Origin: Congeria kusceri | Taxonomy: Eukaryota > Mollusca > Bivalvia > Myida > Dreissenidae | Length of the DNA: 64,000 nucleotides | Direction of reading: 5' to 3' | Assembly (NCBI GenBank): GCA_027627225.1 | Contig: CM051030.1 | Coordinates: forward strand, 2,807,501-2,871,500 | Shown: piece after piece, positions 1 through 64,000 of the stretch | How positions within the stretch are numbered: the first letter of the stretch is position 1 | Layout: each line of letters starts with the position of its first letter | The notes under the pieces: generated by a model | Database searches by the model: none | Seen by the model: the letters and a program-made list of their open reading frames with translations, nothing else | Told to the model about the DNA's origin: nothing | Translations under genes and position numbers: made by a program

Positions 1-1258
1 ATGGGGCTTTCACGTTCGTCAGATGCTTCCATAAAACATCTCCAACGTAATTGATGTATTTGGCTCTTATTAGATGACTTTGCTATAATTTCTTCAATTT
101 TGAGGCGATGATTTAGGACATTTTGAAAACTGGCTATTTGAGGTACACGTTTTTCAAGTTTGCTTTTGAAAATATAGTACTTAGCTAACATAACTATAAA
201 ATTTATACAGAATGAATCATTTTTGTTTACTGTTACGCAGTTACAAAAGGACATAGTGGTAAAAGTTAGTTCTATGTTTTCTTCAATTCCAAGTTTTTCT
301 TGTATATACTGCTTTACATCAGTCCAAAATATTTGGGTCCATTGGCATTCCCAGAACAAATGTAAATTTGATTCTGGGTACATAGAGCAAAAGTCACATA
401 GATTTGAGGGTGTTAAATTGCATTTGTATAAGTATATATTGTTGGGGATGCTCTGCATTAGATATTTGTATTGGAAATACCTAATTTTAGTATCGATTGA
501 TAACTTGAGTGGTTGGCTGAAAATAGTCTTAGGGTCTAGAGATTCCAAGTCTAATACTGTTTTCCATTTGCTCATTTGTTTGAATTCAATGGGTTTTTCT
601 CTTTTTAACAGTAATTTGTAAATTAGTTTACACACTTTTGTAGAATCTTTTAGTTTATTTAAAATATTATCGGGAGTTGTATAGTCTATATTATTTTGCT
701 GTAGTGTTTGTTTCCATTCAGACGGAATGCTACTGATTAAACTATTATATTTCAGAAAGTCCCCTTGTTCTATATTATATAGGTATTGTATGTCTGAAAA
801 GGAGTAAAATTGCTTTACTCTATAGTCGAATAAATGTTCTAGAAATAGAACCCCTTTGTCAAACCAGGATTTGTAAAATAGTGTTTTGTTTTTATTGTTT
901 ATAGACGAGTTGTTCCAAATAATTTGTTTAAACACTGTCACGTTTACTTCGTTATAGGTTCCACAGAGCCATCCATGTATTACATTCTTTAGGAATTCCG
1001 ATTTTATTTTTAAATCCTTCACTTCAGATGGCTTAAGGTTTGATTCAAAAATTAAGTTTCCACCAACGCTTGTAAGCATGTTTGTGTATATTTTAATTAT
1101 TTTTGAATCTTGTTGGAAGATAAAACGTTTAACCCAACTTGCTTTGAGAGATTTTAAAAAACAGTCTATCTCTAACATCTTAAGTCCCCCCTCTGTGTAA
1201 TCTTGAACAATACGTTTTCTAGATACTTTGTCTGGTTTGTCGCCCCAAATGAGGAATG
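1..1258 (-). mobile_element. LINE (non-LTR) retrotransposon, C-terminal coding part
   Basis: Read on the - strand, a frame without stops runs from about 1255 to the window edge (over 400 codons). It contains features of the C-terminal part of LINE ORF2 proteins: a segment near GGDK/KPDK followed by QDYTEGGLKM and SLKASWVKRF, and a Cys/His knuckle near 270-350 (LCDFC, then HLFWEC). The reverse transcriptase core is not in this part. The element is cut at its 5' side near 1258, where another repeat begins, and continues out of the window. A diverged fragment of the same family lies at 35265-35677 and 37672-38645. Clade assignment (Tx1/L1-like) is a guess. Confidence 0.75.
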
Positions 1259-1437
1259 AGGAATGTTGCCCCTAGCACTGGAGTTGATGTCAAAGGTATA
1301 TTCCAAGTTTCAAGTGAATAACTTATGTAGTTTTGAAGTTACAAGACTTTTGAATAAAAACTTGAACCAAATTCAGACGCGGACGCCGACGCCTTGGGTA
1401 GTATTGTCAAGCTCACCTATTTGAATAGTCGAGCTAA
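1254..1437 (+). repeat. Interspersed repeat family A, 3' part
   Basis: This matches the end of a repeat seen again at 2826-3720, 26641-27030 and 60531-61225: a block around GGAGTTGATG-CAAAGG, then CAAGTTTCAAGTGAATAACT, then GACGCGGACGCCGACGCC, ending near AGTCGAGCT. It is non-coding and is followed by a microsatellite. Confidence 0.7.
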
Positions 1438-1464
1438 TTACACCCCCGTCATTATATTTAACGA

Positions 1465-1542
1465 TAGACGGACGGACGGACGGACGGACGGACGGACGGA
1501 CGGACGGACGGACGGACGGACAGACAGACAGACAGACAGACA
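1465..1542 (+). repeat. (ACGG)n / (ACAG)n microsatellite
   Basis: About fourteen tandem GGAC tetramers grade into about six GACA tetramers. Open frames across it on the - strand are repeat artefacts. Confidence 0.95.
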
Positions 1543-1635
1543 GAACTACAAACATCAGCAACAATGATAGCAACAACAACTACTACATGCATGCATGTTG
1601 TGCGGATGATACTGATGCTGATGTTGGTGCTGCTG

Positions 1636-1680
1636 ACGACGACGACAATGATGATAATAATGATGATGATGATGATCACC
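1636..1680 (+). repeat. (GAY/GAT)n trinucleotide repeat
   Basis: An imperfect run of GAC/GAT/AAT triplets directly downstream of the tetranucleotide repeat. Confidence 0.85.
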
Positions 1681-1689
1681 ATCATCTTT

Positions 1690-2589
1690 CAGACATAGAC
1701 TATATAAGGCGATATGCAGCATATTGACATATACAGCTTACGGTGGGTTGTATTCAGTGTAAGCTGTATACGGTTTTATAGTCAGAGTATACAGCTCACG
1801 CGTAGGCTGTATACGGCGTAAGCTGTTTGAGGTCTATCAATGCGCTTTTAAGTTTATATTTTGTAGACAATCTTTTTTGCACGAAAATGTGACTTCAACA
1901 TTGATTGATCTTCAGAAAAATACTCATTTGATATATTTTCTCCGCTTTCTATTGTGGTCGTGTTCTGTACATTTTCAGTTATGTACACAAGTCGTTAATT
2001 TCCTTTAACAACTATCATACTCGCTTTGCAAATTGAACTCAACTGAACAGACTTTGGTTTCAGCTAATTTCATGTCATTATTTTCAATGTATAGCTGCTT
2101 TGTCCGATTAAAGCAAATCGAATTGAAACGTGTAATATTATGGTTCTTTTATTGTTTTCTAACATACACACTATGTCGTCTCCACGTGAGCAACATGTCG
2201 ATTCCCCGATTGATATACGGATATATTTTCTAATGGTACAATAAAGACCTACAGGTCCCCCTTTAAAGCGACTAAATCTCTTATTTGGGTTGATTCAGTT
2301 AAACACAAGAGTTGACTTATTTTTCACGCAACAGCACGATTTCAAAAAAGTTTTGAATAACATTTTTTAGCACTAAAGAAAAGAAAATACTACATAGTCA
2401 AAATGTTTTTGCGTTACACTAGAGCATGTAAATCGATCATGTGCGTTTAGGGTTTAATCACACCAGGTGAAACTACGAACGTTGGACCCTTCAAAAGTCA
2501 TATTAAGAACATACACGTTTAACAATAATAGTGTATAGTTATATTTATGTACAGTATATTTTGCTACGATAGTTGCCCGTTCTTTACAG
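1690..2589. other. No gene recognised upstream of R1
   Basis: Near 1727-1830 the word AGCTGTATAC and its complement recur in both orientations, giving a short fold-back region. The rest is AT-rich. No signal-peptide exon or first lectin exon of R1 could be found here, although R2 has both in the equivalent place. Confidence 0.5.
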
Positions 2590-2690
2590 GTTGTGCCGAT
2601 GTCAATACAACGGATACCACCGTTTTGGTGAACAATACTGGCGAATGTTTGATGACATGCAGAATTATCTTTGGAATTCAGAAATCAAAC
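2590..2690 (+). CDS. R1 exon: WSC-like domain, first half
   Basis: The exon starts after TCTTTACAG in phase 1 and ends in phase 0 at a GTAAAT donor. It codes for about 33 residues beginning Gly-Cys, with GECLMTC in the middle and FGIQ near the end. Spacing Cys-x(n)-Cys-x3-Cys then an FGxQ-like end is that of the first half of WSC (carbohydrate-binding cysteine-rich) domains. The R2 exon at 15353-15456 has the same layout. Confidence 0.65.
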
Positions 2691-4208
2691 GTAAATAACT
2701 TCAAGTGTACCTGTGCTTGTAACTACATTTTGTCTTAATGACGTATGGCGCCTTCTATTATTAATGCGCAAGAATGAAGTGCAGACACTATTTGTAGCAA
2801 ATTCAAATTCTAATTTCAAAATAAAAGCTGTCAGAGGGCATCGCGCTCGACTATGCGAAGTATTTCATTAGTACATATTTTGGAAAGTGAAAGGGACATT
2901 AATTTGTTGAAATACAAATCTGAGTTATGGCAATTATTTCACCAATTTATTTTAAGTTGCAAGTGAATACCTTATGTAGTTTAGAAATTATAAGACTTTG
3001 GAAAAAACTTTAACCAGAAAATCTATTTGAAAAGTAGGCATACCTCTGTCAAAATGCAAAACAGAGTAATGGGGAGTGTTGCATCTCATGCTGGAGTTGA
3101 TTACAAAGATGTATTCCAAAATTCAAGTGAATACCTTATATAGTTTAGCAATTATAAGATGTCTGACCAAAAACTAAAAACTATGTAAAAGGGGGAACAA
3201 CTTGTCAAAATACAAAACAGAGTTATGTGGATTGTAGTACATGATGCTGTAGTTGATGACAAGGGTATCTTCCAAGTTTCAAGTGAATACATTTTGAAGT
3301 TATAAGACGTTTGAATGAAAACTTAAATCAGAAACTATATGTAGAAAGGGGCATAACTATACTAAAATACAAAACAGAGTTATGGGGAATGTTGCACCTG
3401 AGGCTGGAGTTGATGACAAAGGTATAGTCCAAGTTTCAAGTGAATAATTTATGAAGTTTTAAAGTTACAAGACATTTTTGAACAAACTTTTTACAATAAA
3501 ATCTATGTAAAAATACAAAATTGTATGGGGAATTCAGCACTGGATGTTGGAGTTGATGACAAAGGTATTTTCCAAGTTTCAAGTGAATAACTTAAGTAGT
3601 GTTGAAGGTACAAGACTTTTGAATGTAAACTTTAGCCAAGACCAGACGCGGACGCCGACGGCTGGGCGACGAGAAAAGCTCACCTATTCTTCGAATGGTC
3701 GAGTTCATAAATCTTTGTATGTATCAACGTATTTGTACAATACTATAACTAATAAATACTGCAAACGTCTAAAAACTGTAAAGACATAAAGGTCGTAGTT
3801 TGGACTGGCTGCATAAAATGATTTCGCACATGCACATGTATAAGTTAGTTAGATGTGTAATTGGCAAATCGGTCTATACAACCTCATATAGACTAAGCAG
3901 AAAACAAGCTGGATTCCTTTTAGATTTAATGTATCCCTCTTACCTAAATAAATTCATATACTTACCATGGCTTTAACAAAATATTTCAGTAAAACGCACA
4001 TGCTTGCTTTGTAGGCAGGTATTCGGTGCTGGTGTTTCAATCCAAGCGGACCGTGGTCCCTAAACAAGTGTACAGACAAATGTGAATCTGAACAGTTTTT
4101 GTGCGGAAAGGAATATAGCAATTTCTTTTCAATATATAAGTTGGTTGTATATTTATCATTCGGTTTATTAATAACGTCGTCGTCGCGTTGCCGTTATTAT
4201 TATTATTA

Positions 4209-4239
<31 letters not shown>

Positions 4240-7200
4240 TATTATTACTATTATTATTATTATTATTATTATGTTTATTGTAGGTATGAGAACAGTGACA
4301 TAGGCATCGCACAATGATGGTTTTTGCCTAATTTTTATGCCGGAAAATGTATTTGCATGGAACAGATGTAACAACAACGTCTCATATAGAGTTTTGTGCA
4401 GCATTTTTGAAAGTACGTAGTCATCACAACGAAACGGTAAAATTGAAACATGCATATATATACGCAACTAAACACACACATATTAAAAAATACTCGTTCT
4501 AGGGTCGTACATGTTTTAAACAATGCTATATTATGCATTCAATGTTTCAAGTTGTTAGTATCACAACACAAATCAAAACACAAATGCATTAGATCTTTAT
4601 TTAAGACTGTTTTACGCTTGACCTTTCTCTATGATTAGGTGGTCAAGTGGTAAAATCGTTGGGAAAGTTGTTGTGGTTTGAATCTCGAACAGAATAGTTT
4701 GTTTAAACATGTCAAATATTGTTGATTATCTAACTGTTTTTTTTTTTTCTTTCTTAACTTATTTTTTTGTATGTCTTACGGTTCATTGGCAAAAGGAGTA
4801 ACATTATATAAAGATATTTCATGAGCATTTGGAAACAGTCAAATTGTTTTCCTGTTGTTGAGGGGGCAATATTTGAACTGTTGCCCCGAGGCCGTTAGGC
4901 CGAGGGCAACAGTTGAAAATGTTGCCCCCGATACTGAAGGAAAACAATGTGACTGTTCCCAAATGACTATGAAACATTTGTTTTATTACCTACTTCCAAT
5001 AATAAATAAAAGAAAACATTAAATTGTTTCATTTTCCATGAAAACTTACATAACGATAGATGTGACTCACAACTACAAAATAGAACAATCATAAACCTGG
5101 GTCCTGCTTTTAACAGTCAGTAGCAGTCAGTGTTACCATAAAGTTACATTGCGCAACCTTCTGTGCAGGTTGCTCCCGTAGGAATAATGATGACGGCAAC
5201 ATAACGAAACAAAACCGTTAAACATCACGAAAGGTTGCATGTTGGGAGGAGCTTGTTTCAACAAAGTGGTAAACAGTTAAAGCCAATTTTACGGTATTTC
5301 AGGGTTCTTTGGGGTATTCAATATTCGGCGTTAAATTTGGCGTTAAGAAATGTCCTAAACAAAGATATTGTTTATTGAATTTTATTCAATGTCGTAAATA
5401 AATATTTATGTAACCAGTGTACAGGTATGTGTGTAAAGTGATGTGTGAATGAAGTGCGATAGGTTTTCACTGTCCTAATTGATTATGAGCACATTTTAAT
5501 GTAATCCCCATACCAAGCTATCAATTAGCTAACATGTCCCTTTTTCTAACAAGAAACCCAGCACATTCTTACGTTTGTCACCACAGACTACAGTCACTTA
5601 TACATACAAGTATCCTGCAAAGGAATAGTGATTAAGTCAGAGACTAGCGTGCTAGTTAAATGACCGCTGCTTGGTAAGATTTGTATTTTATTTTTGTCTT
5701 ATTGTATTTTGTTCTCTTATTTAAAGATTTATGCAGTTAACCTATTTGCTTAATGAATTGTATTGTTGAATTTATTGTATAATTAAGTTATGCAATTTAT
5801 AATACATTTAATGCATATTTATTATTGCATGTAAAATATTATATGCATAATTTATATTGTTCAGGTTTATTTTTATATACATTTACTGGAATGAAGATCG
5901 AAAGCAAACAACGAGTTTACCTCATTCAGCACCCCGTTACATTTAACACTCGTGTATTTAAGGATTAGATTGTTTATAACGGTCTGTCTCATTTCTGTAT
6001 AGATCCATACGGCACTTCATACTTGATGATTAGTTTTTCGATACGTTTATTGAAAATTAAACACTAAAATAAGTATATGTGCATTCTATATAATAATGTG
6101 TAATCAATTATAAATACTATATTTTTATTCAGTATATTTATGACAAGCTACTGTGTTAGAATGTTAGTTTAATTTATGATCTATTACTTTGCACAAAAAT
6201 AAAATATCAAAAACAACATTTTAATATGAAAATGTAGTCGAATACAAAAGGAATAATGTCTCCAAAGATCATTCTGAAATTTTCGTGAGATTTTCGTTAA
6301 GTGTACACTCAATGCTAAACTTACTGACAGCAATTGTGTTGCATTGTCGCCGCTGCTCTGCTTTTTCTAAAAGCAGACGGCATTTCTACTAACTGTAACT
6401 GTCAATGAAACTGGTTTATCAGACTTTCCGTCCAATGTGCCTTAACGTTTTAGAAATTTAGAAATTAAACATTTCTTTCAAAAGAACGCATTTGCTTATT
6501 CATCAGTATAATTGTGTTTTAAAAAATCCAATATGTATTTGTATGCTTACGGATCGTGAAAAATACTTATATGTATTATATTATTTGTAATTTGTAAATA
6601 TAAATATATGAAATAACTAAATAAGCAAATACCCATTTTACAAAGAAAACAATTAGCCAATATTTGTAATAAGTATTATTACTTGGCACAAAACTTGTAC
6701 ATTAGGACCTGGGTGTCGCTGCGCAATGCATGACTGAAAACTGAAGATGAAGGTTACAGTAAATTAGTGCGAAGAATGTCAAACAGAAGCATAGTAGTCA
6801 ATATGCCTGGGCATAAACTTTATATATAAAACATTACTCGCAAAAAACGCAATAGGAAATATTTATAACTTGTTATTTTTATTTTCTTTTTGCGAAAGAT
6901 AAAACCAGGATTGCTGAAGTCCAAACATTATTCCAAGATAATTGGGCAGCTGCTAACGCCTTCTGTTTGAATAATACAAAATTTCCGGCATCATTGGACA
7001 GCATATCAAAAGCTTCCTTTACAAATGGAGATGTCCAAAATCACTGGACTAGTGTCATACGAACTACTTCGGTGCTTCGGGCTTCAGTTAATAACGGTGA
7101 GATATACGTGTCATCATATTATTTTAGTTTCATATTTAATACAAGTCCAGTATGTAAATGTAGTCGCGCTTTAATTATGCCATTATTATGTAATAGACTA

Positions 7201-9334
7201 AATAAAAATGATCATGTAATGAATATACATACACATTAACACATAATTAAACGTCGGGAACACACTTATGGTGAATAGTAAAATGATAACTAGGGATCAT
7301 AATGTATCTCAATAATGAGTAATGACATGCTTTCAGGCAGGATAAACGAAACTGATTATGTTGAGTACGCCTACATTGCAACTAACGGAAGCATTGCCTT
7401 CACAGACCGTGGTACACGACGATCCCTTTGTGAAGGTTCTTTCGGTATATATAAAGTGAAACACATTTCTCATTTAATACATACTTGTATTTCTTCTTGT
7501 TTAACACGACATTGCATTTAACTTTAAAACAATGAATTACGTTCGTGTTCGTAGCTGACTAATAATACATGTTTGGTGTCATCAACAGAACCTACAAAAG
7601 AAGCTGGCAAAGAGCCCCGGGAGAAAGGTTAGAATACATTTAAAAAGATGTCTTAATTATTGTATTATGTAAAGAGGCTAGCGTGCTAGTTAAATGACCG
7701 ATCTAGTAATACAACTAGCCATAAACATCTGCAAAGTATTGTTGTACAATTTGTTTAAAATATTTTTCTTCGTGATTGCTATAGTCAAGATATGTTTTTA
7801 AATAAATTTCAAGTTGGTCCATTTTAATTATACTCAATAGGAACTATAATATTTTGAATCGTTCATTTAATATTTATGTAAATAAAAAAGCGAACCATAT
7901 CAAATTAATTTCATGTCCACACATTTTTACATAATACCAGTAAAACATTCCCATGTAATTAAAATAAAATATGTTTCGTCCTTAATCACACAGAGCAAAG
8001 AATTGAAATTATTATATTGTGGTGGTAAAAAGACATAATATTGTCTTGATACTATATACTCTGCGCTGACATAATATTGTTTTCTATTTATAGTGATTTT
8101 TTCCGCGCAAATGTATATTATTTTGTCGCAGGCACTTCTGCTGTAATTATTGGTATCAGTGTGCCGGTCGCGATCATTGTCTCGTTGGTTGTAACCGTTA
8201 TTTTCGTCGTGCTCAAAAGAAGGTAAGTAATATGGATCAAACTATATTTACATGATAATATTTGATTATATTATCCCTATATATTTCTTTTACTAGTTCA
8301 TGTAGTTTATTATTTGTACACAAGTAACATCTACGTACATGTATTAAGCACGCAATATCTATAGAAAATAATAGTATGTAATCATAGTATTAGTTAATCA
8401 TCCTTGCGGAATTATTATTTTGAGCTTAGACATATACATCAACGGTATACTATATACTTGTATGGTCTATATTTAAATATCAAGGTAAAATAGCATGATT
8501 GTTATTGCTTATAAGCCTGGCTATAGCTTTCTTAAATAATAAAAACATGTTACGTGTTTTAAATGTCCAACATATAATATTCACCACATAAGGTTTAACA
8601 TAAACTATGCTGTACAAGAATTCTGCGTTTGTTCTTGTCTCGTTATTAATTCTTAATTACAACTGCCACTAATAATTCATACTTTTAAAAAATGACTTCA
8701 GGGGAACGATACCGTGCTATCCCAACAAAAGTGCTAACAAAGCCTCTGATAACACGCTTGAGGGTCGACCATCCAATGAAGAATCTAACGATGACAATGG
8801 GGGTGTCCAAAACTACTTTGTGTTAGATAAAGGACTCAATAAAAAGTCGATCATTATGGACACCATAATTCCGGGCGTGATCTGAATGTAACGGATGAAG
8901 ATAATTATAATGCAGTAAATTATACGGAGGGGCCATCTGAACGTGTGGTGGGCGACGGTAATTTCGACTACACAAGAAATGGTTTAGCAAATAAGCTGGC
9001 AACTATGAATCCTGATAACATGTATAACAAACTTCGGGTAGACCGCCACGGTGATTATGACCATCTGGGAAAACATGGACAGGACAATACCGTTGCCATA
9101 GCAACAAGTAACGAATACGACACAACATCAGCTGCATTGGCTGTCCACTCCAAAGGCGCTATAGGTGACACAAGTACTTACAATCATGTCAAACATTTTA
9201 GTAATACAGCACATAATAGAAGAAAGGATCTAAGTGACGCCATCAGCAACGACTATGACGTCACAAATCAGACGACATTAAGATTTGCCACGGAAGACAT
9301 GTCAGGTTACGCACACGTTTCTAAAGACTGCTGA
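2590..9334 (+). CDS. R1: WSC/C-type-lectin-like transmembrane receptor with ITAM-like tail (5' end missing, tail frameshifted)
   Basis: Seven exons are supported: two WSC-like (2590-2690, 4015-~4162), a lectin-like exon (6899-7096), the lectin C-terminal exon (7337-7444), a short stalk (7589-7627), a transmembrane exon (8132-8222) and the tail (8702-9334). Exon boundaries carry AG/GT signals and their phases match those of R2. The product would be a type I surface protein with a small ligand-binding ectodomain and a tyrosine-rich signalling tail. No signal peptide exon was found, so it lies left of the window or is lost. The tail has a one-base frame break near 8838-8845 ahead of the ITAM, so the allele is either non-signalling or carries a sequence error. 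A possible AATAAA poly(A) signal is at 9465-9470. The family role (pattern recognition by C-type lectin folds, signalling by ITAMs) is known in animals; its use here is inferred. Confidence 0.7.
2826..3720 (+). repeat. Repeat family A, expanded internal tandem units
   Basis: In the intron inside the WSC domain of R1. It begins with a GCGCTCGACT-like head near 2845, holds four to five diverged units of roughly 180 bp built on 'AAATACAAAACAGAGTTATG' and 'GGAGTTGATGACAAAGG', and ends with GACGCGGACGCCGACGGC and TCGAATGGTCGAG. Confidence 0.75.
4015..4162 (+). CDS. R1 exon: WSC-like domain, second half
   Basis: It starts in phase 0 after TTGCTTTGTAG and reads through Cys-Trp-Cys, then KCTDKC, then LCGKEYS: the CxC ... 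CxxxC ... CG(x)nYS pattern of the second half of a WSC domain. The donor is unclear. A phase-1 GT at 4163 would match the paralogues but is weak (GTTTAT), so the 3' end is provisional. A (TTA)n run follows at once. Confidence 0.6.
4190..4273 (+). repeat. (TTA)n microsatellite
   Basis: An imperfect TTA/TTT run immediately downstream of the second WSC exon of R1. Confidence 0.9.
4636..4700 (+). repeat. Possible tRNA-derived repeat head
   Basis: TGGTCAAGTGG resembles a pol III A box, and GGTTTGAATCTC about 35 bases later resembles a B box. No cloverleaf folds convincingly. It is a candidate degenerate SINE head only. Confidence 0.3.
4816..4976. repeat. Fold-back (hairpin) element 1
   Basis: The left arm (from TTTCATGAGCATTTGG through AACTGTTGCCC) is nearly the reverse complement of the right arm (from GGGCAACAGTTG to CCAAATGACTATGAAA), about 70 bases each, around a GC-rich centre CGAGGCCGTTAGGCCGAG. 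No coding capacity. Likely a MITE-like or fold-back transposable element. Confidence 0.8.
4980..6898. other. Intron of R1, AT-rich, no gene recognised
   Basis: Only AT-rich sequence. The 20-odd base string CTAGCGTGCTAGTTAAATGA at 5645 recurs at 7679, suggesting a dispersed repeat end. No exon with the family's phases was found here. Confidence 0.5.
6899..7096 (+). CDS. R1 exon: C-type-lectin-like domain, N-terminal part
   Basis: Phase 1 at both ends (acceptor GCGAAAG, donor GTGAGA). It codes for about 65 residues with DNWAAANAFC near residues 13-22, a Leu-rich middle and HWTSVIRTT. Trp-x2-Ala-x3-Cys followed by a Trp some 30 residues on is the common C-type lectin fold core (WxxAxxxC ... W). 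The calcium-binding EPN/QPD and WND motifs are absent, so a sugar-binding role is not assured. Confidence 0.6.
7337..7444 (+). CDS. R1 exon: lectin-like domain, C-terminal part
   Basis: Phase 1 at the start (TTTCAG acceptor). It encodes YAYIATNGSIAFTD and then RRSLCEG, the last strand-Cys of a C-type lectin fold. Two donors fit phase 1: GTATAT (end 7444, preferred) and GTTCTT (end 7435). The R2 exon at 21059-21160 is the clear paralogue (YAFIHKTTELYF ... ALCED). Confidence 0.6.
7589..7627 (+). CDS. R1 exon: short stalk
   Basis: A 39-base phase 1-1 exon between ATCAACAG and GTTAGA, coding for a Lys/Glu/Pro-rich peptide (EPTKEAGKEPREKG). It takes the place of the longer Thr-rich stalk exons of R2 to R5. 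Confidence 0.5.
8132..8222 (+). CDS. R1 exon: transmembrane segment
   Basis: 91 bases, phase 1 in and phase 2 out, bounded by GTCGCAG and GTAAGT. It codes for about 22 hydrophobic residues (Ile/Val rich) followed by a Lys-Arg-Arg stop-transfer. The R3, R4 and R5 TM exons are also exactly 91 bases; that of R2 is 85. Confidence 0.85.
8702..9334 (+). CDS. R1 exon: cytoplasmic tail with ITAM-like motif, frameshifted
   Basis: In the frame set by the TM exon the tail reads 60 codons, including NYFVLDK (Tyr codon at 8814), and hits a stop at 8883-8885. A second clean frame, shifted by one base, is open from about 8840 to the stop at 9332-9334 and holds the ITAM YNKLRVDRHGDYDHL (9023-9067), then NEYDTT, TYNHV, NDYDVT and GYAHV. 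The frames would join if one A were missing from the run at 8840-8845. This is either a recent loss-of-function deletion or a consensus error in a homopolymer. Confidence 0.75.
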
Positions 9335-10706
9335 TAACTGATGAAATATCATACATCTACGTTATGCTTTTTAGATGGAAAATGTATTCTATGTGGCTAA
9401 GGGATTTAGTTATGTCCTGTTTTTCTCACTAATAATCAGTAACAATAATCCTTATTGTAATATAAATAAATATAAGTATATATCAAGACAATATTATGAT
9501 TTCCAACTTGTATTTGTCCTGTTAATACGGAGCATGTAGTGATGTATTAAATAATCCTAGTGTTACTGATGTTGAATTGTTAAAAGTCCGTTGTACTTTT
9601 TGTAAATAGTTCCTCATTTAAAGTAGTTGTTTATCCTCGTAAACACTACAATTGCTTCTTGCAAAATTAACGTCAGCTTTGCTGCGTCTTGAATTGTATT
9701 CACCTTTAATAACATTGATGACATTAGTAAAAATACAAAAAGGAAGTAAGGACCTTTATCAATAGAAATATTGTTACATGTATTTTACTGATCTCTTTTC
9801 ATATATCTAATGGTCTGTTTCAGTGTTTTTAATAAATGTCACACAATGCTACTTGTTAATGCATCGTATTGCTTGGACGTTGTGATCCTACCTTTGCACC
9901 TTTACAGTGTGTATGTACGATCTTTGTTATCAATTATTTTCCAAATAAACATATGAAAGTGACAATATAACTTGATAGCAGACAGATAAACATAAACCTG
10001 TCGAAGGAAACACTTAACTATTGAATAAATCAACACAAACGGTTGTCGACGTTCGCATCGTTCATTAGTGTTCTTTAACCTAAATCAACTGTCGAGTCAT
10101 TGTATTGTCATGTATTGGAGATTTTGTCTGTACAGTCGAACATTGATTTGTGCTTTAAAAGTAGGCAATTATGCGTTTAAAGACAATGATTCTTATTGAA
10201 TTTTCTACCATTTTAATTCAAATTATGTGGTAATTAACTGTATCAGGTTGTTTTAATTAATGTCACTATGCATGTTGTAAGATCGTACATACACTCTTTA
10301 AAAAGCATGCTTTTTGCATTAAATTAATGTATCTGCCTAAGGATTTATATATTCATTGTTTATAAATATTGTTTAAACATGTATAATTAATTGAAATATT
10401 ACAAACGAAATCGAGTAACATCAAGTTATTAAAGGTTGAGGTGAGGTAGCATATTTCATTTCTGACAGAAAGAAGAGTGATCTGTATCAAGGTTTGTATC
10501 ATTAATTTGCAAGGCTAATATTAGAGTGTTGTGGTGTTATTGTATTTGTGCTTATATGTATAATGTTAAAAAATAAAAATGTTATTTTAATCAATAGCGT
10601 CTTCAGCAGAAAACATGGTCAAACTTCTCGATTACAGCAGTTTGCATTGAACAATGACAACATGACACACACATATGTTTGGTAACGTATCTTACACGCG
10701 AAAGTC
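9335..10706. other. Downstream of R1: AT-rich, one TIR-flanked element
   Basis: No gene seen. A candidate non-autonomous element lies at 9901-10301: its ends (TTTACAGTGTGTATGTACGATCTT and, inverted, AAGATCGTACATACACTCTTTAA) form a ~23-bp terminal inverted repeat. A solo copy of one end is at 30538-30563. Confidence 0.45.
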
Positions 10707-12595
10707 TTCTAAATCGTTGTGCTGTACACTTCTAGACCCTTACGGTGCGTTCTTCTAAATCGTTGTGCTGTACACTTCTATACCCTTACGGTGCGTTCTT
10801 CTAACTCATTGCGCTGTACACTTCTAGACACTTACGGTGCGTTCTTCTAACTCATTGCGCTGTACACTTCTAGACCCTTACGGTGCGTTCTTCTAACTCA
10901 TTGCGCTGTACACTTCTAGACCCTTACGGTGCGTTCTTCTAACTCATTGCGCTGTACACTTCTAGACCCTTACGGTGCGTTCTTCTAACTCATTGCGCTG
11001 TACACTTCTAGACACTTACGGTGCGTTCTTCTAACTCATTGCGCTGTACACTTCTAGACACTTACGGTGCGTTCTTCTAACTCATTGCGCTGTACTCTTC
11101 TAGACACTTACGGTGCGTTCTTCTAACTCATTGCGCTGTACTCTTCTAGACCCTTACGGTGCGTTCTTCTAACTCATTGCGCTGTACTCTTCTAGACACT
11201 TACGGTGCGTTCTTCTAACTCATTGCGCTGTACTCTTCTAGACACTTACGGTGCGTTCTTCTAACTCATTGCGCTGTACACTTCTAGACACTTACGGTGC
11301 GTTCTTCTAACTCATTGCGCTGTACACTTCTAGACCCTTACGGTGCGTTCTTCTAACTCATTGCGCTGTACTCTTCTAGACACTTACGGTGCGTTCTTCT
11401 AACTCATTGCGCTGTACTCTTCTAGACACTTACGGTGCATTCATCTAACTCATTGCGCTGTACACTTCTAGACCCTTACTGTGCGTTCTTCTAACTCATT
11501 GCGCTGTACACTTCTAGACCCTTACGGTGCATTCTTCTAACTCATTGCGCTGTACACTTCTAGACCCTTACGGTGCGTTCTTCTAACTCATTGCGCTGTA
11601 CTCTTCTAGACCCTTACGGTGCGTTTTTCTAACTCATTGCGCTGTACACATCTAGACCCTTACGGTGCGTTCTTCTAACTCATTGCGCTGTACTCTTCTA
11701 GACCCTTACGGTGCATTCTTCTAACTCATTGCGCTGTACACTTCTAGACACTTACGGTGCGTTCTTCTAACTCATTGCGCTGTACACTTTTAGACTCTTA
11801 CGGTGCGTTCATCTAACTCATTGCGCTGTACTCTTCTAGACCCTTACGGTGCATTATTCTAACTCATTGCGCTGTACACTTCTAGACACTTACGGTGCGT
11901 TCTTCTAACTCATTGCGCTGTACACTTTTAGACACTTACGGTGCGTTCTTCTAAGTCATTGCGCTGTACTCTTCTAGACCCTTACGGTGCATTCTTCTAA
12001 CTCATTGCGCTGTACTCTTCTAGACCCTTACGGTGCATTCTTCTAACTCATTGCGCTGTACTCTTCTAGACACTTACGGTGCGTTCTTCTAACTCATTGC
12101 GCTGTACTCTTCTAGACCCTTACGGTGCATTCTTCTAACTCATTGCGCTGTACACTTCTAGACACTTACGGTGCGTTCTTCTAACTCATTGCGCTGTACA
12201 CTTTTAGACAGTTACGGTGCGTTCTTCTAACTCATTGCGCTGTACTCTTCTAGACACTTACGGTGCATTCTTCTAACTCATTGCGCTGTACTCTTCTAGA
12301 CCCTTACGGTGCGTTCTTCTAACTCATTGCGCTGTACTCTTCTAGACACTTACGGTGCGTTCTTCTAACTCATTGCGCTGTACACTTTTAGACACTTACG
12401 GTGCATTCTTCTAACTCATTGCGCTGTACTCTTCTAGACACTTACGGTGCGTTCTTCTAACTCATTGCGCTGTACTCTTCTAGACCCTTACGGTGCATTC
12501 TTCTAACTCATTGCGCTGTACACTTCTAGACACTTACGGTGCGTTCTTCTAACTCATTGCGCTGTACACTTCTAGACACTTACGGTGCGTTCTAA
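10707..12595 (+). repeat. 46-bp minisatellite, about 41 copies
   Basis: A nearly perfect head-to-tail array with period 46 (CTTACGGTGC, GTTCTTCTAA, CTCATTGCGC, TGTACACTTC, TAGACC or TAGACA). Almost all variation is two-state at a few sites: CCC/CAC before TTACGG, TACAC/TACTC, GCG/GCA. The first two units differ more (AAATCGTTGTGCTG). No open reading frame spans it. Confidence 0.97.
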
Positions 12596-13027
12596 GTAAG
12601 GGCGCGTTTTAAAGTCGATATGCTCCCGCATTTGTTCTCTACATCGATATGATTGTATATCTCAATATCAATTACTAATTTCCCGCAGCACTTATAATCC
12701 TATTGTAGGACGTACGGACTTAAATTTAAATTTGAGAGGAAGTGACAAGTGTTTGTCCGCCCATCTTTTCCAAATATACAACAGACAAGGGTCAAATATC
12801 ATTTAACTTTTCAACTGAATACTTGAGTTTGGAATATGTCTATTTAATATAAACTTAATAGTTTATATTAAATCCAGATTTAAATGCAAAAAAGCTGCCT
12901 ATTAAACATGGACGTTTTTCGACTGCGGCGATAGTCAGAGTCTTTAGTACAGCAAATCGAAAGAAAGTATCACTTTTGACATTGCAATTGCACAGTGACC
13001 CCCTCTACCTCTCTACTTTCAATATCG

Positions 13028-13317
13028 TGGAACAGGGTAGATCACTGATAGCACGGCAATCAGAACTGCGAAACAATTCCTTGCTACGAGTATCAGTGTA
13101 TTGGTCCACTAAATACTATCAATAAATTAATTAAGAGATTGCTATTGACAGAGGACAACAAATAGATCCTCATGGAACAGGGGATATCACTGATAGCACG
13201 GCAATCAGAACTGCGAAACATTTCCTTGCTACGAGTATCAGTGTATTGGTCCACTAAATACTATAAATAAATTTATTCAGAGATTGCTATTGACAGAGGA
13301 CAAGAAATAGATCCGAT
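13028..13317 (+). repeat. Two-copy tandem duplication, ~145 bp
   Basis: Copies begin near 13028 and 13173 (GGAACAGG ... CACTGATAGCACGGCAATC) and end in GACAGAGGACAAxAAATAGATCC. They differ at only a few positions. Confidence 0.9.
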
Positions 13318-13952
13318 TTAATCAATTGCGAACAATCAACATACCCTTTTATTCCAACTTTACAAGTACATAACCTATACTGCTTATTATAAATGTTTCC
13401 TTGTGTGTGTTTTGCAAGCCGCAGTCTTTCAGCGTTCAACGCTTTCATTCTTTTAAAGACAAGTAAACCATTACCGACACAACACGCTAACACGTAAGTC
13501 AATATTCTGGTCACGTGAGGTATACTGAAGATGAAAGTGATAATAATTTAATTAAATTAAACGTTTAATAGTTCATGGCTAAATTACGAACATAGTAACT
13601 TCCTGGTGCATTTTGAAATGACCCATATTGTGTATCATCTCTTCTTGCTCAAAACATTTCAAAGCATTTGCATAACGTTTAACCACTCAATCACCATCAA
13701 GCATTTCAGGAAATAACACTCGATGTAAAATATGTTTACCATATGTGCTGTATAAGATAATTTTAAATCATATTAAAGTACTTAAAGGGCCTATGTCAAC
13801 GAAAATGTGGCTTCCTATTGCGCTAAAGTTTATATTATATCAAATCTATATAAGCCCTACTACGACTGTTGCATTTAATAATAAAAATTATTATAATACA
13901 CACATATATTTGATAATAACAAATTAGCGAAAAATATGAAAACATTAAAATC

Positions 13953-14040
13953 CCAAGTGGGTATCGAACTCCCGACTTTGGAGCCATAAGAAGAAATTAC
14001 AGTAGACAGCGCTTAAACTCACTGCGCCATTCTGCTTGGT
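13953..14040 (-). repeat. tRNA-derived SINE head
   Basis: On the - strand TGGCGCAGTGAG fits a pol III A box and GGGAGTTCGATACCC a B box. The spacing is about 50 bases, but the anticodon arm does not pair cleanly. More likely a SINE head than a working tRNA. Confidence 0.55.
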
Positions 14041-14434
14041 AATGAATCGTCTGTAAATTATGGTCATACAAAATACAATTCGGACGTCAACATGAAAACA
14101 TTTAAAAGGCCAAACAAACACGACCCTTATTATAACTTGATTGTATGTCAGACTGCGTACACTCTTTCCCCATTATATATACCTTGCTTTAACCGTTAGT
14201 ATTAAAATCTTAATTCCAGATTTTTTTTTTAAATTTGCCCCTTGAGGCCCTTTTCGATGACATAGTCCCCTTAAGTTTTGTACAACGTATATCCGTCGAG
14301 CCACTTATGCAGCTCAACTGACGGGAGTGATTCAAGAAAGATGCGATTTCTACTTAGGTTATATTTATTAGAAAGCTGTAATATCTGCAACAATACAGAA
14401 ACATTGCAATAAGTTCACAGAACGGTGTCTTACA

Positions 14435-14486
14435 ATGTTAGTGCACAAAATGTTTGGAGTTATGGTGTTATTTACTACAATCGAAG
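14435..14486 (+). CDS. R2 exon 1: signal peptide
   Basis: ATG at 14435, 52 bases, phase-1 donor GTAATT. It encodes MLVHKMFGVMVLFTTIEG: short n-region, hydrophobic core, small residues at the end. The first exons of R3 (33119) and R5 (56557) have the same ending pattern (Thr-x-Glu/Gln-Gly) and the same phase. Confidence 0.75.
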
Positions 14487-17400
14487 GTAATTTATATTTG
14501 ATTTCTTTTTCATTTTTTCAAATTGTATGAACAAGACTGATTAACTATATCAATTGCAATATGAACTAGACCAATACCTATAAGCATGTTTTAAACTGTA
14601 ACCAATAAGCAAATTATTAATAAATTAATACATGCAATACAAACTACGACTCTAACAAACACTTTTTTAGAATCTGGTCAATAATGGAAAAGTTTGTTTT
14701 AAAAATGGAAAAATGTTTTATCACCCCAAAAAGAACAATTAAACACAAAAAAATAACTGAAGCTCCAAATGATTATGTCTTAAGTCCTGTGGGGAGTAAC
14801 TAGTTTACCGTGAGAAGCAGTTTTCTGTTTCAGCTAGCTACATTGTCGGAAAGCAAAAAACTGCATGGAAAACTGCGAAATGTGTACTGGCAGAACCTCA
14901 TATAGCCTATGTGAACAACAGCTTTCACGTTAACGAATCGCTTGATAATGTCAAGTCCGAAGTTTGGATGGGCTATGTCTTAACAAAAGTGCCGTTCGAA
15001 TTTATTGGTAATTGCGAACAAGTTTTTTTTTCAAGTATTAACTCAAAAATGAACGTCGTAGATACATGATACGAGTAGATCTCAAAATATTGCATATCAT
15101 CATTTTGAAAACTGCATTATTAATTAAAAATATATATTACTTTTTCTGACATTTTAAGCTGTTCTCGTTTTATGTTTCCTTCTCTAACAAATATTTTAAG
15201 CACCTCTGATGTTGTTGTTGTTGTTGCTGTTATTGTTAGTAGGATTCCATTTAATTGCATCAGATGCATATGAATGGCATCTGCTGAAATGTACAATGTC
15301 GGTTTATGTGCAACAATACTAAACTTCGTGTTCATTGTTATCTGATTCAAAGGTTGCTCAGAAGTTAAGAGCCTTCGATTACACTCGGTGAAAAGTATCG
15401 GTGACTGCTATTTCGTCTGTGGAGGTGGGATCGTCGGGGTTCAGGATCATAATAGTGTAAATATCTATTTTAGTAAAGTAACCTCAATATATTTGATAAT
15501 TTAATCAGTGTAGGATCACAATAGTTTCAAAAATAGCGATAAATCCATTGCAACCATTCAAATAAAAATGGTGCACTCATCAATAAAAATTTTTAATCCG
15601 TGTCACTACTTCGAAATTTAATTGATTTCCCAAATATTTCAAGCCACTTTATGATTGTTATAGCATCACTATTAGACACTAGCTTAAAATAAACACACGT
15701 TGCTTGAGTTTGAGTTGATTGTATAATCTCCAAAACGATGCTTAGACGATTCTTTTCCGACTGCAATAACATAGTTGTACACTCAAGATAATTGTTAGCA
15801 CTACCCACATAATGATCTTGTTTCTTTAGCTGTGTTTCTAAAATTAAGCAAAGCATTTGTGGCTATTAATATGCCTTACTTGTGACATACTGATTAATCG
15901 TTTACCGTTATATTGAGTGCAGTTGGTGCAGCAATAAAAGTATTAAGTATTAAGTAAAGATCTCCCTACCTTTCGACACCCAAAACTCTGTACCAAGCAT
16001 TTTATTTAAATTATGTTAAATGTTCGCATTGTATTGTTTATGTATATAACAGTTTGTATGGTGCCGGTGTGTAAACGAAGTTACACCACAATGCATCGGT
16101 AATACAGACACAGATTGCAACGGAAGTTGTTATGAAATATACCAAAAACTGAACGGTAACAATAGTTTACAACTTTTTTAGAGCATAATATCTCTATATA
16201 ATTAAGTAAATAACAATACACTTCGTAAACATTTAACTCTTTTAATGACGATATTGTAAATCTGTTGTTTCTATATGCGTAGCATTAAGTGTAGCAAAGA
16301 TAATCATAAATACAAAAATAAAAATATATATCATATGTCCTATTGACGTACTTGCTAAAAGATCGAAAGATCATTGCTAGTGGTCAATTGTGATGGTATG
16401 CACAGCAAAACTTGCTTAGGTTCGGGCTTCTGAACATATACTGCTTCAATGCATTTTCGTAAACTATTCTGAAGTGATATGTAAAGATCGTTAATGAATA
16501 TCTAAAATGCATGTTCTTCATTGAGTAAAAAAGAATTCATTGTTTAAATAAGATGTTCAAACAATACAGACAGTGATTCAGACTTGCATCACTCGGATGA
16601 AGATCTTACAGAAGACAGTTCTGATTTTTTGCGATGGGTTTCTCTCAAACAGCTCTAACACTTTACATACAGGTACATACAGAAATTAAATACAATACAA
16701 TTAAGTGCCACCTGCATTGAATGAATTCCATATGTAGGTTTCTAATTTGTTAATAAACGTTGACATTCGTTTTGATTTAGTAATAGCACGCCGATATATG
16801 TATTTCTATTTCTTGTTTTCTTTGCCTTTGTAGCTCACCTGAGCACAACGTGCTCATGGTAAGCTTTTATGATCACCTTTTGTCCGTCGTGCGTCGTCCG
16901 TCGTGTGTAAACATTTCATTCAAACAACATCTCCTCATAAACCCCTGTTCAGATTGTCACCAAACTTTACAGGAATGATTCTTGGATGGCCCTCTTTACA
17001 AATTGTTCGAATCGTTCCGATTTGCTGCATATGTAGGTCACCAGAGCTAAAAATAGATTTAAACAGTGAAAACTTAAAATATCTCCCTCTCTAAAACCGT
17101 AAGACTGAGAGCTTTCATATTTGATATGTGACATCCTCTAATGGTGGTCTACAAAGTATGTTCAAATTATGCCCCTGGGTCAAAACTGGCCTTAACCCCG
17201 GGGGTCACATGGTTTATATAGACTTAAATAGCAAAACGACTTTACAAATCTTCTCCTCTGATACCGCAAGGCCCAGAGGTTTAATATTTGGTATGGAAAA
17301 TCGTATAGTGGTCCTCTACAAAGATTGTTCAAATTATGCCCCTGGGGTAGAAAGTGGCCATGCCCCAGGGGGTCACATGGTCTATATAGACATATATAAA

Positions 17401-20400
17401 AAATGACTTTAAAAATCTTCTCTGAATCCGCAAGGCCCAGAGGTTTAAAATATGGAATGTAACCTGGTAAAGTGGACCACTACAAAGAATGTTAAATTTA
17501 TGCCCCTGGTTTATATAGACTTTTAAATAGCAAAATTATTTCAAACATCTTCTCCTCTCAAATCGCAAAGCCCAGAGGTTTCACATTTTTGGTATGTGGC
17601 ATCCTCTAGTGGCCCTCTACAAAGATTGTTCAAATGATGCCCCTGGGGTCAAAACTGCTCACGCCCCGGGGGTCACATTGTTTTTATAGACTTAAATAGC
17701 ACAATGACTTTTAAAATCTTGTTCTCTGAAACCGCAAGGCCCAGAGGTTTCATATTTGGTATGCATAGCAGTCGTCTACAAAGTTTGTTCAAATGATACC
17801 TCTGGGGTCAAAACTGGCTATGTCCCGGGGGTCTCATGGTTTATATAGACTTGAATAGATAAATGACTTTGAAAATCTTCTCTGAAACCGCAAGGCCCAG
17901 AAGTTTGGTATTTGGTTGGTAACACTGTATAGGGTCCTCTACAAAGATTGTTCAAATGATCAAAACTGGCCACGACCCGGGGATCACTTTGTTTATACAG
18001 ACTTATATAGCAAAATTACTTCAAAAATCTTCTCCTCTAAACCGCAAGGCCCAGTAATTTCATATTTGGTACTTGGCATCCTCTAGTAATCCTTTACAAA
18101 GATTATTCAAATGATGCCCCTGGAGTCAAAACTGGCCACGCCCCGGGGGTCACATTTTTTATATAGACTTAAATAGCAAAATGACTTTTAAAATCTTCTC
18201 CTCTGAAACCGCAAGGCCCAGAGGTTTCATATTTGGTATGTAACATTGCATAGTGGTCCTCTACAAAGATTGTTCAAATGATGCCCCTGGGGTCAAAACT
18301 AGCCACGCTCCGGGGGTCACATGGTTTACATTGACTTAAATGGATAAATGACTTTGAAAATCTTCTTCTCTGAAACCGCGATGCCAAGAGGTTTCATATT
18401 TGGTATGTGACATTGCATAGTGGTCCTCTACAAAGATTGTTCAAATGATGCCCCTGGGGTCAAAACTGGCCAGGCCCCGAGAGTCACATTGTTTATAGAG
18501 ACTTAAATCGCTAAACGACTTTGAAAATCTTCTTCTCGGAAAACGCAAGGCCCAGAGGTTTAGTATGTAGTTGGTAACATTGTATAGGGGTCCTCTACAC
18601 AGATTGGTCGAATGACGCCCCTGGGGTCAAAACTTGCCAGGCCCTGGGGGTCACATGGAGTATATAAACTTATAATAGCAAAATGACTTTAAAAATCATC
18701 TGCTCTGAAACCGTAAAGCCGTGAGGTTTCATATTTGGCATGTAACATGGTACAGTAGTCCTCTACAAAGATTGTTCAAATGATGCTCCTGGGGTCAAAA
18801 CTGGCCACGCCCCGGGGGTCACATGGTTTATATAGACTTAAATAGCTAAATAACTTGGTATTTGGTTGGTAACATTGTATAGGATTTCTCGACAAAGATT
18901 GTTCAAATGATGCCCCTGGGGTCAAAACTGGCCACGCGGCAGGGGTTACAATTTTTATATAGACTTAAATAGCAAAATTACTTCAAATATCTTCCTACTC
19001 TGAAACCGCAAGGCCCAGTGGTTTCATATTTGGTATGTGACATCCTCTAGTGGTCCTCTACAAAGATTGTTCAAATGATGCCTCTGGGGTCAAAACTGGC
19101 CACGCTCCGGAGGTCACATTGTTTATGTAGACTTAAATTGCAAAAATGACGTAAAAAATATTTCTCCGATGAAACAGTGAAGCCTAGCGGTTTTATATTT
19201 GGTATGTAATATTGTATAGTGGTCCTCTACAAAGATTGTTCAAATGGCGGTCACATGGGTTATATAGACTTAAATAGCAAAATGACTAAAAATCTAAAAA
19301 TCTTATCCTCTGAAACCGCAAGGCCCCAAGGTTTAATATAATATATTTAACATTGTAAAGTGATATTCTACAAAGGGTATATAAATTATGCCCCTGGGAT
19401 CAATCCTGGTCACGCCCTGGGGGTCATATGGTTTCTTTAAACTTACTAGTACATATTATATGGCAAGTGGACTTAACAAATCTTCTCCTCTGAAACTGCA
19501 AAGCCCAAAGGTTTCATATTTGTATATAACATTGCATAGTGGTCTTCTACAAAGAATGTTCAAATAATGCCCCTGGGGTAAAAAGTGGCTACGCCCCAGG
19601 GGTCACATGGTTAATATAGACTTAAATAGCAAAATGACTAAAAATCTTCTTCTCTGAAACTACAATGCCCAGAGGTGTTGTATTTGGTATATATATTGTA
19701 TAGTGATATTCAAGGATTGTTTAAATTATGCCCCTGGGGTCAAACCTGGCCACGTCCTGGGGGTCACATGGTTTCTATAGTCTTATATATAGCATGTGGA
19801 CTTTAAAAATCTTCTTCTCTGAAACTGCAAGGCTTAAAGGTTTTGTATTTGGTATGTAACATCGTATAGTGGTCCTCTATGGTCCTCAAATTTTGCCTCT
19901 TGGGTAAAAAGAGGCCACTTCCCGGGGGTCACATGGTTTATACTAAAATGACAAACTGACTTTTAAAAGGTTCTTCTCTGAAACCGGAAGGCCCAGAGGT
20001 TTGTCATTGGTATGTAACATCTTATACTGGTCCTCTACAAGTTATACCACTGGGGTCAATCCTAGCCCACCCGTGAGGTCACATGGTTTGTATAGAATTA
20101 TATGGCAAGTGGACTTAACGGATCTTTTCTGAAACTGCTAGGCCTAGATATTTCATATTTTGTTATAACATTGTATAGTGGTCCTCTACAAATATTGTTT
20201 AAATGATGCCCCTGGAGCAAAAAGAAGCCACACCCCGGGGTCACATGGTTTCTAAAGACTTATATGGAAAGTGGGCTTTGAAAATCTCCTCCTCTAAAAC
20301 CGCAAGGCCCAGAGGTTTTATATTTTGCATGAAAATTATATGGTGATCCTCTCCAAATAAGTACCCACTCCCTGTGGGTCAAATGTTTTATATAGACTAT

Positions 20401-23400
20401 AAAAATCTTTTCCTGAAACTGCAAGATCCAGATCTTTATACTCAGGTAAGTGGTTTAGTGCCATTTGGCCCTCTTGTGATAAGCCATTATGATGCCTTAA
20501 ACTCAGGTGAGCGATCTACGGCCATCTTGGCCCTCTTGTTTATTATTTCATAACTGAAATATGAAATGACGACTTCATTATTACATATTTATAAATTTAG
20601 AAGACAACACTGACGTTGCAGTAAATCAAAATACTTCTGTACCTAAATGTTTTAAGAAGTTAGTGCCAGTGTGTGTACACAGATACAAAGAAGATTGGCA
20701 CTGGACATGCATTATTAGAAATACAACTTTAATTAGGACATCACAGATCGGTGAGTACAGCTTATGTTTCTACTCCGCAAGAACCTGCTAAAGGCAAAAA
20801 TTGCTACTGAGCACTACTACGAGTCAATACTCGTATGCAATATCAACAAATGTAAAAAGTTGGATTTGAAATTTCACATTCATTAAATCGTCTTAATCCA
20901 CAGTAAGCATAAATCACCTACAAATCTAATAATTAACTGTGCACCATTGACGCTATTACTGATTATAGTAGATTTAACAACTTTCTTAAGCCGAAGAAAA
21001 TAAGATCAACCATATGCAATGTTTATCAACATTAACTTTGTTAATATTCATATTGCAGATAAATACCCGGAAGATAACACGCGCCAATATGCATTTATTC
21101 ACAAAACAACGGAACTCTATTTCACAACTGAAGGACAAAAAAATGCCCTTTGTGAAGATGGTAGTCTCATTACGATAACATTTATTCTTATGTTAGACAA
21201 TATTAAGTTATATATCACATTGACATATACTAAAATAAGTATAGTATAATACACTAAATTACAATGAAAAGAAAAGGAACTGAAAATAATGTATATTTAT
21301 TATAAATTATATAGTTTTATTTTGTGCAAGTTTTGTATATAAAATGGGCAGACTGTTTACGTATATCTATCTTTACATTACACAAACATTACTTGCCACG
21401 TTTCAAAGATGACTTGTGGCAAGGAACGATATACGTCGTCTACCAATAAAACTTAAACGCCTTATTTGTTTTACAGTCAATTCATAACTATACAATAATA
21501 AATGATATTATGTATAATATACTATTATGTTTCAAGTGATATTATGTTTGCAATAATATTTGTGTACTGGGTGTGAAGACTGGGTTGAAATGAAAACATA
21601 CATTGAACTATAATCAGTATTAGCTTGTCCAACAATAATTGTACTTATAATATACTTTCAATTAACAAAATTGCTTCGAAGTAAGAATTACTTTTAAGAT
21701 TGGTGGTCATATTTACTTATGCAACTTGCAACCGGAACACTGTGTATTTATTTGCACAATCCTTTAACACACTCCTTATTATTCTCCACAGATACCCCAA
21801 CCACAGTAACGACTACTCAAAGCATTTCAGTTTCGACCATCAACGCAAACATAGAAAGACGCAGCAATGGTAGAGACGGTTCGTAGTACGAATACCTTTT
21901 TAGCGATGAAGAATGAACCGATTGTAATTTGACGTTCGGCACGATGTTGTAAGCTATTCGAATATCTAGCTATTCGATAAAATGGCAAGATCGTGGTAAT
22001 TTATAATTAAGGTCATTTCGGCACAATTTTCCTGAAAACTGGCAATATAATCAATGCGAAGTATTTGCTGTTTGCCAACTGTCGTCTTAAATCCGAAGGT
22101 GAAGGAAAATAATTAGTATTAATCACGTGATCTAGAAGATGCAATTTTGAATTGATCATATTGTTTGATTATTAAATTACGAAAAAATGCATTCGTTACA
22201 TCGATTAATTTTACATTTATTCTCAGTTTTTGTCATTGAATATTGTGTCATGTTTTACTTTAGTTTTGAGGAAAATGTTACACATTTTGGATTTGATTTC
22301 AGATACTGTAGCTATTCGAATAGGTATTGGTGTTCTAGCTGGGATTGTGTTGACAGTCTGCGGAATAATAATCGTAGTCAAACGGAGGTATCATCATATT
22401 AAACTATTTGATGATCACAAATTAGGTGCAAAATAGATATTTCTTTAGTTGAAAACGTGGTTATTTGTAATTATACAGACACTTGTGTATAAACTTGTAG
22501 AACTAGCAACCGAGTGTATAGATCGTTTCGCGATCAGCCAGTTGATCGGAAAGTGAAATACGGCAAGTTTATATTTGTTTCTTCTTTCATTTTGTTGCTA
22601 GACGAAACATCATCTCAGAACAGTTGAATTTTGTCTTTATGCAATCAATATGGTAAAAATACGTCGTGAGCGCTTCGGTATGTACGAGCAGACTTCCCTC
22701 AAGCTGTTGGCTGATTTTAAGTACATATATAACGGTTGCGAATTCTCTCACTGAAAATACATGTGAAATATCCAATTATATAGCCATGTTGCAAACGCGG
22801 ATAAGGCATATTGCATATTTTTAATAAAGCATGTTCATGTTGTAATTACAAATGCTTTCAGATGGATATTGTCACGCTGTCTGAAAAAAAAAACAGGCGG
22901 GTTGGCGGAAGCTGAGCAATCGTTTGAAGTACGACATAATAACGAAGAAAAGGCTGATAAACGAGTTAGTAACCATAATAACTTCGTGTTAGAAAGGTCT
23001 AACCAGCTATCTGAGTACGCAATTGCCGCTGACCATTATGACGAACCCAGTGCCGCACATGCAGCCAATGTAGATGAGGGCAAATATAGTGAAACTGGTT
23101 ATACACACAAACCTTATGAAAGTGTCAATTTAGATGGCTACGATGACCAATACTCTGATCAGAGGTTAATGGCTTCTCAGAAAAGCATGGTTTCTGACAA
23201 TGTATATAATAAACTTCAGATCAACAGGCACTCTGACTGTGATGAACAATACTCTGATGAGAGGGTAATGGCTCCTCAAAGAAGCATAACCCCTGATAAT
23301 GTATATAATAAACTTACGATTAACAGGCATAGCGACTATGACCATGTACAGATGCAAAACACGTGCCTAGACTTGGCCCAAGAAACAGGTAATATCTACG

Positions 23401-23462
23401 CCACCACATCAGTTGAAATGACGTCGGCTGCACACGCCGGAAGTGCATCCACAACAGAGTAA
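14435..23462 (+). CDS. R2: complete lectin/WSC receptor with ITAM-like tail
   Basis: Nine exons: 14435-14486, 14834-15007, 15353-15456, 16053-16155, 20601-20750, 21059-21160, 21792-21869, 22303-22387, 22862-23462. Their lengths sum to 1449 bases, exactly 483 codons with the stop, and every junction keeps frame. The product is a 482-residue type I membrane protein: signal peptide, C-type-lectin-like segment, WSC-like domain, second Cys/Trp-rich lectin-like part, Thr-rich stalk, one TM, and a ~200-residue tail with an ITAM-like motif. By analogy to ITAM receptors it would recruit a tandem-SH2 kinase of the Syk/ZAP-70 type after ligand clustering; that is inference. The intron after the WSC domain is swollen by a 3.7-kb repeat element. 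A candidate AATAAA is at 24293. Confidence 0.8.
14834..15007 (+). CDS. R2 exon 2: C-type-lectin-like segment
   Basis: Phase 1-1, from TTTCAG to GTAATT, 57 full codons. TAWKTAKC near residues 9-16 matches the WxxAxxxC helix of C-type lectin folds and EVWMGYVLT (about residues 42-50) the W-x-G strand. Two N-glycosylation sequons lie between them (NNS, NES). Confidence 0.7.
15353..15456 (+). CDS. R2 exon 3: WSC-like domain, first half
   Basis: Phase 1 in, phase 0 out (donor GTAAAT). It begins Gly-Cys and contains GDCYFVCGGGIVGVQD: Cys-x3-Cys, then GIVGVQ, as in the R1 paralogue at 2590-2690. Confidence 0.7.
16053..16155 (+). CDS. R2 exon 4: WSC-like domain, second half
   Basis: Phase 0 in (ATATAACAG), phase 1 out (GTAACA). 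It encodes 34 residues with WCRCVNE, then Cys at three further positions (PQC, TDC, GSC) and a YEIYQKL end. The CxC and CxxxC spacing supports a WSC-like disulfide pattern. Confidence 0.7.
16836..20535 (+). mobile_element. Non-autonomous element with ~160-bp internal satellite
   Basis: Its edges are short inverted ends (CTCACCTGAG at the left, CTCAGGTGAG near 20500), with GTCCGTCGTGCGTCGTCC near the left end and GGCCATCTTGGCCCTCTTGT at the right. Between them are about 20 diverged units of 140-175 bp, each with GCCCCTGGGGTCAAAACTGG, GGGGGTCACATGGTTTATA, GAAACCGCAAGGCCCAGAGG and TCCTCTACAAAGATTGTTCA. It sits wholly in intron 4 of R2 and has no transposase. Class uncertain. Confidence 0.8.
20601..20750 (+). 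CDS. R2 exon 5: Cys/Trp-rich lectin-like segment
   Basis: Phase 1-1 (ATAAATTTAG to GTGAGT), 49 full codons. It has PKCFKKL, PVCVHRY and EDWHWTCIIRNTT. It stands where R1 has its WxxAxxxC exon, but the motif is weaker, so the fold call is by position and by the following exon. Confidence 0.6.
21059..21160 (+). CDS. R2 exon 6: lectin-like C-terminal part
   Basis: Phase 1-1 (TATTGCAG to GTAGTC). QYAFIHKTTELYFTTEG then NALCED: a Tyr-x-x-Ile strand, a hydrophobic strand and a closing Cys, as in R1 and R4. Confidence 0.65.
21792..21869 (+). CDS. R2 exon 7: Thr-rich stalk
   Basis: Phase 1-1 (CTCCACAG to GTAGAG), 25 full codons, starting DTPTTVTTTQS. It is a probable O-glycosylated stem between lectin domain and membrane. 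Confidence 0.6.
22303..22387 (+). CDS. R2 exon 8: transmembrane segment
   Basis: 85 bases, phase 1 in and 2 out (GATTTCAG to GTATCA). About 22 hydrophobic residues (IGIGVLAGIVLTVCGIIIVV) are followed by Lys-Arg-Arg. Confidence 0.85.
22862..23462 (+). CDS. R2 exon 9: cytoplasmic tail, duplicated ITAM module
   Basis: Starts after GCTTTCAG, joins the TM exon in frame and runs 200 codons to TAA. A ~35-residue module occurs twice: QYSDQR ... DNVYNKLQINRHSDC and QYSDER ... DNVYNKLTINRHSDY. The second copy is a full ITAM-like pair, YNKLTINRHSDYDHV (23304-23348). In the first the distal Tyr is Cys (TGT, 23238-23240). Further tyrosines: SEYAIAA, DHYDEP, GYTHKPYESV and, near the end, NIYATTS. The family's YFVL module is present as NNFVLER with Tyr replaced by Asn. 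Confidence 0.85.
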
Positions 23463-23592
23463 AAGAACCACCATAGACAATATCAATCTTAGACGAGTTA
23501 CAACAAAATCGATGCTTCTAAGCGACGATATTTTAAAATGAATTTTGGTGACTTTACCAAATATAAACCATATGCAGCTCAAGCTGCATCGG

Positions 23593-23997
23593 TTAGGCCA
23601 TACCAATTTATTAGATGTTTAGCGTCTTTGGGCTGGTAGGTTTTGGGATGCCTGAACGAAAAAAACACAATTTTGACAATGTGAAAAAGCGGATTTCGTA
23701 TAAAAAAATTTGGAAGAAAACTGACTTTTAGGCGTTATAACAACTATTTGTGTAACATAATAGGCAACTAGTCAATTTACACGGTTAAAATACTGTGTAA
23801 ATGTAGGTTCCCAATATGAAGATGATATATAAGATTTTTGCAAGTAAACATTTGATTTAGTTTGGACCACTGCCATGAATAAGTTGTGAAAGAAACACAT
23901 GTTGTTTTCAACTTGTTGTTTGTTTTTTCCTGCCTGGTTGGTAGGTTTAAAAAAGTCATGGGGACGCTAACCATAGAATCAAATTTGTATGGTCTTA
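23593..23997 (+). mobile_element. MITE-like element with ~60-bp TIRs, copy 1
   Basis: The left end (TTAGGCCATAC ... TTTAGCGTC ... GGTAGGTTT) is the imperfect reverse complement of the right end (CCTGCCTGGTTGGTAGGTTT ... GACGCTAACCATAGAATC ... GTATGGTCTTA). No coding potential. A second copy, in opposite orientation, is at 28421-28816. Confidence 0.75.
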
Positions 23998-23999
23998 CA

Positions 24000-24480
24000 T
24001 AAAGACAACACAGAAACAAGCATAGGCTAAGATGACAACATCTATCCAATAACTTCTATATTATTTCTTTACATATACATGATGTAAGATGAAGTATGAT
24101 CCTGTACGAAAATTATTCTATTACTAGTTTGAATGGTTGATTTAATATGCTTATTGTACGTGTGGTTTATTAATCTAATATTAGTTTTTTGTCATTTAAG
24201 CTTGCTTTTCGAATGACAAGTTAATATGCAACACTTTCTTCAAGTGCAACAAATATGTTCATCCAATATGCAGCGATATTTAAATACTTTAAAATAAACT
24301 TGTTTTTCTGTAAATACTGTGGACATTGACAACGCTTTTAATAAGTTCAAGTAACATTTTCATGAACCTCAAGTACGGAGTTTGTATCGAAAGCAAAGAC
24401 ATTATTTCGACGAGGCTCAGCAGAGAACAATCACAGTCATACGTACAGAGCACGGATGCTACCATTTAAATAAACTGAAC
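24000..24480. other. Intergenic, nothing recognised
   Basis: AT-rich sequence with a candidate AATAAA at 24293-24298 that could end the R2 transcript. Confidence 0.4.
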
Positions 24481-24614
24481 AAATGCCTGGATGCATTTCG
24501 ATGAAAAATGTGTACTGTATGTTCTCGCTTGCTACAGTTGTCCTTATTTCCACAACTGAAATTGCTATAACAGGACCGAATAATAAACAATGTGTTAAGA
24601 TACCACTGAAGCCG

Positions 24615-24848
24615 CTGACGTTATCCGTACGGCGCATATTGACGTTGACGTTATCCGTACGGCGCATATTGACGTTGACGTTGTCCGTATGGCGCATATT
24701 AAAGTTGACGCTATCCGTACGGCGCATATTGACGTTGACGTTATCCGTACGGCGCATATTGACGTTGACGCTATCCGTACGGCGCAAATGGACGTTGAAG
24801 TTATCCGTACGGTGCATATTGACGTTGACGTTATCCGTACGGCGCATA
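24615..24848 (+). repeat. 30-bp minisatellite, about 8 copies
   Basis: The unit is ATCCGTACGG-CGCATATTGA-CGTTGACGTT. Because 30 is divisible by 3, frames stay open on both strands and give artefactual LTLSVRRI-like or MRRTDNVNVN-like repeats. It follows a short ORF (ATG 24483) that begins with a hydrophobic stretch. Confidence 0.92.
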
Positions 24849-24899
24849 TTCAATGGTTTCCATTGCTAATGTCACGTTTGCATACATTATATTTGTATG

Positions 24900-26640
24900 A
24901 CGTTTCATGCCTACATAACATAAGAAATGATATCTGAAACCTCATGAAAATCATTTCTTCATCGCACGCTATTTATCATACCATATATTTTTTCGCGTAA
25001 CTCCAGGACATATCTCGCACAGAACATTGTCATTCTATGAGTCATAAATTAATCTGTAGACACAGTGCATGTATTTGTTGCCATGGTATAAATACCTGCT
25101 AGATATTAAAGACATATATCAAAACCATCAGTATGGTAAGCTTTTTAAACTGTCTACATGCATGAATGTATTACCATAGCAACCATTACAGACACAGCCC
25201 ACCGCAGGTCAAATAATAAATACGTTTTCATAATTCTGCGTGTTATTACGGGTTGTTTTGGCGCTGACCTCATACAATGAAACGGTATTTATGTGAAACC
25301 TAAGTTCAAAATGATTTACTTCCCTTGATTGTCAAATACCATTTAAAAGTTAATCTTACAGCGATAGCGACATTTGCCGGGTTTCTATTTCAAATACATT
25401 TTACGCATCAAGATTAATCACAATTAAGAAACTATAAAGGAACGTCTACTGTATCAGGCTTATTTGAAATAGGGAGGCACATCCTGTATATACCTAAGGT
25501 GGGCTGTAGTTGGTACCATGCCTTTCAGTGATCGGGAGGCAATCTACAAAGCTGGAGCCAGACAAGCTGCGATTACCTTGGTGTACAGTTGTAGTTTACT
25601 ACTAGCTGTTGTTAATACCCGGATAATCCGCGTAATGAGGAAAATGGATAGTTAACAGATCCTGCGTTAAAGTTGTTGAGTCTGTTAAATCTTGCTAGCT
25701 AGGCTAGAGCGTCTAGCTATATTTATGTTGCACAGGTAGATGGTTGATGTGGGGTGAGTTATGGATACTAGGATTTTGTAAGTATAACTAACTACCAAAA
25801 GCCCTGGTATGCCTTCTATATGGGATTGGCGTAGTAGGACTAGTTTTGTAGCTAGGCTTTTATAGTTTATATACACAGTTGGTTTAGGTACCATTGTTAT
25901 TGTGAACCAGGCAGGCTTTACCAAAAAGGCTTATTATCATTCAGTGAGTCAGACAGAGTGTTGGTAGATTCATTTAATATATAAATAATAGGGTTTCATT
26001 CACTTTTAAATGTGTCCTTTCGTTTTGTTCATATTACCCTACCCATCGGGCCTTAACACATCATACACAGATGCGTGCGCTCACAATAAGATAATGCTTG
26101 TCACCTTAGCAATATATCTATCGATCAGATTTTAACGTATTATCTAATCCTTTTTCCAGCCATTTTATCAAACAACATAACAAAATCCATTCACTATTAT
26201 TAAACCTTATCAAAATTAATCAGAGTAAATCGCACTTTTTAAATTAAAGTTTAGTACAACACTGTCAATATTGAACTATTAAACTTTTTTTATTTAACGG
26301 AACATAAATTCCAGCAAATTTGTATTCAATTAAAACCTTCCCGAACCTCCGTTTTGAGGACAAAGTATGACATCGGCATGTGAAATTAAAACTAACAAAC
26401 AAACAACGCAGCAATAAATGAATCAACTGGTTGTTGACAAGGTTGTGAAGGTTTATAGAATGTATGTGAGGCTACACCTTGTTTACATGTACACGCATGC
26501 AAACGCGCTGAAGCAGTACCGAAACAGTTGTTTACATTTTTATTACCGTAATATTCATATCGTTCTTGTTTTAAAATACGATATTTATAACACGTGGGTT
26601 TGTTTACGTGCCCTAGAGCATAACTTCCTTGTACATATTA
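24900..26640. other. Intergenic, no gene recognised
   Basis: AT-rich; nothing with family-like phases or motifs was found on either strand. Confidence 0.45.
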
Positions 26641-27030
26641 ACATTGTAACAAGAGCTTTCAGAGGTCAGCGCGCTCGACTATTCGAAGTATTTCAGTTGG
26701 CATATATTTTGGATAGTGGAAGGGGCAATTTGTTTAAATACTAAACTTTTAAGTGAAGCCTTGTATAGTTTATACATTTCTGAAACAAAAGCTTTACAAA
26801 ATCTACGTAAAAAGTGTGCATAACTCTGTCAAACTACAAAACAGAGTCATGGGTAATGTTGTCCCTGATACTGGAGTTGATGACAAAGGTTAGTTCAAGT
26901 TTCAAGTGAATAACTTATGTAGTTTTGAAGTTATAAGACTTTCAATTAAAAAAAATAACTAATTCAGACGCGGACGCCAACAACGGGGGTAGTAGGATGG
27001 CTAATTTATTCTTCGATTAGTCGAGCTAAA
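26641..27030 (+). repeat. Repeat family A, near full-length copy
   Basis: Begins CAAGAGCTTTCAGAGGTCAG then GCGCTCGACT, carries one internal unit (AACTACAAAACAGAGTCATG, GGAGTTGATGACAAAGG), and ends GACGCGGACGCC ... TCGATTAGTCGAGCT. Confidence 0.8.
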
Positions 27031-27845
27031 AACGATCTGAATAAATTATAGTCACTCCCTACAATATACGATACGTGACATGGGCACTTAACAAGCTATT
27101 AATAACACGAGACAATTTTAGTGTGCCTGTTTATTAAATGGAAATAGACACTATTCCGTTTTATAAAATAAGAGTATATTTGAATAATAATAAAATGTCT
27201 ACAAGTATACCGTGTTAGTGGTTTTTACATAGTTTAGAAATACAGAGGGTTTAGTAAGTACGTTTAATTAAAAGGTTGACAAATATACTGAAAAAGAAGT
27301 TCAATTTCTTTCATACCTATTTTTAGAACAAAGATATCGGGTTTATTTTGTAGGAAAACCTACATCTAAATAGTTTAAAGCACAAAAAAAACATTATAAG
27401 ACCACCTCATTTAAACTACGGCCTTGGTTATTTATTTAATACGTATTTTAAGAAGTACAGACTTCGCTTAAGCTACCAGTAAAAATACACTTTTTTCCAT
27501 TAGGAAATAAGCATACTATTTTAATTATTATTTGTATGGTTATTTCATGTCGTATTTGTAGAAAAATTAACATGATATACCACACAACCCACATATTATA
27601 CTTTGATTCTGAAACACTATTTCGTTATAGTGCAGCGGTTACGTGTCCCTGCATATCTTACGTTCTCGATCGGTGGTTGTGTATTAAAATATGACTTGTT
27701 TGCACTTTTGTTTCATACGTCGTCAAAATATTCCCCAGATTTAGGACATCAATATGTTCATCCAAATAATTATGTGAGCACGCGCACTTTCTCAAAAAAG
27801 CACGAACAAATGGTAATGCGTGGTGTGTTTGCTGTTTAGATTCAA
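27031..27845. other. Intergenic, no gene recognised
   Basis: AT-rich sequence leading into the tail pseudogene; no TM or stalk exon of the family was found in front of it. Confidence 0.45.
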
Positions 27846-27849
27846 TTTC

Positions 27850-28416
27850 AGTTTGATTACTGAGTCCAAACCAAACCATTTTACCAAACATCGGATGATC
27901 CTGTGTCCAATCACACCAACACTGGCCCGCAGGACACAGGCGGGTACATCGATTACTGAGTCCAAACAAAACCATTTTCCCAAACATCGGATGATTCTGT
28001 GTCTAATCACACCAACACTGGCCTGCAGGACACAGGCGGATACATCGATTACTGAGTCCAAACAAAACCAGTTTTACCAAACATCAGATGCGCATGTGTC
28101 AAATCACAGCTTCAGTGGCCTGCATAGCACGTTGCTCTAAGGACACTAATGAATATAAGACCGTTGTAGACAAAGATACTTTATTACTGAGTCAAAACAG
28201 AACTTATTTTTACCAAACACCGATGGCTCCGATGTGAAACCATACATATTTTGATCTTCAGAACAGGAATGGTTGCTCTAAGACTAATTTAGTCATACTA
28301 GAAATAAATAACAATGGAACAGTCAGAAAATCTATCTCAGCAAATGCATACTTAAAGCTAGAGACGGTCAATTTAAGCAACCAAATGCTGCAAAACCTTT
28401 ATCAAACGCTTATAAA
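27850..28416 (+). pseudogene. Decayed receptor cytoplasmic-tail exon
   Basis: Three consecutive 96-bp units (starting near 27855, 27951, 28047) and a fourth near 28182 match the R3/R4 tail module that encodes ESKxN-(F/Y)YQTPG-NHTYSGLQ-TGG. Here frames shift within each unit, and the YSGL tyrosine codon is changed (SNHTNTGLQ). Later the paralogous strings for EYYAVVD (near 28150-28180) and for FKQPNAAK (near 28369-28400) are recognisable. There are stops in all frames. The homology ends where the MITE-like element begins at 28421. This copy had at least three YQTP-YSGL repeats, against two in R3 and R4. Confidence 0.8.
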
Positions 28417-28420
28417 TACC

Positions 28421-28816
28421 TTAGGCCATACACATTTGATTCTATATTTAGCGCCCTTATGATTTTTCGAAACCTACATACCAGGCAAGAAACACAATCA
28501 ACAACTCGAGAAAAAACATATTTCTTCCACAACTTATTCATTGCAGTGGTACAATCTAAAGCAAATGTTTACTTGCAAATCTTATAGATCATCTTCATAT
28601 TGGGAACCTACTGTAATACAGTATTTTAACTGTGCAAATTGACTACTTGCATGCTATGTTTTACAAATATTAGTACAAACACCTTTTTTTCTTTTTCTTC
28701 CATATTTTTCTACTTATACGCTATTCGACTCCTTTTCACATTGTCAAAACTGATGGGTTTTTTTGTTCAGGAGTCCGAAAACCTATCAGCCCGAAGACGC
28801 TTAACATAGAATCAGC
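28421..28816 (-). mobile_element. MITE-like element, copy 2 (inverted)
   Basis: It aligns in reverse complement with 23593-23997, including the GGGAACCTAC / ATCTTCATATTG core, and has the same long terminal inverted repeats. It directly abuts the end of the tail pseudogene. Confidence 0.75.
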
Positions 28817-28819
28817 TCT

Positions 28820-31800
28820 AGAGAATATTGTTTCAACGAAGGACTGTGGAAACGAAAAATTCCTATGGCGTAAATAATATCTGCTTTCATATATTTACAC
28901 GACTGCCTCATTAAAAAAAATATGTAAATATGTTTTAATGTTTAGTAATTTTAACTTCGTTATGCTAATTGCAATTCTTCAGAGAAGGCATATTTAGAAT
29001 AATTAATATGTGCAAGATTGTTTATAATATATTAAGATCAAACTCTTTGATGTACAAAATGAAATTATTGAATAATAACGTTTTGTCTCCATTTTGAAGA
29101 AACAAACTGTCATCATTTCTGGCATTGTGAGTAAGTAAGCTATTTGATAAAGAAAATAAAGTAAATTCTTGTATGCATGAGGATGAAAAATTACGAAAAA
29201 AAAGAGTTTAAAACAGTTAAGGTAACTAACCAAAGCCAAAGTATCGATATATCATGTATTGAAATCAAACGATATATATTTTCGTGTAGAACAAATACGG
29301 TAATTGCAAATTACAACGGTCTTATAAATAATCTAACCTTATCGTATAACACTTAAACCACGTTTAAACTTTCAGAAATCGAAATAAAAGGTGGCAATTA
29401 ATTGAAAATCATGTGAGCCAAACATGCAACGTTATAATGAATTGAATACCATTTCTTAAGTGTGGTTGACAATAAGAAAAAAAAATAAAGAAATATAAAT
29501 TCAATTAAAAGTCAAGTATTTTGATGTATATAACATGGTGATGGAATGTACGGTATATTGTATATATTTTCTATGTTATTGGTTTGCCATAAAATTGTAA
29601 CCTGTCCAACAGAAACTGATGATATATAGTTAGTACAATGCAATTTCAATATAAAACAAACCCATAAAGAATGTATGTACATTATTATGCTCCGTTATAG
29701 TGATAACATTGTATTCTACTTTCTACTATGCACGTATATATGTTTAAATCAAGGTTACACGCGGAAAAAAATGAATCTATACAATCTTCGCCAATACTTC
29801 TGCAATATTTTGTTATGTGCAATCAACACTTTATTGCAAATATGAGAATCGTAAATATAGTAAATGACCTTTTACTTTATGTTTTAATTCATAGAACGTT
29901 GTCCTCCCTCAACTAAGCTAACCGAGCCAGAGCTTTTCTTGACTGCCACTGGCACGTGCTTCTGGCAATAAAACACATTCTTAATTTAGTGACAGGCAAA
30001 CTCAGTCATAATGCAAATGCATTCCAAATCAATCATTGTATTAATGGCCAAATTATCATCAAAATCAATAAATGAACACGTTTCAAATATAAATTATGCA
30101 AGAAAGTTCAGATGTGTTAACAGGAGAGAAACCTGTATTAACATTATACTGTCCTTTATTTAAAGTGTTTATGTACTATCTTTCAACAGATATAGTGGCA
30201 TAACTACAATTAACAAAATAAAGTTAATTAACAAATAGTTCTATTTAAAATGGAATACAAGTTAAGAACAAGCATACCTTTTAAACGCACAATAAGCTAG
30301 TTATTAATCACCAACTAGTGTTCGTGTGTACAAACGGAAACTCAAATACATGTATATACGTTGACTTGATAGATGGTTTTCGTTACATAGCACTAAAAAA
30401 CGATGCAAAAGTCGACACTAGCACTTGTTGATTTAATTAATATTGAAGTGTTTCCTTCGTACTTCTTTTGCTCTCATGTTTGCTTTTAAGTTTTATTGTC
30501 AATTGTATCTGCTCATTTTGAAAATAATTGATATGAAAGATCGTACATACACACTTTAAGATGAGTAATTGGTTTACAATATAACGCAGCACAGTACGCA
30601 CAACAGATAACAAAGACAAAACTTACTAAAGCTGGTGTCATCATCTTGGAACGGTCAATGTAATCAAACGGCACAAACCGCCAGAGCAGACAAACCTTAG
30701 GCCGTTGTATCGTAAGGATTGTTCCCATGAAAAACGTTGCCCGTAAATCGTCCAATGAAAAAAGTTGCCCGTAAATCTTCAAAAACTTGGTGGATAGCAC
30801 TATTGATTATCATTGTATTAAACTAATATTAGCCTTATACATAAAACAAAATACAGTGTTACTCGAATTGAGCTCCAATTCAAATATTACATGAGAACAT
30901 TTTTAAATTATTAAGATATAAGCAGATACTAAACTCGTAAAATGATTAACCATTACAGCTAAAAATCCCATTTTTACATCAGCTTTCACTGAACATATAT
31001 GTTAGTCCGTAATGTCTCGAATAAACACTGAAAAGACGATTTAATTATGCTGCAAGTTTTAACTAATCTTAAAGTACATGTGTTACAGTAACGGCCACCT
31101 TACATCTTTAGGAAGACTTTGAAATACATGCAAATGTTATCAAACGTTCCACTGGACATAACACATTATATCATAAATAGGCTTTGTGGAAGCTTGGTAT
31201 TGCAGGGAGTACCAAAGAAAAGGGACTCATTACAATATAAACAAGTGAAACTCCATCTGCATCAGCAGGAGAAAACGCTTATTAGTAGTACAATGTCCTT
31301 TATTAACGGCAAGTGACCAATTGCCAAAACAAAACAGAACAATACCATAACAAGTAACAAACACAAAACACAAATATGAATGAAACTGGAGTCACCGCCA
31401 TGGAACGGTAAAGCAATGCATTCGGGGTACAACCGGTTTCATGGGCTCCAAACTAGTTACAATTTGAGTTTCGGGAAGAAGGCACTGGGTCCATGACTTT
31501 TGAACTTGGTTTTAACTGATAACGCTTACCCTCATTTTATGCCTATAATTAGTTTCTAATTTATTAATTAAAATCAATGTAGCCTAGGTGAAATTGTTTG
31601 CTATATAGATCGCGTGTTTTCAAAAGCATGAATCCGTAAAAAGCAGGGCTTCGTAAGAATTTCGTTGCGGTTGGACGAGCTTTAGAAATTTGCTTTATAA
31701 AAGCTTCGCCTTGCATAGTGTACTGGGGACAGAAACACAAGATAATTTAAAGTAAAGGGTTTTGGAAAAATGTCTTTTTTTATTTTATAAAACATGTACA

Positions 31801-32610
31801 TGTAGACTATCTGGATTTGTTTTTGTGTATAAACCGCTCAAAACTGCAATTCTATACACTGCAATACAAGAAAAAAGTATTTTCATTCATATATCAAATC
31901 ATGGCAAATATCACGCGGTTTAATATTTTACCTGTTTAATCAGAAAGATAACATGTTGTCGTACGGCAATGATACTACTTTCATAACAAAACACGCATGA
32001 TTGGCCTACCGTAAATATCAGACACAACCTTTCAGAAGGGGATTGCCCATGGTGATGACGATACATGGGGTTCTTACCCAAGGGTAGGTGAATGGGCCAG
32101 GCTGTTTCGGGGCTGTTCTTGTTTCATGCAAACTTGGGAAGAAATAAGAGGTTATTATCAAGTTCTACGTTTGTCTCGTCAGTGTTGTCTCCTTGTAAGG
32201 TCAATTACCTCGCGCTGTAAACGAAAGGCCCTGGACTCAAAACCTTGCTGCATTATTTCCCTACCATGAATCATAGAATAAACATTTTCTGACTTAATAC
32301 ATCCCAACACAATAAGTTGAAACCATAAAATAACCGTCGTGCATTTACATTTGTATATAAAATCACACGAATTAATTTTTTCTTAGTTACTCGATTACTC
32401 GTATTGTTTATCTTACTTCACTGACAGGCAAGCAGATTACCTAAATGTAATTTTACTTTGCCGTTTAATGAAGATTTGATTTTTGTACGTTTTTCATGAT
32501 TAAAATTTGTTCATTGAAGATTGTATTGATTAAACTTAAGCGTAGGTTGTTTTAACAATAAATGAAAATGTTCAAATCATCAGTCTATACACTGTACTCA
32601 AACGTTTGCC
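28820..32610. other. Intergenic between tail pseudogene and R3
   Basis: No gene recognised. A solo end of the 9901-10301 element lies at 30538-30563. The - strand ORF near 30513-30800 has a hydrophobic stretch but no supporting context. The rest is AT-rich and non-repetitive by eye. Confidence 0.4.
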
Positions 32611-32614
32611 TGTT

Positions 32615-32900
32615 GACAAATTCCGTAACATTGTAAAACATCATATTGTACTAGAATGCCGAAACACCTTAACATTGTAAAACATTATATTAACAGCCCT
32701 CGTAGTATGAATAAATCCTGTAAGATAGTAAAACATCATATTCTACTATGCCGAAATTCCTTAACGTTGAAAAGCTCATTTTGTACTATGCCGAAAAACC
32801 TTAACATGGTAAAATATCTTATTATATTATACCAAAATACTTGAACCCTGTAAAATGCCGAAATACTATTAGATTGTAAAACATCATATTCTACTATGCA
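32615..32900 (+). repeat. Degenerate ~55-bp tandem repeat
   Basis: About five diverged units built on TTAACATTGTAAAACATCAT and ATTCTACTATGCCGAAA. Confidence 0.75.
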
Positions 32901-33118
32901 GAAAGTGGAGCAGTTATTTGTATGATAAATAATCCCAATAATAACCGAAATAAACATACCCTGGTATATACTGCGCCCAACATGGACGTTCAGTCATGAC
33001 AATCGTCAATTGCCGACCTACTGCTTGTGACACCGCAAACAACACTTTCAGGTTTCACATTTTAAATTTACGAGTTTACTCGTAATGGCAGTTTTAAGAA
33101 TATAAACTAGCATTTAAA

Positions 33119-33182
33119 ATGGCGATTTATGAGCGAATATTTGTGTTCAGGATATTTATGTATTTATGTGTGATAACCGAAG
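33119..33182 (+). CDS. R3 exon: signal peptide
   Basis: ATG at 33119, 64 bases, phase-1 donor GTAAGT. It encodes MAIYERIFVF then RIFMYLCVITEG, hydrophobic with Thr-Glu-Gly at the end as in R2. Confidence 0.7.
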
Positions 33183-36100
33183 GTAAGTTAGTTTATAGAC
33201 CTCTATTAATATTTGTATAAAAGGAAATGTTGTTTCAGTCGTTGAGACTTCAAAATACAAGAAACAATACGTATGTCTTTGTTTTACCATAGCTGATCAC
33301 ATATTGTACATACTTGCATTTAACAAACAACCATCGATGATCAGATTTTGTGTTGATAAACACACATTTCCCCGGTTAGTGCTAGATAGCCCATTTCTTA
33401 GTCCAAATTTGGTCAAGGTCAAGGTCAAAGTGAGGTTGGGTGATATGGGCAGATTGGGAACGGTCATAAGTAACAACTGTGTAAATATCCAAGTGTTGTA
33501 GTAAGCGGTGTTGGTGCTAGACGAAACGGTAAATTCTAGCTAACCAAGAAATGGCACTTTTGAATTATTATTTTGAATTATTATGTCCAAATTAGTTTAA
33601 GGTCAAGGTCAACGTGAGTACGTCAGTATCCAAGTGTTGAAGCTAGGCGACACGGTAAAATCTAGTTAACCAAGAAGCAGCCCGTTTGAATTATTCTTAG
33701 TGCAAATTAGGTCAAGGTCAAGGTCAAAGTGAGGTTGGGTGATACGTGTGGATAAGGAACGGTCATAAGTAAACACTGTGTAAGTACCCAAGTGCTGTAG
33801 TAAGAAGTGTTGGTTCTAGACGAAACAGTAAAATCTAGTTAACCAAGAAATGGCACTTTTGAATAATTATAAGTCCAAATAAGGTCAAGGTCAAGGTCAC
33901 AGTAAGGTTGGGTGATATGGCTGGATTGGGGATGGTCATAAGCAACAAACAAGATCAAGCATGTTAATATATTTCAACAAGATATTTATCATGATATTAA
34001 GCTTTTCGCTTATAAATCTAGCACAAGCCAAAGCTCCTACAACTACCTCGCCTAAAACAAGTTCAGTATCACCGGTGAAGCCATCCACATCCACAACAAC
34101 GAATCAGACGACACTGCCGTTGACCACAGAACCTGGGACAACCAAAACAAACACTTCGCTTTTACCAGTCACTACACAGCCGCAAACAACCACATCAACT
34201 TCCTGGCTCCCCCTTACAACAACCTCGTCCAAAGAGCCAACAACTACATCTTCGACAACTGACACAACAAGCTCTCAACCTGACGCTGCGTTCGAAGATT
34301 CTTTACAAGGTGAGAAAAAAAAAGTTATTTAATTAAAAGCGTATTTTCTTAACTGGACCACAATTAATGTTTTATCTTATCACTAACTAGTTTAGTTCCA
34401 CAGTTTCTACAAATCGTCACAATTAAAGGAAGCTGTTCACAGATTGACGAATTTACAATTTTCAAGCGCTTTGTCACATATATTCTTAAAATAAAGGTAA
34501 AGTGTATATAAATGAGCTAAATAATACTACTGACATAAAATATACTGTAAATACCGTTTCGTTAATGAGTAACCAACAGTTGAAATTGATACAATTATAA
34601 AGCTTTTCTTACGCAAAACGATTGATTAATTTGTTTCTGTTGTTTTCGTTGAAATTGTTGAAAACAATTGAATCACTTACATTATAGGAGATAATATACA
34701 TTTTTACGGTCTTAAATGTCAGCTGAGGCCCGAAAAATGGGTTAACGCCAAAGCATTTTAAGGGCCTTTGTGGACGTTAATGACCGGAAAAGGTGTACTG
34801 TCGCTATTAAAGCATAATAACATACATATAGAGCAATACAATCGAATTAAATTGGTAATTTACTATAAAATCATATATTTATACTATAGTGTAGCCCAAA
34901 ATTGCGCACCTGTTTGTTTATTGATTTTAAAATTGTATTACCAGGGCAACGTTCAGCCGAGCTAAAATCGCGCAATTTAGTCGCCATTTTGTTTCAATGT
35001 TTTCCTCGGTAAACATTTTAAAACTGCATTTAAAATGGATTTCAGAATGCATTACGTGTATAACAAATAATACACATATCATGATATCATAATACTGTTT
35101 TGCGTGCAAGCGTTTAATAATGGACAACAGTAACGAGGAGCCCGGTTAAATCATAATTAAAACACTAAGCCGGTCGTTATTGGCGCGTGACTTTACTAAA
35201 TAATACACATATATTGCGATAACCGACCGCTTTTTGTTCGTTGACACATCACTACTGACTGAAAACGGAATTTGTTATGCTATACAAAAAATATAACAGC
35301 ATTCCTATTGAATGGAAACAATTATTACAGCAAAGCCACATCGAATATTCCGCTCCAGAATACATGTTCACCAACATCACATAATCAACCAAATTATGTA
35401 AACTAGTATATGGAAAACTAGTATTAAAAGAAAAACCAAAAGATTTTAAACAAATAAATAAATGGAAAGTATTACTAAATTTGGAAGAAATGAATTCAAA
35501 ATTAATTTTCACTCAACCTTTAAAATTATCTATTGATACTAAATTGAGAAGCTTTCAATACAAATAGTTAATGCACATTATTCCGAACAACTACTTTTTG
35601 CATAAATGCAAAATAAAGTCTTCAAGTTTGTGCGATTTTTGTTCAATGTATCCTGATTCAAATATCCACATGTTTTGTGTATGTCTTTGTTTTACCATAG
35701 CTGATCACATATTGTACATACTTGTATTTAACAAACAACCATCGATGATCAGATTTTGTGTTTGATAAACACACATGCCCCCGATTAGTGCTAGATAACC
35801 CATTTCTTAGTCCAAATTAGGTCAAGGTCAAGGTCAAAGTAAGGTTGGGTGATATGGGCAGATTGGGAACGGTCATAAGTAACAACTGTGTAAATATCCA
35901 AGTGTTGTAGTAAGCGGTGTTGGTGCTAGACGAAACGGTAAATTCTAGCTAACCAAGAAATGGCACTTTTTAATTATTATTTTGAATTATTATGTCCAAA
36001 TTAGTTTAAGGTCAAGGTCAAAGTGAGTACGTAAGTATCCAAGTGTTGAAGCTAGACGACACGGTAAAATCTAGCTAACCAAGAAACAGCCCGTATGAAT

Positions 36101-39100
36101 TATTCTTAGTGCAAATTAGGTCAAGGTCAAGGTCAAAGTGAGGTTGGGTGATACGTGTGGATAAGGAACGGTCATAAGTAAACACTGTGTAAGTAACCAA
36201 GTGCTGTAGTAAGCAGTGTTGGTTCTAGACGAAACAGTAATATCTAGTTAACCAAGAAATGGCACTTTTGAATAATTATAAGTCCAAATAAGGTCAAGGT
36301 CAAGGTCACAGTAAGGTTGGGTGATATGGCTGGATTGGGGATGGTCATAAGCAACAAACAAGATCAAGCATGTTAATATATTTTAACAAGATATTTATCA
36401 TGATATTAAGCTTTTCGCTTATAAATCTAGCACAAGCCCAAACTCCTAAACCTACCTCGCCTAAAACAAGTTCAGTATCACCGGTGAAGCCATTCACATC
36501 CACAACAACGAATCGGGCGACACTACCGTTGACAACAGAACCTGGGACAACCAAAACAAACACTTCGCTTTTACCAGTCACTACACAGCCGCAAACAACC
36601 ACATCAACTTCCTGGCACCCCCTTACAACAACCTCGTCCAAAGAGCCAACAACTACATCTTCGACAACTGACACAACAAGCTCTCAATCTGACGCTGCGT
36701 TCGAAGATTCTTTACAAGGTGAGAAAAAAAAAGTTATTTAATTAAAAGCGTATTTTCTTAACTGGACCACACTTAATGTTTTATCTTATCACTAACTAGT
36801 TTAGTTCCACAGTTTCTACAAATCGTCACAATTAAAGGAACCTGTTCACAGATTGACGAATGTACAATTTTCAAGCGCTTTGTCACATATATTCTTAAAA
36901 TAAAGGTAAAGTGTATATAAATGAGCTAAATAATACTACTGACATAAAAGATACTGTAAATACCGTTTCGTTAATGAGTAATCAACAGTTGAAATTGATA
37001 CAATTATAAAGCTTTTCTTACGCAAAACGATTGATTAATTTGTTTCTGTTGTTTTCGTTGAAATTGTTGAAAACAATTGAATCACTTACATTATAGGAGA
37101 TAATATACATTTTTACGGTCTTAAATGTCAGCTGAGGAGAGAAAAATGTGTTAAAGCCAAAGCATTTTAAGGGCCTTTGTGGACGTTAATGACCGGAAAA
37201 GGTGTACTGTCGCTATTAAAGCATAATAGCATACATATAGAGCAATACAATCGAATCAAATTAGTAATTTACTATAAAATCATAGTTTTATACTATAGTG
37301 TAGCCCAAAATTGCGCATCTGTTTGTTTATTGATTTTAAAATTGTATTACCAGGGCAACGTTCAGCCGAGCTAGAATCGCGCAATTTAGTCGCCATTTTG
37401 TTTCAATGTTTTCCTCCGTACAAATATTAAAACTGCATTTAACATGGATTTCAAAATGCATTACGTGTATAACAAATGATACACATATCATGATATCATA
37501 ATACTGTTTTGCGTGCAAGCGTTTAATAATGGACAACAGTAACGAGGAGCCCGGTTAAATCATAATTAAAACACTAAGCCGGTCGTTATTGGCGCGTGAC
37601 TTTACTAAATAATACACATATATTGCGATAACCGACCGCTTTTTTTCGTTGACACATCACTACTGACTGAAAACGGAATTTGTTATGCTATACAAAAAAT
37701 AAAACAGCATTCCTATTGAATGGAAACAATTATTACAGCAAAGCCACATCGAATATTCCGCTCCAGAATACATGTTCACCAACATCACATAATCAACCAA
37801 ATTATGTAAACTAGTATATGGAAAACTAGTATTAAAAGAAAAACCAAAAGATTTTAAACAAATAAATAAATGGAAATTATTACTAAATTTGGAAGAAATG
37901 AATTCAAAATTAATTTTCACTCAACCTTTAAAATTATCTATTGATACTAAATTTAGAAGCTTTCAATACAAATAGTTAATGCACATTATTCCGAACAACT
38001 ACTTTTTGCATAAATGCAAAATAAAGTCTTCAAGTTTGTGCGATTTTTGTTCAATGTATCCTGATTCAAATATCCACATGTTTTGGGAATGTCAATACGT
38101 ACAAATATTTTGGACATGCCAACAAAGATTGATACAGGACATGCTCGGCATGGGAGATATGTTAGCATAATTCAAATCTAGCGTGTCAATTTGTAATATT
38201 GAAACTGTTACTAAAATGAATTCATACTGCATTAACTTTATAATTTTGTTTGCAAAACTATATATGTTTTAATGTAAAAATGAAAACCGTGTGCCACAAA
38301 TAAATATGTTTCAAAATGTCCTCAGAAAACGAATAAAATAAGAAGAAACAATTTCACACGTACAAAATAAGTATGAACTTTTCCTGTCACGCTGTATTGA
38401 TTTTATTTCATTCTAATCTTTTTTACGAACCCATCCATGTTAAACTTAGCAAAAACTGTTCTTGTCTTCATTATACAAGGGCACATTATTTAAAGACATT
38501 TTATCTTTGTTTTCTTTATGTTGTATAGATAATAATTTCTTTGTAAAGCACAATTTGTACTCTGAACTGATATGATGTAATATGTATATTGTGGTTTGAA
38601 AAGAAATAAAATTGAAATGATAAATAAAATAAATAAATAAATAAAATCACGAACATGAATATATATCGGAATGGTCGAGAGGTGAGCGCGCTAGACGTTT
38701 GATCCGAAGGTCTCAGGTTCAAACCCCCTTGGTAGCAACATTTTTTGACTATTTTCTTGTTAAAACATATAAGCTCTTTAGATGCTTTAATTTGTCCAAA
38801 AAGATGTTTAATGGCATATTAAAAAGAAAAATACAAAATCTGTGAACAAGTCCCTTTAAATCGGAGATTTCTACTGAACTCCTATATTAAAATACCTCTT
38901 AAATGTAACACTATTATTAAAACACAATATTATTAAATTGTATTCATTGCCAGGATCTAAGTCTGAAGTAATTGCAGCAGAAGTCTCAGTAACAGTCGCA
39001 CTTGTGATTGCAGCTGTTGTGACTGTTCTTGTCCTCAGAAACAAGTAAGTTGATTAATGCGAATCGTAACACTTCAATAGTCTACAAACGACCATACGAT

Positions 39101-40275
39101 ACTGTTCACAAGTGAATTGAATAAGTCAAATTGTGGTACATAAATTGTCTATGTACCACCGTACAATAGTGTACGCATGTTACGAATTTCATAATCTTAT
39201 TTCATTGGCCATTTTTAGAACCATTTTCAAACACGATTTACGACATGGTTGTATATTCATTACTGAGTCAAGTACTTTGTTGTTCATGTTGTTTTTTTTA
39301 AATATTGTTGCCTTCATGGTTTAGGTGTTTCACCACATATATTTTTATAGAGAAAAAGTGTGCTTTGCATCTTCAAAGAGATCAAAAAACATAGACGACA
39401 GTCGACACGTATCCTTGGCGAGGGTGGAATCCAAACCGAATGCCTATTACCAAACACCGGGGGCTCCTGTGTTCCATCAAAAATACAGTGACCTGCAGAA
39501 CACAGGCGGGTACCCCACGGCCACTGAAGAATATTATGCCGTAGTAGACAGCGGTATTTCCACTACGGATTCCGAACAAAACGATTTCTACCAAACACCG
39601 GGTTCTCCTGCGTCAAACCATACCTACTCTGTTCTGCAGAAGAGTAAAGGTGGTTCTAAGGTTTATGACGCCACAGCTGACAAAGGAACTTCCATTCGAA
39701 ATAATAATGGAACAGTCGGAAGCCCTGACTCGGCAAATGCGTACTTCATACTAGAGAAAGAAGGCTTTAAGCAACCAAACGCTGCCAAATTTCTTTCATC
39801 AGACGTCCATAACTACTTTGTTTTAGGAAAACAGCAACCAGCAGTGGATAATGCTTCAATGAACGACAGGCTTCCATATTTTGTTCTGCAAAAACAAAAT
39901 GGTGTCCAACCGGTTCACGAAAAGCCTTCAAATGATGCTAATCCCTACTTCATATTAGAGAAAGAGGTAGCTGCTATTGATAAATCAACGCCATTTAATG
40001 CACTGAGTGTGGTTGGAACGGAGAGTGATGATGGCGATATGTACCAAGAGATAGATACGACTGACGAATACTTGGGCATCGATGATTCACGTGATGTTGA
40101 CAACAACGATTACGATTGCACTAAGAAGGCATTCAGGGATTCGAAAGTTGAAGTCTCAGACAACATATACAACAAACTTAACTCTGAGGGCGATGAATAT
40201 GATCACTTGCGCGTCGGAAACGGCAGCGTAAGAGCTGCGGAAAACGAGTATAACGTGACGTCTACCGTTGTTTAG
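33119..40275 (+). CDS. R3: mucin-stalk transmembrane receptor with multi-tyrosine ITAM tail
   Basis: Exons: signal peptide 33119-33182, stalk 34022-34309, second stalk 36431-36718, TM 38954-39044, tail 39351-40275. With both stalks the total is 1656 bases (552 codons with stop); with one, 1368 (456 codons); both are in frame because the stalk exon is phase 1-1. No intact lectin or WSC exon was found between signal and stalk, only a possible remnant at 33293. The product would be a membrane protein whose ectodomain is mostly a Thr/Ser/Pro-rich, probably O-glycosylated stalk, with a 307-residue tail. The tail is uninterrupted, so this is a likely functional signalling member. Downstream DNA to 44020 is paralogous to that of R4. 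Confidence 0.75.
33293..33390 (+). pseudogene. Vestigial lectin C-terminal exon (candidate)
   Basis: After TTTTACCATAG the phase-1 frame reads DHILYILAFNKQPSMIRFCV: a Tyr strand, then Met-x2-Phe-Cys, like the closing exon of the lectin domain in R1, R2 and R4. No phase-1 donor follows and the copy at 35701 has an extra T that breaks frame. Low to moderate confidence. Confidence 0.35.
33405..33950 (+). repeat. GGTCAAGGTCAAGGTCAAAG repeat block, copy 1
   Basis: Three to four units of 150-180 bp: AAATTAGGTCAAGGTCAAGG, GTTGGGTGATATG, GGTCATAAGTAA, CTAGACGAAACGGTAAA, AACCAAGAAATGGCAC. Repeated at 35815-36355 through the 2.4-kb duplication. TCAAGGTCA matches the extended half-site of monomer-binding nuclear receptors (ERR/FTZ-F1 type). 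Confidence 0.85.
34022..34309 (+). CDS. R3 exon: Thr/Ser/Pro-rich stalk, copy 1
   Basis: Phase 1-1 (AAATCTAG to GTGAGA), 95 full codons, dominated by Thr, Ser and Pro (TTTSPKTSSVSP; LPLTTEPGTTKTNTS), ending DAAFEDSLQG. The ending is shared with R4 (DAAFEDSSRG). The same frame is open upstream to an ATG at 33961 and would add a hydrophobic leader ending in Ala-Gln-Ala, so an alternative first exon is possible. Confidence 0.75.
35265..35677 (+). mobile_element. LINE 3' fragment, copy 1 (truncated by duplication junction)
   Basis: Translates, with stops, to the LINE C-terminus seen at 1-1258: IPIEWKQLLQQS, KWKVLLNLEE, PLKLSIDTK, LCDFCSMYPDSNIHMF. It stops at the duplication breakpoint near 35677. 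Confidence 0.75.
35815..36355 (+). repeat. GGTCAAGGTCAAGGTCAAAG repeat block, copy 2
   Basis: Paralogue of 33405-33950, with scattered substitutions. Confidence 0.85.
36431..36718 (+). CDS. R3 exon: Thr/Ser/Pro-rich stalk, copy 2
   Basis: Same length, phases and splice sites as the first stalk exon. By eye, nine amino-acid-changing and two silent differences separate the copies (for example Ser/Phe after VKP, Leu/His after TSW, Pro/Ser before DAAF). Either exon or both can be spliced without changing frame. Confidence 0.7.
37672..38645 (+). mobile_element. LINE 3' fragment, copy 2, with (AAAT)n tail
   Basis: The coding remnant continues past the duplication as HMFWECQYVQIFW, then a non-coding part ends in a run of AAAT/AATA units at 38615-38645, the usual 3' end of such elements. 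This is the original insertion; the fragment at 35265 is its duplicate. Confidence 0.75.
38660..38740 (+). repeat. tRNA-like sequence (degenerate)
   Basis: GGAATGGTCGAGAGGTGAGC carries an A-box-like TGGTCGAGAGG, and GGTTCAAACCC is a good B box; a T run follows. The anticodon stem pairs poorly, so a SINE head or tRNA pseudogene is more likely than a working tRNA. Confidence 0.5.
38954..39044 (+). CDS. R3 exon: transmembrane segment
   Basis: 91 bases, phase 1 in and 2 out (CATTGCCAG to GTAAGT). A Val/Ala-rich helix (VSVTVALVIAAVVTVLVL) is followed by Arg-Asn-Lys. Confidence 0.85.
39351..40275 (+). CDS. R3 exon: cytoplasmic tail with many YxxL motifs and ITAM
   Basis: Starts after TTTTTATAG and runs 307 codons to TAG. 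In order: two YQTPG ... KYSDLQ / TYSVLQ modules; EYYAVVD; KVYDATA; four YF(V/I)L modules (Tyr codons 39742, 39814, 39877, 39946) as AYFILEK, NYFVLGK, PYFVLQK, PYFILEK; MYQEIDTTDEYLGI; NDYDCT; the ITAM YNKLNSEGDEYDHL (40168-40209) preceded by SDNI; and a final NEYNVT. The sequence is acidic and probably disordered. Tyrosine pairs of this kind bind SH2 proteins once phosphorylated; partners here are unknown. Confidence 0.85.
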
Positions 40276-41102
40276 AAATGACTCAAAGGTTAATAGAAAC
40301 GCATGTGCATACAAACTGACTGCTTTCAAATAATCACAAAACTGCCTTAATTTTACAATACATGTATGCAAATATTATTGTATTTGACTACACTGTGTTT
40401 GACTGTATTTGAATGTTGCGTATATATTTCGGCGCTCGCATATTTTATATTTAATGTTTATATTGTAGATTGTATTTTCCTCGTCCATGTTTCTTTTATA
40501 CTGTGTCTTTATGAGTAAAAATCATTTCATATTAATTTTTTACATACTGGTACTGCTTCTCTTTTGAATGAGCGAGCCACCTGGCAAGTTGTCGCCATGT
40601 ATTAGTCAGTATTCATCAACTGAAATTAAAATGATAAAACAACAACATTCGAGCTCAAAAATGCAAAATAAACCAATCACAGAACTAAATTCACGGATGA
40701 TTCTAGGTCGCCAGCAAACGATTTCAACCGTACGACAATTGGTATATATATGATTGTTCAACTGAGCTATCTGGAAATCTGGCCCCGTGTTCACTAATGA
40801 TTAACTATAGGATCAAGACCAAACTTAGCTGATCTTGATCTTCTAGCTCAACTATAAAATAATTTCTACTAGATAAAATGACACAAATGTTTGTTAAGCT
40901 TTGATGACAATATTCCGCTCAGATAGAAAATCTGCGCTGAGAGGAGTTCATTATTATTAAAATTGATCCAGAAATTTAGTAAAGGCCATTTTTGGAGTCA
41001 GATCCTAAAACATCTGGCTCAAGTTCATCTTGAACCTGAAAATCAGGCTCAACTTCTTTTGTGAACATGGGGCCTGCACAATAACTTCATTAATGTGATT
41101 AT

Positions 41103-41955
41103 TAACAAGAGCTGTCGGAGGACAGCGCGCTCGACTGTTCTTGTGCTTGTCAGAGTTACTGGCATTTTTTTTATAAAACAAGAAATATGGAAATTCAACG
41201 AAAACTATTTTTTTCTAACGAAATGCATTAAAGTCAGCACATCAATACACTTTTTAGTTAAAATTGCCTTTGACCTATACCCCACCCACACCATATGCAA
41301 TCCCAAGCGAGGTCTCGATATAAGGTATCTATGTATTAAGTGTCCTTAAAAGATCTCAATGCATTCTCAAGTTATTGATGGAAACAGTTTTTCTATTTTT
41401 AGTAACAGTGACCTTGACCTTGACCCCACCCATCCAATACGCAATCCCAAGCGAGGTCTCTATGTATAACATTTCATTAAAATATCTCAATGCATTCTCA
41501 AGTTATTAAGCAGAAACCGTTTTTCTATTTTAGTAACAGTGACCTTGACCATGACCCTATATGCAATCCCAAGCGAGGTCTCGATATAAGGTATCTATTT
41601 TTAGCAACAGTGACCTTGACCCCACCCACCCCATATGCAATCCTAAGCGAGGTCTCGCTATAAGGTATCTTTATTTGCAGTTTCATTACAATAGCTTAAT
41701 CCGTTCTTGAGTAAGAGAGTGGAATCGGAAAAGTGTAAAAAGACCCCTAATTTTGACTTTCAAACGAGAGTTACCAAACTTGGCCTATATATTCATTTTA
41801 ATGTGCGGAATAAATGTTTAAAGTTTGAATGAAATCCCTCATGAAATTCCGGATAAACTAGCTTACCGAAAAACTTTAACCTAGGTCAGACGCCGACGCC
41901 GAAGCCGGGGCAAGTAGAATAGCTTGCCTTTTCTTCGAAACTGCGAACCAAAAAC
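41103..41955 (+). mobile_element. Repeat A/B composite inserted after the R3-R4 duplication
   Basis: Starts CAAGAGCTGTCGGAGGACAG then GCGCTCGACT, holds about four ~125-bp units (GTGACCTTGACCTTGACCCC, GCAATCCCAAGCGAGGTCTC), and ends GACGCCGACGCCGAAGCC ... AACTGCGAACC. The paralogous site at about 53520 reads straight through (GATTATTAATAACGATATAT), so it is an empty site. Confidence 0.85.
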
Positions 41956-42489
41956 GATATGTTGATTGCAAGATATGCTTCATGTCTGAATAAGTCACCA
42001 GCTCCAGCATAGTTGATCATGTTATTCGAATTTTATCTCGCAGTACATGCATAGGCCAGTATTCTAATAACTCTTCAGTAACAATTTTACAACAGCATAC
42101 ATGTATATATCTAATGAATATATGTATAGTGCAATATTTAAACATGTTTACTGAAGAAGACGGACTGAACTTTACGTACAGTTGCATCTTGATATTCACA
42201 AAGATAATTGAATCACCATTTAAATAATTTGTATATATCTCTTTATACAACGTGATGAAACATTCGTCAAGGAGCACTTTGCAAATATTAAAATCTGGTT
42301 CAGTAACATCAATGTGTGAAAAATGTTCAACTTGGGGTTTGGATCAGTGAGACAAAGCATTTTTACGCAAGACGATAGAGACTAGGATATGGGGCGAATT
42401 ACTTTGTAAATGTCGAGCTTTTTACTTGACCAGACGGGCTTGTTCTCTGTAATGTTTACACTGAGCTGTTGACTGAAACACAAATACTA

Positions 42490-42850
42490 ACTCTAACTCA
42501 CATACTGTGTGAAATACTAGCGCTCCATAACTCTTAATTTGTGAACGACTAGCTCTCCATAACTCCTTTTTATGTAAAAGACTAGCGCTGCATCACTCTT
42601 ATTTTATGAAAGACTAGCGCTCCAAAACTCTTATTTTGTGGTAGATTTGCGCTTCAAGACTAGCAATCCAACACTCTAATTTTATGGACGTAATTTTATG
42701 GACGACTTGCGCTCAAAAGCTCTTAATTTGTGTATGGCTAGTACTCAACACTCTAATTTGGTGAAAGACTAGCGCTCTAAAATTCTAATTTTGTGAAAGC
42801 CTAGCGCTCATTCGCTCAAAAACTCATATTTCATGAAAGACTAGCGCAAT
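42490..42850 (+). repeat. ~38-bp degenerate tandem array (GACTAGCGCTCCA...)
   Basis: Units of roughly 35-42 bases with TTTTGTGAAAGACTAGCGCT and CCATAACTCTTA. The paralogous array at 54040-54655 is longer. Confidence 0.85.
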
Positions 42851-44019
42851 CTTACATGATTTCTTAATCAAACAAGAAGAACTCTGAACCCAGATAATCA
42901 CTCCTTCAACTTGCAATATATAGATAAAGACATCAAAAGCCACGTTATGATTGAGACAGCCAATGATCGACAATAGCAAGCTACCATACTTGAGAAGAAA
43001 ATATTTAAAACTAAACCAAAATAAACTCATATACAACTACTTCTTACGGACACAAATATCCTCTTAAATTATACATATATGTATTGCGTGTTAAACTTTT
43101 GGCAACAATCAGTCAGCAAATCTTCGAACACATCAGCCTTTCTGTTGGTGCAATTTAAGTTTTGTTGATAAACACGAGCGACAGGAAATGACAGGAAATT
43201 ACAAATCTCGATATAACATATCCTTGTTCCTGTAATGAATATTACGCCCAACACAATAATGCAATTTCCATAAAATATACTGCTTAATAATTTATAAGGA
43301 CATTCTTCAAATTTTGTCTTCTTTTTATTTTAAGGAATGAATTTTGAAAGATAAAAGACAACGTTGGGGATAAATATTTCAATAATAAATTAATACTCAT
43401 TATAATGAGATGCATAAAGCACACATGTGTTTAACAAATCAAACTACACATAGCGAAGCAAGACAAGAAAACATTTGAGCTTTGAAAAACGCAGTATTGT
43501 ATTTTACTGATAACTTGTGATGGCATTTACTTTTCCATTTCTTTTACCATTTTTGTTAACATTCATTTATTAGTCTAACTGCATCTTGATTGTACAATTT
43601 ACATATATTCATACCTCATCCAAACTGCCATAAAGACGTTACTTTGAAAATTCTGTTGACTCACTGCCAGATATTCTCGGTTTGTATCAATAGGTGAGTA
43701 TTTTATAATTAATATCTATTGAAATATTATATAATAAGAAATTCAAATATCAAGAAATATAATGTGCATTTATTTTTTTTATAATTCCTTGCTAAAGCGT
43801 ACATTGTGTCTATCTAATCTATGATTATACCATGTAAACATGGCGTAATAGGTCTACTCGGGACTTGGCCCTCTGGATATATTGCTAGATTAACTTGACA
43901 CTTTTTGTATAATGATTTAACAATACATCGTAATAATACTACTGTTATATTGCATAGGTGTTCAACAGTAAAGGAGTAAAGAACAGTAACTCACAGAACA
44001 CGTTGACGTAATAGGTCAT

Positions 44020-44907
44020 CGATTGGTCTGATGTACTTAATATTCGAGAACATATATCAGTTATATGAGCCGCAATTGGTAATGCAAAGGTAATTATTGC
44101 TTTATATCATTTGTTGAGCTGAACATCAATCAAATTCTATGAAAATGCTACTTAATACGAACAAACCACGTGAAACAAATATTAAGCAAAACATTATCGT
44201 TTTGCACGTGCTAGTTATTGCATTTGCCCGTGAAAGGCAATACGTCCGACTGTTTTCCCCTGTCTAACTTTGTAAATGTAACCAGCATGTTTAATAACTG
44301 ATGTAAAATGGTAAAGCTTCTAACCCGCATTAGCAGAACACGTGTATTGCGTGTTATGGTTCATAGGCTAAAATAATCGTCAGTGAAAATGTGTAATGAC
44401 CGTACAAAACCACCATTCACGGATATTTTCCAATAATGTTTGAATTATGTGTGATGAGTATTCACACAGTCAACAAATATACATTTTCAGAAAACGTAAA
44501 CTACGTATAAACATTTAATTACAGTTTGGAATGGATTGCACCGTTTTTTGTCAATATTCTTCATTCTGAATACAAAAGAATTTTATTATTAACGACATAT
44601 TTTTTATACATATGGCAACGTGCCTTTAATTTTTATATATTTATTATTTTTTTATTTTGAAACGTTATAATATAGATCTATTATGGGAAATGTATAGAAA
44701 CACCTTTCGTAAGTATCAATTAATCATATCGGCGGTTTCAAATGATCGTTTATTCATAAACTTAAAACTAGAAAGAAGCTTCTTGTTGTACATGCAATCA
44801 CACATACCCAAACATAATACGAACTTCCGATTGTCTCATAGATTGTCTGATAGAACCAGTAGGAAGCACAACGTAAAATATTTAAAAGTATAAATATTAT
44901 GTTACAG
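44020..44907. other. Upstream of first recognised R4 exon
   Basis: No signal-peptide, first lectin or WSC first-half exon could be identified with confidence. Confidence 0.4.
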
Positions 44908-45025
44908 ATGGAATGCGTATGCATTGACCAACTGAATGACAATCGAATCAACAATGGATGCAAACCATGCGATGACATTGTTTGTGGCAACGAAAATAAA
45001 ACCGCTTTGTATAGCGTCGTGCACG
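44908..45025 (+). CDS. R4 exon: WSC-like domain, second half
   Basis: Phase 0 in (ATGTTACAG), phase 1 out (GTAATT), 39 full codons. It has MECVCIDQ, GCKPCDDIVCGNENK and ALYSVVHG: CxC, CxxC and CG ... LYSV, the clearest WSC-like ending in the window. Confidence 0.65.
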
Positions 45026-46392
45026 GTAATTGTTTTCATAAGGTTATCAATGGAAATAAAAACAGAATGTACCTTAAATACCATAAATACAAAGATGCTA
45101 TAACAATAATAAAATTACTGGTGGAAATTGTGGAAGCAATGGAAGTGGTGGTAGTGGTGGTGGTGGTGGTGGTAGTGGTGGTGGTGGTGGTGGTGGTGGT
45201 GGTGGTGGTGGTGGTGGTGGTGGTGGTGGTGGTGGTACTGGGTCGTGATGGTGGCGGCAGAAGCAGCTGTGGAAGCAACATCAGCAGCAGCAGTAGCACT
45301 GGCAGTCATAGTAGTATTAGCAGCAGATCTATAGTTGGTTATTATTTATTTACTTAGGAAATGTAAAATAATACTGAGTATGGTAGAAGGGACTTGTTAA
45401 CATATTTTGGCATTTTTAAGTTATGCCATTAAATATCTAAACTTGACATATTTAAGCATCGGAACTAAAAAGCTCAAGAATAATAACTAGAAAAGTATTA
45501 AGAAAAAAAAAGAAAAGAAAAAAAAAGGTCCCTCCGGATTAAAAGACTGTAGCCCTAACCACTTAGCCATTCCGACTTACATATGTCGTGCTGCATTATT
45601 TACTTAATGTAAATGTTCCACGTGTTGTCAAAGATTTCAACGAAAACAACAGAAACACTCCAAATTATTCCATCGTTCAGCGTTACAAACGCTTTAGAAT
45701 TTTATCAGTTTCAACTGATGATCACACATAAACGAAACGGTTTTTACAGTATATTTCTAGGTCCTTAGTGTTTTTTTGCTCCCTTGTATTCACTGTTCTT
45801 TTAATTTTGGAATCGGTGAAAAAAAAATGGAAAAATTGTCAATTTGTCACTCTGTGAACAGGTCCCTTTAAATATGGCAATTATCTAGTTCGAACGACTA
45901 CATAAGAAAACAAATACAGAAACATTCACACGAATTCATAATTAAAACTGACCTTACTGAATCTTAATGAAACAATGTTAGATATCAACATTATTTCTAC
46001 ACGGAATAATTACATCAACACCAAAACTAGCTTTACACAGCGGCAAGAAGTAAAAATCACAAACTGTACATTCAAACTACAAATACTGAAAGTGTAATAA
46101 CAAGACTTTATTTGCATTTATATGCATTTATGCTATTTATACTATTTTGAAAAAGTGAAAACGTGCAGACAAGTTTGAAATGCATTTATACGTCATGTTA
46201 TTTTTTGAAAACGCGCAAACACATTTCTTCTTCCATTGATAAATATACGATTCAGTATATTTGCGATAGCAAAATGAAAGTAATAATTGTAACTACTATT
46301 GCTGCTGCCGCCGCCGCCGCCGCCACCACCACCACCACCACCACCACCACCACCACCACGATCACCACCACCACTACTCCTACTACTATTAT

Positions 46393-46423
<31 letters not shown>

Positions 46424-49400
46424 GTTATTATTATTATTTTTATTATTAGCAATATAATTATTTAACAGAACGATTATTTCATTTTAGATAATACTACCGA
46501 ATGGATTAGGGACACTAATGTTACCGATAATTTGTGCAAAGTATCTGCTTCCAATTTCACAATATCAGCTTGGGCGAAGTGTACAGATACAAGCAATACA
46601 AAACACGTATGGTGTAGAAAAACAGGTAACCGTTTTTTTTTTATAGCGACTTTTTTTTGGGGGGGGGGGCTTACAATTCAAGACTGTGTTATTTGACAAC
46701 AAGAAATGCAATGCCTAAAAGTTAGTACTTTCATTAAACTAGAAACCTGGCCACGCAACGGAACTAGGTTTTCAATGTGATCTGATGTGAATCTCGACCT
46801 GATTAAGTATGGTTTCATATGAACTAAAGAATTGTATTTATTGAAACTATGAACATAGCCAGGTTGAAGCCAAACAATGAACTGCAAACGTTGAAATGAC
46901 AAGCTTCTCCTGCCCACTACCAGCACAAACGAATCCCAAGTGACGTTTCAATATAAGGTTTCTATATATGAAGTTTCATTATATATCTCAATTCGTTCTC
47001 GAATTATTGAGCAAAACCCCCAGTTTTTCTATTTTTAGTAACAGTGACCTTGACCTTGACACCCCACCGCATAAACGATCCCAAGTGGGTTCTCACTACA
47101 TGTATAAGATATCTATCACGCATGAAGTTTCCTTAAAATATCTCAATTCGTTCTCAAGTTATTGAACATAAACTGTATTTCTGATTTCAGTAACGGTGAC
47201 CTTGACCGTGACCCCACCCATCACAGAAGCAATCCCAAGCAATGTCTTGATTTATGGTATCTATATGTGAAGGCTCATTGCCATATCTTAATTCGTTTTC
47301 GAGTTTTTGAGCGGAAACCATATTTCTATTTTTAGTAAGTGATCTTGACCTTGACTCGAAACATCTCGAAACATCTCATATCCAATCCCAAGAGAGGTCT
47401 TGATATAAGGCATCTATAGATGAAGTTTAATTCTCACTTTTTTCTTGAGTTATTGATCGGAACCCATAGAACCAGTGACCTTGATCACACGCACCCCATA
47501 TGCAATCCCAAGCGGGGTCTTGAAACACGGTATCTATATATGAAGTGTCATTACAATATCTTAATTTATTATTATTCAGTATTGAGTTATTGGGCGAAAA
47601 CCATTTATATATTTTAGTAACAGAGACCTTGACTTTGACCCCACACAACCCATATGCATTCCCAAACAATTAGATTAACAACTGCAAGCACGTGTGTGTT
47701 TAAGAACTGTAAAACAAATGGTTTTCTGACTTTGTTGTAATTTATCACAATTGTTTGTTGTCAACAATATGCAACACAATGTTTACGCTAGCATTAGCAC
47801 GATGTCCTGAGTATATTATTCAAACTTTTCTACGGTCCGAAATTTAATACATAGTTGAAAATATGTTGAAGAGTTCAAAAGCATATTCAATCAAAAACAT
47901 CATTACATGACCATCAACCTCGTGTAGACTTTATATAGAGTTTGTTAAAAAATGACCGCTCCATAGGTTCGTTGCGATTAAGGTTATGTAAATAGAACGT
48001 AACAACCAGATATAAGGTTATGTTCATCCATTACTAAAATACTTGAAACTTTCAACAAATCAAGGCACAGTCCTTTATTTTGAACTCACAATGAATGAGC
48101 TGCATGTTTATAGAAACTTAAGAATTTGAACTTAACATTAAGGCCTTATTACACGCGTTTTCCGTAAGACAGCTATTTCAACAATTGGGTATAACAAAAC
48201 TAATCAACTAGTTCTAAAAGTTCAATCCTATAAAATAGTTATTCAGGATGATTTGTCTAAACAAATCACGAAATGCATAAAGAAAAATAACGAACAGAAT
48301 GGTGACCATACTGATGCTTGGACTAAGGCATCCGGATCAATACCACTCGCTCGTCAAAACATTCTAACATACAATGTAGTTTTTTTTAAATACGTAAGTG
48401 GCATGCGTATATTCAAAACACATATATAAAACAATAAAATTTCTCTTACTGAATCGTTTCGCGTTAAACCCGCTTTATCATAAAATCAACAAACGTTTAT
48501 TCATTAACGACACTTCCAATATATTTCTGTGTGGGATGTGTTATTTAGTTTCCTTATTTATAATATTTAACTTTTGGAATCAATGGCAAAAATGTAAAAA
48601 TTGTCCATTTGCCAATTGTGAGAATTCCCCTTTAAATTACAGCAAATACGGGACCATATGTGACCAGCGAGAAATTGTTTTCTAGATGGAGTGATGCTAA
48701 TGATTACTGCGCTGACAACTCATCATTTCCATCATCCGCCATGGGCTACAACGGCACAAATTTTACAGAGAAAGCGTTCACAAATATTCGTCGTGAGTGG
48801 ACTCTGCACCAAGTAAATGGTTCGTTTGTTGCAGAGTGTTGACATTGCATAACGGCATTAAAACACGATAAGCAAAGAAATACGTCATCTAAAAATAGAT
48901 AGTCATCATCTAATAACAGAGAGTAGCATTGTCAAACGTTTATTATATTTATCTGTTTTATGATTAAATGAACTGTTACTTTGTAACCATTACAGTGTGG
49001 CATTGTTATTCTTAATCGTTGGTATTAATGTTGTAACCAAATAAAGAAAATGCACTTTTTATTGTACACCATTAAATATATTTAATAGGTAGTTCCAGTG
49101 GATATCCAAGAATGTGTGCCTACATAAAAAATGGATCATCAGAGATTATGTTTTCTAAAAACTCGAGCGAGACAAAACCTTTCTTATGCGTTGGACTTAG
49201 ACCGACAAGTAAGTGATACAAATCGTGCTAAGTAACTAGAACTCGACAACAACAAGTATAAACCTGATATTTTTATTGATATGCGATGATCCCGGCAACT
49301 GCACAATATCGACCACAAAATCAGGACAGCAACAACAGCGCCATATCCACATCAAGAATAATAACACCATAGCAATATTGTCAAAGTAGTATATAGCTTA

Positions 49401-52400
49401 ATACATTCATTTGGAATGTGCATAACATATCCAACTTTAACCCATCATCATGCGTACATTGACGAAATAAATTCCCATGGAATAAACTTTGCTTATTTTA
49501 TAATGAGGTCATATTGTTGATTTTTGTGACGTCATTTTATGTTTTTCGCAATATTTAGTGTGTTTTCTTTGGTGTATTTTCAAAATAAAGACAGAAAATT
49601 ATGGGATTAATAGGTAAGTATTGAATAAAGATAAGTTTATTTGCTCGGCACGAAAACCTGAAACACGCCAAGGCTCGTGGTTCAGATTTTTTCTAAGCCT
49701 TTCCAAATAAACTTATCTTTACTCAACACTAACCTACTGTAATAGATATATTATCAGTATCTTCGATATTTCAAATAACGTTCGTGACAAAGAGCAGCGA
49801 TGAAGCTTGTTTTTATTTTAAAGATGCGCGCTGTAACGGTTTGTAACTATAATGAATATTATGGACAACATAAAAAAGAATATCGTTTATTCAGTCTAGT
49901 GAAATAATTCCGAAAATATGTTTATCACATGATATACCTTGTTTCCCGTGTAATACAGCCATTACGAATATTTTTATCTTACACATGTGTAACATAACAT
50001 TCTGAGCATTTTCATTGGCTACATATTCTTTGACTGACCAATCGCATGACGTTATGTTGGTGAAATTACGTCGTCAACATGAAATGACGTCACGTCAGTA
50101 CACAACTTTTAGGATTTATCAACATCTTTTGGTGTTGTTTTTTTCATTTAAAAGCATGTGATCTGACACTCGTTGTCATTTCATACCATATTTTATTAAA
50201 CTCGTCCAAGAAATTCGTTAGTAAGCTCACCAAACTAACGAAATTCCTGAAGACGTTTAATAAAATAAGATATAAAATGACAACTCGTGTCAGATTATAT
50301 ATGTATTCTATTTTGTCTTAAATCTAAATTAAATTATTCACACTACCTTCTGATAAATAATTTAATTTTATAAACATAAATTAAAAAGATTATCTAACAA
50401 ACACATGTACGATTACCACAAATTGATCAAACATTTTAATAAATGTATATATACATGTATTATGCCTCACTGCGTTTCCTCATTGTAAAATCCCCTATAC
50501 CCATCACTGCATAATTTTAATATGCCATAACGTTGAAAGTAATATACCCCGAACGGGCTATAATTTTTAATATACCCCGCGCGTAGGCCTTAAAATAGAA
50601 ACACGGGTTTTCCAAGAAATCCGTATAAGCTAATAATCGGTAGGCGCTTATTTAAACGTGTTAAAAAATCAATGTCGATGAGCGCCTGATTTTCCAACAA
50701 TAAATCGTTTATTACTATGAAGAGCTAGTTTGTTCTTTGAATAACACTACTTTTGTTCGGTATAATAAAATAAATATCATAGGCAGTTGAGGGGTAAAGT
50801 AAATATTGCCCCCTCGAAGAGTAATGTCAACCTCGGCTTGCTCAACCTCAGCTTTCGGCCTCGGTTGACATCACTTTTCTCGGGGTTCAATATCTTATAT
50901 ACCCCTTAACTGCCTATGATATTTATATAGTATCATAAAGATAAGCACGTTTGATCAACAAGCATAATAAGCTTGACATAAAATGCTTATTTCAATATAT
51001 AATTTTTTTTGATATCACAACTATGTCATTACAGTGTTTCACCATATTCGCAATGCCGCTAATATTCTTTATTAAATCTAGTCACAATCACAACGTCTGC
51101 AACTGCCTCGCCAAACACAAGTCCTGAATCACAGAGCACTTTAACAACTGACACTACGTCAACAAGCGTTCTTACTGACGCTGCATTCGAAGATTCTTCA
51201 CGAGGTGGGAATAAAAAAAGTTAAGTTATTACTATATATTTGAGGATTCAATCATGCTTAAAGCGTATGTTTTTAATTAGACCGTACATCTATGTGCTAT
51301 CGTATTCTATGTTTTTAGTTCGACAGTTTTGATCAATCCCAAACACTGAGAAGGCGTTTCCTTTTAAACACGTGTACTTAATTACTTCTTAAATGAAAGT
51401 TCTGTTTAACAAATGATAGTATATAATGTATTTTTTCAAGGCTCTTCGTTTGCGGTAACAGCAGTGGGAGTCTTTGTGGCAGTTGCACTTCTGGTTGCTG
51501 TTGGTGTGATCGTTCTTGTACTCAGAAGCAGGTAAGCTAATAAAGTCGTTCGACAAATTGTCCAAGCACAATCGTATTGTTATTTTCACATGTATATGTG
51601 TCGTTCTCTTTTAATACTAAGCTTTCAATCTCTTTAAAGCAAGAACTACAGCATGCTGATATATTCATTATTGGGTGAAGAAATTAGTGTTTGTACACTG
51701 TGTTATTTTAGTTTGTATATAACATTGTTCTCTTCAAGGTGAAGTTAATTCACCATAATTATGTTTTATAGAGGAAAACTTTGCTTCGCATCCACGAAGG
51801 GTTCAAGGTTTGAAAACACAGACGACAGTCATCACATATCCTTGGCGAGGGTGGAGTCGAAACCGAATGCCTATTACCAAACACCGGGGGCTCCTGTGTT
51901 CAATCACACTTACAGTGGACTGCAGAACACAGTCGGTTGTTCCAATGCCACTGACGAATATTATGCCGTTGTAGACAACGATATTTCCACTACTGATTCC
52001 AAACAAAACGAATTTTACCAAACACCCTGTGTCAACCCATACCTACTCTGGTCTGCAGAAGGATAACGGTGGTTCTAAGGTTTATGACGCCACAGCTGCC
52101 CAAGGTATTTCCATTCGATATAATAATATAACTGTTGGAAACCTTGACACGGCAAATATGTTCTTCATACTAGGGAAAGAAGGCTTTAAGCAAGCAAACG
52201 CTGCCAAATCTCCTTCCGCAGACGTTCACGACTACTTTGTTTTGGAGAAACAGCAAAACGGTAAAGAGAATGGAGATGTTCCCTTCAACGAAGGCCATCC
52301 ATATTTTGTTCTGGAAAAACAAAATGGTGTCCAACCGGTTCACAAAAGTCCCTCAAATGACGCCAATCCTTACTTCATATTAGAGAAACAGGCAGCTGAT

Positions 52401-52700
52401 TTGAATACCTCAACACCATCAAATGCACAGTATGTGGTTGAGGCGGAGAGTGACGATGGCGATATGTATCAAGAGATAGACTCGACTGACAAATACTCGG
52501 GCATCGATGATTCACGGAATGATGACAACAACGATTACGATTACACTAACAAGGCATTTAGAGATTCGAAGGTTGAAGTCGCAGACAACATATACAACAA
52601 ACTAAACTCTGAGGGCGATGAATATGATCACGTGCGCGTCGGAAACGGCAGCGTAAGAGCGGCGGAAAACGAGTATGACGTAACGTCTACCGTTGTTTAG
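44908..52700 (+). CDS. R4: WSC/lectin receptor, tail truncated by 8-bp deletion
   Basis: Exons: WSC second half 44908-45025, lectin-like 46488-46625 and 48643-48819, lectin C-terminal 49089-49208, stalk 51082-51204, TM 51441-51531, tail 51772-52066 (premature stop), with the lost frame continuing to 52700. The phases agree through all seven (1062 bases, divisible by three). The 5' exons (signal peptide, first lectin part, WSC first half) were not found. Compared with R3, eight bases are missing at about 52028, so translation stops after 98 tail residues, before all YFVL modules and the ITAM. It could still make a signalling-poor or decoy receptor, or be a young pseudogene. Confidence 0.7.
45142..45237 (+). 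repeat. (GGT)n microsatellite
   Basis: About 32 GGT/AGT triplets. Long poly-Val, poly-Thr or poly-His frames across it are artefacts. Confidence 0.97.
45528..45592 (-). repeat. tRNA-like sequence (degenerate)
   Basis: On the - strand, GTCGGAATGGCTAAGTGGTT resembles the D-arm region and A box of a tRNA, with a T run after it. No B box or cloverleaf was found. Confidence 0.35.
46300..46450 (+). repeat. Compound (GCC)n (CCA)n (ATT)n microsatellite
   Basis: Trinucleotide runs grading from GCC through CCA/CAC to ATT, 37 bases before a lectin-like exon of R4. Confidence 0.95.
46488..46625 (+). CDS. R4 exon: Cys/Trp-rich lectin-like segment
   Basis: Phase 1-1 (CATTTTAG to GTAACC), 45 full codons. 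EWIRDTNVTDNLC, ISAWAKC and HVWCRKTG. It resembles the lectin-like exons of R1 and R2 in having a W-x-x-C and a later Val-Trp; the fold is tentative. Confidence 0.55.
46925..47670 (+). repeat. Repeat family B tandem units (GACCTTGACC)
   Basis: Five to six ~125-bp units with GTAACAGTGACCTTGACCTT, CATATGCAATCCCAAGC and GTATCTATATATGAAG, in an R4 intron. Same units as inside 41103-41955. Confidence 0.85.
47671..48642. other. R4 intron, nothing recognised
   Basis: AT-rich, with no motif or repeat identified by eye. Confidence 0.4.
48643..48819 (+). CDS. R4 exon: C-type-lectin-like N-terminal part
   Basis: Phase 1 in (AAATTACAG). SRWSDANDYCAD matches the WxxAxxxC core; FTEKAFTNIRREWTL gives the second Trp. 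Two N-glycosylation sequons (NSS, NGT). The in-phase donor would be GTTCGT at 48820, which is weak; without it the frame stops at 48840. Confidence 0.6.
49089..49208 (+). CDS. R4 exon: lectin-like C-terminal part
   Basis: Phase 1-1 (TTTAATAG to GTAAGT). MCAYIKNGSSEIMF then KPFLCVG: Cys-x-Tyr strand and the PFLC ending common in invertebrate C-type lectin domains. Confidence 0.7.
49604..49744. repeat. Fold-back element 2
   Basis: The left arm (GATTAATAGG ... GAATAAAGATAAGTTTATTTG) pairs with the right arm (CAAATAAACTTATCTTTACTC ... CTACTGTAATA) around a GC-richer centre with ACGCCAAGGCTCGTGG. Confidence 0.8.
50157..50300. repeat. Fold-back element 3
   Basis: The left arm (TGATCTGACACTCGTTGTCA ... 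TTTTATTAAACTCGTC ... GAAATTCGTTAG) pairs with the right arm (CTAACGAAATTCCTG ... TTTAATAAAATAAG ... TGACAACTCGTGTCAGAT). The loop is short. Confidence 0.85.
50768..50932. repeat. Fold-back element 4
   Basis: AAATATCATAGGCAGTTGAGG at the left pairs with CCCCTTAACTGCCTATGATA at the right. The centre is rich in CCTCGGCTTG and CGGCCTCGGTTG. Confidence 0.85.
51082..51204 (+). CDS. R4 exon: Thr/Ser-rich stalk
   Basis: Phase 1-1 (AAATCTAG to GTGGGA), 40 full codons, TTSATASPNTSPESQS and TDTTSTSVLTDAAFED. It has the same acceptor context and ending as the R3 stalks but is less than half as long. Confidence 0.75.
51441..51531 (+). CDS. R4 exon: transmembrane segment
   Basis: 91 bases, phase 1 in and 2 out (TTTTCAAG to GTAAGC). 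The helix VTAVGVFVAVALLVAVGVIV is followed by Leu-Val-Leu-Arg-Ser-Arg. Confidence 0.85.
51772..52066 (+). CDS. R4 exon: truncated cytoplasmic tail
   Basis: Starts after GTTTTATAG. It matches the R3 tail through AYYQTPGAPVFNHTYSGLQ, EYYAVVDND and EFYQTP, then leaves frame at the 8-bp deletion and ends at TAA 52064-52066. About 98 residues remain, with one YSGL and one YYAVV motif. Confidence 0.8.
52029..52700 (+). pseudogene. R4 tail remainder, out of frame
   Basis: An uninterrupted 223-codon frame homologous to the R3 tail: THTYSGLQ, KVYDATA, MFFILGK (Tyr to Phe), DYFVLEK, PYFVLEK, PYFILEK, MYQEIDSTDKYSGI, NDYDYT, YNKLNSEGDEYDHV (52593-52634), NEYDVT. No stop or second indel, so the upstream lesion is young, is bypassed by an unseen splice form, or is an assembly error. 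Confidence 0.8.
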
Positions 52701-54030
52701 AAATGACTCAAAGGTCAAACGAAACGCATGTGCATAAAAACTGACTGCTTTCAAATAATCACAAAACTGCCCTAATTTTCCAATACATGTATGCACATAT
52801 TATTGCATTTTACTACACTGTGTTTGACTGTATTTGTATGTTGCGTGTATATTTCGGTGCTCGCATATTTTATATTTAATGTTTATATTGTACATTGTAT
52901 TTTCCTCGTCCATGTTTCTTCTATACTGTGTCTTTATGAGTAAAACTCATTTCATATTTTTTTTACATACTAGTATTGCTTCTCTTTTGAATGGGCGAGC
53001 CACATGGCAGGTTGTCCTATGTATGTGTTAGTATTCACCAAACAAAATTAAAATGCTAAAACAACAACATTCGAGCTCAAAAATGCAAAATAAACCAATC
53101 ACAGAACTAAACAGACGGTCGCCAGCACACGATGTCAACCGTACGACAATTGGTTTGGAGATGATTGTTCAACTGAACTATCTGGAAATCTGGCCCTGTG
53201 TTCACAAAGGATTAACTCTAGGATCAAGATCAATCGTAGCTGATCTTGATCTTCTAGCTCAACTGACTGGAATATCAAAAATATAATATTTTTTAAATAC
53301 CTTTTCCTCTATAAAAAGAACAACACATTTTTGTTAAACTTAAGTATTCATCTCAGATAGAAAATCTACGCTGAGAGGAGTTCATTATTATGTAAATATA
53401 TATTTGTCCAATTATTAAAATTGATCCAGATATCATTTTTGGAGTCTGGTCCTTAACTATCAGACTCAAGTTGTTTTGCGAACACGGGGTCTGCACAACA
53501 ATTGTATTACTGAGATTATTAATAACGATATATTGATTGCAAGATATGCTTAATTATTCACCAGTTACTGTATAGTTGATCGTGTTCTACGATTTTTATC
53601 TCGCAACTGCATGTATACACCTGTATTCTAATTGCTCTTCAGTAACAATGTCAAAACATCAAAAATGTATATATCTTATGAATGTATGTATAGTACAATA
53701 TGTTGACATGCTTGAAGAAGAAGACGGACTGAACTATAAGTACAGTTGCATCTAAATCTACACATAGAGAGTTGAATCGCAATTCAAATAATCTGAATAT
53801 ATCTCTTATCTCTTAGTACAACGTGATGAAACATTCGTATTAAAGAAACATTTTGAGGATTATGAATTCTGGTTCAGGAACACCAATATGAGAAAACAGT
53901 TCAAAACACTTCAACTTGGGAGTTTCATCAGTGAGACAATAAATGAAAGACGAATGTAAATGTCGAGCTTTTTACTTGACCAGACGGGCTTGTTCTGGGT
54001 AATTTGTTGACTGAGCTGATAACTGAAACA
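52701..54030. other. 3' flank of R4
   Basis: Aligns with the R3 3' flank; carries the empty site of the insertion at 41103 (near 53520). No gene. Confidence 0.6.
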
Positions 54031-54039
54031 CAAATATAC

Positions 54040-54655
54040 TAACTCTAACACGCATATTTTGTGAAATACTAGCGCCCCATAACTTTATTTTGTGAAAGAC
54101 TAGCGTTCCATAACTCACTTTTATGTAAATGAATGAGCGCTCCATAACTCTTATTTTATTAAAGGATACCGCTCCAAAACTCGTATTATGTGGAAGACTT
54201 GCGCTCCAAAACTCTTTTTTTGAGCAGGACTAGTGGGCCAAAACTCTTATTTTATGAAATACTAGCAATCCAACACTCTAATTTTTTGAACGACTTGCGC
54301 TCAAAAGCTCTAATTTTGTGAAGGGCTAGTACTCCAACATTCTAATTTTATGGACGACTTGCGCTCAAAAGCTCTAATTTTGTGACGAGCTAGTACTCCA
54401 ACACTCTAATTTTATGGACGACTTGCGCTCAAAAGCTCTAATTTTGTGAAGGGCTAGTACTCCAACATTCTAATTTTATGGACGACTTGCGCTCAAAAGC
54501 TCTAATTTTGTGAAGGGCTAGTACTCCAACACTCTAAGTTTATGGACGACTTGCGCTCAAAAGCTCTAATTTTGTGAAGGGCTAGTACTCCAACAGTCTA
54601 ATTTTGTGAAAGACTAGCGCTCAAAAACTCTTATTTTGTGAAAGACTAGCGCAAT
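54040..54655 (+). repeat. AGCGCTCC tandem array, expanded with ~66-bp higher-order units
   Basis: After several ~38-bp units like those at 42490-42850, a composite of ~66 bp (GGGCTAGTACTCCAACA ... TTTTATGGACGACTTGCGCT) is repeated about four times with few differences. Confidence 0.9.
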
Positions 54656-55870
54656 CTTACATTATTTCTAAATCAAACAAGTAGAACTCTGAACTCAGAT
54701 AATCACTCGTACAAATTGCAATATATAGATTAAGACATCGAAAGAATCGTTGTGATTGAGACAGCCAATGATCGACAATAGCAAGCTACCATACTTGATA
54801 TCAATATATTCAAAACTATAGGGAAATAAACTGATATACCACTACTTCTTACGGACACAAATTTCCTCTTAAATTATACATACATGTATGACGTGTCCAA
54901 AACTTTTGGCAACAATCTACCAGCAAATCTTTGAACACTTCAGCCTTTCTGTTAGTGCAATTTAAATTTTGTTGATAAACACGAGCGACAGGAAATGACA
55001 GGAAATTACACATCTTGATATAACATATCCTTTTTCCTTTAATGAATTTTACGCCCAACACAATAACGCAATTTCAATAAACTATACTGCTTAATAATGT
55101 ATAAGGACATTCTTGAAATTTTGTCTTTTTTTTCAGGAATGAATTTTGAAAGATAAACGACAACGTTGGAAGTACATATTTCAATAATAAATTAATACTC
55201 ATTATAATGAGATGCATAAAGCACACGTGTTTCATAAATCAAACTACACAATAGCAAAGAAAGACAAGAAAACATTTTATCTTTGAAAAAAGCTTTATAT
55301 GTATTTTACTTATAACTTGTGATGGCAGTTACTTTTCCTTTTTTTACCATTTTTTTACCATTCATCAGTCTAACTGAACTTGATTGTACAATTGACATAT
55401 ATTCATACCTCATACAAACTGCCATAAAGACGTCACTTTTACAATTATGTTGACTCATTGCCAGACATCTAGATATGCTCGGTCTGTATCAATAGGTGGG
55501 TATTTTATCATTCATATCTATTGAAATATTATATTATAAGAAATTCAAATATCAAGAAATATAATTTGTATTTATGTCTTGTATAATTCCTCGCTAAAGC
55601 GTTGATATTGTTGTTTTTTGCATCATATGAGTTGTTTTGCAGTTTAATCTTGTGTGTCTATCTAATCTATGATTTATACCCTATAAACATGGCGTGTAAT
55701 AGGTCCACTTGGGACTTGGCCTTCTGGATATTTTGCTAAATTAACTTGACACTTTTTGTATAATGATATAATAATATATCGCAATAATACTAGTGTTATA
55801 TTGCATAGGTAGTCAACAGTAAAGGAGTAAAGAACAGTCACTCACCGAACACGTTGACGTTATAGGTCAT

Positions 55871-56556
55871 CAAAGTTTTGTGATCGGCCAATAAGCATAC
55901 GAGATAGTATAATTAACGCATATCAAACATGCTGGAAATGGCGAGGAATTATATGCACTGACGCATTCACTCGAAGAAGTCGACAAAGAATACATAATTT
56001 TTTTCCAATATATTACACATTCAGGGCGCTAAGACTACAGTTTCTTTTCATGACTTTTTATGCACTTTATGCAATTTCACGCTATACACTAAGTAAGGCA
56101 GCCAAACGACTTGAAGTAAGCAGAATCCAGTTAATCAGGTTAAATGTTGTTGTTATGTTATTAGATTGTCGATTTAATTACTCACTTTTGAAATATATTA
56201 TTACATTAAAACATGTAACCCAAACGTATTCGCCCTTGTCATGTTGAAAAAAAAAGATAACAAATATGCTTCAACTACGAACTACGAAACTATTCCATCA
56301 GATCAACATACCAATTTTATACAAAAAGGGACGATCACGTTACATTAGTGGTGATATACACTCATCAAAAGTTATGATGCACCAATGAAATTTGTTGTAT
56401 TTACAGTCCACCCCTGATTTCAATATCACATTGATTTCGTTAAGTGTTTATACACTCGCAGCGATTCGTGACTTTCAATTTCCTTGTTCGAACTGCAGAT
56501 GCATTTATATAAGTGTACCATAGCTGAAGAGTGATCAACTTAAATTATAATTTACA
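55871..56556. other. Upstream of R5
   Basis: No gene recognised. It may hold the R5 promoter, but no TATA or initiator could be chosen. Confidence 0.35.
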
Positions 56557-56617
56557 ATGGCAGCTCGAAGAATGTTGGTGTTTGGATTATGTTGCAATGT
56601 ATGGTTAACCATTCAAG
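56557..56617 (+). CDS. R5 exon: signal peptide
   Basis: ATG at 56557, 61 bases, phase-1 donor GTAAGT, encoding MAARRMLVFG then LCCNVWLTIQG: basic n-region and hydrophobic core. It matches the R2 and R3 first exons in phase and ending. Confidence 0.65.
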
Positions 56618-56737
56618 GTAAGTTACGGAGATGCTGCAGTCTCAAATGTCTATATTTATTTAGGTCAAATAATTAAATAATTTTAAAATAACGGACCTTT
56701 GTCTCACTTCTGACAATTCTGGCAACAAAGCAATATA

Positions 56738-56865
56738 ACTATAATATGACAGCGTGTGTGACATTGATATTATCAACCCGAGGGCAGAATGTCAACGGAA
56801 GCGAAAGCAGAGGGTTTACAATATCAATGTCACACACGCTGCCATTTGATTTTTTTATTATACCG
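56738..56865. repeat. Fold-back element 5
   Basis: GACAGCGTGTGTGACATTGA at the left pairs with TCAATGTCACACACGCTGCC at the right. The arms extend through ATATTATCAACCC / GGGTTTACAATAT and AT-rich outer parts; the centre is GC-richer. Confidence 0.85.
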
Positions 56866-57119
56866 AACACATTTAAGTCAATAAAAAGGTAAAAACTTGT
56901 TTTTATTCATTTAATCTGCCCATCAAGGTTCAAGAGTGTTTAAATATTCTTCCTTCTTCAGAAATACTTACATAGATCATATCTTGAATTTTTTTGGACA
57001 GTTACTTTTGTGGAACATCGCTTGTTTACAGATTAAATATTGACGTCACGACTATATGGCGTCACGACAAAGAGGCAAACTATCCATAATTTGGTTTTAA
57101 AAAATTGAAGCAGTTACTT

Positions 57120-57420
57120 TCCTTTATATGACATTCAATATATCAGCGCGGTCACACTGCGCAATCGTGCATCGCAGTAAAATATCGTGCCTCTCTTCGT
57201 GTATCGCGCAATCTCGTGCCTCGTGTTCAAAGATCGAGACACGAGATGCGATGCGAGACACGAAGCGATACACGATATTCAGGCGAGACACGAAGCGAGG
57301 CACGATATTATATCGTTCAAATATCGCCCGAATCTCGAGTCCGGCGACACACGAAGCGAGACAGGATATTGTATCATTCAAATAACGCCCGAATATCGAG
57401 TCTCGCGGTTTGAAAGCAAG
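57120..57420. repeat. GC-rich region of short inverted and direct words
   Basis: GAGACACGAAGCGA, ATATCGTGCCTC and their complements recur in both orientations, giving long open frames on both strands. The codon pattern is that of a repeat, not of a protein. Confidence 0.6.
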
Positions 57421-57469
57421 GAAGCAAAGCAGGAAAACACTCTTTTCCCTAACGAACGAATGCGGGTCA

Positions 57470-57800
57470 GGACGGCTCGTTGACAGCCCAGACCAAAACG
57501 GCCCAGTCCATGAAGGTCCACTGTCTGTCTGTCTGTCTGTCTGTCTGTGTCTGTCTGTCTGTCTGTCTGTCTGCCCGTCAGTCCGCCCATTCGCCTGGAG
57601 GATACTGCTGCTTTGTGGCTATTTCTACTCGAATTGATAACTGGCTCTGTTTGAACTATAATGGCTTTAATTTGTGCTTATTGTTCATTTTCATAAAGTC
57701 TGTTGCTGTAGAAGTAACGGCCTGTCTCTGTCAGACTGTCTCTTTGTCTGTCTGTTCGTCCATCCGCCCATCCGTCTTGAGGAAACTGCGGCTGCAATTA
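57470..57800 (+). repeat. (TGTC)n microsatellite and ~190-bp unit repeated twice
   Basis: TGTC runs at about 57521-57575 and 57722-57760, each followed by a similar block (GTCCGCCCATTCGCCTGGAG / GTCCATCCGCCCATCCGTCT, then GGAxACTGCxGCT). Confidence 0.8.
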
Positions 57801-57975
57801 CTTCTGTGGCGTGTTTTAAATAGTTATGTACTAAAGACCTTCTTCAAATTAACTTTCACACACTGAAAGTAGGTCAACACGACGAGGGGTTGCATCATGC
57901 ACTAAAGAATCTAGGTGCATTGCCCTATTGTCAAATTAGCAACGCACTTTGGTTTCAACTCAGCTTCGGCGTTAC

Positions 57976-58072
57976 TTATCATCATCATCATCATAATCAA
58001 CATCATCATCATCATCAACAACATCATCAACAACAACAATAACAATAACAACAACAACATCATCATCATATT
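57976..58072 (+). repeat. (CAT/CAA)n trinucleotide repeat
   Basis: Imperfect ATC/ATA/ACA triplet run before the Penelope-like element. Confidence 0.9.
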
Positions 58073-58230
58073 TTTACAAAATGTAAAAATGTACATTTCA
58101 CATGTATTTACATTTTGCATGTATGGTGTATCTTTTGTGAATCCTATATATTGTAATAAGTACGCCAAATTATGTTTCATGTTTTTTGACGTCATGACGT
58201 CATTATAACGTATTTGTCATAACATGTTAC

Positions 58231-58255
58231 CTGAAGAAGGCTTTTCAACCGAAAC
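58231..58255 (+). ncRNA. Hammerhead-ribozyme-like core (candidate)
   Basis: CTGAAGA, a possible short stem II (AGGCTTTTCAACC, pairing GG/CC and TT/AA), then GAAAC. This fits the hammerhead core CUGANGA ... GAAA. Penelope-like elements are known to carry hammerhead motifs in their terminal repeats. Stems I and III and the cleavage triplet could not be fixed by eye. Confidence 0.4.
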
Positions 58256-59690
58256 GTTGTGATTAAATAAATTAGCTATGTTTGAAGTTTGACTTCTTCA
58301 TAAAATATATATTGTACATAGCAATAAGAAGTCAGAAGTATCTACAGATCCTTCAACATGGGCACGAAAGAGGCAATACGCAGAGACATTAAAAAAATGG
58401 CAGATTTTCAGATGCGAAAATCCACTCACATGAGGTTTCTGGAGAACTGCATATCTGAAAGTGTTGTTCCTACAGGACTGAAACTTAAACTGCAAGTACA
58501 AGTTGGCAATAGTAATGAAGAATTGCAAGCTGCTGTGGATAGAATCCTAGAGAAAACTTCCATGGAAATACCAAGACTGATAGCAGAGGACCATTACAGA
58601 CAACTTCATAAATCAAAAGTGAAAATGGTGGATCTTGAAGGTAAACTCTCTGCTATTCTCACTGATAAGGGCGAGATGAACATTATATCACATGAGATAT
58701 TTCTCCATACATAAAATATGAAGAATTCAATAGTGGACCGACAAAATAAGAAGCTAAGAAAACTAATACAAGCTCGTGACAACCAACCATCAGCTAAAGA
58801 AAATGATGTTATCAAAGTTCAAACAGAGACAACTGGTAAACATATTATATCTAATAACAATAGAACGATCAGATCGCAAAACGTGATACCAGTCAACAGA
58901 AGGAATCCACTAAAGATCAGTCAAAAAACGAAAAATCCCCCGGCGGCAACAAGATGAGTTACAGCGAGGCCATCAAAATGGGGGTTCCGAAACAAAAGAT
59001 CAACCAACAAAAGCAAAACCAGAACAACAAACAAACTGTAGTGAAAACAGGAGTTTGTCAAGAGAAATCCCAGAAGAAGAAAAGTGTCACACACCAAAAA
59101 CCTCACCAAGCAGCTGTTTCCACGATACAACAGTACAGCAAATGGAGAACCGTCAACAAAAAGAAAAAGACAACCCACCAGAATCTACAAGACACTATTC
59201 ATCAACTGATAGAACAACTCCAAGAAATAAAAGAAATAGAAGATTTGTCCGCATAATCAACAACAGAGAATGGAAGCGGCAAAAGAAAATAAAAAAGGAA
59301 ATTGAGAGGGGTAAGAAAACAGTTTTGAATCTATCCGATAGACATTTGACTGACACTGAATATCGGTTGTTAGGTAAAGGATTTAAATTTTGCATAAAAC
59401 CAAAACCACACAGTGAATGCTATTGTGACAAGACATTTTTACATTTGCTAGGAAATTAAGATTGAACGAATAATTTTCCGAAAGAAAACGTCTGTGTGAA
59501 GATAATACTGATGATGACACCACGGATTATAAAGTCCATACATCCTACAAAAAATCTGCTTCTACTTTTATCCCACCAGCTGGACGTGATCCGACCCTAG
59601 ATTTGTACATTGAGGCGATAACTAAAATCGCCTCAATCTGAAAACAAGAAGTATAAATACCAGTCTAATTTATCTCAAGAAGAACAACAA

Positions 59691-60533
59691 GTGCTTAAAT
59701 CCCTTCGCGAAGACCAAAGAATTGTGATAAAACAAGCTGATAAAAGTGCTACCATAGTGATAATGAATCATAAAGACTGTTGTGATGAAGTGTTCAGACA
59801 GTTAAACAATAAACAATACTACCAAAAATTAGATAGTAACCCACAAGAACAGTTTCTAAAGGAGGTAACAAATAAAATACAGGACATGAACGGTATCAGC
59901 GAAAAAGTTAAGGAGGATCTCATTCCTGCCAATGAAGTCAGAATGCCAGTGTTTTACATTCTTCCAAAAATTCATCAACAGCAAAATGAAGATCTTCCAC
60001 TTGGCTATCCTGGTCGTCCAATAGTTTCTGGTTGTGGCTCTCTTACAGAAAACATCTCCTCATATCTTGACAGCATTTTCAAGCCGCATATGGAGACTCT
60101 GCCGTCTTATGTCAAAGACACTACACATTTCATCAAGAAACTCAAATCAGTGGGAAGTCTTCCTGACAATGCCATCCTAGTGACGATTGACGTTTCTTCA
60201 TTTTACAGTAATATCCCACATACAGATGGCATTCAAGCGTGTACAGAGTTCTTAAGACAGGATAAAACATTAAATAAAGACAGTATCAAGTCCATAGAAG
60301 AGTTGCTGATTATTGTTCTTACCAAAAATAATTTTCAGTTTGGTGAAGATAATTATGTACAAGTCTTGGGAACTGCAATGGGTACGAAAATGGCACCTAG
60401 TTATGCATCTCTATTCATGGGGAAGTTTGAACAAAATTTCCTATCATCTTATGGACAAACACCTATCCTGTGGCTGCGATGTATTGATGACATTTTTTTC
60501 ATATGGACTCACAGTGAAAATGATCTATATTAA
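59691..60533 (+). pseudogene. Penelope-like reverse transcriptase core, truncated
   Basis: The listed frame holds 280 codons and its open frame extends upstream to about 59635 without a Met. Recognisable RT parts: QADKSATIVIM (start), YILPKIH and GRPIVSGCGSLTENIS, TIDVSSFYSNIPH (motif A, catalytic Asp), GTAMGTKMAPSYASLFMG (motif B) and RCIDDIFFIW (motif C, catalytic Asp pair). The stop comes from the fused repeat. A frameshift near 59630 separates it from upstream coding pieces. Confidence 0.9.
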
Positions 60534-61225
60534 AAACAGAGTTATAGGGAGGTTGGCCCTGACACTGGAGTTGATGACAAAGGCATGTTCCTTTTTTAAA
60601 GTGAATAACTTATGTAGTTCTGAAGTTACAAACGTTTTGAATATAAACTTTAACCAGACAATCTACGTGAAAACGGGGCAAAACTGTGACAAAATACAAA
60701 ACAGAGTTATATGGAATGTTGCCCTGATATTAAAGTTGATGACAAAGGTAGATTCCAATTTTCAAGTGAATAACTTATGTAGTTCTGAAGTTACAAAACT
60801 GTTGAATATAAACATTAACCAGAAAATCTGTGTGAAAAAAGGGCATAACTCTGACAAAATACAAAACAGAGTTATAGGAAATGTTGCCGCTGACACTGGA
60901 GTTGATGACAAAGATATATTGCAAGTTTCAAGTGAATAACTTCTGTAGTTTTGATGTTACAAAACTTTTGAATATAAACTTAAACCAGAAAATTTATGTG
61001 AAAAAGGAGTATAAATTTGTCACAATACAAAAACAGAATTATTGGGAATGTTGCCCTTAATACTGGAGTTGATGACAAAGGTATATTCCAAGTTTCAAGT
61101 GAATAACTTGTGTAGTTTTGAAGTTAAAAGACTTTTGAATAAAAACTTTAACCAAATTCAGGCGCGGACGCCGACGCCAGGGATAGTAGGAAAGCTCACC
61201 TATTCTTCGAATAGTCGAGCTCAAA
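60531..61225 (+). repeat. Repeat family A, four internal units
   Basis: Begins in the middle of a unit (AAAACAGAGTTATAGGGAGG), holds four units of ~150-180 bp and ends GGCGCGGACGCCGACGCC ... TCGAATAGTCGAGCT. It lacks the usual GCGCTCGACT head. Confidence 0.85.
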
Positions 61226-61439
61226 ATGACAAATCTGTACTAGAACTGCTGGACCAAATCAGACGTCTAAACTGTATCTGAGCATACCACACAAATTCCA
61301 CATAAACATGAAGGAGGAACAAAATTGTAAAAATAAAATAAAAGCAAAATAAAATCAATCAAAGTGATAGATCATTAATCTGATATGGTTATTTCATTGT
61401 AGTTATTTAACTTTCCATCAACTATCATTGAATTTTACA

Positions 61440-62340
61440 TAGCAGTTCCAACAAAATAGACATGACACAATTGAAGTCTTCAAAATCCCATAACTCCAAG
61501 AAAAATTATTGAAGCGGAACATCCTGGTAATATGCATACATCTTCTTGGCACTGATGCTTCCCATAATTTTCTTTGAAATCTGGCCAGTAATTTCTGAGA
61601 AATAGCCCGGATAAGAATTGTGCATTATAAAACTAATTATTAAATCTTCAAAGTCTCATAACTCTGAAAAAAATCATTGAAGCGGAACATTCTGGTAATA
61701 TGCACAACTCCGCTTGGTAATGAAGTTTCCATAAAGTTTCATTGAATTCCAGCCAGTAGTTGCTGACAAATAGCTTGGACAAGAATTGCGCACTATATGC
61801 TAATTTCATAATTATTCAAAGTCCCATAACTCCGAGAAAAATCATTGAAAAGGAACATCCTCGTCATATACATACCACCTCTTAGTAATGATGCTTCCCA
61901 TAACGTTTCGCTGAATTCCAACCTGTAGCTGCTGAGAAATAGCTCGGACAAAAAAAGTAAAAAATTGTGCACTATATACAATTTCAGAAATATTCAAAAT
62001 CCCATAATTCTGTGAAAAATTGCAGCGGAACGTCCTAGTAATATGCACACCTCCTCTTGGTAATAAAGCTTTCCAGAAAGTTTCGTTGAATTCTGGCCTG
62101 TAGTTGCTGAGAAGCAGCCCGGCCAAGAAAGTCAAGAATTGTGCACTATATACTAATTTCAGAAATATTCAAATTTTCTATAACTCTGATAAAAATCATA
62201 GAAGCGGAACGTCCTGGTAATTTGCCCATCTCTTGGTTATGAAGCTTCCCATAGAGTTGCGTTGAATTCCTACTAGTAGTTTCTGAGAAATAGCTCGGAC
62301 AGTGGGACGGAAGAACGGACGAACGGACGGAAAAGGCGGC
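61440..62340 (+). repeat. ~175-bp tandem repeat, about five units
   Basis: Unit words: CAAAATCCCATAACTC, AATCATTGAAGCGGAACATCC, CTTGGTAATGAAGCTTCCCAT, TAGTTGCTGAGAAATAGC, GAATTGTGCACTATATAC. It ends in GAACGGACGAACGGACGG. Open frames on the - strand in it are artefacts. Confidence 0.85.
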
Positions 62341-62579
62341 GAAATTTTGGAGGGAGAATAAACATAGTCTGTGATAATTAGTTGTTGTTTTTTTAAGCTG
62401 GCGTTAGCATACTATGAGTACATATTTTTGGGACGATGCTTAAATATATTTCTTAAATATATTCTGAAATGTAACCATAGTTTAACAATGCATCAATATA
62501 TACACTTATATGTGACACCTATTTATCACAGCTTTAATACAACTGCATGATTACTCTAATAATTATTATGGATGTTTTA

Positions 62580-62665
62580 CTATAATGATGCCGATGACAA
62601 TGACGGTGATGACGACTGTTATGGTGCTGATGACGGTGGTGGTGATAATGATGATGATAATACTT
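62580..62665 (+). repeat. (GAT/GAC)n imperfect trinucleotide repeat
   Basis: ATGATGCCGATGACAATGAC and similar triplets; Asp-rich frames across it are artefacts. Confidence 0.8.
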
Positions 62666-62856
62666 CGATCAGCTTGTCCGAAAATCGTGCAAGACAAAAA
62701 CAATTGGTCACTGTTTGTGTTTATTACTTCTGTTTTAACACTTTTCTTTCAACTAAATTCAAAACTCCATTAAAAACCTTTTCTTTAGTACAACTCCTAT
62801 AGCAGAGTCTCGCACAAAGTTTCAAATGGCAGTCTACCTTTCTAATATATTCACAG

Positions 62857-63063
62857 AAACAACTACGATAATTATCCATTCAACGACCTCAACACGGAAC
62901 ACAAACAGTGTAACTACTAACCCTATCAGGGAGCAGACAACGCCGTTCTCACACCAAACGGAGTCAGTAACTTCGGCACCGGATATCGATCTCGACACAA
63001 CTCAACATATACCTTCAACTAAATTGTCAACAGCCCTGGTTGTGGATTCAACGCAAGAGAAAG
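62857..63063 (+). CDS. R5 exon: Thr/Ser-rich stalk
   Basis: Phase 1-1 (ATTCACAG to GTTTTT, a poor donor), 68 full codons, ETTTIIIHSTTSTRNTNS and later TESVTSAPDIDLDTTQH. Probable O-glycosylated stem. Confidence 0.6.
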
Positions 63064-63272
63064 GTTTTTTGTCCTAGATTCATTCACTTACATATATTTT
63101 TTCATACAAACACATGTACTTTCGAATTCATGAAATGTCACACAGTAAGGCCGATTGTATTGTTTCAACACCTCGACTAAATAGCTCTTAACACAGATTT
63201 ACTGAAATTACATGCTTAAATATGGCAAAACAAATACACGTAATTCGAAAATGAATTAAATCTCATTTCCAG

Positions 63273-63363
63273 CGTCTTCAATCGGACTACTTGTGGCTGG
63301 AATCGTTGCTGCGGTCTTTCTTTTGATTGTTGCTGTTGTCATCGTAGTCGTACTACGAAGCAT
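63273..63363 (+). CDS. R5 exon: transmembrane segment
   Basis: 91 bases, phase 1 in and 2 out (CATTTCCAG to GTAAGA). IGLLVAGIVAAVFLLIVAVV then Ile-Val-Val-Val-Leu-Arg-Ser. Confidence 0.8.
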
Positions 63364-63391
63364 GTAAGATATTTAATCTTCTTGTGTTTGT

Positions 63392-63574
63392 GTGCGTGTG
63401 TATGAGGACATTGATGAATCAAATGTTGGAATGGACAACGAATATGATGACACCAACAAGGCCTTGCGCGTGGCATTGCCAGATAATATATACTATATAC
63501 TTCATACAGGTGATGACGATTATGACCATGTCCAAATAGGCAAAGGCAGGGTTAGTTCAAAAGACAATGAATAA
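63392..63574 (+). pseudogene. R5 tail stump with ITAM-like motif
   Basis: RVYEDIDES, NEYDDTNKALR and the ITAM-like YYILHTGDDDYDHV (63491-63532) match the last 60 residues of the R3 tail. It directly follows the TM exon with no usable intron, so roughly 250 tail residues and the intron appear deleted. A different downstream tail exon outside the window cannot be excluded. Confidence 0.65.
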
Positions 63575-64000
63575 GTCTGATGGTGGTCTAAAACAGGAAT
63601 ACCAACATTAGACACTTCATTAATATTAATCGTACTTCTATAATCCATATAATCCATATTCATTATAACAGTGTGACTGTAAAATATGTAGAGACTTGTG
63701 AATTGAATTGCCATTTATATTTGAATTGAATGGCCATATTTAAACATGCATCGCAAAGGATGTAATTCAATACTAACATCACATGAGCTACGAGATTATC
63801 TTACTTCGAATGAAGTATTGCATATGACTTCAAAGATACATTTGTATATATTTATATATATGTATGTTTTCAGTACGAAATAGTACTACAAGTCTGTTCT
63901 TATACAGCATTAGATATTGTTCTACAACAAACAGTAATTGCCATTATGTTGTTAATGACATAAATTATCATTCTGTTCTTGCAGTATATCAAATACTGGT
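63575..64000. other. 3' flank of R5 to window edge
   Basis: AT-rich. An acceptor-like TTCTGTTCTTGCAG ends at 63984, sixteen bases before the window edge; whether an exon starts there cannot be judged. Confidence 0.35.

Follow-up and report, generated by a model that had tools for sequence, protein, structure and literature searches.

Clusters of receptors with ITAM tails are best known from vertebrates, and the Dectin-1 cluster in the vertebrate NK gene complex encodes type II lectin-like receptors whose tails, at the N-terminus, are short and in some of them of the ITAM type. Draper, CED-1 and MEGF10 represent phagocytic type I invertebrate receptors with an ITAM-type tail. For the oyster, the available parts of two reports describe the transmembrane C-type lectins CgCLec-TM1 and CgCLec-HTM, which have hemITAM tails and are reported to signal through Syk (PMC13027682, PMC12842671). 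The combination of WSC and C-type lectin domains is named among the unique bivalve domain architectures in the available text of PMC10140915, and that of PMC9505182 contains a general remark on ITAMs in lectin receptors only. With the oyster hemITAM/Syk transmembrane lectins and the bivalve WSC plus lectin architectures, receptors of this kind are already reported. The original prediction for the locus described here knew of no named family with its domain set, and a name for this particular family was indeed not found in the literature, judged by titles and the beginnings of abstracts.

We analysed a window of Congeria kusceri DNA (the whole stretch of 64,000 nucleotides). All five plus-strand loci (R1 to R5) with transmembrane exons of 85 or 91 bp that had been predicted were located (Table 1). 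Together with their relatives they probably constitute a family, expanded in tandem, of receptors that are predicted to be type I membrane proteins, with ITAM-type tails that would signal through a Syk-type kinase. The proposed layout begins with a signal peptide, followed either by a WSC-like module and a two-exon lectin-like module or by a Thr/Ser-rich stalk alone. A single transmembrane helix would then lead into a long tail, in which Yxx-hydrophobic sites occur several times and one conserved ITAM-type pair is placed distally. The exon order that the original prediction had ascribed to all five loci is shared by R1, R2 and R4 and does not extend to R3 and R5, in which searches by tblastn (with the exons of R1, R2 and R4) and by pattern scans found no WSC-like or lectin-like exon; these two seem to pass directly from the signal peptide to the Thr/Ser-rich stalk. 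The predicted common splice phases hold for R2 and R3: in their joined models the transmembrane exon is entered in phase 1 and joined to the tail in phase 2. Reading R1 and R4 by eye, one exon after another, gave the same phases. Homologous long, tyrosine-rich tail exons are present in R1 to R4, and R5 has only a remnant.

Undamaged-looking members in the window are R2 and R3 only. For R2, a complete in-frame model was obtained that joins signal, WSC1, WSC2, A, B, stalk, transmembrane and tail exons. A frame conflict between its transmembrane and tail exons was ruled out, since with the acceptor TTTCAG|A at 22862 the tail is entered in phase 2. When 5.8 billion proteins were searched for relatives of the R2 model, none of the 2462 candidates reached E<=0.001. 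The R3 stalk has a second copy approximately 2.4 kb downstream (frame 36325-36738). The member R7, which lies outside the window (C7 2937623-2948.2 kb), likewise gave a complete in-frame model, both with and without exon Bx; one alternative donor of this exon was out of frame. Candidate signal exons were found in R2, R3, R5, R6 and R7. None was found for R1, where the sequence ahead of the window reads N, and no convincing one for R4.

R1, R4 and R5 look broken. The joined models made for these three begin mid-gene, and the translations are partly out of frame. In R1, approximately 25 bp are absent at the end of WSC2, including a splice donor that is present in the copy R1′, and the tail has a 10-bp gap relative to this copy. 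The R1′ model covers WSC2 through B, and its own transmembrane exon matches at 2715154. Use of exon Bx in R1 is doubtful, because the exon has an acceptor in phase 0 and the donor in R1′ is in phase 1. No WSC1 exon was found in the window copy of R4, and synteny breaks at 44024. The R4 tail has an 8-bp gap, which was judged relative to R3 and not to an intact R4, the upstream R4 copy being split too. One-base miscalls are an unlikely explanation for the apparent frame breaks in R1 and R4, since the gaps comprise 10 and 8 bp. In R5, approximately 0.9 kb of the tail is absent at 63401.

Table 1. Features of the receptor loci in the window. Columns: locus; feature; position in the window; strand; remarks.
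Locus	Feature	Position	Strand	Remarks
R1	exon WSC1	2590..2690	+	Gly-Cys start; phase 1 in, phase 0 out
R1	exon WSC2	4015..4139	+	CxC...C...C...CG; 3′ border uncertain
R1	possible exon Bx	4304..4412	+	C..W..C..LC
R1	exon A, lectin-like first half	6899..7096	+	WxxAxxxC...HWT
R1	exon B, lectin-like second half	7337..7435	+	
R1	transmembrane exon, 91 bp	8132..8222	+	
R1	tail exon	8702..9334	+	frame broken near 8826-8843
R1	ITAM YNKLRVDRHGDYDHL	9023-9067	+	beyond frame break
R2	signal-peptide exon	14435..14486	+	hydrophobicity and donor scan
R2	exon WSC1	15353..15456	+	
R2	exon WSC2	16053..16155	+	
R2	exon A, without WxxAxxxC part	20601..20750	+	
R2	exon B	21059..21160	+	
R2	short Thr-rich stalk exon	21792..21869	+	
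R2	transmembrane exon, 85 bp	22303..22387	+	
R2	tail exon	22862..23462	+	reads intact
R2	ITAM-like YNKLTINRHSDYDHV	23304-23348	+	
	decayed R3-type tail relic, 96-bp repeats	27817..28460	+	
R3	signal-peptide exon candidate	33119..33182	+	donor AAG|GTAAGT
R3	mucin-like stalk exon	34022..34309	+	
R3	transmembrane exon, 91 bp	38954..39044	+	
R3	tail exon	39351..40275	+	reads intact; 12 Yxx[LIVMF]
R3	ITAM YNKLNSEGDEYDHL	40168-40209	+	
R4	exon WSC2	44908..45025	+	
R4	exon Bx	46488..46625	+	
R4	exon A	48643..48819	+	
R4	exon B	49089..49208	+	
R4	stalk exon	51082..51204	+	
R4	transmembrane exon, 91 bp	51441..51531	+	
R4	tail exon	51772..52700	+	frame broken near 52028
R4	ITAM-like YNKLNSEGDEYDHV	52593-52634	+	beyond frame break
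R5	signal-peptide exon candidate	56557..56617	+	
R5	stretch missing from upstream copy, between signal and stalk exons	57156..62342	+	reverse-transcriptase frame inside
R5	stalk exon	62857..63063	+	3′ border by eye, weak donor
R5	transmembrane exon, 91 bp	63273..63363	+	
R5	tail remnant	63398..63574	+	YYILHTGDDDYDHV at 63491-63532

The ectodomain modules had been labelled lectin and WSC, with HMM searches proposed as the check, and curated models do not support these labels: the Pfam models Lectin_C (PF00059) and WSC (PF01822) matched none of the exons submitted, whether singly or joined, and for WSC this includes four joined members. In a genome search with PF00059, in which 150 of 549 candidates were scored, all 149 matches listed lay outside the first 4 Mb of C7. 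It is possible, if on balance not the reading we favour, that the modules represent a separate cysteine-rich family that resembles lectin and WSC domains and does not have those folds. Besides the missing Pfam matches, several results point in this direction. The WSC-like profile had no match in the PDB up to E=10. Alignment of exon A with the C-type lectin-like domains (CTLDs) of the same genome by hhalign, using a profile of five of the eight CTLD loci (the three with stops were excluded), gave P=0.028 over 29 columns with a probability of only 1.8%; the control against the WSC-like profile gave P=0.71. The motifs EPN/QPD and WND form the calcium site of the C-type lectin domain, and the alignments of exons A and B contain none of them. 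The inner pair of the CTLD framework cysteines is absent in R1, R2 and R7, and R2 also lacks the first cysteine. In addition, CD55 and kainate-receptor chains score close to lectins in the PDB searches. A profile of exons A and B that included R2 matched bitiscetin (E=0.054), CLEC2D (0.58), 17 kainate-receptor chains (from 0.62) and one CD55 chain. When R2 was dropped and two members with exon A only were added, the resulting five-member profile had 12 matches, and the value for bitiscetin changed from 0.054 to 0.0016; seven CD55 chains (0.19-0.45), CLEC10A (0.23 and 0.26), ASGR2 (0.54) and VANC21 (1.1) followed.

Against a separate family stands that a C-type lectin-like chain ranks first among the 12 matches of this five-member profile, which include three further lectin chains. 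The WSC domain has eight cysteines in the order C, CxxxC, CxC, CxxxC, CG; by this pattern, R1 keeps eight cysteines in WSC-like order, and R2, R6 and R7 keep it in part. An AlphaFold model of exon A made with two sequences was of low confidence (mean pLDDT 55). From these comparisons exon A may be related to C-type lectin-like domains, but the signal is suggestive only.

Matches to the tail identify approximately 49 loci, relics included, across 0.25-3.83 Mb of one chromosome (C7), plus two regions on C10. These counts may include haplotypes, because most of the window recurs, collinear, 77-101 kb upstream at 92-98.5% identity. With this number of loci, a conserved tyrosine pair, tandem and segmental duplication and several broken copies, the original prediction of an expanded, fast-changing family is supported. 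That the tail exons belong to unrelated genes is made less likely by the exon order: 19 of 38 exon A loci have a tail on the same strand within 6 kb downstream and one has it within this distance upstream. Within 15 kb the numbers are 29 downstream and 13 upstream, and nine of the 38 have no tail in this downstream interval. The order of lectin-like exon and tail is also found in an inverted block on C7 and in both C10 regions.

The array would turn over by birth and death, and would therefore contain many broken copies. A rival reading, in which the array is mostly a graveyard of broken duplicates and uncollapsed haplotypes with few working receptors, appears unlikely. It would account for the broken look of R1, R4 and R5, the split tail frame in the upstream R4 copy, stops or frame changes in other copies and the collinear duplication of most of the window, and the spacing of matches on contig C539 parallels that on C7 at 1.21-1.27 Mb. 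However, many of the matched places have open, stop-free tails, and dN/dS is below one between diverged copies, with values of 0.18-0.53 for the tail pairs with a finite ratio, though the tails compared had been chosen as open and dS is saturated behind two of these low values (1.4 and 2.6). The tails of R3 and L011 gave a dN/dS of 1.60 with 27 changes.

The ITAM-type pair is present in all eight aligned tails, which had been selected for being open, and has the typical form D-N-x-Y-N-K-L-x6/7-(D/E)-Y-D-H-(L/V). The spacing of 6-7 residues and the flanking D-N and Y-D are found in 8/8, and the first half is YNKL or YNRL in seven and YSIL in L023. The strict ITAM, Yxx[LI]-x6-12-Yxx[LI], occurs in four tails with L as the second +3 residue (R3, L010, L011 and R1′); this residue is V in the other four (L014, L023, R2 and R7). 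Within the window, R3 thus has a strict ITAM, R2 has the form with V, and the motifs of R1 and R4 lie beyond the frame break. The 12 Yxx[LIVMF] sites of the R3 tail compare with a mean of 3.6 in shuffled sequences, and 0/2000 shuffles reach 12. Not significant against shuffles were the Yxx density in R2 (p=0.117) and the wide ITAM pattern in L014 (p=0.067). The Pfam ITAM model (PF02189) remained below the cut-off for the R1 tail (E=0.11, 13.5 bits vs 22.2) and did not match the R2 and R3 tails. That the tyrosines are endocytic Yxx-hydrophobic sorting signals of uptake or adhesion receptors without Syk signalling is improbable: in its favour, the R3 sites are scattered over the whole tail and V closes the second half of the pair in four of eight tails, but spacing and flanks are kept in all eight divergent tails, beyond what such signals need.

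For the ITAM-tailed receptor family we infer Syk signalling. Binding of a ligand by the ectodomain would cluster the receptors, and the tyrosine pair would be phosphorylated by a Src-type kinase. A Syk-type tandem-SH2 kinase could then dock and start an immune response, for example phagocytosis or cytokine induction. Congeria kusceri may thus have a megabase-scale receptor complex that senses microbes or other cells. A more far-reaching proposal, which we make tentatively and regard as rather doubtful, is that one chromosome end carries a megabase-scale complex for immunity or allorecognition that would correspond in function to the vertebrate NK complex. Its type I receptors would number in the dozens, with ectodomains of a new family and full, built-in ITAM tails; stalk-only members would form a second class, and segmental duplication together with differences between haplotypes would have diversified the complex. 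A tandem family of approximately 49 tail-match loci with ectodomains that Pfam does not recognise would mean that domain-based receptor surveys of the lineage can miss a large complex. Presence/absence differences, such as that of the R5 tail, would bear on polymorphic recognition.

The family shares its type I layout and ITAM-type tail, both predicted here, with Draper, CED-1 and MEGF10. Draper and MEGF10 have EGF repeats; for this family, the exons given to Pfam produced no EGF match. A combination of WSC or WSC-like with lectin or lectin-like modules is common to this family and the bivalve WSC-lectin genes in the available text of PMC10140915; the main text of that paper contains no word starting with ITAM, whereas the family has ITAM-type tails and modules without a Pfam match. 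The oyster lectins CgCLec-TM1 and CgCLec-HTM are described, in the available parts of their reports, as combining a half motif with a carbohydrate-recognition domain that is recognised as such. Unlike these, the R1 to R5 family has a full tyrosine pair, extra Yxx sites and a WSC-like module and is arranged in a tandem array on the megabase scale, and in its lectin-like module Pfam recognises no carbohydrate-recognition domain. With the Dectin-1 cluster it shares clustered lectin-like receptors with ITAM-type tails, but its members are predicted to be type I proteins with a long C-terminal tail.

The original prediction proposed an expanded receptor family with ITAM-type tails, and this family of predicted receptors is real. 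The assembly searched comprises 1.549 Gb in 1071 contigs, and the window corresponds to C7:2807501-2871500 (C7, contig CM051030.1). With the tail of R3, one of the five receptor loci R1-R5 of the window, 22 matches were obtained, every one on C7 (2.75-3.83 Mb), and the R1 tail gave 47, distributed over C7 (38; 0.25-3.15 Mb), contig C539 (five) and contig C10 (four, near 12.93 and 54.63-54.65 Mb). Merging C7 matches with starts within 4 kb resulted in 45 tail loci, of which the window holds six, counting the relic at 27.8 kb. The R2 tail added four loci, partial or full, by the same rule and a hand count, giving about 49 loci with a tail match, a figure that counts relics and fragments; distinct genes may be far fewer, and divergent members may have been missed by the tail searches. 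The DNA pattern for D-N-x-Y-N-K-L had 112 exact genome matches versus 206 for the reversed control, and 33 of the 100 places listed for it fall in C7 0.25-3.83 Mb (hand count).

Exon A, one of the two lectin-like halves (A and B), was paired with the combined R3-tail and R1-tail genome matches. Exon A of R7, a member downstream of the window, matched 39 times, at 38 loci spread over C7 (0.28-3.09 Mb), C539, C10, C133 and C261; in the window it found R1 alone and missed the A exons of R2 and R4, which have diverged. A same-strand tail lies within 15 kb downstream of 29 of the 38 loci and upstream of 13, nine having no downstream tail inside this distance. No locus has an opposite-strand tail within 15 kb, a zero that is weakly informative because whole blocks share one direction. 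The telling figure is that within 6 kb same-strand tails are found 19 times downstream versus once upstream, which argues for exon A and tail being parts of one gene and, as far as sequence allows, counters the possibility that the tails belong to unrelated genes.

Eight tails chosen for being open were aligned: R3, R2, R7, R1′ (the upstream copy of R1) and four further tails from the R3-tail search (L010, L011, L014 and L023). All keep the tyrosine pair, with 6 or 7 residues separating the halves; in four, both halves end in L or I, which is the strict form. The Yxx[LIVMF] count of R3, L010, L011, L014 and L023 was reached in 0 of 2000 shuffles; R1′ (p=0.006) and R7 (p=0.0055) likewise exceeded their shuffles, and R2 did not (p=0.117). 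For the wide ITAM pattern, comparison with shuffles gave p=0.0015-0.0425 in seven tails and p=0.067 in L014. Four diverged pairs had Nei-Gojobori dN/dS values, calculated without a test, of 0.53, 0.51, 0.32 and 0.18; L014 belongs to two of these pairs, and dS is saturated in two (1.4 and 2.6). The ratio was 0.33 for R3/L010 and 1.60, from 27 changes, for R3/L011; R2/R7 was undefined. We infer that the receptors may signal through these tails.

Exon models were made from stop-to-stop frames and splice sites read by eye, and then joined; signal exons are candidates from hydrophobicity and a donor scan only, two each for R6 and R7. R2 reads as complete: its signal peptide leads into WSC1 and WSC2, followed by A and B, a short stalk rich in Thr, the 85-bp TM exon and a tail of 199 residues, all in a single open frame of 424 residues (internal junction phases 1, 0, 1, 1, 1, 1, 2). 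R3 also reads as complete and is of a different type, in which the signal peptide is followed by a Thr/Ser-rich stalk, a 91-bp TM exon and a 307-residue tail. The predicted shared architecture holds for R1, R2 and R4, all with A, B and WSC-like exons, and not for the 5′ ends of R3 and R5, which are of the R3 type. No WSC1 was found for R4; its upstream copy R4′ has a candidate. The R7 model is in frame to the tail stop with or without the possible extra exon Bx (141 bp), and this stop comes earlier than in R1′ because one TAG and one TAA lie inside the R7 match.

Damage is apparent in three of the five copies in the window. Gaps of 10 bp in the R1 tail (relative to R1′) and 8 bp in the R4 tail (relative to R3) shift the ITAM region out of the TM-exon frame. 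R1 WSC2 also lacks about 25 bp at its end, at the position of the R1′ donor, and R5 lacks about 0.9 kb that is kept in two copies, each with a stop or frame change of its own. These gaps and losses leave two of the five window genes that read intact.

From 3 kb on, the window is mostly collinear with C7 2.710-2.791 Mb, 77-101 kb upstream, which contains R1′, R4′ and R5′ (92.0-98.5% identity per piece); at two stretches of the window, 41.4-44.0 kb and 57.2-62.3 kb, this collinearity is missing. This upstream copy represents either tandemly placed alleles or a segmental duplication. Runs of N, 2500 and 5000 long, adjoin the window and may be masked sequence. The unplaced contig C539 mirrors the spacing of tail and A-exon matches of C7 1.21-1.27 Mb and is probably its other haplotype, making uncollapsed haplotypes likely.

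Positions of family members, exons, repeats and mobile elements
Feature	Sequence	Position	Observation
R6	C7	about 2909-2933 kb	downstream member
R7	C7	2937.6-2948.2 kb	downstream member
R2-tail loci	C7	2678996, 3111723, 3172988, 3275954	additional tail loci
R1-tail match	C7	1304614-1304940	in 618-codon open frame, longest listed for R1-tail matches
R3-type relic	window	27817-28460	decayed tail, 96-bp repeats, about 5 kb downstream of R2
R2-like/R3-type pair	C7	3172988/3178276	resembles pairing of R2 and relic
R2-tail duplication	window	23142-23329	99-bp tandem duplication, YNKL half doubled; after first YNKL, cysteine (SDCDE) where second tyrosine expected
L045 (R6 tail)	C7	2932747-2932840	motif DNA on both strands within 100 bp, suggesting a small inverted duplication
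R5 signal candidate	window	56557
R4′ WSC1 candidate	C7	2772757
R5 loss	window	63401	about 0.9 kb absent
R5-region copies	C7	2789565, 2883107	0.9 kb kept
Unpaired stretch	window	57156-62342	missing from upstream copy; 5.2 kb long, lying before R5 stalk exon; looks Penelope-like
Reverse-transcriptase frame	window	59622-60530	inside unpaired stretch; RVT_1 E=7.7e-9
Open frame	window	3-1271, minus strand	423 codons; zf-RVT under cut-off (E=6.7e-5); probably a retroelement remnant
Satellite array	window	10705-12593	46 bp x 41 copies; longer in upstream copy
Diverged repeats	window	17088-20357	about 165-168 bp and longer multiples, between R2 WSC2 and A

The lectin and WSC labels given to the receptors in the original prediction are both unproven. 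Lectin and WSC Pfam models had no match to the exons tried. A five-member profile found bitiscetin, a C-type lectin-like chain, as the best PDB match (E=0.0016); the next matches were CD55 chains, starting at 0.19, and CLEC10A (0.23). With the first profile, which included R2, bitiscetin (0.054) and CLEC2D (0.58) were on top, followed by 17 kainate-receptor chains from 0.62. An hhalign comparison with five CTLD stretches of the same genome gave P=0.028 over 29 columns at a probability of only 1.8% (control P=0.71). Exon A might therefore be lectin-like; for exon B, this reading comes solely from the first profile. The first module of R1 has a cysteine order that, we presume, resembles WSC.

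According to published reports, oyster transmembrane lectins with hemITAM act through Syk (PMC13027682, PMC12842671) and WSC is listed among the domains of unique bivalve lectin architectures (PMC10140915), so that the kind of receptor is already known. No published name for the Congeria kusceri family was found in the literature by title or abstract start. The family differs from these oyster and bivalve lectins in its long type I tail with a full tyrosine pair, in having a class of stalk-only members, in an ectodomain unrecognised by Pfam and in the size of the array.
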